A stretch of 41,907 nucleotides of DNA from an uncultured Oscillospiraceae bacterium (GTDB lineage Bacteria; Bacillota; Clostridia; Oscillospirales; Oscillospiraceae): positions 1 to 41,907 of the forward strand of contig CANQYW010000014.1 of the NCBI GenBank assembly GCA_947628185.1, given 5' to 3'. Numbering within the stretch: position 1 is the stretch's first letter; every line of letters begins with the position of its first letter. Made by a program: the position numbers and the translations under genes. The notes beneath the pieces are model-generated. The model saw only the letters and a program-made list of their open reading frames with translations, was not told where the DNA came from and made no database searches. Positions 1 through 41,907 of the stretch are shown here, piece after piece.

Positions 1-73
1 GCAGGGATGGCGGGACTCGAACCCACGAATGCAGGAGTCAAAGTCCTGTGCCTTACCACTTGGCGACATCCCT
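1..73 (-). tRNA. tRNA-Gln (TTG)
   Basis: Read on the minus strand, the sequence folds as a complete cloverleaf. The acceptor stem AGGGATG pairs with CATCCCT, the anticodon loop CTTTGAC gives anticodon TTG, and the T loop is TTCGAGT. The discriminator is G, as expected for glutamine tRNAs. The 3' end lies at the window edge, so the CCA end cannot be seen in full. It is the last of four co-directional tRNA genes. Confidence 0.93.
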
Positions 74-109
74 AAATCGACATAAATCAGGCCGGTGGTC
101 TTATTGACG

Positions 110-146
110 CTGACGCCGCCAAGCTAAGTAAAACCGGCGGCGTCAG
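110..146. other. Inverted repeat between tRNA-His and tRNA-Gln
   Basis: An 11-bp perfect stem (CTGACGCCGCC with GGCGGCGTCAG) encloses a 15-nt loop between two tRNA genes. No T-run follows on either strand, so a processing hairpin in the tRNA precursor or a weak pause site fits better than an intrinsic terminator. Confidence 0.5.
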
Positions 147-150
147 TGTG

Positions 151-227
<77 letters not shown>

Positions 228-252
228 CATATAGAAATCGGCGCTTAGAAAT

Positions 253-329
253 TGGCACGCCAAGAGGGACTCGAACCCCCGGCCTACTGCTTAGAAGGCA
301 GTTGCTCTATCCTGCTGAGCTATTGGCGC
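253..329 (-). tRNA. tRNA-Arg (TCT)
   Basis: The minus strand gives acceptor GCGCCAA paired with TTGGCGT, anticodon stem ACTGC/GCAGT and loop CTTCTAA with anticodon TCT, which reads AGA (and AGG by wobble). CCA is encoded (253-255). AGG is a common arginine codon in the surrounding genes. Confidence 0.95.
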
Positions 330-346
330 GTGTCCTCCGTGTGTGC

Positions 347-421
347 TGGAGCGGGTGATGGGAATCGAACCCACGTCCCCAGCTTGGAAGGCTGGTGCAC
401 TAGCCGTTGTGCTACACCCGC
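347..421 (-). tRNA. tRNA-Gly (TCC)
   Basis: The minus strand gives acceptor GCGGGTG paired with CACCCGC, anticodon stem CCAGC/GCTGG and loop CTTCCAA with anticodon TCC. The discriminator is T and CCA is encoded (347-349). It is the promoter-proximal gene of the four-tRNA cluster. Confidence 0.95.
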
Positions 422-451
422 GTCTACCCATCCTCTCAACACGGCCTAAGA

Positions 452-480
452 ATATTAACATAATTTATCCTGTTTGTCAA
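452..480 (-). promoter_or_regulatory. Promoter of the tRNA cluster
   Basis: On the minus strand a perfect -35 TTGACA (480-475) is followed after 17 nt by TAATAT (457-452). This would start transcription about 25 nt before tRNA-Gly. The AT-rich gap 422-559 also separates the tRNA cluster from the divergent pilus operon. Confidence 0.75.
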
Positions 481-500
481 ATGTTTTTCTCAAAAAACAT
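481..500. other. AT-rich inverted repeat upstream of pilB
   Basis: ATGTTTTT and AAAAACAT form an 8-bp arm inverted repeat in the 138-bp gap between the tRNA cluster and the pilus operon. It could be an operator or a weak terminator. I found no convincing plus-strand promoter for pilB here. Confidence 0.3.
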
Positions 501-559
501 TGGCTTATTAAAAAACTTCCCGAAAATCATCGGAGCGACTAAATAAGGGGCGAAACTTT

Positions 560-2221
560 ATGGCTTATATGAGACTGGGGGAGCTCCTTGTCTCCCAGGG
601 ACTCATAACAAATGAGGAGCTTGAGAGGGCCCTTGCGGACCAAGCTCTCTCACACCGGCGGCTCGGCCGGGAGCTGGTGGAGGCGGGGGCTCTGGGCGAG
701 GGGGAGCTCATGGAGGCCCTGGCGGAGCAGCTGGGGATAGGCTGGATAGACTTAACGGTAACGTCCGTCCCGCCGGAGGCCGCGGCGGCGCTGCCCCGTG
801 GGATAGCGGTGAGGCACTCTGTGGCGCCGGTCTCGGCGGGGGAGGGGGAACTCGCCCTCGCCATGGCGGACCCCCTCGACTTCACGGCGCTGGAGGAGGC
901 CGCTGCCGCCTCGGGCCGGAGGGTAGTGCCCCTGGCAGCCGTCCCCGGGGCGGTGGAGAAACTAATATTTGAGCTCTACGGCGGCGAGGACGCGGCGCGG
1001 GCCAGGGACTGCGCCGGAGGAGGGGAGGAGTCGCCGGTGCCGTGGCTCGTGGACTCCATAATAGAGCGGGCTCTGGGCGAGGGGGCCAGCGACCTACATT
1101 TTGAGCCCCGGGCCGGGGGCCTCGTTGTGCGGATGCGCGTGGAGGGGGAGCTCCGGCACCTCATGACGCTGCCCACCGAGCTCCAGGGGCAGGTAATATC
1201 CCGCCTCAAGGTGATGGGCGGGATGGACACCGCCGAGCGCCGGGGCCCCCAGGACGGGAGGGGGGACATCCTCTTCCGGGGGCGGCGGGTGGACCTCAGA
1301 TTCTCCACTCTGCCCACCATGTACGGCGAGAAGGCGGCGGTGCGGCTCTTGGACGCCGGGGCGCAACCCCTCACCGCCGGGGCCATCGGCCTTGCGGGGG
1401 AGGACCTCAGGAGGTTCCGGGCGCTTTTGCGTGGCGGCGGCGGGATGGTGCTCATCGTGGGGCCCACCGGCGCCGGGAAGTCCACCACCATGTACGCCAT
1501 GCTCCGGGAGCTTAGTTCACCGGAGGTAAATATCGTGACGCTGGAGGACCCCGTAGAGTACGGCGTGGAGGGGGTGAACCAGTCCCAGGTGACGGGCCTT
1601 GCGGGGATGACATTCGCCGGGGGCCTGCGCTCCATACTCCGGCAGGACCCGGACGTCATAGCCCTGGGGGAGATCCGCGACGGCGACACCGCCGGTGTGG
1701 CCCTCAGGGCGGCAATAACCGGGAGGCTGGTGCTATCCACCATGCACACCGGGGATGCCCTCTCCGCCGTTGAGAGGCTCCGGGACCTGGGGGCGGAGCC
1801 GTACCTAATAGCGGAGGCCCTGCGGGGCGTCATAGCCCAGAGGCTGGCGCGGAGGATATGCCCCTACTGCCGGGAGAGCTACACACCGAGCCCGGAGGAG
1901 GCGGAGGCCCTGGGGATCCGCTGGACGCCGGAGCTCGTCTTTTACCGGGGCAGAGGGTGCCCGGAGTGCCGCCACAGCGGTCTTCGGGGGAGGACGGCCA
2001 TATTTGAGATATTGACGGTTGACGGCGCCCTGCGGCGGGCCATATCTGAGAGCCGCCACCGGCAGGAGGCGGAGGGCGAGGCCGGCCGGGGCCGCCTCAC
2101 GACGCTGCTCTCGGGGGCGAGAAATCTTGTCCTCGGGGGCGTAATAAGCGCCGGTGAGGCCGTGCGGGCCTTGGGGCTGGGGGAGAGCGTATTGAGGAGT
2201 GATGCAGATGGCGAAGTTTAG
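560..2221 (+). CDS. pilB: Type IV pilus assembly ATPase PilB (GspE family)
   Basis: This is the cytoplasmic hexameric ATPase that powers pilus extension. Residues 1-140 form the N-terminal GspE/MshEN-like domain (LGELLVSQGLITNEELERAL). Walker A GPTGAGKST lies near residues 301-309, followed by the Asp box TLEDPVEY, the Walker B region DPDVIALGEIRD and the His box STMHTGDALSAVERL. The C-terminal zinc site has two CxxC pairs (CPYC, CPEC). The length of 553 aa is normal. The start follows AAGGGG by about 10 nt. It is the first gene of the pilus operon, and its end overlaps the start of pilC. The family is certain. PilB rather than GspE is chosen because the locus has pilM/N/O-like genes and no secretin gene. 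Confidence 0.95.
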   Translation: MAYMRLGELLVSQGLITNEELERALADQALSHRRLGRELVEAGALGEGELMEALAEQLGIGWIDLTVTSVPPEAAAALPRGIAVRHSVAPVSAGEGELALAMADPLDFTALEEAAAASGRRVVPLAAVPGAVEKLIFELYGGEDAARARDCAGGGEESPVPWLVDSIIERALGEGASDLHFEPRAGGLVVRMRVEGELRHLMTLPTELQGQVISRLKVMGGMDTAERRGPQDGRGDILFRGRRVDLRFSTLPTMYGEKAAVRLLDAGAQPLTAGAIGLAGEDLRRFRALLRGGGGMVLIVGPTGAGKSTTMYAMLRELSSPEVNIVTLEDPVEYGVEGVNQSQVTGLAGMTFAGGLRSILRQDPDVIALGEIRDGDTAGVALRAAITGRLVLSTMHTGDALSAVERLRDLGAEPYLIAEALRGVIAQRLARRICPYCRESYTPSPEEAEALGIRWTPELVFYRGRGCPECRHSGLRGRTAIFEILTVDGALRRAISESRHRQEAEGEAGRGRLTTLLSGARNLVLGGVISAGEAVRALGLGESVLRSDADGEV

Positions 2222-3410
2222 GTATGCCGCGAGGGGCGAGAAACTTGGACTTGTCCGGGGGTACCTGGAGGCCCCGGGGGAGTTTGAGGCGGCGGAGGAA
2301 CTAAATCGCCGGGGCCTCGCGGCGGTGTCCCTTCGGCGCTGCCGGGGGATATTTGAGCCGAGGGGGCCGGCTTTTGTGGGGGACAGGGTCCTCGCCGCCG
2401 TGGCGGGCGGGTTCCCCATCCTGCTGGGGGCCGGCCTCACTCTGCCGGAGGCCACGGAGCTCATGGCTGGGGAGTCCGTGAGCGGGAGACTGGGAGGCGT
2501 CCTTGCGGGGTGCGCCGGGGATATGGCGGCGGGGGAGACGCTATCCGGGAGCCTCCGCCGCCGGTGCCGGGCGATGCCGGAGGTATTTATTGAGACGCTT
2601 AGCGCCGGGGAGGAGTCCGGGACGGTGGCGGAGGCGTTCTCCGCCCTCAAGGAGCACCACCAGCGGCGCTACAGGACTATGCGGCGGGTGCGGGCAGCCC
2701 TCTGGTACCCGGCGCTCATAGCTGTGCTGGCCTTCGCAGTGGTGGGGATAGTCCTCGCCGTGCTGGGGCCCACTATGGAGGAGCTCTACCGGGGGATGGG
2801 GGAGGAGCTGCCCTGGGCGACACTGGCCCTCATGGGCGTCTCCCGGGCGATCAAGGGGAGTCTCCCGGAGATGGCCGCCGGGCTGATACTGGCAATATTG
2901 GGGTTTGCGGCGGCGGAGAGGTGCGGCCGGAGCCGGAGGTATCTCTCGGCATTGAGGCTGAGACTCCCCGCGGTTGGCAGGATAGCGAGGTACCAGGCGG
3001 CGGCCATGACCGCCAACACCATATCCGTGATGATGGCCGCCGGGGCGCCCCTCGATAGGTGCCTTGCCGTGGCCGGGAGGGCCGTGGGGGCAAGGTGCGT
3101 GGGGGATGAGCTCACGGAGTCGGCGGGACTCTTGACGGCCGGGGGGAGCCTTGGGGAGGCCCTGGGCCGGAGCCGTTACTTGCCCCCGGCGCTGGGGGAG
3201 CTGGCGGCGCTGGGGGAGAAAACCGGCACATTGTCAGACACACTCCGGGCGGCGGGGGACTATTATAGTAGCGAGGCGGCATCATCGGCCCAGGACGCCC
3301 TCACCATGCTGGAGCCGGTCATCACGGTGGCCATGGGGCTCTTAGTGGCGTTCATCCTGGTGGCGATATACGTGCCGATGTTCTACATGTACCGGGGGAT
3401 AGGCGCGTGA
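2208..3410 (+). CDS. pilC: Type IV pilus inner-membrane platform protein PilC (GspF family)
   Basis: This polytopic membrane protein links PilB to the growing pilus. Two GspF-type repeats are visible. The first begins near residue 65 (GDRVLAAVAGGFPILLGAGL) and ends in hydrophobic segments near residues 165-190. The second begins near residue 260 (AAMTANTISVMMAAGAPL) and ends in a C-terminal membrane segment (GLLVAFILVAIYVPMFYMY). Three in-frame starts compete: GTG 2199, ATG 2202 and ATG 2208. ATG 2208 is chosen because GAGGAG (2194-2199) then sits 8 nt upstream. The gene overlaps pilB by 14 nt, so translation is probably coupled. Confidence 0.92.
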   Translation: MAKFRYAARGEKLGLVRGYLEAPGEFEAAEELNRRGLAAVSLRRCRGIFEPRGPAFVGDRVLAAVAGGFPILLGAGLTLPEATELMAGESVSGRLGGVLAGCAGDMAAGETLSGSLRRRCRAMPEVFIETLSAGEESGTVAEAFSALKEHHQRRYRTMRRVRAALWYPALIAVLAFAVVGIVLAVLGPTMEELYRGMGEELPWATLALMGVSRAIKGSLPEMAAGLILAILGFAAAERCGRSRRYLSALRLRLPAVGRIARYQAAAMTANTISVMMAAGAPLDRCLAVAGRAVGARCVGDELTESAGLLTAGGSLGEALGRSRYLPPALGELAALGEKTGTLSDTLRAAGDYYSSEAASSAQDALTMLEPVITVAMGLLVAFILVAIYVPMFYMYRGIGA

Positions 3411-3455
3411 CGCCGCCCATCTGCGGCCCGATGGGGCCGAATGGAGGCTTTTAAA

Positions 3456-3914
3456 ATGAACGAGTACAGAACCAGACGCCCCGCCAGGAGCGGTTTCACC
3501 CTGGCGGAGCTGCTGGTGGTAATAGCGATAATCGCGATACTTGTGGCGATAGCGGTGCCGGTCTTCACCGGCTCACTGAGACAGGCCCAGCTCAGGACCA
3601 ACAGGGCCAACATGCGCACGGTGAAGGCGGCGGGCGTCACATACATCCTGGAGAACTGGGCGGCGGAGCCGTCGCCCATGTCCGCCGGGGCGGTGACCGG
3701 CTGGGTGGTGACGGCCCGGGTGGACGCCGGAGGCGACATCCACGACCTCAAGGTACAGGTGAACACCGGGGGGCTGAAACTCTCCGGGATATCCAAGACC
3801 GAGCCCGCCGGTGGCGAGGGGGACGTCATGACGGAGGATGAGGACGTGTCCCTCATATCGCCGGAGTACTATGTGCAGGTCATACTCACGGATATGGACC
3901 TTGAGATGGGGTGA
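3456..3914 (+). CDS. pilA: Major type IV prepilin (PilA-like)
   Basis: A class III signal is clear: basic leader MNEYRTRRPARSG, cleavage after Gly13, then FTLAELLVVIAIIAILVA with Glu at mature position 5. The mature protein is about 139 aa, a usual pilin size. ATG 3456 is preferred over ATG 3441 because GGAGG (3443-3447) lies 8 nt upstream of it and overlaps the upstream ATG. It is the shortest and most typical pilin of the operon and directly precedes pilD, so it is the best candidate for the main shaft subunit. Its C-terminal half is unique sequence without an obvious disulfide loop. Confidence 0.9.
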   Translation: MNEYRTRRPARSGFTLAELLVVIAIIAILVAIAVPVFTGSLRQAQLRTNRANMRTVKAAGVTYILENWAAEPSPMSAGAVTGWVVTARVDAGGDIHDLKVQVNTGGLKLSGISKTEPAGGEGDVMTEDEDVSLISPEYYVQVILTDMDLEMG

Positions 3915-3968
3915 GTTTGGGGGCCCTGCGGCCCCAGATCATGGACCCGGGGAGGTGCGGATGGAGCG

Positions 3969-4751
3969 ATGGGACCCGTTCCGGTGGGGGTCAGCCTCTA
4001 TTTTTACGCCCTGGCGGCGATCACCGGGGCGTCGGTGGGGAGCTTTGTGAACTGCGCGGCGCTGAGATACGCCCGGGGGGAGAGCTTCGCCCGGGGTAGA
4101 AGCCGCTGTCCGCTCTGCGGGCGGCGCCTCGGGGCCTGGGAGCTCATACCTCTTGTGAGTTACATCGCCCTTCGGGGCCGGTGCCGCGCCTGCGGGGGGA
4201 GGATATCCCCCAGGTACCCCGTGACGGAGGCGGCCCTGGCGGCGGCATTCGTCTCGGCGGTGTGGCGCTACGGGATAAGCGCGAGGACGGCGGAGTGCTG
4301 GCTGCTTTTCTCCCTCCTGCTGGCGGCGGCGCTCATCGACCTCGACACCATGGAGATACCCGACGGGCTGGAGATAGCCGGGGCGGCGGTTTTCCTCGCC
4401 TTCCTCCCGGCCCACGCCGGGAGCGCCGCGAGGCTCATCCTGGGGGTACTCACAAGCGCGACGCTGGGGTTTTCACTCCTGGCGCTCACCCTCATAATGG
4501 ACAGCGCTTTGGGGCGGGAGTCCCTTGGCGGCGGGGACATAAAGCTCATCGCGATGCTGGGGCTCTTCACCGGGCCCTGGGAGGGACTGATCCTCGTGAT
4601 AAACTCCTGCGTCATAGGTATTTTGATGGCCATCGCCGGGAGGGTGGGGGACATGGAGTTCCCCTTCGCCCCCTCCGTGGCGCTGGGCGCGTGGGTGACG
4701 GTGATATTCGGCGAGCAATTCGTCGAGAGGTTCTTGTGCCTATTTAAGTAA
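3969..4751 (+). CDS. pilD: Prepilin peptidase / N-methyltransferase PilD
   Basis: This A24 aspartic membrane peptidase removes the leader of the prepilins and methylates the new N-terminus. The N-terminal cytoplasmic loop carries the zinc motif CPLC...CRAC. The two catalytic aspartates are in LIDLDTMEIPD and GGGDIKL. About seven to eight hydrophobic segments follow. The length of 260 aa is normal. A GGGGAGG lies about 12 nt before ATG 3969, a somewhat long spacing, so the start is less certain. It serves all the prepilin-like genes of this operon. Confidence 0.93.
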   Translation: MGPVPVGVSLYFYALAAITGASVGSFVNCAALRYARGESFARGRSRCPLCGRRLGAWELIPLVSYIALRGRCRACGGRISPRYPVTEAALAAAFVSAVWRYGISARTAECWLLFSLLLAAALIDLDTMEIPDGLEIAGAAVFLAFLPAHAGSAARLILGVLTSATLGFSLLALTLIMDSALGRESLGGGDIKLIAMLGLFTGPWEGLILVINSCVIGILMAIAGRVGDMEFPFAPSVALGAWVTVIFGEQFVERFLCLFK

Positions 4752-4770
4752 AATTTTAAGGGGGCGCGGC

Positions 4771-5592
4771 GTGAGAGACGCGAGACTGGGCCTTGACATA
4801 GGCTCTACTAACCTTCACATGGCCCTTGTGGGCGGCGGCGGGCTCATTTTGGCCGCTACGGAGGCTCTGCCGGAGGACCGGGAGAGCGTGCCGGAGTTTA
4901 TAAGGGAGTGCCTGCGGCGCCACGGGGTGAAAACCAAGTCCTGCGGACTTCTGTTTCCGCCGGGGGACGTCCTGCGGCGGAGGTTCCGCGCGCCCCGCAT
5001 GAGCCGCCGGGAGGCGGCCTTCTATGTGCCCTTTGAGTTCCGGGACTTCACCGGGGGCGGGGAGGGGTATATTTATGACTACGCCGTCCTCGCCGAGGAC
5101 GGGGATGGTATGGAAGTCCTGGGGGCGGCGGCGCGGCTTACGACGCTTGAGGGGTACTCAAAACTGCTCCGGCGCGCCGGACTGCGCCTCGCCTCCGCCG
5201 TCCCGGCGGAGATGGCCTACACGGGGCTCCTCCGGGCCGCGAGAGATGTGGGCCACGGACACTGCATCCTGGACCTGGGGGCAAATGGCGCCAGGATGTA
5301 CTTCTTCGCGGGCCCGCGTTTTGAGCGCGGAAGGGTACTTGAGGGGCCGCCGGACCCACAGACATTGGCGGCGGAACTCCGGAGGGCCGTGAACTTCTGC
5401 AGGACCCAGGGGATGGACATCCGCCACATCCACCGCTGCGGCGGTGGTTGGACCGGGGAGCTCTCGGCGGAGATATCAGAGGCGCTGGGCATTGAGGTTC
5501 TGGGGGTCGAGGAACTTTTTCCCGGCGTGCCGGGGGAGCTCATGGAGGGGGCGTCCCTCGCAGCCGGGGCCGCCGGAGCGGCGTTATATTGA
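4771..5592 (+). CDS. pilM: PilM-like actin-fold pilus assembly protein
   Basis: The N-terminal LGLDIGSTNLHMAL is the phosphate-1 motif of the actin/FtsA/PilM fold, and a second nucleotide loop is visible as HCILDLGANGARMYFF near residues 165-180. In characterised systems PilM is a cytoplasmic protein that binds the N-terminal tail of PilN and connects the motor to the alignment complex. At 273 aa it is shorter than typical PilM (about 350 aa). The GTG start is supported by AAGGGGG 6-7 nt upstream. Its place just before the pilN- and pilO-like genes supports the name. Confidence 0.8.
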   Translation: MRDARLGLDIGSTNLHMALVGGGGLILAATEALPEDRESVPEFIRECLRRHGVKTKSCGLLFPPGDVLRRRFRAPRMSRREAAFYVPFEFRDFTGGGEGYIYDYAVLAEDGDGMEVLGAAARLTTLEGYSKLLRRAGLRLASAVPAEMAYTGLLRAARDVGHGHCILDLGANGARMYFFAGPRFERGRVLEGPPDPQTLAAELRRAVNFCRTQGMDIRHIHRCGGGWTGELSAEISEALGIEVLGVEELFPGVPGELMEGASLAAGAAGAALY

Positions 5593-5601
5593 GGAGGAGC
5601 T

Positions 5602-6135
5602 ATGGATTTTAGTAGATTTGCCCCGGCGGGGAAGGTAACGCTCAATTTGCGCCCTCGGGGCGCGGTTCTGCGGCGGGTGAGGGCCCTCGGGGCGCTGGCG
5701 CTGACGGTCATCATCCTCCTGCCGGTCCTCGCCCTCTGGGGCGCGGAGCTGCGGGGGGCCGAGGGGGAGCTCCGGGAGGCCCGGCGGGAGCTTGCGGATA
5801 TAGAGAACGCCTGCCGGGATTTCGGCGCGGTCCGGGAGCGGTACTCCATGTACACCCTGGCGGGCTACGACACCTCCCTCCCAGGGGAGGGGCCGGTGCT
5901 CGACCTATTGGAACGGCAGGTGTTCCCCCGGTGCGCCCTGAGGCGTTTCCAGATGTCCGGCGGGGTGCTGCGCCTCACGGTGGGGGACGTGACGCTCGGG
6001 GACCTCTCCGCCCTCGTCGGGGCCCTTGAGGGGGAGACGATGGTGGAGGACGTGGCCGTTGACTCCGCCGGGGGCGGCGAGGCCGAACTCACCGTGACGC
6101 TCCGGGACGCCGGGGGGACGGACACATGGGAGTGA
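5602..6135 (+). CDS. pilN: PilN-like pilus assembly protein
   Basis: A short cytoplasmic N-terminus (FAPAGKVTLNLRPR, resembling the PilM-binding NLLP-type tail), one membrane segment near residues 33-52 (ALALTVIILLPVLALWG), a coiled-coil stretch and a small ferredoxin-like C-terminal domain match PilN architecture. The start has GGAGGAG just upstream. It overlaps the next gene by 10 nt. Sequence identity to PilN is weak by eye, and the call depends partly on order. Confidence 0.72.
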   Translation: MDFSRFAPAGKVTLNLRPRGAVLRRVRALGALALTVIILLPVLALWGAELRGAEGELREARRELADIENACRDFGAVRERYSMYTLAGYDTSLPGEGPVLDLLERQVFPRCALRRFQMSGGVLRLTVGDVTLGDLSALVGALEGETMVEDVAVDSAGGGEAELTVTLRDAGGTDTWE

Positions 6136-6659
6136 CGCGGCGGGCGCTGAGCGGCGCTCTGGCCCTGGCAGCGCTCCTGGGGCTCTACCTCGTCGTGCTC
6201 CGCCGCCCGGTGAGGGGCACCCTTGAGGGGATACGGCAGGAGACGGCGGCGGTGGAGGGTGAGATCGAGAGCGCCCTGGCCGCCAGGGAGCGGTACGAGC
6301 TCATGGGGCGGGAGCTCCGGGGGCTCAGCGGAACTGAGGGCGGCGGCCCCATGCCGGAGTACGACAACCTCCCCGCCCTCGTGGCGGCGCTGGGGGAGGC
6401 GCTGGAGGGCACGGGGCCACGGCTCACATTTGACGACGTCATTTTCAGGGACGGCGCGGCAGTGCGGAGGATAAGGTTCAGTTTCAGCGCCGCAAGCTTT
6501 TCTGAGGCCCGGGAGGTGCTCGCAAGGCTCACCGGTACGGGCTTCAGGAGCCTACTGGAGGGGCTTTCCATAATTCCTGAGGAGGGGGACATTGAGAGCG
6601 GTGAGGTGCGTGTTTCAGGGACCATCACCTTCTACGAGACCTGCGGCGGAAGGGAGTGA
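6126..6659 (+). CDS. pilO: PilO-like pilus assembly protein
   Basis: One N-terminal membrane segment (residues 8-26), a helical stretch (residues 33-60) and an alpha/beta C-terminal domain give the same layout as the preceding PilN-like protein, as expected for a PilN/PilO pair that forms the membrane alignment complex. It is 177 aa. The call rests on topology and on its place between pilN and the minor pilins. Confidence 0.68.
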   Translation: MGVTRRALSGALALAALLGLYLVVLRRPVRGTLEGIRQETAAVEGEIESALAARERYELMGRELRGLSGTEGGGPMPEYDNLPALVAALGEALEGTGPRLTFDDVIFRDGAAVRRIRFSFSAASFSEAREVLARLTGTGFRSLLEGLSIIPEEGDIESGEVRVSGTITFYETCGGRE

Positions 6660-7869
6660 GCGGGGGTTCACGCTGCTGGAGACTCTGGTGGCTGTGGCCA
6701 TCGCGGCGGTGCTATTGGGGCTGGGGGCGGTGGACCTCCTCGCGGCGCGGCGGGAGCTACATCTCACGGCCCTCGATGAGAGCGCGAGGGACATATATAT
6801 GGCCGCCCAGAGCGCCCTCACGGGGCTGAAGGTCCGGGGCCTCATAGGCGGGCTCGGCGGGGCGGCGGCGGACGCCGAGGGAGAGATACTGTATTTTGAG
6901 AGCGGCGGCCCGGAGGCCGAGGCCCTTCTGCCGCCGGGGTCCATCCTTGAGGATGGGCACTACATAGTTGAGTATATGCCGGGGCCGGGGACGGTCTACG
7001 CGGTTCTATACGCCGAGGACCGGGAGACCCTTGACGCCTGGGGCCTTGAATGTCCCACCGGGCGCCGGGAGCGCCTTGGAGCCGGAATTGAGGTGGGATT
7101 TTACGGCGGCAAGGAGGTACATTGGCCGGAGGTGAGCCCCATGCCGCGCCCCGGGATAGAGGTTGAGAACGGCGAGGAGCTGAAAGTCACCGTTTTCGGC
7201 GACTTCTCCTCCGTGGAGCCGTCGGGGGGCGTGCGGGTAAAACTCACCTTCGAGGGGGCGGAGAGCGGCGGCACCCGGGAGCTCGACGTGACGCGGGAGC
7301 TTAGCGGCGGCATGGAGCTTGAGTACACGGCGGTGCTTGACAGCCTCCGTGAGGGTGAGAACTTTTACTCCATCTTCGGCCCGGAGTTCACCCCCGGCGA
7401 GGACGTGACGGTGAGGGTCACGGCCTACACGGAGGACGGCTCGCGCCTCCCGACCTCGACGGCGGCGACGGTGAACAGCCTCTTTGCCTACAAAGATGAG
7501 GACGGGACGGCGTACATAGCCTGCGGGCGGCACCTACAGAATCTGAGCGCCCAGGTCTCCCACATAGGGGGGATACCCGGGGCGCGGCAGATATGCCCCA
7601 TAGACTTTGCCGCCGGGGGCGGGGGAGAGCGGCCGGGCTGGGCGGAGGTCTACCCGGAGGGGAGCGGGTACATGGCCCTGCGGCCCATTGAGATAGAGTC
7701 CGGCGACTTCACATATGACGGCGGCGGGCTGGGGATAAGGAACATGCGTGAGGAGCCGGGGGCTGCGGGGGACTCTTCGGGACAGTCGTCTCCAGGGGCC
7801 GGGTGGAGCTTAAAAATATCGACATCATCGACCCCGCCATATTGGGGGCGGACATCTCCGGCGGGATAG
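6610..7869 (+). CDS. Large minor pseudopilin, 5' part of a frameshifted gene
   Basis: The prepilin signal GFTLLETLVAVAIAAVLLGL has Glu at mature position 5, so the product should enter the PilD pathway. A region of about 350 residues after the helix reads as beta-rich extracellular domain (ESGGTRELDVTRELSGGMEL). GTG 6610 is the most likely start (GGTGA 5 nt upstream); GTG 6601 and TTG 6592 are alternatives, and all overlap pilO. From about 7750 the frame turns into a low-quality tail (REEPGAAGDSSGQSS) and stops at 7869. The -1 frame, open from 7752, continues the expected glycine-rich repeat (GGLFGTVVSRGRVELKNIDI). The gene is therefore interrupted here. Confidence 0.75.
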   Translation: MFQGPSPSTRPAAEGSERGFTLLETLVAVAIAAVLLGLGAVDLLAARRELHLTALDESARDIYMAAQSALTGLKVRGLIGGLGGAAADAEGEILYFESGGPEAEALLPPGSILEDGHYIVEYMPGPGTVYAVLYAEDRETLDAWGLECPTGRRERLGAGIEVGFYGGKEVHWPEVSPMPRPGIEVENGEELKVTVFGDFSSVEPSGGVRVKLTFEGAESGGTRELDVTRELSGGMELEYTAVLDSLREGENFYSIFGPEFTPGEDVTVRVTAYTEDGSRLPTSTAATVNSLFAYKDEDGTAYIACGRHLQNLSAQVSHIGGIPGARQICPIDFAAGGGGERPGWAEVYPEGSGYMALRPIEIESGDFTYDGGGLGIRNMREEPGAAGDSSGQSSPGAGWSLKISTSSTPPYWGRTSPAG

Positions 7870-8651
7870 TCGGCATGGCCACGGGGGAGGAGGGGGCGTC
7901 GCTCATAATTGAGAACTGCCACGTCTACCTCGAGCGCCGGGACGCCCCGGGGCTGGAGGCGTCCCTCATTGGCGGCGGGATATTGGGATTGTCCTCATAC
8001 CTGCAGACGAGGATCCTGGGCTCCTCCGCCTCCGTGCCGGTGCGGGCGATAGACTATGTGGCCCACTCCGGGTCCTCTGGCTACCACGGCGTGGTGGGGG
8101 GCCTTGCGGGGATACTGGAGCGGGGCGAGATCTACGGCTCCTACGCCGCGGGGGAGCTCTCCGGCGTCATGGTGGGGGGCCTTGTGGGGGGCAACAACGT
8201 GGGCGGCGACGAGGGGACCGGGGATGTACATGTGGAGTGCTCCTACGCCGCCGGGACAGTCCTCTCCGCCTCCTCCACCGCCGCCGGGATCTGCGCCTCG
8301 GACATTACTCTCGGGGACGTCTACGCGGCTGTGCGGTACTCCGCGCCGTTCCCGCCGGAGGTCTACGGCGCGGCGCCGGGGGAGAGCGGCGGCGGGGCGC
8401 TATTTGTCACCGAGGAGGGGATGAGTTACGCCCCGGGCCAGGGCTCCGGCGTCACGGCGGCGGAGCTTGCGGGGTACTCCTTCTCATCAGGAAAACTCCG
8501 GGCCGGTACCGGGGAGGAGAACCCCACATACGCCGTCATGCCCTATAATTTATCGGCGGGGTGGCGGCCCCTGGGGCCGGAGTACCCCTACCCGATGCTC
8601 TGGCCCACCGGGGAGGGGCCCATGATACACCGGGGTGACTGGCTTGAGTGA
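7752..8651 (+). pseudogene. Glycine-rich GLUG-like C-terminal part of the pseudopilin (frameshifted)
   Basis: This frame has no start of its own at its true beginning; the first GTG (7803) lies inside the domain. It reads as GLUG-like repeats: GGLFGTVV, SGGIVGMATG, HGVVGGLAGI, GVMVGGLVGG, each followed by short polar beta strands. Such repeats occur in surface adhesins. It should be fused to the upstream pseudopilin through one extra G in the GGGGG run at 7758-7762, or through -1 slippage there. It may be a real mutation, a phase-variable tract or a sequence error. Confidence 0.7.
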
Positions 8652-9399
8652 GAAACTGAGGTCAAGGAGGGGCGCGTCCCTCCTGCTGGCGCTGGCGGTG
8701 TTCCTGGTCTGCGCCCTGGCGGGGACCGCTGCCCTGGGGGCGGCCTCCTCAGACGCTGGCCGCCTCACCCACGTGCCGGCGGAGGAGCAAGAGTATCTGA
8801 CCGCGTCCTCCGCCATAGAACTCCTGCGGGGCGGGGAGCTCGTGGGGGCGTTCAGCGCCTCATTTTGCTACAGTGAGAGCTACAGGTGGTGGTGGTACGA
8901 CGCCCCGGAGGGGCCGAGGCTCCACCGGGAGGCCCCGGTCCGGGAGCTCATTCCGGGGGACGAACCGCCGGCCCTCACCGGCGTCCTGGGGGAGGCGCTG
9001 ACGGAGGATATCGCCGGGGCGGTTTACGGGGACCTCATGGAGAAACTCGGCCTCCCCGGAGAGGCGGCGCCGGAGGCCCAAATCTTTGAGTTCACCATCC
9101 GGCCGGAGCACGATATGGGTGAGGTCAGTGTCACACTGACGATGCGGGATGGTTACGCATTTTTGGCGGAGGCCCGGGGCGAGGGGGGACTCACGCTGAC
9201 GGCACTTTTGGAGCCGGAGGCGGAATTTCGGGCGGAGTCCCGGACTGTCACCGGGGCCGTCACCGGGGAGGAGCTGGAGGCCATAAGGGCACTCCCGGAG
9301 TTCCCCGGGGTGGACTCCGCCGGGAGAGCACGGCGGGAGGTGAATTTTACCGTCACCATTAACTGGCGCATGGGGTCCGCCGCAAGCGAGGCGGGATAG
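8644..9399 (+). CDS. PilX/GspK-like minor pilin component
   Basis: A short basic leader (MSEKLRSRRG) is followed by a hydrophobic helix ASLLLALAVFLVCALAGTAAL and an extracellular domain of about 220 aa. Position 5 after the glycine is Leu, not Glu; lack of Glu5 is known for GspK-type tip subunits. TTG 8644 is chosen because GGGGTGA sits 6 nt upstream; GTG 8635 is the in-frame alternative. The start overlaps the stop of the preceding frame at 8651. A tip-complex role is inferred. Confidence 0.68.
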   Translation: MSEKLRSRRGASLLLALAVFLVCALAGTAALGAASSDAGRLTHVPAEEQEYLTASSAIELLRGGELVGAFSASFCYSESYRWWWYDAPEGPRLHREAPVRELIPGDEPPALTGVLGEALTEDIAGAVYGDLMEKLGLPGEAAPEAQIFEFTIRPEHDMGEVSVTLTMRDGYAFLAEARGEGGLTLTALLEPEAEFRAESRTVTGAVTGEELEAIRALPEFPGVDSAGRARREVNFTVTINWRMGSAASEAG

Positions 9400-9421
9400 A
9401 ACAAAGCATTATGGAGGAACA

Positions 9422-9730
9422 ATGGGGAGTATCGCGAATAGACTAAGGGGAAGCGCCGGGGAGACGATGGCGGAGGCCCTGGCGGCCATACTTATAGCGG
9501 CCCTGGCGTGCCTCTTGCTCACGGGTATGCTGCGGGGCGCGGCGGGGATAGATTCCTCCGTGAGGGCCCGGGAGGAGACGCGCCTCCGGGACGTCTCGAG
9601 AGCCCAGAGCGGTGATGGGCCCGGGGAGGCGGGAGAGGTGGAAATAGAGTGGGCGACCGATCCTAAGAGGGTCCGGGTAAATTACCACGGCGGCGGGGAC
9701 GCCTGGAGCTATGATGCGGCGGGCGGCTGA
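9422..9730 (+). CDS. Small prepilin-like protein
   Basis: The N-terminus GSAG followed by ETMAEALAAILIAALACLLLTGML looks like a prepilin cleavage site with Glu at mature position 5 but Glu instead of the usual Phe at position 1. The remaining 60 residues are polar. TGGAGG lies 5 nt before the start. It overlaps the next gene by about 17-20 nt. A PilV/GspI-like minor pilin is the likely role, inferred from signal and context. Confidence 0.65.
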   Translation: MGSIANRLRGSAGETMAEALAAILIAALACLLLTGMLRGAAGIDSSVRAREETRLRDVSRAQSGDGPGEAGEVEIEWATDPKRVRVNYHGGGDAWSYDAAGG

Positions 9731-10199
9731 GCGCCGGGGCTCAACCCTCGCGGAGATGCTGGCGGCGGCGCTAATCCTGGGGCTCCTGGCCGCCTGCGCC
9801 GCGGCGGCGGTGGAGGGGGCCTTCTTCAGCCGCCGGGGGATAGTGGAGACGGCGGACGCCCAGAGCCTGGGGGAGGACCTGATGGAGCTCGCGGCCTGGG
9901 AGCTGCGCCTGGGCGAGGACGTGAGACTCGGCGGCAATCAGGCGGAGCTCACCAGCGCAAATTTCGGCGCCGGCGTGCGCCTCACCCTCCGGGAGGGGCG
10001 AATGGTGTTCCTCCGGGGGGAGGAGGTCTACGAGGCCCTCGCGGCCCCGGCCTATGGAGATTTACAGGTGCTGGAGCTTAAATTCACCGGGGACGGGGAG
10101 CTCATCACCGTCGACCTCACTATCGGAACCCGGGATGGGGCGGAGCGCTGGCGCGGGGAGATGACAATTCGGCCGCTCAATAAAATGGAAAGGGACTGA
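9714..10199 (+). CDS. PilW/GspJ-like minor pilin
   Basis: Basic leader MRRAAERRG, then STLAEMLAAALILGLLAACAAAAV with Glu at mature position 5. The mature part is about 150 aa and beta-rich. ATG 9714 is preferred over ATG 9711 because of its 6-nt distance to GGAG (9704-9707). It is the last gene of the pilus operon. The next gene points toward it, and only 53 bp separate them, with no clear terminator hairpin. Confidence 0.72.
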   Translation: MRRAAERRGSTLAEMLAAALILGLLAACAAAAVEGAFFSRRGIVETADAQSLGEDLMELAAWELRLGEDVRLGGNQAELTSANFGAGVRLTLREGRMVFLRGEEVYEALAAPAYGDLQVLELKFTGDGELITVDLTIGTRDGAERWRGEMTIRPLNKMERD

Positions 10200-10252
10200 C
10201 AATTGCTGCCAGCCCCTTTTTGTGCGTTTTCGTCGATTTTTGCCGCTTGTTG

Positions 10253-10585
10253 TCACCTTGCTCTCAGCGACGCGGTGAGGTCCATAATGTACCCGCAAAG
10301 CGCCTCGAGACTCGTAAAGAGCGGGAGGCCACCGTCAGAGGGCATGTGGAACACGTTCACGATTCTGTTCTCCGCCTCCGCCTCCAGCATGTAGACTGGC
10401 GCCTCGGAATAGAAGTGGTCCCGGTAGATGTGCCGGAGCTCGTGGTCGAGACACCGCCGCCGCGCCTCCTCCGAGAGGTGCTGGCTCAGGTAGATGTCAA
10501 AACTGCCGTCAGGATTCGGCACAGTGACGCCCCGGACCCGCGCGGGGATGTCAACTATGCGAAGATACCAGTCCGGCGTCCACAT
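10253..10585 (-). CDS. ImmA/IrrE-like metallopeptidase, short form
   Basis: The zinc-binding motif HELRH (residues 48-52, within CLDHELRHIYRDHF) and a downstream acidic cluster (Glu70, Glu72) that could supply the third ligand are those of ImmA/IrrE proteases. In ICEBs1 and many prophages such an enzyme cleaves its partner repressor to release lytic or transfer genes. At 110 aa it lacks much of the usual 150-170 aa. Its ATG overlaps the repressor stop (TGATG), so the two are co-translated. Role as anti-repressor is inferred from the pairing. Confidence 0.78.
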   Translation of the reverse strand: MWTPDWYLRIVDIPARVRGVTVPNPDGSFDIYLSQHLSEEARRRCLDHELRHIYRDHFYSEAPVYMLEAEAENRIVNVFHMPSDGGLPLFTSLEALCGYIMDLTASLRAR

Positions 10586-10941
10586 CAGCCGCCGCCCTCC
10601 GTCCTACGCAGCGCCTCGATCACCGCCACGGCCCGCTCCACATCCTCCTTGGTGGCATCCCTGGCCAGGGAGAAGAGCATACGGCACTCCGAACGGTTGC
10701 GAAGCATGTCCAGGTACTCCTCCAGTTCGTCCTCGCCCTGGGTGCGGGACTCAGTCTGCCCCTTGAGGTACGCCAGTGTCACGCCGAAGTAGTCCGCTAT
10801 GCGCTTGAGAGTCGAGTCCCGAGGGGTGTTGGCGCCGGTTTTCCAGGTGCTCAACGCCGCCTGGGATACGCCGGTCTCCTTGGAGACACGGTAGGGGGTT
10901 ACACACTTTTCTTGGCAAAGTTGCACAAAAATTTCATACAT
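10585..10941 (-). CDS. XRE-family repressor (ImmR-like)
   Basis: An N-terminal Cro/C1 helix-turn-helix spans residues 5-62 (VTPYRVSKETGVSQAALSTW, then RIADYFGVTLAYLKG), followed by a short helical tail that could be the cleavage or oligomerisation part. The start at 10941 is supported by GGGGTGA 7 nt upstream; a longer in-frame extension to 11022 runs through operator DNA and is unlikely. It forms an operon with the ImmA-like gene and faces the phage late module. It probably binds the TACTT-type boxes at 10961-11041. Confidence 0.88.
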   Translation of the reverse strand: MYEIFVQLCQEKCVTPYRVSKETGVSQAALSTWKTGANTPRDSTLKRIADYFGVTLAYLKGQTESRTQGEDELEEYLDMLRNRSECRMLFSLARDATKEDVERAVAVIEALRRTEGGG

Positions 10942-10960
10942 AATTTGTTCACCCCTACAA

Positions 10961-11041
10961 TACTTAGAAATACTTAAATTTACTCTTGCATTTTGAAGTA
11001 ACCTGAAGTATAATGTGACCATACCAAAGTAATGCGAAGTA
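10961..11041. promoter_or_regulatory. Phased operator boxes of the phage switch
   Basis: Boxes TACTT at 10961 and 10971 and TACTC at 10981 repeat every 10 bp. In the opposite orientation GAAGTA occurs at 10995 and 11005, AAAGTA at 11026 and GAAGTA at 11036, with spacings of 10, 21 and 10 bp. All therefore sit on one DNA face. Two boxes lie in the spacer and -10 of the rightward promoter. Binding by the adjacent XRE repressor is inferred. Confidence 0.65.
10986..11014 (+). promoter_or_regulatory. Rightward promoter of the phage late module
   Basis: TTGCAT (10986-10991), a 17-nt spacer and a perfect TATAAT (11009-11014) would start transcription near 11021, about 104 nt before the small terminase gene. 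Two GAAGTA boxes overlap the spacer and the first bases of the -10, so repressor binding would block it. Confidence 0.75.
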
Positions 11042-11074
11042 AATGTACTACAGTTTCGTCACTTATACAATGTA

Positions 11075-11103
11075 ATTATAACATGCCGAGGAATTATTGT
11101 CAA
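11075..11103 (-). promoter_or_regulatory. Leftward promoter of the repressor operon
   Basis: On the minus strand TTGACA (11103-11098), exactly 17 nt, and TATAAT (11080-11075) form a perfect consensus promoter. It fires toward the repressor with a leader of about 127 nt that crosses the operator boxes and the rightward promoter. Confidence 0.82.
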
Positions 11104-11124
11104 TCATGGAGAGGAAGTGGAAAA

Positions 11125-11484
11125 ATGTCCAAGCGGTACACCGCGAAACGCATCCGTGAGGGGGTGCGCCAGTGCATAAGCTACTGCGAGAACACGGGCT
11201 ATCCGCCGGCGGAGTACGTGCTGCACATGTATCTGGACATCCCGGAGGAGGAGCTATCGAAAATCGCCGCCGCCGGAGGTGAGATAGGGCGCGCGGCGGC
11301 GGAGTGGCAGGAGTTCAAGACCTTCTACTGGCTGCGCCACGGGAGGGAGGACTCAAAGCAGGCACAGTTTGCCATGTTCAACTTAAAAGAGCCCAGCAAC
11401 GGCGGCTACGGGTCCTCGGGGGAGGGCCGGAGCGAGATCGTACTGCGGCTGGAGGGCGCCGGAGGCCCGGAGGCCTTTAAATGA
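11125..11484 (+). CDS. Probable phage terminase small subunit
   Basis: This 119-aa protein overlaps the large terminase by 4 nt (ATGA), the usual place of the DNA-recognition subunit of the packaging motor. It opens with a basic helical region (MSKRYTAKRIREGVRQCISY), continues with an acidic helical part and ends in a short tail. I do not see a diagnostic motif; the call is from position and size. ATG 11125 is chosen over the upstream in-frame extension because AGAGGAAG lies 8 nt before it. Confidence 0.65.
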   Translation: MSKRYTAKRIREGVRQCISYCENTGYPPAEYVLHMYLDIPEEELSKIAAAGGEIGRAAAEWQEFKTFYWLRHGREDSKQAQFAMFNLKEPSNGGYGSSGEGRSEIVLRLEGAGGPEAFK

Positions 11485-12836
11485 GCGGGGAGGTCATATG
11501 GGACGCAGGGAAGGCGAATCCCAAGCAGAGGGAGTTTTTCATGTCCAGGACCGCATTCACCGCCTACGGCGGGGCCAAGGGCGGCGGCAAGACCTGGGCC
11601 GTGCGGACGAAGGCGGTGGGCGGGGCGATAGTGAACCCGGGGCTCCGGGTGCTCATCATGAGGCGCACGTACCCGGAGCTGGAGGAAAACCACATAAGGC
11701 CCATAATCCGCACTCTCCCCAAGGAGATAGCCGCCTACAACGCCACCTCCAGGAGGCTCACGTTCTTCAACGGCTCCACATTGAAGTTCGGCCACTGGGC
11801 CGGGGACAGGTCGGAGGAGGAGTACCAGGGGCAGGAGTTCGACTGGATATTCATTGACGAGGCCACCCAGTTCTCCGAGCGGACATTCAACTACTTAAAA
11901 GGGTGCCTCAGGGGCGTGAGTCCCTACGACAAGCGGATGTACCTCACCTGTAATCCCGGGGGCATAGGGCACAGGTGGGTGAAGAGGCTCTTTATAACCC
12001 GGGACTTCCGGGAGGGCCCGGGGGAGGGGGCGGAGGACCCAAAGGACTACAGTTTCATCCCCGCCACGGTGGAGGACAACGAGTACATGCTAAAGTACTC
12101 CCCCAGGTACCTGGAGATGCTCTCCCAGATGCCGGAGAACGTGCGCCGGGCCTACAGGTACGGCGACTGGGAGGCCCTGGGGGGCGGGTACTTCCCGGAG
12201 CTCAGAATGGACACCCATGTGGTGGCGCCCTTCAAGATACCAGGCTCGTGGCGGCGCTACAGGGCCATAGACTACGGCCTTGACATGCTGGCGGTCATAT
12301 GGGTGGCGGTGGACAGCGGCGGGAGGAGCTGGGTCTACCGGGAGTGGACGCAGGAGGGGCTCATCGTCCGGGAGGCGGCGGAGGGTATACTCTCCCGCAC
12401 GATGCCGGACGAGCATATCGAGGTCACCTTCGCGCCGCCGGACCTCTGGTCCCGGCAGAAGGACACAGGCAGGTCCATGGCGGAGATATTTAAGTCCTGC
12501 GGCGTGGCACTAATTCGGGCGGGGAACGACAGGGTGCAGGGGCACATGATGATAAAGGAGCTCCTATCTCCTGACAGCGACGGCAAACCCGGGATAGTAT
12601 TCTTTAGCACCTGCCGGAGGCTCATAGAGGACATGCGGGAGATACAGGCGGACGAGACGAACCCCAACGACGCCGCCCGGGAGCCCCACGAGATAACACA
12701 CACCGTGGACGCCCTGAGATATTACTGCGTCTCGAGGGTGGTCCCGGCGGAGGAGCCGGGGGAGGATATTGAGTACGACGAGTTCGGGGATTACATGAGG
12801 GGAGGTGAGGCGAGCCGGGAGTATTTAAACTACTAA
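11481..12836 (+). CDS. terL: Phage terminase large subunit
   Basis: This is the ATPase-nuclease that packs DNA into the prohead. Walker A GGAKGGGKT spans residues 30-38, Walker B DWIFIDEA residues 121-128, and the coupling motif is in YLTCNPGG. The RuvC-like nuclease domain begins at YRAIDYGLD (first metal-binding Asp) and ends with HTVDALRYY (last Asp). The length of 451 aa is complete. All catalytic motifs are intact, which argues against simple decay of the element. It starts with ATGA overlapping the preceding stop. Confidence 0.96.
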   Translation: MSGEVIWDAGKANPKQREFFMSRTAFTAYGGAKGGGKTWAVRTKAVGGAIVNPGLRVLIMRRTYPELEENHIRPIIRTLPKEIAAYNATSRRLTFFNGSTLKFGHWAGDRSEEEYQGQEFDWIFIDEATQFSERTFNYLKGCLRGVSPYDKRMYLTCNPGGIGHRWVKRLFITRDFREGPGEGAEDPKDYSFIPATVEDNEYMLKYSPRYLEMLSQMPENVRRAYRYGDWEALGGGYFPELRMDTHVVAPFKIPGSWRRYRAIDYGLDMLAVIWVAVDSGGRSWVYREWTQEGLIVREAAEGILSRTMPDEHIEVTFAPPDLWSRQKDTGRSMAEIFKSCGVALIRAGNDRVQGHMMIKELLSPDSDGKPGIVFFSTCRRLIEDMREIQADETNPNDAAREPHEITHTVDALRYYCVSRVVPAEEPGEDIEYDEFGDYMRGGEASREYLNY

Positions 12837-12882
12837 CTTCGCGGGCGGGCGGGATGGGGATCAAAAGAGAGGAGGTGAAAAG

Positions 12883-13341
12883 ATGCAGGACGACGTTATA
12901 GAGAGCGGCGCGGAGGCCGGTTTTGCCGAAGGCTGGGAGGTCCCGGCGGAGGGCGCTATCCCGGCGGAGAGCGAGCCCCGGGAGGAGCCCGAGGAGTTCC
13001 CCGGGGAGACATCCGAGGAGGCGCCGGAGGGATCCCGGAGCGCCGGTCCCGAGGAGCGGGAGCAGGACTTCCGGCTCTTCCTTGAGATGTTCCCGGGCGT
13101 CGGCGCCCGGGACGTGCCCCGGGAGGTCTGGGAGCGTGTGCAGGAGGGCGAGAGCCTATGCTCCGCCTATCAGCGCTACAACACCGAGGCGCTACAAGAG
13201 GAGCTGATGTGGCTCCGGGAGAGGGCCGCCGCGCTGGAGCGGGAGCAGGCCAACAGACGCCGCTCCGCCGGTAGTCAACGGACCGCCGGCAGCGGACAGG
13301 GACGCAAGGACCCATTTGACCAGGGCTGGGACTCCATGTGA
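12883..13341 (+). CDS. Probable capsid scaffolding protein
   Basis: A 152-aa protein with a very acidic Glu/Pro-rich N-terminal half (residues 1-65), a coiled-coil segment (residues 100-125, ALQEELMWLRERAAALEREQ) and a basic C-terminus. This composition, and the place directly before the capsid gene, are typical of scaffold proteins in P22/phi29-like assembly. AGGAGGTGA lies 5 nt before the start. No protease gene is present in the block, so the scaffold would have to leave intact or be recycled. Confidence 0.7.
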   Translation: MQDDVIESGAEAGFAEGWEVPAEGAIPAESEPREEPEEFPGETSEEAPEGSRSAGPEEREQDFRLFLEMFPGVGARDVPREVWERVQEGESLCSAYQRYNTEALQEELMWLRERAAALEREQANRRRSAGSQRTAGSGQGRKDPFDQGWDSM

Positions 13342-13397
13342 GCGGCAGGGGTCCCACAAGAGAAGACGAGATCTAATTTTGAGAAAGGAAGGATAAA

Positions 13398-14234
13398 ATG
13401 CCGATCAATTTAGCAAAAAGAGCCTCAGACAAGGTGGTGGAGCGCTTTAAGCTGGCCTCCTGCACCGAGGGACTATTCACGGCGAAGTACAAGTGGACGG
13501 GCGTGGCCACGGTGCAGGTCTACTCGGTGGACACCCTGCCCCTCCACGACTACAACAAGGCGCTGACCACCGGCAGCAGGTTCGGGACCCTCACGGAGCT
13601 GGGGGACACCATGCAGGAGATGACCGTGGGTGACGACAAGGCCTTCAACGGCTCCATCGACAAGGGGTACAACACCTCCCAGCTCATGATAAAGGCGGCC
13701 TCCGGCGTGCTGCGCCGTCAGACCGACGAGGTGATAATCCCCTATGTGGACAAGTTCCGCCTCAATAAGCTCGCCGAGGGCGCGGGGCTCAACGCCTACA
13801 GCGTGAGCCTCACGAGAGAGAACGTCATAGAGACACTCATGACCGCGGGGGCAGAGATGAGCAACAACAAGGTGCCCAAGAGCGAGCGGGTGCTCTTCAT
13901 CGGCGAGACCGAGGCCATCAAGGTGAAACTGGCGGACCAGGTGGTGGGCGTGGACAAGCTGGCGGAGGAGAGCGTTGTCAATGGCGTCGCCGGGACCATA
14001 GACGGTATGCAGGTGCGGGTGGTGCCGGACGACTACATGCCCGAGGGCGTGGTGTTCCTCATAGTCCGCCGGGGTGTAGCCGTGGCGCCCAAGAAGATAG
14101 AGGACTTCCGCGTCTTGGAGGAGCACCCCGACATCTCCGGCGCCGTGGTACAGGGCAGGTTCCTCCACGACTGCTTTGTCCTGAGTACCCTGAAGAGCGG
14201 CATATACGCGGCCCACTCCGGGGCCAAGGACTGA
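13398..14234 (+). CDS. Major capsid protein (HK97-fold candidate)
   Basis: A 278-aa protein with the features of the short coat proteins of clostridial podovirus-like phages: an N-terminal helix, a central stretch with KGYNTSQLMIKAASGVLRRQ, and a C-terminal domain beginning at VPKSERVLFIGETEAIKVKL and ending in VVQGRFLHDCFVL. No long pro-domain is present, consistent with the separate scaffold gene before it. GAAAGGAAGG precedes the start. The capsid role is strongly suggested by order and sequence; the precise family is not certain. Confidence 0.82.
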   Translation: MPINLAKRASDKVVERFKLASCTEGLFTAKYKWTGVATVQVYSVDTLPLHDYNKALTTGSRFGTLTELGDTMQEMTVGDDKAFNGSIDKGYNTSQLMIKAASGVLRRQTDEVIIPYVDKFRLNKLAEGAGLNAYSVSLTRENVIETLMTAGAEMSNNKVPKSERVLFIGETEAIKVKLADQVVGVDKLAEESVVNGVAGTIDGMQVRVVPDDYMPEGVVFLIVRRGVAVAPKKIEDFRVLEEHPDISGAVVQGRFLHDCFVLSTLKSGIYAAHSGAKD

Positions 14235-14262
14235 GCGCGGCGCTCGGGGGAGGTGAGGTAGG

Positions 14263-17148
14263 ATGGCCAATATAAGCGCCAATTCCGGGGAGAGGCTCAT
14301 ATCCGTCACCCGCTGGCTGGGGCTCAATGAGTCCACCGAGGGGGAGGCGGCATTAAAGCCCGGCGAGGCGGCGGCCATGGGGAACTTCCGGGTGACGCCC
14401 GGCGGGGCCCTCAAAAAACGCCCCGGGAGTCTCGACGTGGCGGAGCTCTATAGGGAGTTTACGCCGGTGACGGACACGGGCACGCGCAGGTGCGTCATCA
14501 CCGACTCTGGCCTTAACCGCCGCCGCCTCTTCCCCCGGGTGGAGGTCCGGGAGGACGGGGAGCTCAGCCTTGCGGGCAGCGGCGTCGAGGTGACGGACGA
14601 GGAGGCCATGGACTACCAGGGGTATTTCCTGGAGGCGGAGGGGAGAGTCTGGGCGCTCTCGGACATCGAGGTGCGGGAGGCCCCCGGTTCCGAGCCACTC
14701 CTCGGGGGCCGCGGCGCTCCGGGGGAGCTCACCCGGTTCGCCCTGGGCGCGGAGTACGAGCGGCCCGAGGGGCCATTCTTCGACGGCCCCAAGTACGTGG
14801 AGCTCTGGCCCGCAGCCGAGGTGGGGCCCGATGGTGTGGCCCTCCGGGGGGAGAGGTACCTGGCGGCCAGGGCCCGGGGCCGGGAGACGGGGTTCTGGAG
14901 CGTCAACGCCGGGGGATACTTCATGCGGGACGGCGTGCTCTGGCGATACTACGGCGCGAGGGCTGAGAGTTACGAGCCCCGGCGGCTCTATAATAAGTTC
15001 GCGTGCCGCATGAACGACTCCGGCAAATACTTCACCGCCGGTGAGTGGAAACTCCAGACCACATACCAGGACTCCTCAATATCCGGCTGGACGGGCTTTG
15101 ATTTCGACCCCGCCACGGGTACCTTCTCCGTCACCGGGGAGGAGACGCCCCTCACCGCCGCCGGGGAGAGGTTTGTTGCCTACGGCGCCCGGTGCGTGAA
15201 GGAGGAGACGGTCCCCAGGGAGGACGGCGAGGGCCTATTCGTGCGGCAGTACGTCTCCGACGCCGAGGGACCATTTGAGGGGGAGGAGTTTAAGTACATC
15301 CCCGGCGGCAAGCTGGGCCGGGTGCTCGTGGCGGAGGGGAGCCGCCCCCAGGAGGAGGACGGGTTCGCATTCGTGGCGGAGGCCGTGGATTTCGTCGGGA
15401 ACTCATACGTTGTGATGCGGCGGGCGGGGGAGTACTTCATGTACGCCCCGGACGCCTCCGACAAGACGGAGTACGGGAGGTACGTCTACGGCTGGTACGG
15501 CTATCCCCTGGAGGTCCGGCCCTCCCAGTACAGCTGGTACCTAAACCCGGTCATCCGGGAGCGGAGCACTGAGCGGGGCGGCCCCGTCATGGGACTCTGG
15601 TCCGGCGCTGTGGGCGGAAGGGACGTCATCTGCGCCGCCGCCAACGGCCGGCTCTGGGAGCTCGCGCGGGAGGGCGATAAGTGGCGCGTCACCGACGCCG
15701 GAGCCCTGGACACGGCCCGGGAGGCCAGGATTTTCGGGTTCGACGGGCGGGCCTACATAATGAACGGCTCGGAGTACCTTGTGTGGGACGGGGAGAGGTT
15801 GAGGCCCGTGGAGGGCTACAGGCCCCTCGTGGCGGTGGCCGTGGGGCCGCAGGGAAGCGGGACGCTATTAGAGAACGTAAACCGGCTGACGCCGGGCCGG
15901 AGGTGCCTTGTGAGTCCCGACGGGGAGTCCGCGGTCTACGCCCTCCCCGAGGGGGACGTGGCCAGCGTTGACTGGGTGCGGGACCTCACCACGGGGATGA
16001 AACTCCGGGACTGGACGGCGGACCTCGCGGCGGGGACGGTGACGTTCCCCCGCCCCCCGGCCGCCGGGGTGGACACCTTAGAGGTGGCCTGGAGCGCCAA
16101 GACGAGCCGGCGCGGGGAGGTGCTGGGTATGCGTTTCGCGGAGCTCTTTAACGGCTCCCAGGACACCCGGGTCTTCATCTACGGCGACGGCTCCAACCGG
16201 GCCCTCTACTCCGGGATAGACCACGAGGGCCGGGGCCGGGCGGACTACTTCCCGGATCTATACGAGCTCACGGTGGGGGACGCCAACACGCCCATCACCG
16301 CCATGATACGCCACTACGACAAGCTCTTGGCCTTCAAGCCCGACAGCGCCTGGAGCGTGGGCTATGACGCCATAACGCTGGAGGACGGGTCCGTGACGGC
16401 GGGGTTCTACATAGCCCCGGTCAATAGGTCCATAGGCTGCGCCGTCTTTGGCGGGGCGGAGCTCGCAGGAAACAGGCCCAGGACCATAGACGGCGAGAGC
16501 GTCATGGAGTGGCTGCCCACGGGGAGTTCCGGCCTGACCGGGGACCCCAGGAACGCCCAGCGCGTCAGCGGGAAGGTGGAGAGGACCCTCAGGAGTTTTG
16601 ACCTTGGGCGGGTCCGGACGTTTTACGATAAGTTTAGCCACGAGTACTACGTCCTCTCCACGGACGGCAGGGCACTGGTGCAGGACCTGGAGACGGGGGC
16701 CTGGTACCTCTACACCGGCCTTGACGCCACGGCCCTAATAAACTATGGGGAGGAGCTATACTCCGGCACCAGTTACGGCGCGCTGCGCCGGTACTCCCAG
16801 GAGTACCTCACGGACAACGGCGAGGCCATCCCGGCCTTCTGGGAGTCCGGGGCCATGGACCTGGGGGTGGACATCAGGAGAAAGTACCTGGCCGACCTCT
16901 GGGTGGGGGTCGTGCCGGAGGGGCACGGGTATCTCAAGGTCAGGGCCAGTTCCCAGTGCGGCTGCCACGGGGCGGCGGCGGAATTTGACGGGGAGGGCAT
17001 GCCGGGGGAGACGAGCCTCCGGCGGCTAAAACTCCGGGTGAGGCGGTTCACATTTTTAAAACTCCGCTTTGAGAATTCCCGGCCGGACACCACCGCCACG
17101 GTGGTATCCATGGAGCTGCGGGTCCGGGCCGGGGGATACATTAGATGA
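14263..17148 (+). CDS. Podovirus-type tail nozzle / DNA stabilisation-like protein
   Basis: A 961-aa beta-rich protein. The N-terminus has the NFRVTPGGALKKRPG pattern (residues 41-55) seen in P22 gp10-like and T7 gp12-like tail tube proteins, and a mid-region segment, ITAMIRHYDKLLAFKPDSAW, resembles the part of these proteins where a repeated blade ends. The C-terminal third has many Tyr/Trp strands (GSYLYTGLDATALINYG-like composition) and a small sandwich. Such proteins close the portal channel after packaging. AGGTGAGGTAGG gives a strong ribosome site. The function is inferred; by eye it is neither a tape measure nor a tail spike. Confidence 0.68.
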   Translation: MANISANSGERLISVTRWLGLNESTEGEAALKPGEAAAMGNFRVTPGGALKKRPGSLDVAELYREFTPVTDTGTRRCVITDSGLNRRRLFPRVEVREDGELSLAGSGVEVTDEEAMDYQGYFLEAEGRVWALSDIEVREAPGSEPLLGGRGAPGELTRFALGAEYERPEGPFFDGPKYVELWPAAEVGPDGVALRGERYLAARARGRETGFWSVNAGGYFMRDGVLWRYYGARAESYEPRRLYNKFACRMNDSGKYFTAGEWKLQTTYQDSSISGWTGFDFDPATGTFSVTGEETPLTAAGERFVAYGARCVKEETVPREDGEGLFVRQYVSDAEGPFEGEEFKYIPGGKLGRVLVAEGSRPQEEDGFAFVAEAVDFVGNSYVVMRRAGEYFMYAPDASDKTEYGRYVYGWYGYPLEVRPSQYSWYLNPVIRERSTERGGPVMGLWSGAVGGRDVICAAANGRLWELAREGDKWRVTDAGALDTAREARIFGFDGRAYIMNGSEYLVWDGERLRPVEGYRPLVAVAVGPQGSGTLLENVNRLTPGRRCLVSPDGESAVYALPEGDVASVDWVRDLTTGMKLRDWTADLAAGTVTFPRPPAAGVDTLEVAWSAKTSRRGEVLGMRFAELFNGSQDTRVFIYGDGSNRALYSGIDHEGRGRADYFPDLYELTVGDANTPITAMIRHYDKLLAFKPDSAWSVGYDAITLEDGSVTAGFYIAPVNRSIGCAVFGGAELAGNRPRTIDGESVMEWLPTGSSGLTGDPRNAQRVSGKVERTLRSFDLGRVRTFYDKFSHEYYVLSTDGRALVQDLETGAWYLYTGLDATALINYGEELYSGTSYGALRRYSQEYLTDNGEAIPAFWESGAMDLGVDIRRKYLADLWVGVVPEGHGYLKVRASSQCGCHGAAAEFDGEGMPGETSLRRLKLRVRRFTFLKLRFENSRPDTTATVVSMELRVRAGGYIR

Positions 17149-17161
17149 GAAGGAGGAAGAG

Positions 17162-17416
17162 ATGGAGATAATATTTTTAGCGATGCTGCCGGCGGTCCTG
17201 GGGCTCGTGGCGGTGGAGATACTGGCGATAGTGAGGCTGCTGCCGGAGAGACGCCGGGATCCCGAGCCGCCCCGGCCCGGTGAGCGGACGGAGAGCGAGG
17301 AGCGCCGGGAGCGGGAGCTGGAGAGGGCCTTTCAGGAGGGGATGAACTCCATGATGGGCTACGACCTCGCGGCGGCGAGAAGGGCGGTGAGGGACGATGG
17401 ACGCGAGGAGGAGTGA
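17162..17416 (+). CDS. Small membrane protein of the phage block
   Basis: Residues 3-24 form one membrane segment (IIFLAMLPAVLGLVAVEILAIV), followed by a charged Arg/Glu-rich tail that is likely helical. AAGGAGG lies 7 nt before ATG 17162. The gene overlaps portal by 20 nt. Its role is unknown; a membrane protein between the nozzle and portal genes is unusual for a virion module, where a spanin or superinfection-exclusion role could be considered. Confidence 0.65.
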   Translation: MEIIFLAMLPAVLGLVAVEILAIVRLLPERRRDPEPPRPGERTESEERRERELERAFQEGMNSMMGYDLAAARRAVRDDGREEE

Positions 17417-19025
17417 CGCCCTGACGTTCAGTGAGGACATGGGACCGGAGGACAGGCTCCTCCGGGACAACTCCCCGGACCCGGAGACGGCCTGGGAGCT
17501 CCTGGAGAGGGGACGGCGGTTTAAGGAGGCGGTGAACCTATATGAGACGGTGAACACCAACGAGAACTTCTTCATCGGCAAACAGTGGGAGGGCGTGCGC
17601 TCCAACGGTCTGCCGACGCCGGTCTTCAACATCCTAAAACGCGACGTGCTCTTTGTGGTGTCCAACATAACAACGGACAATCTGAAGGTCCAGGCCACGG
17701 CGCTGGCAAGTTCGCCGGACACGGGGGTCCTTAAAGAGCCCGCCAGGATACTGAGCGAGGAGTTCGAGGCCATATTCACTCGGAACCACATAACGCGGCT
17801 CCTGAGGGAGTTTGCCCGGGACGCCGCCGTCCGGGGGGACGGGTGCATCTACACCTACTGGGACGCGGATGCCGAGAACGGCCAGGCGGTCCGTGGGGCC
17901 ATCAGAAGTGAGCTGGTGCAGAATACCAGGGTACACTTTGGGAACCCCAACGTGCGGGACGTGCAATCCCAGCCCTACATAATCCTCGAGAGCCGGGAGT
18001 CCCTGAGGGAGCTGAGGAACCGGGCATTTGAAAATTCCGGCGGGGACTTCCTGGGGGACATCACGCCAGACGAGGACACGGCCATATCCGGCGCGGAGAG
18101 GCAGGTGGACGGCAAGGCCACGAAGCTCCTCCTCATGTGGAAGAAGGAGGGCACGGGGCGGGTCATGGCCTACGAGTGCACAAGGGGCGCCGAGATAAAG
18201 GGCGTCTGGGACATGGGCCTCAAGCTCTACCCCATCGTGTGGCTCAACTGGGACTACGTCCAGGACTCCTACCACGGGCAGGCCATGATAACCGGGCTCA
18301 TACCGAACCAGATATTCATAAACAAGATGTGGGCCATGAGTATGCTCTCCCTCATGACCACCGCCTACCCCAAGATAATCTACGATAAGACCCGCATACC
18401 CCGGTGGACGAACCAGATAGGCCAGGCCATAGGCATAACCGGGGGAGACGTGGCCTCCGCCGCGAGGGCCATAGACCCCGCTGCCATATCTCCCCAGGTG
18501 GCCCAGTTCATAAGCGCCGCAATTGAGGAGACAAACAGCAACCTGGGGGCCACCAGCGTGGCCCTGGGCGACGCGAGGCCAGACAACACCTCCGCCATCA
18601 TAGCCCTCCAGCGGGCCGCCGCCACACCCAGCGAGATAACGAAACAGAATCTCCGTGGGTGCGTGGAGGAGCTCTCCCGGATATACCTTGACTTCATCGG
18701 GGAGTTCTACGGCCGCCGGGTGGTGGACATGGAGCTGCCGGAGGAGGTAAAGCGGGCAATCGAGAGCGAGGGGGGCGAGGTCCCGGAGACGGCCCCCAGG
18801 GAGTTTAACTTCGACATCTTCCGCCGTATCCCCATGCAGCTCAAGCTGGACGTAGGGGCCAGCTCCTACTACTCCGAGATAGCCTCCATCCAGACTCTGG
18901 ACAACCTCCTCGTCCAGGGGAAGATCGACATAGTCCAGTACCTGGAGAGGATACCCGACGGGTACATCCCGGATAGGCGGGGGCTCATAGCCGAGCTCCG
19001 GCGGGGAAAGGAGGCGGAGACGTGA
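17397..19025 (+). CDS. Phage portal protein (P22-like)
   Basis: A 542-aa protein with the architecture of P22-type portals: N-terminal wing (NTNENFFIGKQWEGV), a central region with DSYHGQAMITGLIPNQIFIN and MWAMSMLSLMTTAYPKIIYD, and the long crown helix region from about residue 370 (TNSNLGATSVALGDARPDNT). The portal forms the dodecameric ring at the capsid vertex on which TerL docks. It is complete. Its position is odd: 4.5 kb after terL and behind the capsid and nozzle genes, whereas portal usually follows terL directly. Confidence 0.88.
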   Translation: MDARRSDALTFSEDMGPEDRLLRDNSPDPETAWELLERGRRFKEAVNLYETVNTNENFFIGKQWEGVRSNGLPTPVFNILKRDVLFVVSNITTDNLKVQATALASSPDTGVLKEPARILSEEFEAIFTRNHITRLLREFARDAAVRGDGCIYTYWDADAENGQAVRGAIRSELVQNTRVHFGNPNVRDVQSQPYIILESRESLRELRNRAFENSGGDFLGDITPDEDTAISGAERQVDGKATKLLLMWKKEGTGRVMAYECTRGAEIKGVWDMGLKLYPIVWLNWDYVQDSYHGQAMITGLIPNQIFINKMWAMSMLSLMTTAYPKIIYDKTRIPRWTNQIGQAIGITGGDVASAARAIDPAAISPQVAQFISAAIEETNSNLGATSVALGDARPDNTSAIIALQRAAATPSEITKQNLRGCVEELSRIYLDFIGEFYGRRVVDMELPEEVKRAIESEGGEVPETAPREFNFDIFRRIPMQLKLDVGASSYYSEIASIQTLDNLLVQGKIDIVQYLERIPDGYIPDRRGLIAELRRGKEAET

Positions 19026-19345
19026 GGATAGCCATAAAGCGGGGCGACGCCCTCATTTTGCCGGTGGTCATCCGCGCCCACGGACAGCGCTTGAGCATTG
19101 AGGACGTGGAGACGGCGGAGTTTTGCTTGGGCGATGTCCGCAAGCTCTACCCCGGTGAGGTGACATATGAGGAGTCGGAGGGGTGTTTCCGCCTGCCGCT
19201 GACACAGGAGGACACGCTGTCCCTCCCTGAGGGGGGCTGCGCGGTGCTGGACGTGAGAGTAAAATTTTCAGGCGGCGCCGTGGCGGGGGCCCAGGGGATG
19301 GCCGCCGTCCCGGTGGAAAATGCGTTGAGCGGGGAGGTGCTTTAG
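19022..19345 (+). CDS. Phage accessory virion protein, possible fibre base
   Basis: A 107-aa beta-rich protein without a recognised motif (IKRGDALILPVVIRAHGQRL). Similar small proteins at the head of fibre gene runs often form the N-terminal part of baseplate upper proteins; this likeness is by eye only. GTG 19022 overlaps the portal stop (GTGA) with AAAGGAGG 8 nt upstream, so it is coupled to portal. Confidence 0.6.
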   Translation: MRIAIKRGDALILPVVIRAHGQRLSIEDVETAEFCLGDVRKLYPGEVTYEESEGCFRLPLTQEDTLSLPEGGCAVLDVRVKFSGGAVAGAQGMAAVPVENALSGEVL

Positions 19346-19346
19346 A

Positions 19347-19751
19347 ATGTGCGATCACAATGATGAGTCCTGCGGGAAGTGCTGCGGGGGCTGCCCGCCC
19401 CTTGAGGTGGATCTTGGGGAGATGAGACTAATTCCCGGCCCCGTGGGGCCCAGGGGGCCCGGCATATCCGGCGCTCACCTGAACCCGGACTACACCCTGA
19501 CGCTCACCTTTGAGGACGGGAGCAGTTACACGACGCCCCCCATCCGCGGCGAGCGGGGCGAGACGCCCCGCGTAGGCCCCAACGGCAACTGGTTCCTGGG
19601 GGATGTGGACACGGGGGTCCCCGCCTCGCGGCTCGTGGACAGCCACACAGGCCGGGAGCTGCGGTTCTGGTTCGGGACTCTGGGGGAGTACAACGCCCTC
19701 ACCCGGGTGGAGCCGGACGTCTACTACAATATTTTGGAGGGAAAACCATGA
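19347..19751 (+). CDS. Cysteine-rich, collagen-like fibre protein
   Basis: The first 16 residues carry five cysteines in the pattern CDHNDESCGKCCGGC. A short collagen-type stretch follows (GPVGPRGPG, residues 32-40), then a beta-rich part with Ser/Thr strands and a C-terminal segment GTLGEYNALTRVEPDVYYNI, a motif found near the end of many Gram-positive phage fibre subunits. A trimeric fibre stem is likely. GGGGAGGTG lies before the start, and the stop overlaps the next ATG. Confidence 0.65.
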   Translation: MCDHNDESCGKCCGGCPPLEVDLGEMRLIPGPVGPRGPGISGAHLNPDYTLTLTFEDGSSYTTPPIRGERGETPRVGPNGNWFLGDVDTGVPASRLVDSHTGRELRFWFGTLGEYNALTRVEPDVYYNILEGKP

Positions 19752-19984
19752 GTCTAATTAAAGAAGGGTACTCGGTGTACCCACTGAGCCAGCGGAGGAT
19801 ACAGCTGGGCAGGGACATAATCTACGACAGGGACACCCGTGGGGAGGACTGGTTCATACTTGACCTCGCCCTCCCCGGCGGGAGGTTCGTCCCCAAAAAC
19901 TCCGGGGGACTCATCACGGCCCGGGGGCTCATCTTCAAGTGCCAGTCCCGCCACGGGGGACTTGAGGGAACGGGGGTGGCTTGA
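19748..19984 (+). CDS. Small phage protein of unknown function
   Basis: A 78-aa protein (LGRDIIYDRDTRGEDWFILD) with a good ribosome site (TTGGAGGG) and overlaps at both ends (ATGA with the preceding gene, TGATG with the next). No motif or membrane segment was found. The arrangement suggests a stoichiometric part of the fibre complex. Confidence 0.55.
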   Translation: MSLIKEGYSVYPLSQRRIQLGRDIIYDRDTRGEDWFILDLALPGGRFVPKNSGGLITARGLIFKCQSRHGGLEGTGVA

Positions 19985-20349
19985 TGGCGGCGTATTTCAC
20001 ACTGACGCTGGACACCACCCCGCCGGTGGTGACTGTCACCGGCCCGGACGTGAGCTCCGTCTCGCTGGTGCCGGGGAAGGACGTCTGCGCCTTTTCCTTC
20101 ACGGCAAATGAGGACTTCACGGCCTACGAGGTGCGGGTGACGCCAAGTTCCGACTCCGGCCACTCCGCGGGTACGGTCCTCGGCGTGAAGAACGGGTCCG
20201 TCAACATGTCCGGCGACGGTTTCTGGAGCGCCGGGGAGAGTGTCACATGCAAGATACATGCGGCGGACCTCCAGGCGGCCTCCGCCGGGGACGGGGCCAA
20301 GATCATAAAGGTGTTCGCCCAGGACGCCCTCGGGAACTGGAGCACCTGA
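19984..20349 (+). CDS. Ig-like phage surface protein
   Basis: The 121-aa product reads as one beta-sandwich domain of the bacterial Ig-like type: a TPPVVTVTG opening strand and a closing IIKVFAQDALGNWS strand with the common DALGN turn. Such domains decorate phage fibres or heads and bind carbohydrates weakly. Start ATG 19984 overlaps the previous stop by one base; GGGGGTGG lies upstream. Confidence 0.58.
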   Translation: MAAYFTLTLDTTPPVVTVTGPDVSSVSLVPGKDVCAFSFTANEDFTAYEVRVTPSSDSGHSAGTVLGVKNGSVNMSGDGFWSAGESVTCKIHAADLQAASAGDGAKIIKVFAQDALGNWST

Positions 20350-20732
20350 TGGCCGCGCCGGAGCTTAAATTCACCGTGACGGGCCGGGGGGTGTCCCTCG
20401 CCCCCGGGTTCGACGCGGTGGACGTCACCTTCAGCGCGGGGGCGCCCTACTTAAAGTTCGAGTGCCGGGCCACCAAGTTTGGCGAGGACTACGGCGTGGG
20501 TATCGGGACGCTGGTGGCGTCCTTCCCCGCCACCCCGGCGGGGGTGGAGAGGACGTTCAGCGTCGGCGCGCGCCACCTCATACATGGGGATGGTGAGTAC
20601 AGGATAAGCCTCTTTATAGAGGGCGAGGACGGCGCCTGGAACGACGGCGTGGCCTTCATACCCGCCGCCTCCACGGGGCTCATCACCGCCGGAGGGGAGA
20701 AATATTACTGCACGAGGGAGAGAGGAGAATGA
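20349..20732 (+). CDS. Second Ig-like phage surface protein
   Basis: A 127-aa beta-rich protein with the same layout as the preceding one (opening LKFTVTGRGVSLAPGFDAVD, closing region FIEGEDGAWNDGVAFI). The start ATG 20349 overlaps the previous stop by one base. It probably arose from, or partners, its neighbour. The next gene, the long tail fibre, starts 4 nt after its stop. Confidence 0.57.
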   Translation: MAAPELKFTVTGRGVSLAPGFDAVDVTFSAGAPYLKFECRATKFGEDYGVGIGTLVASFPATPAGVERTFSVGARHLIHGDGEYRISLFIEGEDGAWNDGVAFIPAASTGLITAGGEKYYCTRERGE

Positions 20733-20735
20733 AAA

Positions 20736-22829
20736 ATGGCTGATTACAACTCAAAATTCACAGGCCCCGAGATAGACGCGGCCATCGGGGCCGTGGCGGG
20801 CAAGGCGGAGAAGGCCGTGCCCGGGGCCGCCGGGAACGTGGCGCTATTGGACGCGGAGGGGAACCTCACGGACAGCGGCAAGGCGCTGACGCCGGAGGCC
20901 ATCGGCGCGCTGGCCGCGGGTGCCGCCGCAGCGGCGGGGAAACTCGCCACGCCGCACTCAATAATAACTGACCTTGGGAGCTCCGAGGCCGCCTCCTTTG
21001 ACGGCTCGGAGGACATAGAGCCGGGCGTCACGGGAATTCTGCCCGTGGCCCACGGTGGCACGGGGAGCGGGAGCATAGACGAGGTCCCGTCCCCCGGCAG
21101 CGGGAACCTTGTCACCAGCGGCGGGATACACACGGCGCTCTCGGAGAAACTCTCAAAGTCCGAGGCCCAGGGCGCGTACATGCCCATCGGCGGGGGACAG
21201 GTGAAGGGGACGCTCTCGGTGGGCGTCTCGGAGCCGGATATCGTGACCATCACCGGCAACGGTATATCGAAGGCCGGGGGCTCGCCCCTGACATTGGAGG
21301 ACCTCAACATAAGCGGCGGGAAGATAACGGGGTTGGAGGAGCCCACGTCTGACACCGGCGCCGCCAACAAGGCCTACGTGGACGCCCACCGGGGCAACTG
21401 GTACGGCACCTCCACCACCTCCGCCGCCACCTCCGAGAAGACGGTGAAACTCACCGACGCCGCCGGTTTCCATCTCGCCGCCGGGGCGAAGGTGTCGGTG
21501 AGGTTCCAGTACGGCAACTCCGTGAAGGGCGCGAAACTCAACGTGGCCTCCACGGGCAGTATCACCATAAAGAGCCATGGGACCACGGACGTGGCGTCGG
21601 ACTCCTGGCTCGCGGGGTCGGTGGTGGACTTCGTCTACGACGGCTCTTACTGGATACTCCAGGGGATAAACGGCGCGGTACCCGTGGAGCAGGGGGGAAC
21701 GGGGCTCACATCGGAGCCCTCCATGCTGACGGACCTCGCCTCCACCGCCGCGAAGTCGCCCCTCTCGGCGAACCCGCGCCCCGGCGTCACGGGCGTCCTG
21801 CCGGCGGCCCACGGCGGCACCGGCAACGCCACGGGATACGTGCTCTCGGGTCAGAAATCCGGCGTCTCCCCCGGCGCCAGGGCCACGGCGGAGGGCGCGA
21901 ACTGCTCCGCCGGTGGAGCAAATTCCCACGCGGAGGGCAATAACTGCGAGGCGAGGGGCCTTGACTCCCACGCCGAGGGCTCGGACAGCGTGGCCTCTGG
22001 GGAGTGTTCCCACGCCGAGGGGGAGTTCTGCACCGCCTCCGGCGCTATGGCCCACGCCGGTGGGTCCCAGTGTACCGTCTCTGGCCTACACTCCTTCTGC
22101 CACGGGGTGCACCTGACGGTGAGCAATCCTAACTCCACGGTCGTTGGCACCTACAACAGGGAGGGCCTGGAGCCCGGCGAGGAGTACTTCGTCGTGGGGG
22201 GCGGCTGGGCCAACGAGGACCTCGCCACGAACCAGCGCCGCAACCTCTTTAGGGTGGGGGACCAGGGAATATACGGGGCCTTCGCCTACAACAACACCGG
22301 CGCGGACTACGCGGAGTTCTTTGAGTGGAGCGACGGCAACCCCGAGGCCGAGGACCGGGTGGGCCTCATGGTGGCCCTTGAGGGGGAGAAGGTGCGCCCC
22401 GCCGGCCCTGGGGACGAGGCGGTGGGGATAACCTCCGCCACGCCCTCGGTGATCGGTGACTCCTACGCCGACCAGTGGCACGGGATGCTCCTCACGGACA
22501 TCTTCGGAAGACCGATATTGGAGGAGATAGACGTGCCCGCCGTCATCGGCGCGGGGGGCGAGGAGCTGGCTCCGGCGACAAAACGCTGGGCCCCCAAGGT
22601 GAACCCGGACTACGACCCCCTGGAGCCCTACATAGCGCGGCACAAGCGGCCCGAGTGGACGGGCGTGGGCCTCATGGGGAAACTCGTGGTGACAGACGAC
22701 GGGACATGCGTCCCGGGCGGTTTCTGCGGGCCCTCTGAGGGGGGCATAGCCACCTACAGCCCCGAGAGGACCCGGTTCCGGGTGCTCTCCCGGCTCGACG
22801 AGCTCCATGTGCGGGTGCTCGCCGTCTGA
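20736..22829 (+). CDS. Tail fibre with YadA-like head repeats and peptidase G2-type self-cleaving C-terminus
   Basis: A 697-aa fibre. Residues 1-160 contain a repeat-like shaft (GVTGILPVAHGGTGSG, found again near residues 345-365 as GVTGVLPAAHGGTGNA). Residues about 378-450 are YadA-head-like repeats with SHAEG three times and AHAGG once, typical of trimeric left-handed beta rolls. The last 210 residues, from ADYAEFFEWSDGNPE on, match the intramolecular chaperone/peptidase G2 domain known from phi29 gp12, which helps trimerisation and then cuts itself off. GAGAGGAGA precedes the start. It is probably the host-recognition fibre. Confidence 0.88.
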   Translation: MADYNSKFTGPEIDAAIGAVAGKAEKAVPGAAGNVALLDAEGNLTDSGKALTPEAIGALAAGAAAAAGKLATPHSIITDLGSSEAASFDGSEDIEPGVTGILPVAHGGTGSGSIDEVPSPGSGNLVTSGGIHTALSEKLSKSEAQGAYMPIGGGQVKGTLSVGVSEPDIVTITGNGISKAGGSPLTLEDLNISGGKITGLEEPTSDTGAANKAYVDAHRGNWYGTSTTSAATSEKTVKLTDAAGFHLAAGAKVSVRFQYGNSVKGAKLNVASTGSITIKSHGTTDVASDSWLAGSVVDFVYDGSYWILQGINGAVPVEQGGTGLTSEPSMLTDLASTAAKSPLSANPRPGVTGVLPAAHGGTGNATGYVLSGQKSGVSPGARATAEGANCSAGGANSHAEGNNCEARGLDSHAEGSDSVASGECSHAEGEFCTASGAMAHAGGSQCTVSGLHSFCHGVHLTVSNPNSTVVGTYNREGLEPGEEYFVVGGGWANEDLATNQRRNLFRVGDQGIYGAFAYNNTGADYAEFFEWSDGNPEAEDRVGLMVALEGEKVRPAGPGDEAVGITSATPSVIGDSYADQWHGMLLTDIFGRPILEEIDVPAVIGAGGEELAPATKRWAPKVNPDYDPLEPYIARHKRPEWTGVGLMGKLVVTDDGTCVPGGFCGPSEGGIATYSPERTRFRVLSRLDELHVRVLAV

Positions 22830-22842
22830 GGGGGCAAGGGAC

Positions 22843-23103
22843 GTGGTGACAAATATAATAGTGGCGGTGCTGGGGCTCATCGGGACGCTCACGGGGGCGT
22901 ACCTCGCGAACCGCAAATCCAGCGCCCTCATAGCCTACAGGCTCGAGCAGCTGGAGCGGAAACAGGACGCCCACAACAGCCTCATGGAGCGGACATATAA
23001 GCTGGAGGAGCAGAGCGCCCTCTATGAGGAGAGACTGCGCTCGGTGGACCACCGCATAGATAATTTAGAAAGGAGTCAACTAATTGACAGAGAAAGAAGT
23101 TAG
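22843..23103 (+). CDS. XhlA-like holin accessory / membrane protein
   Basis: One N-terminal membrane segment (NIIVAVLGLIGTLTGAYLA) is followed by a charged coiled coil (AYRLEQLERKQDAHNSLMER). This is the layout of haemolysin XhlA-type proteins that help lysis in Gram-positive phages. The start is GTG 22843 or GTG 22846, both close to AAGGG. It overlaps the lysin gene by 20 nt, which supports a lysis role. Confidence 0.65.
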   Translation: MVTNIIVAVLGLIGTLTGAYLANRKSSALIAYRLEQLERKQDAHNSLMERTYKLEEQSALYEERLRSVDHRIDNLERSQLIDRERS

Positions 23104-23818
23104 GGAACATGTGGTTGACATAATGCGCGGCTGGATCGGGGGCCGGGAGGGCTCCGGCATCCACCACAGCATTATTGACGCCTACAACGAGATTAGGCCC
23201 CTGCCCAGGGGCTACAAGATGAGCTACTCCGATGAGTGGTGCGCCGCCACGGTGAGCGCCGCCGGGTTCCTTGCGGGGTACACTGACATCATGCCCGCGG
23301 AGTGCAGCTGCTCCAGGATGATAGCGCTCTATAAGGAGCGGGGAGGCTGGGAGGAGTCCGACGGCTACGTCCCCGCCCCCGGGGACCTCATCATGTACGA
23401 CTGGGACGACGACGGTTCCGGTGAGGACACCGGCGCCCCGGAGCACGTGGGCATGGTGGAGAAGGTGGAGGGGGGCGTCATAACCGTAATCGAGGGCAAC
23501 GCCTCCGACATGGTGAAGCGCCGCACGCTGGCGGTGAACGGGCGGTATATAAGGGGATTCTGCTGTCCCGACTTCGCCTCCCTCGCCGCCCCCGCACCTG
23601 CACCCGCCCCCGCGCCGGAGAGGTTCAACACCTACGGCGAGGTGGAGAGGTACGTGGGGTTCGCCGCGCCCACGGTCCGGAAACTCATAGACAGCGGTTT
23701 CCTTCGCGGCAACGGCGAGAAGGACGCGAACGGCGACCCCATAGACATGGATCTCACCCGGGACATGGTGAGGCTCCTTGTGATGCTCGACAGGGCCGGG
23801 GCCTTCGACGGGAACTGA
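23084..23818 (+). CDS. CHAP-domain endolysin
   Basis: The catalytic triad is visible: Cys53 in SDEWCAATVSAAG, His121 in PEHVGMVEKV and Asn139 in IEGNAS. This is a CHAP/NlpC-P60-like amidase or endopeptidase that cuts peptidoglycan peptides. A proline-alanine linker (PAPAPAPAP, residues about 168-178) connects it to a 65-aa C-terminal domain that may bind the wall. The TTG start (23084) sits 8 nt after a perfect AAAGGAG, which decides it. No signal peptide, so it needs a holin. Confidence 0.87.
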   Translation: MTEKEVREHVVDIMRGWIGGREGSGIHHSIIDAYNEIRPLPRGYKMSYSDEWCAATVSAAGFLAGYTDIMPAECSCSRMIALYKERGGWEESDGYVPAPGDLIMYDWDDDGSGEDTGAPEHVGMVEKVEGGVITVIEGNASDMVKRRTLAVNGRYIRGFCCPDFASLAAPAPAPAPAPERFNTYGEVERYVGFAAPTVRKLIDSGFLRGNGEKDANGDPIDMDLTRDMVRLLVMLDRAGAFDGN

Positions 23819-23829
23819 GAGAAAAGCTT

Positions 23830-23852
23830 GCGGGGCGGCACTACCGCCCCGC
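23830..23852 (+). other. GC-rich hairpin between lysin and holin genes
   Basis: GCGGGGCGG and CCGCCCCGC form a perfect 9-bp stem with a 5-nt loop in the only real gap (68 nt) of the late module. No T-run follows; the ribosome site of the next gene begins some 20 nt later. It may protect mRNA ends or set the ratio of lysin to holin. Confidence 0.5.
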
Positions 23853-23886
23853 GGAGGACAAACATTCACACTAAGGAGGAGAAAAA

Positions 23887-24096
23887 ATGAAAAAAGAGGA
23901 AATACTGAGGAAACTCACCAGCCGCAAGCTCTGGGTGGCCCTGGCGGCCTTCGTCTCCGGGCTCATCCTGGCCTTCGGCGGCAGCGAGGGCGCGGCGGAG
24001 ACGGTCTCCGGCGTCATACTCCAGGGGGCGGCGGTGCTGGGGTACCTCCTGGCGGAGGGCCTTGCCGACGCCGCAAATACCGAGGGGAGGCGGTGA
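23887..24096 (+). CDS. Holin candidate
   Basis: A 69-aa protein with two hydrophobic segments (residues 14-32, LWVALAAFVSGLILAFGGS, and 39-58, VSGVILQGAAVLGYLLAEGL) and a lysine-rich N-terminus. Size, topology and position after the lysin match small phage holins, which form the membrane hole through which the lysin leaves. A strong AAGGAGG lies upstream. The family is not recognised with certainty. Confidence 0.7.
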   Translation: MKKEEILRKLTSRKLWVALAAFVSGLILAFGGSEGAAETVSGVILQGAAVLGYLLAEGLADAANTEGRR

Positions 24097-24100
24097 GGTG

Positions 24101-25192
24101 ATGGCCGCGAAAAATAGGAGACAGCGCTACGGCCTCACCGTGGAGCCCAGGACGCCGGCAGTTACCGATGGGGACCCCGGCACTCAGGCGGGGTACACAC
24201 CAGCCCAGTTCAGGGGCTACGAGGCCCAGACGGGCGCTGTGGACGACCTCTACGACGCCGCAAAGGAGCTGAAACTCGTTGAGCTCAAGAAGGCATTTGA
24301 GGAGAACTCCGCGGACATCGACGCCCAGCGCCGGGGGATACCCGCGGTGTACCGGGCCCGGCGCAACAGCGCCGCCGCCAAGAGCGCCCTGGAGGGCAGG
24401 AATTTTAATGAGTACGCCGCCGCCACGGGCCTCAACTCCGGCGCCGGCGGACAGGCGGCCCTCGCCCGGTCGAACGCCCTGCGGGGCGAGCTGGGGGCCA
24501 TAGACGCGGACGAGGACGCGGCGCGGCGGGACGTGGACGAGGCCGGCCTCAAGCTCCGCATACAGTACGAGAACGATCTGGCCGCAGCCGTGGCGAACGG
24601 GGAGTACGAGCGGGCGGCGGCGCTCCTCGATGAGTACAGGCGGGCGGAGGAGTCCCGGGTGGACACGGACAGGGCCCAGGCGGACGAGAATTACCGCGCC
24701 TACACCGCCCAGGAGGACAGGCTCCAGCGGCTGGCCGACGAGGACTACCGCCGCCGTGAGGCGGACTTTGACCGGGAGAGGTGGGAGGCGGAGCTGAAGA
24801 GCGACCGGGACAGCGCCGCATACTCCCAGGCCCTTAAACGGGCGGAGACGCTGGCGAAATACGGCGACTTCTCGGGCTACAGCGTCCTGGGGTACGACGA
24901 CGCCACGATAAACGGTATGCGCCGGGCCTGGGCGGCCTCAAATCCGCTCCTCGCCTACAACGTGGGTGTCATATCCGCCAGCGAGTATTACGCCATGACC
25001 GGCAAGTATCCCACCGGGAGCACCGGGGGCTACAGAAGCTCGGGAAGTTCGGGGAGCTCCGGGAGCTCCTCAAAAAGCAGCTCCGGGGGAAAGCTCTCAA
25101 AGTACGAGGAGGAGTTTTTGAGCCGCCGCCGTCCCCAGCCCAAGATAAAGGACCAGGACCTGGCGGGGCTCCTCTCCTCCTTAGGTGGCTGA
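24101..25192 (+). CDS. Coiled-coil phage protein, possible internal ejection protein
   Basis: A 363-aa protein rich in Ala, Arg, Asp and Glu. It is mostly helical from residue 45 to 250 with heptad-like repeats (ENDLAAAVANGEYERAAALL; EDRLQRLADEDYRRREADFD). A Ser/Gly linker (residues about 320-338) leads to a short C-terminal tail ending in DLAGLLSSLGG. In podoviruses such proteins can be internal proteins ejected into the host with DNA. No lytic transglycosylase domain or membrane segment is visible. The role is a guess from composition and order. Confidence 0.55.
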   Translation: MAAKNRRQRYGLTVEPRTPAVTDGDPGTQAGYTPAQFRGYEAQTGAVDDLYDAAKELKLVELKKAFEENSADIDAQRRGIPAVYRARRNSAAAKSALEGRNFNEYAAATGLNSGAGGQAALARSNALRGELGAIDADEDAARRDVDEAGLKLRIQYENDLAAAVANGEYERAAALLDEYRRAEESRVDTDRAQADENYRAYTAQEDRLQRLADEDYRRREADFDRERWEAELKSDRDSAAYSQALKRAETLAKYGDFSGYSVLGYDDATINGMRRAWAASNPLLAYNVGVISASEYYAMTGKYPTGSTGGYRSSGSSGSSGSSSKSSSGGKLSKYEEEFLSRRRPQPKIKDQDLAGLLSSLGG

Positions 25193-25193
25193 T

Positions 25194-25601
25194 ATGAGGA
25201 GCGTTGGAGACGTCTTTACCGCCGCCATGGCCCTCATGGGCGAGGACCCCTGCTGCGACTGCGGCGCCGATGCCGTCCAGGAGTACGCCGCCATGACGCC
25301 CGCCATCGTGGACACGCTGGTGGCGGAATATAGGATGATGGATGGCTCCTCCGGCGTACAGGCCCAGGTGCGGTGCATGCGCGAGGGGCTCGCAGGGATT
25401 GACGACACCTACGCCCTGGGGGTCATGCAGTACGGCCTGGCGGCGCACCTGCTGGTGGAGGAGAACCCCGGCGCCGCCAGTTTCTACTACCAGAGGTACG
25501 TGGAGCTCAGAAACATCTACTTCTCCCGCCGGGGCGGGGAGGACGGGGAGACCTGGGACCTCTACGGCGGGATAGAGCACGGTGAGATGGGCCGCTGGTG
25601 A
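25194..25601 (+). CDS. Adaptor-like head-tail connector protein
   Basis: A 135-aa helical protein. A central segment YALGVMQYGLAAHLLVEENP followed by FYYQRYVELRN resembles the last helices of gp4/gp15/T7 gp11-type adaptors, which sit under the portal and connect the nozzle. Start ATG 25194 is chosen (AGGTGG about 5 nt upstream); GTG 25185 is possible and overlaps the preceding gene. It is the last gene of the phage block, far from portal. Confidence 0.6.
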   Translation: MRSVGDVFTAAMALMGEDPCCDCGADAVQEYAAMTPAIVDTLVAEYRMMDGSSGVQAQVRCMREGLAGIDDTYALGVMQYGLAAHLLVEENPGAASFYYQRYVELRNIYFSRRGGEDGETWDLYGGIEHGEMGRW

Positions 25602-25647
25602 CGGCATAGACCGGGAAAGTTAAAATATCCGCCAATACATAGTAATT

Positions 25648-25685
25648 GGGCCCGGCGCGTCGAAACGCGCCGGGCCCGATTTTGA
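25648..25685. terminator. Bidirectional terminator at the right edge of the phage block
   Basis: GGGCCCGGCGCG and CGCGCCGGGCCC form a perfect 12-bp stem with a 6-nt loop (25660-25665). On the plus strand GATTTTGAATATTT follows. On the minus strand the tail is poorer in T. It stands between the convergent phage module and GGGtGRT gene and probably stops both. Confidence 0.72.
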
Positions 25686-25703
25686 ATATTTAGTTGGGGT
25701 CAA

Positions 25704-26705
25704 TTACTTGTTGAGAGCCTGGTCCACGGCCACGGCCACAGCGACGGTTGCGCCGACCATGGGGTTGTTGCCCATGCCCAGGAACCCCATCATCTCCACG
25801 TGGGCGGGGACGGAGGAGGAGCCGGCGAACTGGGCGTCAGAGTGCATACGGCCCATGGTGTCGGTCATGCCGTAGCTGGCGGGGCCGGCGGCCATGTTGT
25901 CGGGGTGGAGGGTGCGGCCCGTGCCGCCGCCGGAGGCGACGGAGAAGTAGCGCTTGCCCTGCTCCACGCACTCCTTCTTGTAGGTGCCGGCCACGGGGTG
26001 CTGGAACCTGGTGGGGTTGGTGGAGTTGCCGGTGATGGAGACGTCCACGCCCTCGGAGTGCATGATGGCCACGCCCTCGCGGACGTCGTCAGCGCCGTAG
26101 CAGCGGACCTGGGCCCGCTCGCCCTTGGAGTAGGGGATCTCCCGGACGACCTTGAGCTCGCCGGTGTAGTAGTCAAACTGGGTCTGGACGTAGGTGAAAC
26201 CGTTGATGCGGCTGATTATCTGGGCGGCGTCCTTGCCGAGACCGTTGAGGATGACGCGCAGGGGTTTCTTGCGGGCCTTGTTGGCGTTACGGGCTATGCC
26301 GATGGCGCCCTCGGCGGCGGCGAAGGACTCGTGTCCCGCCAGGAACGCGAAACACTCGGTGTCGTCCCGGAGGAGCATGGCGCCGAGGTTCCCGTGGCCC
26401 AGGCCGACCTTGCGGTCATCGGCCACGGAGCCCTTGATGCAGAAGGACTGCAGGCCGATGCCTATGGCCTCGGCGGCCTCGGCGGCGGTCTTGACGCCCT
26501 TCTTTATTGCGATGGCGGCGCCCACGGTGTAAGCCCAGCAGGCGTTCTCAAAGCATATGGGCTGGATGCCCCTGACGATGGAGTAGGCGTCCACGCCCTT
26601 CTCATCGCAGATGGCCTTCGCCTCCTCCAGGCCGGATATGCCATACTCGGCGAGGACGGCGTTGATGTTGTCGATCCTTCTCTCGTAGCTTTCAAAAAGT
26701 GCCAT
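25704..26705 (-). CDS. GGGtGRT protein
   Basis: A member of the family named after its conserved motif, here GGGTGRT at residues 259-265. The family is widespread in anaerobic Firmicutes and has no established function. Conserved cysteines (C33, C51, C56, C89, C118) and the paired NifU-like gene suggest a role linked to iron-sulfur or redox chemistry, but this is inference. ATG 26705 is chosen because AAGGAGG lies 8 nt upstream; an extension to 26771 runs into the previous gene. It is the second gene of a two-gene operon. Confidence 0.9.
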   Translation of the reverse strand: MALFESYERRIDNINAVLAEYGISGLEEAKAICDEKGVDAYSIVRGIQPICFENACWAYTVGAAIAIKKGVKTAAEAAEAIGIGLQSFCIKGSVADDRKVGLGHGNLGAMLLRDDTECFAFLAGHESFAAAEGAIGIARNANKARKKPLRVILNGLGKDAAQIISRINGFTYVQTQFDYYTGELKVVREIPYSKGERAQVRCYGADDVREGVAIMHSEGVDVSITGNSTNPTRFQHPVAGTYKKECVEQGKRYFSVASGGGTGRTLHPDNMAAGPASYGMTDTMGRMHSDAQFAGSSSVPAHVEMMGFLGMGNNPMVGATVAVAVAVDQALNK

Positions 26706-26721
26706 TGTTCCGTCCTCCTTC

Positions 26722-27414
26722 TTATTCGTGGCGCGGGTCGATGTACTTGGCGGCGTCCGCGAAACGGCCATAGGTGCCGGTGGCGGCCTTCATGGCCTCG
26801 TTGGCGTCCGTGCCCTTCTTTATGGCCTCCATCATCTTGCCGATATGTACGAACTCATAGCCGATTATCTGGTTCTCCTCGTCGAGAGCGAGACGGGTGA
26901 TGTAGCCCTCGGTGAGCTCCAGGTAGCGGGGGCCCTTCGCCTTGGTGGCGAAGATGGTGCCCACCTGACCGCGAAGACCCTTGCCCAGGTCCTCGAGGGA
27001 GGCGCCGATGGCGAGACCGCCCTCGGAGAAAGCGGACTGGCTGCGGCCGTAGACTATCTGCAGGAAGAGCTCACGCATTGCGGTGTTGATGGCGTCGCAC
27101 ACAAGGTCGGTGTTCAGGGCCTCGAGGATGGTCTTGCCGATGAGGATCTCCCCGGCCATGGCGGCGGAGTGGGTCATACCGGTGCAGCCCAGGGTCTCCA
27201 CCAGGGCCTCCTCGATGATGCCGTTCTTGATGTTGAGGGTGAGCTTGCAGGCGCCCTGCTGAGGTGCACACCAGCCCACACCGTGGGTGAATCCTGAAAT
27301 GTCACTGATCTCCTTGGCCTGTACCCACTTGCCCTCCTCGGGGATGGGCGCGGGGCCGTGGTACGCGCCCTTGGCGACGGGGCACATCTTCTCGACTTCT
27401 GCTGAATAAATCAT
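26722..27414 (-). CDS. NifU-like iron-sulfur cluster scaffold protein paired with GGGtGRT
   Basis: A 230-aa protein of the IscU/NifU scaffold superfamily that regularly accompanies GGGtGRT genes. Candidate ligands are Cys49 and Cys56 (GWCAPQQGAC) and Cys77 (TLGCTGMTHS), plus Cys11. The start has AGGGAG 6 nt upstream and a perfect consensus promoter at 27507-27479. It lies 16 nt before the GGGtGRT gene. A general [Fe-S] assembly role is not proven, since the pair is separate from isc/suf genes. Confidence 0.85.
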   Translation of the reverse strand: MIYSAEVEKMCPVAKGAYHGPAPIPEEGKWVQAKEISDISGFTHGVGWCAPQQGACKLTLNIKNGIIEEALVETLGCTGMTHSAAMAGEILIGKTILEALNTDLVCDAINTAMRELFLQIVYGRSQSAFSEGGLAIGASLEDLGKGLRGQVGTIFATKAKGPRYLELTEGYITRLALDEENQIIGYEFVHIGKMMEAIKKGTDANEAMKAATGTYGRFADAAKYIDPRHE

Positions 27415-27478
27415 GATTGACTCCCTTCTTTATTGCTTATTTGGCCCATGGCCAGTTAGTTGACGGGAAACTAATGAA

Positions 27479-27507
27479 ATTATAGCAGTAAGCAAATCGC
27501 ATGTCAA
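27479..27507 (-). promoter_or_regulatory. Consensus promoter of the NifU-like/GGGtGRT operon
   Basis: On the minus strand TTGACA (27507-27502), exactly 17 nt and TATAAT (27484-27479) match the housekeeping consensus in every position. High basal expression is expected. The leader is about 60 nt. Confidence 0.85.
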
Positions 27508-27510
27508 TAA

Positions 27511-27556
27511 ATTAACTAATAGGGACGCGAGATTTTGTCAAAATCCTGCGTCCCTA
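27511..27556 (-). terminator. Terminator of the PadR-DUF4097 operon
   Basis: TAGGGACGC and GCGTCCCTA, extended inside by GATTTTG and CAAAATC across a two-base mismatch, form a long hairpin (27520-27556). On the minus strand it is followed by the T-rich ATTAGTTAAT, which fits an intrinsic terminator between the two minus-strand operons, 70 nt after the stop of the upstream gene. Confidence 0.68.
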
Positions 27557-27622
27557 TAGGCTAAAATGACCGAAATTATATATTTAGTTTAGGGGAAATT
27601 TATGATTTACGCCGAATGAGTC

Positions 27623-28726
27623 TTAACCCTCGAATCTCACCGATATGTCCCCGGAGAGGGTCTTTGCCCGGATGTTATTGGGCCCGCTGAGGGCCCCGGC
27701 GGGGGCGTGGACGTCGCCGCTGGTGCTCCTCACCGAGAGGGTGTAGAGGTAGGGCGGGCCGGGGAAGGTGAGCTCTATATCCCCGCTGACGGCCTCGATG
27801 TGGGCCTCCCCGGAGGGGGCGGCGAGGTTGGCATCTATGTCCCCGCTGACAGTGACGAGGGAGAGGGAGCCCCGGGCGGAGACGCCCTCAAGATCTATAT
27901 CTCCGCTGGCGGTCTTTACCCGGAGCCTTGCGGCGGCGGAGCCCTCGATGCCGATGTCCCCGCTGGCGGTGACGGCGGAGAGCTCCGGGCACTGGGCGCG
28001 GGATATTTCCACGTCGCCGCTGGCGGTGACGAGGGACGCCTTGCCGGTACACTCAAGGTCCCGAAGGTCAATGTCGCCGCCCACGGACCGCACGGAGAGC
28101 TCCTTGAGGGAGAGGGAGCTCAGACTCACGTCCCCGCCGGCCACGTTGACGCTGACCTCCGTCTCACCCGCCGGGACCGCCACCCGGAGACCCAGGCGAT
28201 CGTCAAAGAGCCCGGAGAGGTTCGCCCGGGGTATGCTGAATTTATAGCCGAATATGTCAAAGGACATGGGCTCCTCCTCACGGGTGTTCCTGGAGCGGCG
28301 GAGGGTCAGGGTGGGGCCGGGGGTCAGCTCATAGTGCCAGGCGCTTGTGGCGGTGTAGTCGATGTGGATGAGGTGATCCGGGGAGAGGCAGACCTCCACG
28401 TCCCCGGAGGTGTCGTATATCTCGAGCCGCGTGACCCTCTCGGGGCTGAAGGTGAGGTGCACGGGGCCGGGGTCGGTGGTGCCGCCGGTGCTTTCATTGG
28501 TGTCGCCGGAGCTGAAGTTTCCCCGGTCCTCCCAGGTGCCGCGTATCTCGCCTATTATCTTCTCCACGTCCCCCATGTCCGCCACGGCCTCCTCCTCGGT
28601 CATGCCGTCCTCCATGCGGTCGTCTATGGCCTCGGAGTAGAACATCACAGTGCGCTGTATCTCCTCCGCAGAGGTGTTGAAACGGAGGCCCTGGCAGAGC
28701 CTATCCAGAAATTCGTTTTTACTCAT
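27623..28726 (-). CDS. HAAS/DUF1700 and DUF4097 protein
   Basis: The N-terminal 65 residues are a HAAS/DUF1700 helical domain (KNEFLDRLCQGL, EEEAVADMGDVEKIIGEI). From about residue 95 a beta-helix of the DUF4097 type follows, with about ten SGD/GGD rungs (GGDVSL, GGDIDL, SGDVEI, SGDIDL, SGDIEL). Such proteins are cytoplasmic or envelope-linked and act in stress responses; no membrane segment is visible here. It overlaps padR by 4 nt (ATGA). Its function is unknown. Confidence 0.83.
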   Translation of the reverse strand: MSKNEFLDRLCQGLRFNTSAEEIQRTVMFYSEAIDDRMEDGMTEEEAVADMGDVEKIIGEIRGTWEDRGNFSSGDTNESTGGTTDPGPVHLTFSPERVTRLEIYDTSGDVEVCLSPDHLIHIDYTATSAWHYELTPGPTLTLRRSRNTREEEPMSFDIFGYKFSIPRANLSGLFDDRLGLRVAVPAGETEVSVNVAGGDVSLSSLSLKELSVRSVGGDIDLRDLECTGKASLVTASGDVEISRAQCPELSAVTASGDIGIEGSAAARLRVKTASGDIDLEGVSARGSLSLVTVSGDIDANLAAPSGEAHIEAVSGDIELTFPGPPYLYTLSVRSTSGDVHAPAGALSGPNNIRAKTLSGDISVRFEG

Positions 28727-29034
28727 TTTTCTTCCTCCCTAATAAAATCGTATGCGCGCATCACGTCCTCCCACTCGTTGAGGAAGTCCCGGATACGCTG
28801 ATGTCCCAGATCGGTTATGCTGTAGTAGCGCCGGAGCCGCCCATTGTGCTCCCGGGAGCTGGCCGTGAGGGCCCCCGCCGCCTCCAGGCGCTTTAAAATG
28901 GGGTAGAGCGTGGACTCGCTCATCATTAAAACGGGCGATATGTCCTTTATTATCCGGTAGCCGTAGGACTCGCCCTTTGTCAGGACCTTGAGGACGCAGA
29001 CGTCCAGTATCCCGCGCCGCAGTTGTGCGTCCAT
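28723..29034 (-). CDS. PadR-family transcriptional regulator
   Basis: A 103-aa winged-helix regulator: MDAQLRRGILDVCVLKVL, the recognition part SESTLYPILKRLEAAGAL, and the wing GRLRRYYSITDLG, with a C-terminal dimerisation helix. The usual partner of HAAS/DUF1700 genes, it is expected to repress its own operon. The start has AGGAGGTGA 5 nt upstream. Confidence 0.93.
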   Translation of the reverse strand: MDAQLRRGILDVCVLKVLTKGESYGYRIIKDISPVLMMSESTLYPILKRLEAAGALTASSREHNGRLRRYYSITDLGHQRIRDFLNEWEDVMRAYDFIREEEK

Positions 29035-29057
29035 ATTTTCACCTCCTGTTGCATTAT

Positions 29058-29086
29058 ATTATGCTACACATAGTATTACTTGTCAA
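29058..29086 (-). promoter_or_regulatory. Promoter of padR with an internal operator
   Basis: On the minus strand TTGACA (29086-29081), 17 nt and CATAAT (29063-29058). An inverted repeat AT-N-CTA-N4-TAG-N-AT at 29061-29076 covers the spacer up to the -10. Its place suggests autorepression by PadR. Confidence 0.72.
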
Positions 29087-29111
29087 GGGGTATTTGCGAT
29101 TTTATCTCTAT

Positions 29112-29139
29112 TTGATTTTTGCCCGCGTTGTGATATAAT
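29112..29139 (+). promoter_or_regulatory. Promoter of the Lrp-aminotransferase-ispE operon
   Basis: TTGATT (29112-29117), 16 nt and TATAAT (29134-29139) with TGA just before it, which gives an extended -10. The leader to the Lrp gene is about 55 nt. Confidence 0.65.
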
Positions 29140-29199
29140 GGCTGGGAAGTTTTATGATTTGATTTACGCCGCCTGGCGGCGCGTTTTGGAGGGAAATAT

Positions 29200-29679
29200 A
29201 TGAACGAGATACTGAAACTCTTGGAGGAGGACGGGCGCTACACCCCCGCGGAGATCGCGGCCATGCTGGGCCGGGAGGAGGCGGAGGTCCGCGAGGTCAT
29301 AAAAAAGTGCGAGGAGGAGCACATAATAAACGGCTACACCGCCATTGTGGACTGGGACAGGACCAGCGAGGAGTCGGTGACGGCCTTCATAGAGGTGAAG
29401 ATCGTCCCCCAGCGGGACGACGGTTTCGACAGGATAGCCCGGAGGATATACCAGTACGAGGAGGTGGAGAGCCTATACCTCATGAGCGGCAGTTTTGACC
29501 TCTCGGTGATAGTCACGGGGCCCTCCTTGAGGGCGGTCTCCAGGTTCGTATCGGAGAAACTGGCGCCCATAGAGGGTGTGCGGTCCACCGCCACCCACTT
29601 CATAATGAAACGCTATAAAGATAAGCACAGGACGTTCCTTGTGGAGCCGGAGCAGGAGGAGAGGACGCTCTTCATATGA
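29200..29679 (+). CDS. Lrp/AsnC-family transcriptional regulator
   Basis: A 159-aa protein with an N-terminal helix-turn-helix (LLEEDGRYTPAEIAAMLGRE) and a C-terminal RAM-type alpha/beta domain that binds small effectors such as amino acids (YLMSGSFDLSVIVTGPSLRA). The start has TTGGAGG 7 nt upstream. It overlaps the aminotransferase start, so it may regulate this gene in response to an amino acid. Confidence 0.9.
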   Translation: MNEILKLLEEDGRYTPAEIAAMLGREEAEVREVIKKCEEEHIINGYTAIVDWDRTSEESVTAFIEVKIVPQRDDGFDRIARRIYQYEEVESLYLMSGSFDLSVIVTGPSLRAVSRFVSEKLAPIEGVRSTATHFIMKRYKDKHRTFLVEPEQEERTLFI

Positions 29680-30857
29680 TGGACTACGAAAAACTCATGT
29701 CCCGGCGGGTCCAGGGGCTGGCCCCCTCCGGCATCAGGAGATTCTTTGATATTCTCGACACCATGACCGACGCCATATCCCTGGGGATAGGGGAGCCGGA
29801 CTTCGTGACCCCCTGGCACATCCGGGAGGCGGGAGTCTACTCCCTGGAGCAGGGGTTCACAAAATATACGGCAAACGCCGGTATGACCCGGCTGCGCCGG
29901 GAGATAGCCGCGTACTTAAACCGCCGTTTCGACCTCACCTACGACCCCCAGGGGGAGATATTCGTGACGGTGGGCGGCAGTGAGGCCATTGACCTCTGCA
30001 TCCGCGCCATGCTCGATTTCGGGGACGAGGTGATCATACCGGCGCCCTCGTTTGTCTGTTACGGGCCCTTGGTGGAGATGGCGGGGGGCGTGCCGGTGTA
30101 CGTGGAGACGAAGGCGGAAAATGAGTTCCGCCTGACGGCGAAAGAATTGCGTGAGGCGCTGACGCCCAGGACGAAACTCCTGGTCCTGCCCTTCCCCAAT
30201 AACCCCACCGGGGCGATAATGGAGCGGGGGGATCTTGAGGCGATAGCGGAGGTCCTCCGTGGGACCGAGGTCACTGTGCTCTCGGACGAAATATACTCCG
30301 AGCTCACCTACGGACAGCGCCACGTCTCCCCGGCGAACATACCGGAGCTCTATGAGAGGACGCTACTCGTCAACGGGTTCTCCAAGTCCTACGCCATGAC
30401 GGGCTGGCGGCTGGGGTACGTCTGCGGGCCCAGGGAGGTGCTGCGGCAGATGATAAAGATACACCAGTACGGCATAATGAGCGCCCCCACCACCAGCCAG
30501 TACGCCGCCATCGAGGCGCTGAAGGCCGGGGACGGGGACATTGAGCGGATGCGGGACTCCTACGATAGACGCCGGAGGATGCTCCTCAAGGGTTTCCGGG
30601 ACCTGGGCCTTGAGTGTTTTGAGCCCAGGGGGGCATTCTACATGTTCCCATCCATAAAGTCGACGGGGCTCAGCTCCGAGGAGTTCTGCACCAGGTTCCT
30701 AAAGGAGGAGCGCATAGCCGTCATACCCGGCTCCGCCTTCGGCCCCGGCGGGGAGGGGTTCGCGCGGGTGTGCTACGCCTCATCAACGGAGAACATAGAG
30801 ACGGCCCTGCAGCGGTTGGGCGGTTTCCTTGAGCGACTGCGGGGTGAGGAGTCATGA
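29679..30857 (+). CDS. Class I PLP-dependent aminotransferase (aspartate/aromatic type)
   Basis: Fold-type I aminotransferase. The PLP lysine is in NGFSKSYAMTGWRLGY, the PNNPTGA loop and SDEIYSEL Asp/Tyr motif are present, and a C-terminal Arg lies in FARVCYASS. The length of 392 aa is full. The product transfers an amino group between an amino acid and 2-oxoglutarate or similar; the substrate cannot be read from sequence. ATG 29676 is an alternative start. The stop overlaps the ispE start (ATGA). Confidence 0.93.
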   Translation: MDYEKLMSRRVQGLAPSGIRRFFDILDTMTDAISLGIGEPDFVTPWHIREAGVYSLEQGFTKYTANAGMTRLRREIAAYLNRRFDLTYDPQGEIFVTVGGSEAIDLCIRAMLDFGDEVIIPAPSFVCYGPLVEMAGGVPVYVETKAENEFRLTAKELREALTPRTKLLVLPFPNNPTGAIMERGDLEAIAEVLRGTEVTVLSDEIYSELTYGQRHVSPANIPELYERTLLVNGFSKSYAMTGWRLGYVCGPREVLRQMIKIHQYGIMSAPTTSQYAAIEALKAGDGDIERMRDSYDRRRRMLLKGFRDLGLECFEPRGAFYMFPSIKSTGLSSEEFCTRFLKEERIAVIPGSAFGPGGEGFARVCYASSTENIETALQRLGGFLERLRGEES

Positions 30858-31723
30858 AATATCTCGAGCGGGCCTTCGCGAAACTTAATCTCACGCTGGA
30901 CGTCCTGGGCCGCCGGGACGACGGCTACCACGAGATGCGCATGGTGATGCAGTCCGTGGACCTCTATGACGACGTGTCTCTTGAGCTGGAGCCCGGGCGG
31001 GGGATATGGGTCACGTCAAGCGACCCCGCGCTCCCGGATGGCCCGGGGAACCTCGCCTACCGGGCGGCGGAGGAGCTGCTGCGGGAGCTCCGGGAGGAGC
31101 GGCGCGTGGCGGTACACATTGTGAAACGCATACCAGAGAGGGCGGGCCTCGCCGGGGGCAGCAGCGACGCCGCCGCCGTCCTCCGGGGGCTCTACTCAAC
31201 CCTCCGGCCTGAGGGGGACGGGGCGGAGGCGTATTCCGCGGCGCTGCGGGTGGGCTCCGACGTGGCCTTCTGCCTCTACGGGGGCACGGCTCTCGCCACG
31301 GGGCGGGGCGAGGTGCTGCGGCCCCTGCCGGATCTGCCGGAGTGCGGGATACTAATAGTTAAGCCGGAGTTCTCCGTCTCCACGCCGGAACTATTCGCAA
31401 GGCTCGACGGCGGTGAAATTGAGCGCCGCCCGGACACGGGCCGCGTCTTATCGGCGCTGGAGGCTGGGGACATAAGGGGCGTCGCCGGGGGACTCATGAA
31501 TGTCTTTGAGGGCGTCCTCCCCCGTCAGTACCGGGAGCGGGTCGAGCGGGTGAAGAGGGAGCTCCTGGAGGCCGGGGCCCTGGGTGCGGCCATGACGGGC
31601 ACGGGCTCCGCCGTATTTGGAATATTTGAGAGCTTTGAGCTGGCCGAGAACGCCGCGGGACACATTGAGGGTGATGTGTTCCCCGTGCGGCCACTCAGGC
31701 GGGTTTTTCCTGCGCGGCGCTGA
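30854..31723 (+). CDS. ispE: 4-diphosphocytidyl-2-C-methyl-D-erythritol kinase
   Basis: This GHMP-family kinase phosphorylates CDP-methylerythritol in the non-mevalonate isoprenoid pathway. Motif 1 AKLNLTLDVLGRRDDGYHEM is present near the N-terminus, the ATP loop GLAGGSSDAAAVLRGL near residue 100, and a C-terminal MTGTGSAVFGIF loop. The length of 289 aa is normal. It overlaps the aminotransferase by 4 nt. It shares that operon without an evident functional link. Confidence 0.96.
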   Translation: MKYLERAFAKLNLTLDVLGRRDDGYHEMRMVMQSVDLYDDVSLELEPGRGIWVTSSDPALPDGPGNLAYRAAEELLRELREERRVAVHIVKRIPERAGLAGGSSDAAAVLRGLYSTLRPEGDGAEAYSAALRVGSDVAFCLYGGTALATGRGEVLRPLPDLPECGILIVKPEFSVSTPELFARLDGGEIERRPDTGRVLSALEAGDIRGVAGGLMNVFEGVLPRQYRERVERVKRELLEAGALGAAMTGTGSAVFGIFESFELAENAAGHIEGDVFPVRPLRRVFPARR

Positions 31724-31742
31724 AAAAAGTAACTAAATATAG

Positions 31743-31772
31743 GAATAGACCTACAGAAATCGGGTAATGATT
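31743..31772 (+). promoter_or_regulatory. Candidate sigma-F promoter of spoIIR
   Basis: GAATA, 15 nt, and GGTAATGATT resemble the sigma-F consensus (GYATA-like -35, GGnrAnAnTw-like -10) with one mismatch in each element. In Bacillus subtilis spoIIR is transcribed by sigma-F in the forespore. The assignment here is inference. Confidence 0.45.
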
Positions 31773-31779
31773 TAATTAC

Positions 31780-31810
31780 AAAAAATGGGCAACTTTTGAA
31801 AGCTGCCCAT
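31780..31810 (-). terminator. Minus-strand terminator upstream of spoIIR
   Basis: ATGGGCA and TGCCCAT, with inner CTTT and AAAG after one mismatch, form the stem. On the minus strand it is followed by TTTTTT (31785-31780), an intrinsic terminator. The only minus-strand gene to its right is the rodA-like gene, 630 bp away, so its transcript probably runs antisense through spoIIR and ends here. Confidence 0.72.
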
Positions 31811-31837
31811 AAATCCCGAACTGCGAGGTCTATTTTT

Positions 31838-32440
31838 ATGAAGTTAAAGATCTGGGAAAAAGCGATGATCGCGGCGGCGATAGCGGCTATTATTGCGGGG
31901 ACGGGCCTTGGGCGGCGCTCCTCGGACTTCTCCGAGAAGTTCCTGCGTCTCCACGTGGTGGCAAACTCCGACACCGATGCCGACCAGGCCGTGAAACTAA
32001 AGGTCCGCGACGCGGTGCTGGAGACGATAGAGCCGAAACTTGAGGGTGTCCAGGACGCGGGTGAGGCGGCGGATGTGGCGGAGCGGGAGCTTGCGGCCAT
32101 TGAGGACGCGGCGCTTGAGTGCCTCCGGGACGAGGGGTACACCTACAGCGTCTCCGCCACGGTGGCGGAGGAGGACTTCCCCACCACGGAGTACGACACC
32201 TTCTCACTCCCGGCGGGGCGCTACAGGGCCCTGCGGGTCACCATAGGCCGGGGCGAGGGGCACAACTGGTGGTGCGTGGTGTTCCCCAACATATGTTCTG
32301 CCCCTCCCTCCGAGGACGCCGCGGCGGCGGTGGGCCTCTCGGAGGAGGAACGGGGGATAATCACCCGGGACGGCCCGGGGTACGAGGTGCGCTTTAGGCT
32401 CTTAGAGCTCTGGGGGAAACTTTTGGCGGCCCTGGGGTGA
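31838..32440 (+). CDS. spoIIR: Stage II sporulation protein R
   Basis: A signalling protein made in the forespore and secreted to the intermembrane space, where it triggers SpoIIGA to process pro-sigma-E in the mother cell. The N-terminal hydrophobic segment (residues 7-24), the family motif FLRLHVVANSDTDADQAVKL and the C-terminal motif GHNWWCVVFPNIC are clear. It is 200 aa long. ATG 31838 is preferred over the upstream TTG because GAGG lies 9 nt before it and it places the signal segment at the N-terminus. Its presence shows that the host forms endospores. Confidence 0.95.
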   Translation: MKLKIWEKAMIAAAIAAIIAGTGLGRRSSDFSEKFLRLHVVANSDTDADQAVKLKVRDAVLETIEPKLEGVQDAGEAADVAERELAAIEDAALECLRDEGYTYSVSATVAEEDFPTTEYDTFSLPAGRYRALRVTIGRGEGHNWWCVVFPNICSAPPSEDAAAAVGLSEEERGIITRDGPGYEVRFRLLELWGKLLAALG

Positions 32441-33577
32441 TCACCTCAGGAACATTGTGGGTTTCGGCCTCATCCTGATGCCGGAGACTATCCCCATGGC
32501 CACGTAGACCGTGACTATGGAGGAGCCGCCGTAGCTGAAGAAGGGGAGCGTGAGGCCGATGACCGGGCCCACGCCGATGCACATGCCCACGTTCTCTAAT
32601 ATCTGGAAGGCCAGCATGGCGGCCATGCCAATACATACGAGAGCCCCCAGACTGCTCTGGGATTTAAGGCCGATCCACACGCACCGCACGACTATGAGCA
32701 TAAGTATCGTCACCACGGCCACGCACCCCACGAGGCCCAGCTCCTCACCCACAACGGAGAAGATGAAGTCCGAGCTCTGCAAGGGTATGCCGTGCTGTTG
32801 GGTGCTGGCGCCGTGAAAGAGTCCCTGGCCGAACACGCCGCCGCTGGCCACCGCCGCCCGGCTGAGATTCGTCTGCCACGTCACGCCCAGACCCGTGGGG
32901 TCCACCGCCGCCGGGTCCACTATCGCCAGGAGGCGGCTGCGGTAGTTGTCGTTTAGTAGGTAGTACCAGATGTAGGGCGCGGCCACCACCAGCGCCCCGG
33001 CGGCCCCCAGGATCCAGTAGTACTTGAGCCCCGCGGCGAAGAGCATCACGACGAAGATGAAGAGGTACACGAGGGCGGAGCCCGTGTCGCCAGTTATGAC
33101 GATTATCGCGCCGAAGTGGGCGAGGAAGAATACCCCGAGGAGCAGCAGCGCCAGGGGGTTATTTAGGTTCTGGGACTCCTTAAACCGGGACATGAGGTGC
33201 GCTAAGGAGATGATGAAGGATAACTTCACAAATTCCGCCGGCTGTATGCCGATGCCCCAGAAACGTATCCAGGACCTGTTGCCGCCGGCGTTCCTCCCCA
33301 GCCACCTGAGGGAGACTATGAGCATGAGGCCGAGGATAGTTATGAGCCGCCACTTCTCCGCTATGATGTCCACGTCGATGACGGAGAACAGCACAAAGAG
33401 GAAGACACCTATTATTATCGCCCCGGTCTGGACTATTATCTGGCTCCTGGAGCCGGTGCCGTTGGTGGCGCTGGCTATGAGCAGGACCCCAAAGCCGGAG
33501 GCCGCCAGGCACATGAAGAGCAAGAGGGCGTCCGACCGCTTGAGGTAATTCCTTATCGCTGTAAAAAATCTTTTCAC
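32441..33577 (-). CDS. rodA: SEDS-family peptidoglycan glycosyltransferase (RodA/FtsW/SpoVE)
   Basis: A polytopic membrane enzyme that polymerises lipid II together with a class B penicillin-binding protein. About ten membrane segments are visible. Family motifs include GNRSWIRF, IQPAEFVKLSFIISLAHLM, STQQHGIPLQSSDFIFSVVGEELG and a C-terminal GLTLPFFSYGGSSIV. The length of 378 aa is normal. It starts with GTG behind CGGAG. RodA is preferred because of QPAEF and the SDFIFSVVGEE sequence, but FtsW or SpoVE cannot be excluded. It ends directly against spoIIR, with the stop codons forming TGATCA. Confidence 0.9.
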   Translation of the reverse strand: MKRFFTAIRNYLKRSDALLLFMCLAASGFGVLLIASATNGTGSRSQIIVQTGAIIIGVFLFVLFSVIDVDIIAEKWRLITILGLMLIVSLRWLGRNAGGNRSWIRFWGIGIQPAEFVKLSFIISLAHLMSRFKESQNLNNPLALLLLGVFFLAHFGAIIVITGDTGSALVYLFIFVVMLFAAGLKYYWILGAAGALVVAAPYIWYYLLNDNYRSRLLAIVDPAAVDPTGLGVTWQTNLSRAAVASGGVFGQGLFHGASTQQHGIPLQSSDFIFSVVGEELGLVGCVAVVTILMLIVVRCVWIGLKSQSSLGALVCIGMAAMLAFQILENVGMCIGVGPVIGLTLPFFSYGGSSIVTVYVAMGIVSGIRMRPKPTMFLR

Positions 33578-33692
33578 GGCAATCTCCGAGAAGTGAAGTA
33601 TGGTAGTGATTTATACTTTATCACCTGCCGCCCCCAAAAGCAAGGGATTTGCGGCGTTTTAAAAAGTATTTGGGAAAAATGAGTTTTGCCTA

Positions 33693-33720
33693 TTCCACCG
33701 CCGGGATTTTATGCTATAAT
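33693..33720 (+). promoter_or_regulatory. Extended -10 promoter of the tsaE operon
   Basis: TGCTATAAT (33712-33720) is an extended -10 element with a perfect TATAAT. Only a weak -35 (TTCCAC, 33693-33698) lies 16 nt upstream. It stands about 38 nt before the tsaE start. Confidence 0.6.
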
Positions 33721-33757
33721 ATCTGCGGAAACAAGATAAAGTTCGGAGAACGATGTG

Positions 33758-34183
33758 ATGATGGTAATTTGCACGAGCAGCGAGAGCGAGACCGCCGCCG
33801 CCGGGGAGACGTTGGCCCGCTCCCTGGGCCCCGGGGACGTGGTGGCCCTCTACGGTGACCTGGGGGCCGGCAAGACGGCCTTCGTCAGGGGGGTGGCCAG
33901 GGGCCTTGGCTTTTCGGGCCGGGTCTCCAGCCCCACATTCACCATAGTTAATGAGTACATAGCGCCTGTGCCCCTCTTTCACTTTGACATGTACCGCCTT
34001 GCCTCCTCAGAGGAGCTATTTGAGATCGGCTGGGAGGACTACTTGGAGCGGGGGGGCGTGTGCTGCGTGGAGTGGAGCGAGAACGTGGAGGACGCGCTGC
34101 CGCCGGGGACTATAAGGGTCTCCATAACGAAAACCGGCGAGACGAGCCGGGAGATAAAGATCGAGGGGGAGGGGAGAGCGTGA
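33758..34183 (+). CDS. tsaE: tRNA threonylcarbamoyladenosine biosynthesis ATPase TsaE
   Basis: This P-loop protein supports TsaBD in making the t6A37 modification of ANN-decoding tRNAs. Walker A GDLGAGKTAFVRG, the switch motif SPTFTIVNEY, HFDMYRL and EWSENV are the standard TsaE signature. It is about 141 aa. GTG 33755, ATG 33758 and ATG 33761 compete; GGAG lies 7-10 nt before the first two. It overlaps tsaB. Confidence 0.95.
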   Translation: MMVICTSSESETAAAGETLARSLGPGDVVALYGDLGAGKTAFVRGVARGLGFSGRVSSPTFTIVNEYIAPVPLFHFDMYRLASSEELFEIGWEDYLERGGVCCVEWSENVEDALPPGTIRVSITKTGETSREIKIEGEGRA

Positions 34184-34878
34184 AGATACTTGCGATAGAG
34201 TCCTCAGCGAGGGCCGCCTCTGTGGCATTGGCTACAGACGGGCGCCTCACCGCGCAATACTACGAGGAGAGCGCCCTCACCCACTCAAGGACGCTCCTTA
34301 AAATGGCGGAGGATATGCTCGCGGGGCTCGAGATGACGGTGGCGGACGTGGACGCCATAGCCGTGGCCCGGGGGCCCGGGTCCTTCACCGGCGTGAGGAT
34401 CGGCGTGGCCGCCGCCAAGGGCCTCGCCTGGGGCGCGGAGAAACCGGTCTGCGGCGTCTCCACCCTTGAGGCCATGGCCTGGCAGCTTGTACCAATGGAG
34501 GGGGCCGTCATAGCCTCCGCCATGGACGCCCGGCGCGGGCAGATATATAATGCCCTCTTTGAGTGCCGGGATGGGGAGATAGTGCGGCTCACCCCGGACA
34601 GGGCCATTTCGTTAGAGGAGCTGGTGGACTCCGGGAAAAATCTCGGAAGAGCGTATATTTTTGTTGGAGACGGCGGAAACATATGCTATAATAGGTTCCG
34701 GGAGGAGGGCCTCCCGGCGCTGCTGCCGCCGGCGTCCCTGCGCCTCCAGACGGCCTGGGGCGTGGCTCTCGCCGCGATGAAGCGCGAGCCCCAGCCCGCC
34801 TTTGACCTGGAGCCCAACTACCTGCGCCTCTCCCAGGCGGAGCGGGAGAGGCTGGAAAAACTCAAAAAAACAAATTAA
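34180..34878 (+). CDS. tsaB: tRNA threonylcarbamoyladenosine biosynthesis protein TsaB
   Basis: An ASKHA-fold protein that forms the scaffold for TsaD. The N-terminal VKILAIESSARAASVAL, ALTHSRTLL, RGPGSFTGVRIGVAAAKGLA and SAMDARRGQIYNALF are conserved. It is 232 aa. GTG 34180 overlaps the tsaE stop (GTGA) and follows GGGGGAGGGGAG. The frame extends upstream to 34060 inside tsaE, but this would not be used. tsaD and rimI do not follow here. Confidence 0.94.
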   Translation: MKILAIESSARAASVALATDGRLTAQYYEESALTHSRTLLKMAEDMLAGLEMTVADVDAIAVARGPGSFTGVRIGVAAAKGLAWGAEKPVCGVSTLEAMAWQLVPMEGAVIASAMDARRGQIYNALFECRDGEIVRLTPDRAISLEELVDSGKNLGRAYIFVGDGGNICYNRFREEGLPALLPPASLRLQTAWGVALAAMKREPQPAFDLEPNYLRLSQAERERLEKLKKTN

Positions 34879-34899
34879 AGATAACGGAGGACAAAGAAA

Positions 34900-35529
34900 A
34901 TGGCAGAACTGCATGTACTTAACCACCCCCTTATCCACCACAAGCTGGCGGTGCTCAGAGACAAGAACACCGGCGTGAAGGAGTTCCGGGAGGTCGTGGG
35001 GGAGATCTCCACCCTCATGTGCTATGAGGCCACACGGGACATCCCCACCGTGGACGTGGAGGTCGAGACCCCCGTGGCGATGGCGAGGGTCAAGACTCTG
35101 GGGGACACAAAGGTGACGATAGTCCCGATCTTGAGGGCGGGCCTCGGCATGGTGGACCCCATGATAAAATTGCTGCCCTCCGCCAGGGTGGGCCACATCG
35201 GCCTCTTCCGTGACCCGGACACCCACGAGCCCATAAAGTATTACTGCAAGATGCCTGACGACATCTCCCAGAGCCGCGTCTTCATAGTTGACCCGATGCT
35301 GGCCACCGGCGGCTCGGCCTCCGCCGCCATCACCTTTATCAAGGAGTACGGCTGCAAGTCCATTACGCTCGTCAACATCATCGCGGCGCCGGAGGGGATA
35401 GCCGTCATTCGCCGCGACCACCCGGATGTCAACATTTACGCCGCCGCCGTGGACGAGAGGCTCAATGAGAACGCCTACATCGTGCCCGGACTCGGCGACG
35501 CCGGGGACAGGATCTTCGGCACCAAGTGA
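34900..35529 (+). CDS. upp: Uracil phosphoribosyltransferase
   Basis: It converts uracil and PRPP to UMP (pyrimidine salvage). The PRPP-binding loop [15 protein letters not shown] and the uracil-binding C-terminal region [17 protein letters not shown] are both complete. The length of 209 aa is normal. CGGAGGA lies 8-9 nt before the start. It comes 21 nt after tsaB, probably as part of the same transcript. Confidence 0.97.
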
Positions 35530-35546
35530 CATTTGACTTTTCTCAG

Positions 35547-35574
35547 GGGAGTCGGACACGGGAGTCCGGCTCCC
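35547..35574 (+). other. Hairpin between upp and the Nudix gene
   Basis: GGGAG-T-CGGAC and GTCCG-G-CTCCC form an 11-bp stem with one wobble pair and a 6-nt loop. No T-run follows, so a pause, processing or weak attenuator role is more likely than termination. Confidence 0.45.
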
Positions 35575-35595
35575 GCTGATTTGGGAGGAGAACGT

Positions 35596-36051
35596 ATGGG
35601 TTACGTATCGGATATCCGCAAGTTTGTGGGCCAGCGGCCCATAATGGTCCCCTGCGCGTGCCTCGTCATAGGGGACGGGCGCGGGAACGTACTTCTGCAA
35701 AAACGCGCCGACGACGGCGATTGGGCTAACCACGGCGGGGCCATGGAGCCCGGCGAGACGCCTGAGGAGGCCATGCGCCGGGAGATCATGGAGGAGCTGG
35801 GGGTGACCCCGGTGGAGCCGAGACTCTTAGGGGTGTACTCCGGCCCGGAGTTCCGCCACACATACCCCAACGGGGACGTCTCGGACATCGTGGACATAGT
35901 CTACTACTGCGAGGAATTTCGCGGGGAACTGAGGCTCCAGGCCGAGGAGGTGGAGGACGTCCGCTGGTTCCCGCTGAAAGATCTCCCCGAGAGGCTCATG
36001 GAGCACAACCGCCGCCCTCTGCGGGACTATTTAAAGCTCATTGAGAGTTAA
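35596..36051 (+). CDS. Nudix hydrolase
   Basis: The Nudix box is complete (GGAMEPGETPEEAMRREIME then ELGV: G-x5-E-x7-REUxEExGU). It hydrolyses nucleoside diphosphate-linked compounds; the substrate is not readable. It has 151 aa. ATG 35596 follows GGGAGGAG by about 5 nt and is preferred over the longer frame that starts at 35533. It is the last gene before a terminator. Confidence 0.92.
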   Translation: MGYVSDIRKFVGQRPIMVPCACLVIGDGRGNVLLQKRADDGDWANHGGAMEPGETPEEAMRREIMEELGVTPVEPRLLGVYSGPEFRHTYPNGDVSDIVDIVYYCEEFRGELRLQAEEVEDVRWFPLKDLPERLMEHNRRPLRDYLKLIES

Positions 36052-36069
36052 AAAACAGCAATATCGACG

Positions 36070-36105
36070 AAAAAAGCACTGGGAGACGTTCCCGGTGCTT
36101 TTTTG
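36070..36105. terminator. Bidirectional terminator between the Nudix gene and fbp
   Basis: AAAAAAGCACTGGGA and TCCCGGTGCTTTTTT form a stem (one G-T wobble) with a T-run on both strands. It ends the plus-strand tsaE-Nudix run and the minus-strand yhaO-yhaN-fbp run. Confidence 0.9.
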
Positions 36106-36125
36106 CGCCCAAAATGGGGTTTTGG

Positions 36126-38114
36126 TCAAGAAATTCTATTTTCCTCCACGCGCCGCTCCGGCAGGAGGCCGGACTGGTAGGCGGAGACGAGATCCTTCAG
36201 GTCCTCTATGAGGCCCCGCATCCTGTGGCCGTCGTCGGTGTCGGCCACCAGGAGCCGGTGGGGGGTGGTGTAGATGTACTCGCTGGAGGAGGCGATGTCG
36301 TCGTCCTCCTCTATGGCCTTGGCGGCGCTCTCAAAGGGCTGGTGGGTGCGCAGCGTGAGGCCCCGGGAGTTGTACACCAGGGTGTAGCCCGCGATGCCGG
36401 TCTTCTCGTGGTAGGCGCGGCAGAAACCGCCGTCGATGACGATGAGCTTGCCGCCGCCCTTCACCGGGCTCTCCCCCTCCACCGCCTTCACCGGCACGTG
36501 GCCGTTCACGATGTGGCAGTGCTCATCCCGGAGGCCGAACTCGGAGAGTATCTTCTCCGCCGTGCCGGGGAGCTGTATCTGGGTGTAGTAGGGGTCCTTT
36601 ATCTCCCGGTGTGTCTCCGGGTCCTCTATGTACAGCCGCTCAAAGGTGGTCATGGCGCTCCGGCCATAGATGGGGCTCAGCCGCCCGCACCAGAGGTACC
36701 AGAGAAAGTCCTGCCCCGCCTCCCGCTGGGGGGAGCCCTCCGGCGCGAAGTAACCCTGGCGGGCGCGCCTGTCGCAGTAGTCAAAGAGCGCCTTGCCGGA
36801 GTACTCCCGCCCCTCGAAACTCTCTCGGGCGAAGTCACCCTCGGACGTCATGGGCACCGCCCCGTGGTATAGTAGGTTCCCGTTCGTCACCTTGTAGACC
36901 GAGCCCGCGGAGTAGAGGAACTGGACGTGCTTTTGCAAAAGTTTGCTCTCCCGGAAACTCCTGGCAAGGCCCCGGATGACCAGCTCCTCCTCATGGCTCA
37001 AGCGGTCCGGGTGCTCCGGGTCCACGGTGGGGAAGTCGGTGTCGAGGAGCTTATACTCCCGCCCGAGACATTGAACGGTGCCATTTTTGAAGTCTATCCT
37101 ATTTATGTAGTCCCGGTCGGACATGTCAAAGTCCGGGTTACGGGCTATGACCTGGGCCTCAAGCTTTAGCATCATGACGGTGACGGCCTTGTGCATCTGG
37201 GCCGTGCGCCGGAGCAGGGACGGGTCGCTGTGGCGGCGGCTGTCCTCCTTCGGCCGCCAGCGCTCCACCGGGCTCTCCCGGTAGACTGTCTGGGCCAGGT
37301 GCTCAAGTTCCCGCAGGCTAATGCCGTAGCCGTGCTCTATGGTGTCGGTGTTATTGTAGGCGAGGGTGGTCTTTAGAACGGTGAGGCAGCATATGGGGCT
37401 CCCGGAGGCCGCGCCCATCCACACCACGTCGTGATTGCCCCACTGGATGTCCACGTCGTGGTGCTCCATGAGCCGCTCGAGGATCAAATCGGGCCTCGGG
37501 CCCCTGTCGAACAGGTCCCCCACGATGTGGAGTTTGTCCACGGCCAGACGCTTTATGAGCTCGCAGAGGCGGATTATGTAGGCGTCCGCCCTGCCGTAGG
37601 CTATGATGCTCTCGACGATGGTCTCGTAGTAGAGTTTCTTGTCGTGGTCCTCAAAGTGGGCGTGAAGGAGTTCGTCAAGCACGTAGCCGCAGCTCTCCGG
37701 CAGGAGGCTCCGGACGTGGCTCCTGGTGTGCTTTGAGGAGACGAACCGGCAGAGTGTTATGAGGCGCATCAGCGTTTCGTGGTACCAGCCCTCGAGGTCG
37801 CTCTGGGCGGCTCTCAGCACTGGCAGTTTGTCCTCCGGGTAGTAGACGAGGGTGGAGAGGTCCGCCCGCTCCCGGGCGGAGAGCTCGCCGGCGAAGATGG
37901 CGTCCACCTTCTCCCTTATGTAACCGGAGGCGTTATTCAAAATGTGAATAAATGCCTCGTTCTCCCCGTGCAGGTCCGACATGAAGTGCTCCGTCCCCTT
38001 GGGGAGGCGCAGGACGGCCTCTATGCGCACGATCTCGCTGGAGGCCGCCGCCACCGTGGGGAATTTCTCCGACAGGACGGAGAGATATCTTATGTTCCTC
38101 TGGTTCTCGCCCAT
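36126..38114 (-). CDS. fbp: Class III fructose-1,6-bisphosphatase
   Basis: It hydrolyses fructose-1,6-bisphosphate in gluconeogenesis and is the Firmicutes-type enzyme with a metallophosphatase core. Motifs are SDLHGENEAF (residues 46-55), IVGDLFDRGPRPD (about 200), IQWGNHDVVWMG (about 225) and NGHVPVKAVEG (about 540), which supply the two-metal site. The length of 662 aa is normal. Its start has AAGGGGGGG upstream. It is 27 bp after the yhaN-like gene, which puts it at the end of that operon. Confidence 0.95.
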   Translation of the reverse strand: MGENQRNIRYLSVLSEKFPTVAAASSEIVRIEAVLRLPKGTEHFMSDLHGENEAFIHILNNASGYIREKVDAIFAGELSARERADLSTLVYYPEDKLPVLRAAQSDLEGWYHETLMRLITLCRFVSSKHTRSHVRSLLPESCGYVLDELLHAHFEDHDKKLYYETIVESIIAYGRADAYIIRLCELIKRLAVDKLHIVGDLFDRGPRPDLILERLMEHHDVDIQWGNHDVVWMGAASGSPICCLTVLKTTLAYNNTDTIEHGYGISLRELEHLAQTVYRESPVERWRPKEDSRRHSDPSLLRRTAQMHKAVTVMMLKLEAQVIARNPDFDMSDRDYINRIDFKNGTVQCLGREYKLLDTDFPTVDPEHPDRLSHEEELVIRGLARSFRESKLLQKHVQFLYSAGSVYKVTNGNLLYHGAVPMTSEGDFARESFEGREYSGKALFDYCDRRARQGYFAPEGSPQREAGQDFLWYLWCGRLSPIYGRSAMTTFERLYIEDPETHREIKDPYYTQIQLPGTAEKILSEFGLRDEHCHIVNGHVPVKAVEGESPVKGGGKLIVIDGGFCRAYHEKTGIAGYTLVYNSRGLTLRTHQPFESAAKAIEEDDDIASSSEYIYTTPHRLLVADTDDGHRMRGLIEDLKDLVSAYQSGLLPERRVEENRIS

Positions 38115-38141
38115 GATGTGTCCCCCCCTTATGTTTCTTGT

Positions 38142-40439
38142 TTATACGCCGAGGACCCGCACGTCCCCGGCCTCGCCCATGAGATGGGCCTCCCGGCTGT
38201 GGCAGGAGAAGAGGATTATCTGCCGGGACTTGGCCATCTCCCGGAGGAGCTGGAGGGCCCGGAGGCACCGGGTGTCGTCAAAGTTCGCGAGGGCGTCGTC
38301 CAGGACTATGGGGCAGGGGTCGTCGCCTGAGAGCAGGAGTTCGCACATGGCAAGGCGCAGGGAGAGGTATACTTCATCCGCCGTGCCGTCCGAGAGGGCC
38401 AGGAGCGGCCGGGCCTCCGGGCTGGAGGACTCCTTGGCGGAGGCGTCAAAACCCTTGTCGAAGTATAGTTTCTCGTACCGGCCGTCCGTGAGGCGCGCCA
38501 TTATCTCCGCGGCCATGCGGCCGAGCCCCGGGGAGAAACGGGTCTGGAGCTCCGTGTTGGCCTCCGCCAACGTGTCAGCCGCGAGGACCAGGGCGCTGTA
38601 GCGGCGCTCACACTGGGCTATCCTCTCCCGGAGGGACTCTATCTTGCCCTCGATGATTGCCGGGTCCCCCTGGGTGCGCTGCGCGCCGGTGGCGAGGTCA
38701 TACTGCCGCGTGGCCTCCTGGAGCTGGGTCTGGGCCCGCTTTATGGCGGCCACGGTGTCCTCCCGGTTGCGCATGGGCGTGGGGAGGTAGGAGTCGTCCA
38801 CCTCTATGGAGGGGTCATAGTCCGCCATGAGCGTCTCGTAGATGTTGCGGGCGGATATCATGTCAAATTCCGCGTGGGTGAGGAGGTCGATGTTGTGCTC
38901 CGTCTCCTTGAGGGCGGAGACCACCTCCTCGCCGGAGGACACCTCCGGCATGAATACGGCGAGTTTTTCCACCGCCAGGGCGCTGGCCTCCTGGGCGGCG
39001 GCGCCGGCGGACTCGTAGGCGGCCCGGGCGGAGTCCCGGGCGGCGCGTTTGACGGACTCCTCGTTCACAACGGCTGTGTAGGCCGTCAGCATGGAGGCAA
39101 GTTTCTCAATGGAGCTGACGCCGTAACTATCGAGAAGTTCCGCCAGCTCCTCCGCCGCGCCCCGGCGGCGCGGGGGTTTCATGAATAGTAGTACGAGCCC
39201 CGCCGCGCCGAGAACGAGGGATACGGCGATGCCGGGGAGGGAGAACTCGAGTAGCTCCGCCGCCCAAGGGACGACCCCGCCCAGGGCGGAGAGGAGCCCC
39301 GAGGTCACGATGAGGCCAAGGACCGCGAGCGTCAGTAGGACTATGGGGTAGACACGGGGTATCTTGCGCTCCTTTGTGTTTTTGGCCTGCTCCTCCAACT
39401 TGCGGCCACGGGCTATGTCCGCGTTCACGGCCTCCTCGGTCCTCGTGGAGAGGGGGGAGGAGGTGCGCTTATTTACGACGTCCGAGAGCTCCTTCTCCGC
39501 CTGCCAGAGCGTCCGCTCCGCCTCCGAGGCCACGGACTTCAGCGGCACCACCGCGGCGGCGGCCTCGCGGATCTCGTTTATGTCCTCACGGGTCATTTTG
39601 TGGCCGTTCTTCGTTATGGCGGCATCCAGCTCCGCCACACGGATCTGGGCGGCCTCGGCGGCTGTCCGGGCCTCCTCAAGCCGTTTCCTGGCGGCCCGCT
39701 GCTCGAGTTTCGCGTGGATCTCCAGGTCGTTCTCCATGTGCTCCACCTGTTTCTGGAGCCGGGTCATGTTGTTGCGGAGGTTCGCCACCTCCGAGGCGGA
39801 GGACTCTATCTCCTCCATGGCCGCCTCCGCCTGCCGGAGCTCCTGCTCGAGAGCGGGTATGACGCCGCTCTTATTGAAACGGAGTTTCCGCATGGCGGCG
39901 CGCAGGGCCGCGTCCGCCTCGGTGTAGGATATGCCCTCGCCGCTCTCGGTGACGAGGCCCGCTATCTTACGTTCAAGTTCCGCCGTCTGGCTCACCCGTA
40001 TGTCGGGGCGGCGGATGAAGGCCGTCCGCTCAAAGACGGGCTTTGTGACGCCGGTGAGTGTCTCGCCCAGGTTCTCAGAGTTTAGCTCCTTTATGAAGTC
40101 CGCCGTGCCGGTGTAGACGGCGATGACGTTCTTCATGGGCGATGTGCCCCTGCCGGTGCGCTGGATGGTGATGTCCCGGCCGTTGTGACGCACCTCCATG
40201 GTGCCCACCATGGAGCCGCCGTCCCAGGGGCGGAAACGGGTCTTCGCCGAGAGGCGCCCCGCCTTGTCCCGCTCTGAGGTGTCGATGCCGTAGAGCATGG
40301 CGGAGATGAAACCGCACCAGGTGGACTTGCCGTACTCGTTGGGGGCGGATATGATGTTTAGCCCCTCCCCCAGCTCCAGGGTGGAGTTCTTGAGTTTCCC
40401 GAAGGAGGCCGTCATTTTACGTATCTTCAAGCTCCCCAC
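38142..40439 (-). CDS. YhaN/SbcC-like ATPase with coiled coil and membrane hairpin
   Basis: An ABC-type/SMC-like ATPase of 765 aa. Walker A EYGKST (residues 35-40), long coiled coil (residues about 190-350), a pair of membrane segments (363-384 and 402-420), a second coiled coil and the C-terminal signature LSDGTADEVYLSLRLA with Walker B PIVLDDALANFD. The paired phosphoesterase gene before it corresponds to the SbcD role. It resembles Bacillus YhaN, which pairs with YhaO. The membrane hairpin is unlike SbcC or Rad50. Likely acts in DNA-end processing at the membrane, by inference. Confidence 0.82.
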   Translation of the reverse strand: MGSLKIRKMTASFGKLKNSTLELGEGLNIISAPNEYGKSTWCGFISAMLYGIDTSERDKAGRLSAKTRFRPWDGGSMVGTMEVRHNGRDITIQRTGRGTSPMKNVIAVYTGTADFIKELNSENLGETLTGVTKPVFERTAFIRRPDIRVSQTAELERKIAGLVTESGEGISYTEADAALRAAMRKLRFNKSGVIPALEQELRQAEAAMEEIESSASEVANLRNNMTRLQKQVEHMENDLEIHAKLEQRAARKRLEEARTAAEAAQIRVAELDAAITKNGHKMTREDINEIREAAAAVVPLKSVASEAERTLWQAEKELSDVVNKRTSSPLSTRTEEAVNADIARGRKLEEQAKNTKERKIPRVYPIVLLTLAVLGLIVTSGLLSALGGVVPWAAELLEFSLPGIAVSLVLGAAGLVLLFMKPPRRRGAAEELAELLDSYGVSSIEKLASMLTAYTAVVNEESVKRAARDSARAAYESAGAAAQEASALAVEKLAVFMPEVSSGEEVVSALKETEHNIDLLTHAEFDMISARNIYETLMADYDPSIEVDDSYLPTPMRNREDTVAAIKRAQTQLQEATRQYDLATGAQRTQGDPAIIEGKIESLRERIAQCERRYSALVLAADTLAEANTELQTRFSPGLGRMAAEIMARLTDGRYEKLYFDKGFDASAKESSSPEARPLLALSDGTADEVYLSLRLAMCELLLSGDDPCPIVLDDALANFDDTRCLRALQLLREMAKSRQIILFSCHSREAHLMGEAGDVRVLGV

Positions 40440-41527
40440 TCCTCTCTGCCCTCCAGGGCCGAAACGCCGTACTTTGCCGCCTGTTCCACCCGGGCGCGCT
40501 CCTCGTCGCTCTCCGCCTCGTCGTAGAGGGCCCGGAGCCGCGTGAGGAAGAGGCCGGTCAGGGTGTCGTCCTCCATCCCGGCCCAGATGTCCCGCGCGGG
40601 GCGGGTCTCGTCCCTCACCGTGAGGTGGAAGAACCTGTCCCCCAGCGCATCGGATATGGCGGCGGCGTCAATATCGCCGGAGAAGGCCCCACGGAGGACG
40701 AGTCTTGCGATGTCCCGGCTGTTGCCGTCACCGATGGCCGCTCTCGCGGCGGCGAGGGCGTCGCTATATCCCGTGAGGTCCGCCTCAATTACCCTATACT
40801 CCCTGCCCCCCAGGGGGACGAAGTTTAGTTCCCCGGAGCCCTTGCCAATAGAGCCGGTTATGACGCCCTTGGGGCCCGTCTCGTCAAAACCCCGGCCCTC
40901 GGGACAGCCGGGGTAGGCGTAGAGCGTATCGCCGGCCCTCTTTATGCCGGAGAAACTGTGTACGTGTCCCAGCGCCAGGTAGTCAAGGCCGGAGCGGGCT
41001 ATGTCCTCCTCACTGACGGCGTTATACTTCGAGGCGGCGGCCACGTCCCCGTGGAGCACCATGAGCTCGATAAAATCGGACTTCGCCACGGTGAAGTTCT
41101 TTAACAAGGGATCGCAGTATGTGGAGGAGAACCCCGCCCCCCAGACCCGGACGCCCAGGTCCGGGAGTTCCACTGGCCGCAGCTGGGGCGTCCTGAAGAC
41201 GTGTACGTTCTCCGGCAGATCCATGAATGCGTAGGGGGAGCGGGAGGTGTAGTAGTCGTGGTTCCCGGGGGCTATGAATACGTGGCCGCTGATGCCCGAG
41301 AGCATCCTTGTGAGCTCCTCCGTGGTCTCCCAGTAGGAGGCGCCGGAGTCAAAGAGGTCCCCAGAGAGGAGCACCACCTGGGCCCCTGTGCTCTCTGCAA
41401 GATCCCTTATCTTCTCCAATAGCGCCCGCTGTTCCCGGCGGCGCTGGACGGCCTTCTCCTCCGGGAGAGCCCGGAAGGGGGAGTCCATGTGGAAATCCGC
41501 TGCGTGAAGTATTTTTACAACTGGCAA
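40427..41527 (-). CDS. YhaO/SbcD-like metallophosphoesterase
   Basis: A calcineurin-like nuclease. The motifs are ILHAADFHMD (first metal Asp and His), LLSGDLFDSG, IAPGNHDYY, VLHGDV and LALGHVHSF. It should partner the following YhaN-like ATPase, with which it overlaps by 13 nt. TTG 41527 is chosen because AAGGAGG lies 8 nt before it; the upstream GTG 41534-41536 directly abuts that Shine-Dalgarno sequence. About 366 aa. Nuclease activity is inferred from family. Confidence 0.85.
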   Translation of the reverse strand: MPVVKILHAADFHMDSPFRALPEEKAVQRRREQRALLEKIRDLAESTGAQVVLLSGDLFDSGASYWETTEELTRMLSGISGHVFIAPGNHDYYTSRSPYAFMDLPENVHVFRTPQLRPVELPDLGVRVWGAGFSSTYCDPLLKNFTVAKSDFIELMVLHGDVAAASKYNAVSEEDIARSGLDYLALGHVHSFSGIKRAGDTLYAYPGCPEGRGFDETGPKGVITGSIGKGSGELNFVPLGGREYRVIEADLTGYSDALAAARAAIGDGNSRDIARLVLRGAFSGDIDAAAISDALGDRFFHLTVRDETRPARDIWAGMEDDTLTGLFLTRLRALYDEAESDEERARVEQAAKYGVSALEGREEWGA

Positions 41528-41558
41528 ATTCGGCACCTCCTTGAGGCCGCATGTGAAG

Positions 41559-41907
41559 TCACATGAGCGGGGCGACTATTTTAAGGAGCGCCCCCAGTAC
41601 CCGGACGTGGAGTTTTTCGCGTTTCACGTCCTCTGTCGTCACCTTCTGGCTGACCTCAAAGGTCGCCTCAAAGTCGGCCAGAATGTCCTCTATGGCAGGC
41701 GCCCCGCACAGGAGCGCCGCGCACTCAAAATGGTGGTAGAAACTGCGGTAATCAAAGTTCACCGTCCCCACCACGGCGCTCTTTGAGTCGGTGAGCACCA
41801 CCTTGCTGTGGATGAACCCGGGGGTGTACTCGTAGATCTTGACGCCCGCCTCCAATAGATCCCTGTAGTGGCTCTTTGCCAGCCAGAAGGCGTAGGATTT
41901 GTCCGGG
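41559..41907 (-). CDS. cls: Cardiolipin synthase, C-terminal part (cut by window end)
   Basis: The last 115 residues of a phospholipase D-type cardiolipin synthase. The second HKD motif is visible: FIHSKVVLTDSKSAVVGTVN, followed by FDYRSFYHHFE. The frame runs open to the window edge through YAFWLAKSHYRDLLEAGVKI, so the start lies outside. It joins two phosphatidylglycerol molecules (or PG and another phospholipid) in the membrane. It is the upstream neighbour of the yhaO-like gene, 31 bp away. Confidence 0.9.
   Translation of the reverse strand, partial: PDKSYAFWLAKSHYRDLLEAGVKIYEYTPGFIHSKVVLTDSKSAVVGTVNFDYRSFYHHFECAALLCGAPAIEDILADFEATFEVSQKVTTEDVKREKLHVRVLGALLKIVAPLM

Follow-up and report, generated by a model that had tools for sequence, protein, structure and literature searches.

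A 15 kb block of phage genes in an uncultured Oscillospiraceae genus with named members from the rabbit and ruminant gut is probably a domesticated podovirus particle that is inherited as a host trait and would work as a gene-transfer-agent (GTA)-like element. The block lies in the window, by which we mean the whole stretch of 41,907 nucleotides that was analysed; the genome to which it belongs is 83% complete and in 40 contigs. The preliminary description had proposed either a domesticated particle or GTA, or a satellite. Domestication is supported, while the satellite was left without support. We favour domestication because the module, mostly single copy, is near-universal across the genus, has a largely host-like tree and is under purifying selection, because ten genomes share its neighbourhood, and because no early region was recognised in the complete modules. 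That the module packages host DNA and transfers genes is what we infer from its sequence.

Gene content of the block

Gene calling showed that 20 open genes fill positions 10253-25601 (15,349 bases, 97% coding). The left end lies 54 bases beyond the last pilus-type gene and the right end 103 bases ahead of a GGGtGRT gene. The inventory of the preliminary description (repressor, protease, terminases, capsid, portal, fibre and lysis genes) was confirmed with its positions by the gene calls, and its key parts by profiles. The parts are an Xre repressor, an ImmA-like protease, the small and large terminases (TerS, TerL), a scaffold-like protein, a capsid, a P22-type portal, a fibre and lysis genes. 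The names scaffold, nozzle, holin and needle were given from position, sequence read by eye and relatives, without profile support. The features are as follows.

10253..10585, minus strand: ImmA-like metallopeptidase, 110 aa, HExxH motif; phrog_20936 6e-9 (unknown function), weak PF18894 and phrog_87
10585..10941, minus strand: Xre/Cro-C1 repressor, 118 aa from the ATG at 10941; HTH_3 6e-9
10942..11124, no strand: candidate divergent promoter/operator region; sigma-70-like promoters on both strands (by eye), AAGTA repeats
11125..11484, plus strand: small terminase TerS, 119 aa; aligns with relatives directly upstream of TerL, no profile match
11481..12836, plus strand: large terminase TerL; phrog_979 3e-48, Terminase_6N
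12883..13341, plus strand: scaffold-like protein, directly before the capsid gene; relatives known, no profile match
13398..14234, plus strand: major capsid protein (MCP); phrog_422 2e-36
14263..17148, plus strand: large tail hub/nozzle-like protein, 961 aa; conserved in the genus, profile matches weak
17162..17416, plus strand: small protein before the portal, hydrophobic stretch N-terminal; conserved position
17397..19025, plus strand: portal, P22 type; PF16510 6e-15, phrog_156 4e-27
19022..19345, plus strand: conserved module protein g19; relatives, no profile match
19347..19751, plus strand: tail-tip or fibre-attachment protein; weak phrog_9525 and PF24243
19775..20732, plus strand: three small genes ahead of the fibre; phrog_10898 in the second (3e-35) and third (0.002)
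20736..22829, plus strand: tail fibre with Peptidase_G2 self-cleavage domain; PF11962 2e-34, phrog_4775 6e-27
22843..23103, plus strand: XhlA-like protein, lysis cassette; PF10779 2e-4 (below the Pfam cut-off), phrog_1863 3e-10 (unknown function)
23111..23818, plus strand: CHAP-domain endolysin; PF05257 6e-8, phrog_21357 3e-32
23887..24096, plus strand: small membrane protein, holin candidate from sequence by eye and position
24101..25192, plus strand: Ala/Glu-rich needle-like protein; relatives on 19/43 pooled contigs including the window, no profile match
25194..25601, plus strand: conserved last gene g25; relatives on 19/43 pooled contigs including the window

Profile searches found the head, packaging and tail genes that descent from a tailed phage would leave, and placed the fibre, the XhlA-like gene and the CHAP lysin inside the block and not in a distant second operon. 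A single 15 kb locus thus holds the genes for packaging, tail, fibre and lysis together with a repressor-protease switch. The catalytic motifs of TerL are present, as had been claimed: Walker A, Walker B and candidate nuclease acidic residues, assigned by eye, are invariant in an alignment of 12 relatives. The predicted structure of TerS is all-helical, with P22 TerS as its terminase match at low confidence only, and neither alignment with relatives nor the structure model gave a confident DNA-binding call.

The Xre repressor and the ImmA-like protease (a call based on the HExxH motif, phrog_20936 and metallopeptidase matches near E 0.02) diverge from the late module. Between these two genes and the late module, in 10942..11124, AAGTA/TACTT occurs 6 times compared with 0.74 expected by shuffling. 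A relative of the repressor is found in 30 of the 34 genomes of the genus, nearly always as a single copy, and divergent promoters, read by eye, are present in the clade A modules. The number of AAGTA repeats ranges from 0 to 9 between modules. The group B modules form an 8 kb core; in one genome (G026) the switch lies a few kb off.

Integration genes, early genes and related prophages

The claimed absence of integration and replication genes was borne out by profile searches of the module genes, which matched no integrase, replication or tape-measure profile. Two tyrosine and one serine recombinase matches occur in the window's genome, none of them on the window's contig. In a search for exact repeats, the two flanks had nothing longer in common than a 12-mer, one in direct and one in inverted orientation (about 0.5 expected for direct 12-mers), and no att-like repeat was thus seen. 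Neither exact att repeats nor an adjacent integrase, which would have marked an ordinary prophage, was found at the locus. A split or distant early module was also considered and set aside: in 11 complete modules (12.8-16.4 kb), whose genes were named by eye, none for integration or replication was recognised, and the primase of related prophages, taken as the marker of an early region, has no match in the window's 83% complete genome. Replication genes thus gave no more indication of a temperate prophage than did integrase and att ends.

These related, podovirus-like prophages occur in the same genus (G016 C5, G022 C65 and G033 C29) and share the TerL and TerS families of the module, their TerLs forming the sister clade of the module TerLs (support 91). 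Primase-helicase, RusA, AAA and DEAD-helicase genes are spread among the three, and G016 C5 also carries a partial integrase. The prophages thus have early genes, whereas none were recognised in the compact modules. As marked by the primase they are patchy, being present in 5/34 genomes as extra copies. In searches of viral contigs, which may omit records near the window's genome, full-length TerL matches reached at most 67% identity; a 5.2 kb contig encodes an MCP 73% identical. Two further genomes, G007 and G029, were rejected as carriers of compact modules and treated as having ordinary phages, their TerLs being close to viral contigs (38.8 kb for G029; the contig nearest to the G007 TerL may derive from the same MAG). 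G003 groups near these two, outside clade A, and was kept in the 25-genome test.

Could the block be an ordinary, very common temperate podovirus-like prophage whose integrase and early genes lie elsewhere or were lost in assembly? The variation of its site between lineages is in keeping with this, as are viral contigs of 34-43 kb whose full-length TerLs are 50-66% identical to the window's (compared by TerL alone) and a serine recombinase that follows the module of G021 at a distance of 361 bases. However, G014, the sister of G021, has no recombinase within 7.5 kb past its module, and the contig of G016 ends before the corresponding point. The serine recombinase of G028 and G026 is not the module's own; it belongs to an adjoining integrative element, in which MobC- and ParB-like genes were identified by eye, and the place of this element is empty in G025, though another recombinase lies 7 kb away there. 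Since, in addition, the module co-diverges with its host, no viral TerL is near-identical, early regions went unrecognised in the complete modules and the true prophages of this family have such genes, we consider an ordinary prophage improbable.

The absence of an early region would also be expected of a decaying prophage remnant. Yet all ORFs of the window's module are open, in line with the earlier statement that none is broken, selection is purifying, and a loss confined to the early part is unlikely to have occurred in so many lineages; decay is a highly improbable explanation. Still less can be said for a capsid-encoding satellite that borrows the early functions of a helper phage, for which the small size and the restriction to late genes would speak. 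PICI-like phage satellites are defined by their own integrase and a primase/replication unit. The block yielded neither an integrase nor a primase nor any further early unit of its own, and the near-universal module contrasts with a prophage primase present in 5/34 genomes only.

Distribution, inheritance and selection

A relative of the capsid protein is present in 28/34 genomes of the genus and in 20/21 good genomes, compared with 30/34 and 20/21 for rpoB, used as a yardstick. An MCP match occurs in every one of the 19 genomes that lie on the window's side of the rpoB tree, and their TerLs fall in one clade of 21 (SH-aLRT 97). The module is mostly single copy per genome.

Conservation of the locus, named in the preliminary description as a sign of domestication, gave a mixed picture. 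One module neighbourhood is common to 10 genomes and another to 3, but the window's own site is unlike these, and in 8 relatives the 3' side of GGGtGRT is without a module. The same applies to gene order, which in the window differs from that of most relatives. Some modules of clade A and group B lie near homoserine dehydrogenase and aspartokinase genes. The fibre region is the most variable between modules and in some contains toxin-antitoxin-like pairs.

Module and host trees agree far more than chance would allow, but not in every detail. For the 19 genomes on the window's side, 9 of 16 splits are common to both trees, whereas the best of 5000 label permutations gave 4, and all 6 host splits with support of at least 95 recur in the module tree. 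An AU test of the module against the exact host topology ended in rejection (dlnL 237); the difference falls to 71 without G033, whose module looks replaced, and to 21 (p 0.013) without five genomes. As rejection persists after genomes are dropped, some exchange or host-tree error remains. Selection on the module is purifying: median dN/dS in eight pairs of relatives, which overlap in their genomes and leave out that of the window, was 0.14 for TerL, 0.06 for MCP, 0.17 for portal and 0.14 for TerS. The window's TerL compared with five relatives gave a pN of 0.16-0.20 and a pS of 0.51-0.60, uncorrected. The vertical inheritance and purifying selection that characterise GTAs were thus found, with the apparent G033 replacement and the AU rejection as exceptions. 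This rejection, the differing site and gene order, the prophage sister group, a viral contig with a similar MCP, the variable AAGTA counts, a TerS that gave no confident DNA-binding call and the failure to find ComEC in the window's incomplete genome are the observations that go against domestication as a GTA-like element.

The main rival to the GTA reading is a domesticated killer particle like PBSX, which packs host DNA and is selected for killing related cells, not for DNA delivery. It would show the same inheritance pattern, and the variable fibre region with its toxin-antitoxin-like pairs would suit it. On the other hand, dN/dS of about 0.14-0.17 for TerS, TerL and portal indicates that packaging is maintained, and ComEC, which serves DNA uptake, is present in 30/34 genomes of the genus; this is permissive only, and ComEC was not found in the window's own incomplete (83%) genome. 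PBSX also retains packaging genes, so maintained packaging is not decisive. For FpGTA, the GTA-like element of Faecalibacterium, the killer option was left open by its own authors (PMC12946183, discussion). We regard a killer particle as unlikely here, though as a serious contender.

Relation to known particles and significance

A GTA-like element could have arisen and could act as follows. The ancestor of the present Oscillospiraceae lineage would have captured a podovirus-like prophage, which would have lost integration and replication and would then have been passed on vertically as a host trait. Under stress, ImmA would cleave or displace the repressor, and the divergent promoter would then switch on the genes for TerS, TerL, head, tail and lysis in a few of the cells. 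Heads would be packed with host DNA by the terminase, the lysis genes would burst the producer cell and the particles would inject this DNA into kin cells.

RcGTA of Rhodobacter and its relatives is about 15 kb, vertically inherited and without integration or replication genes, and in these respects the window's module resembles it. RcGTA is, however, siphovirus-like, with a tape measure, spread regulatory genes and GafA as its regulator, whereas the genes of the module point to a short tail and include a phage-type repressor. PBSX of Bacillus subtilis is longer and contractile-tailed, and acts as a tailocin that does not inject its DNA; it resembles the module in being Gram-positive, not self-propagating and, as predicted for the module, particle-making.

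The one directly relevant study that we found, in a search not aimed at the genus itself, describes FpGTA I and II of Faecalibacterium, which are podovirus-like, lack replication genes and have a TerS-TerL-portal-scaffold-capsid set (PMC12946183, Nat Commun 2026). According to its authors, FpGTA is the first GTA-like element of podovirus type, and just one such system in Gram-positive bacteria preceded it; its operon I was present in 12/12 Faecalibacterium genomes examined (PMC12946183). In anatomy, the level at which the two were compared, the module shares its podovirus-like nature, its lack of replication genes and its packaging-head gene set. FpGTA is split into loci of 10.5 kb and 5.5 kb, about 125 kb apart in one strain (PMC12946183), whereas the module occupies one 15 kb locus with a repressor-protease switch; the word "repressor" is absent from the main text of that paper, and the module has an Xre repressor. 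The DNA-binding part of TerS was noted as lost in FpGTA (PMC12946183). Here the prophage copies show the same TerS layout and the P22 model match is of low confidence, and we therefore make no such claim.

Taken together, the sequences suggest a single-locus, repressor-controlled podoviral GTA-like module, near-universal in a gut genus, as what is new here. More tentatively, and with rather less than even confidence, podoviral GTAs may be an old, order-wide trait of Oscillospirales, in which the modules of this genus (clade A, group B) and those in other families would be what is left of one or a few early domestications; FpGTA would be one branch, and the switch would have been kept since the genus arose.

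If the GTA reading is true, a single-locus, repressor-controlled GTA would offer a defined switch for testing. It might also help to explain the GTA-like packaging seen in the Oscillospiraceae genus Onthomonas, for which no operon was reported (PMC12946183). It would show domestication of a podovirus beside prophage relatives in the same genomes, and these bacteria may use the particles to move their own DNA between cells.

The particle-gene block, its flanks and its switch

The compact podovirus-like block noted in the preliminary description proved to be real: positions 10253-25601 of the window hold 20 genes at a coding density of 97%. Profile searches identified a repressor, the large terminase (TerL), the major head protein, a P22-type portal, a self-cleaving fibre and a CHAP lysin; the XhlA-like and ImmA-like assignments are weaker. 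The same searches of the block gave no match to an integrase, replication or tape-measure profile, in agreement with the absence of these genes reported earlier. The TerL motor motifs, previously described as intact, were assigned by eye and are among the many residues invariant across 12 aligned relatives. The surroundings of the module in the window are as follows.

1-421: cluster of four tRNA genes
560-10199: type IV pilus / type II secretion-like operon (T2SSE, T2SSF, prepilin peptidase, prepilin), directly left of the module
Right flank: GGGtGRT and NifU-like as first genes (named by eye)

The eleven modules with both ends visible measure 12.8-16.4 kb and carry 17-21 genes, none of which was recognised, from similarity to genes of the window or on inspection by eye, as an integration or replication gene. 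A recombinase profile based on sequences from the genus (16 tyrosine and 4 serine enzymes) matched 5 of 37 contig sets, namely a prophage, G016a, and the sets of G021, G025, G026 and G028 (G numbers denote relatives' genomes). In G028 and G026 the recombinase is part of an integrative element inserted adjoining the module; besides the serine recombinase gene, the element has genes resembling MobC and ParB by eye (64-17604 of the joined G028 contig, compared with 9083-9233 of G025). Short copies of one site bound this element, and G025, where the element is missing, has that site once; G025's own recombinase lies about 7 kb from its module. In Pfam searches, whose listing is complete for the window's genome, that genome has three recombinase matches, none of them on the window's contig. 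Toxin-antitoxin-like genes (HicAB-like and RelE/YoeB-like, by eye) were seen on the opposite strand of the fibre-to-lysis region in the G009, G010, G031 and G011 modules; the window's module has none.

Of the 34 genus genomes, 30 have the repressor, among them all 21 good ones; G021 alone has two matches. Wherever the left end of the module was mapped in the window's clade, the repressor adjoins the ImmA-like gene at that end. In group B, to which G025, G026 and G028 belong, the repressor is 36-45% identical; its gene in G026 is found about 5 kb beyond the module, next to a flavoprotein gene (by eye), and in G025 and G028 it has the same neighbours, on contigs different from the module's. The 183-base region between the repressor and the small terminase gene (TerS) of the window contains six AAGTA/TACTT words where 0.74 are expected. 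Among relatives in clade A, the window's clade, G031 has the most (9), followed by G033 (8); at the low end, seven genomes have 2 and G032 has 0, with 0.5-1.2 expected. By eye, sigma-70-like promoters face both directions in this region, and of the 17 clade-A regions inspected all but that of G032 have an AAGTA word overlapping the late promoter's -10 box. By analogy with ImmR/ImmA-type switches, the module would be regulated through the same mechanism.

Distribution and chromosomal site in the genus

Among named genomes, the best relatives are uncultured Oscillospiraceae MAGs that carry the label Lapin (rabbit) or come from ruminants. TerL matches were found in 41 of 60 relatives searched. 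Within the genus (34 genomes including the window's own, 21 of them good, i.e. completeness ≥ 90% and contamination ≤ 5%), the capsid gene was present in 28 genomes and in 20 of the good ones, compared with 30 and 20 for rpoB; most genomes have one capsid match, and G002 and G033 have two. In an rpoB tree of 29 genomes, G003, G006, G007, G013, G015, G023, G025, G026 and G028 split off with support 100; G020 joins them in the 25-genome test described below (support 100 for the six members used). The remaining side comprises 19 genomes including the window's, which in the 29-genome tree adjoins the group-B branch. All 19 have a capsid match, and their TerLs fall in one clade of 21 (SH-aLRT 97).

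Ten genomes share one neighbourhood through the left or the right flank (gene names by eye):

Left flank, zinc-ribbon protein, 43-87% identical: G001, G002, G004, G009, G018
Right flank, SDR oxidoreductase, 90-99% identical: G001, G009, G010, G018, G024, G030
Right flank, polyphosphate kinase, 81-88% identical: G001, G005, G009, G012

Aspartokinase and homoserine dehydrogenase come next in G001 and G005, and orthologues of these two genes (75-81% identical, opposite orientation) flank the group-B module in G025, G026 and G028. A second left flank, with prfA, is common to G014, G016 and G021. The window's site is a different one, as eight relatives have other genes, and no module, 3' of GGGtGRT. 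The gene-order comparison called for in the preliminary description gave a divided answer, with a shared neighbourhood in ten genomes and another in three, but a different site in the window. The module site thus seems to be stable inside subclades and to have shifted across the genus.

Compact modules of 8-10 kb (TerS-TerL-portal-scaffold-capsid) lie amid host-like genes in G053, G054 and G059, from other families of the order, and a related one in G008, of the window's genus, is broken off at a contig end (own profiles and by eye). In G025, G026 and G028 (sequences L048-L049 and L052-L055) the module is an 8 kb version near homoserine dehydrogenase and aspartokinase, with the repressor not adjacent.

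Inheritance, selection and related phages

In a first comparison, of 25 genomes having rpoB, TerL and the major capsid protein (MCP), the module tree (TerL+MCP+portal) shared 13 of 22 splits with the rpoB tree, where the best of 2000 label permutations shared 3. Eight of nine strong rpoB splits were recovered, with one strong conflict, concerning G003 and G006. In a second, restricted to the 19 genomes outside group B and using rpoB and, where available, rpoC for the host tree, 9 of 16 splits were common (maximum 4 in 5000 permutations), all six host splits at ≥ 95 recurred in the module tree, and host and module distances correlated at 0.77 (permutation maximum 0.48). The exact host topology was rejected for the module by the AU test (dlnL 237); dlnL falls to 71 without G033 and to 21 (p 0.013) without five genomes. 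Host-tree error may be an additional contributor to this rejection. We read these results as mainly vertical descent of the module, in which one or more modules were replaced, that of G033 having come from the G014/G021 lineage.

Selection was estimated on relatives other than the window's genome, in at most 8 pairs that have some genomes in common. Median dN/dS over 8 pairs each was 0.14 for TerL, 0.14 for TerS, 0.17 for the portal and 0.06 for MCP; fewer pairs gave 0.29 for the nozzle (6), 0.23 for the lysin (3) and 0.47 for the small s17 gene (6). For the 8 kb version, two pairs gave 0.00-0.09 across TerS, TerL, portal and MCP. Uncorrected values for the window against five relatives were pN 0.16-0.20 and pS 0.51-0.60 (TerL), and pN 0.15-0.16 and pS 0.36-0.46 (MCP).

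G016, G022 and G033 have additional copies of the family, among which genes for AAA, primase-helicase, DEAD helicase and RusA proteins are distributed; the G016 prophage contig ends in the N-terminal part of an integrase. In the TerL tree these prophage copies are sister to the compact TerLs (support 91), and their primase was found in 5 of 34 genus genomes. No full-length TerL match in a viral collection exceeds 67% identity to the window's TerL, and a 91-residue fragment reaches 69%; an MCP with 73% identity occurs on one contig of 5.2 kb. G007 and G029 were set aside from the compact modules as ordinary phages, their TerLs being close to those of viral contigs (G029 to L238; G007 to L235 and L236; one viral contig is 38.8 kb). 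This suggests that the gut habitats of the genus harbour phages of the module's family. G011 has, besides its compact module, another TerL match (contig C66, 2248-2901), which is partial and has one in-frame stop; the accompanying TerS resembles, by eye, those of the prophage copies, and the stretch may be a prophage in decay.

Comparison with FpGTA

FpGTA of Faecalibacterium, according to its authors the first podovirus-like GTA-like element, is reported to have two operons and 40 nm particles that contain about 9 kb of DNA (PMC12946183). In gene content the window's module is of a similar kind, with all genes in a single locus that has its own switch. The G053, G054, G059 and G008 modules resemble the published FpGTA I layout. 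In anatomy, gene loss and inheritance the module agrees with the GTA class, of which packaging and transfer would be its predicted functions; its site seems stable within subclades and differs across the genus. The module probably works like a GTA.
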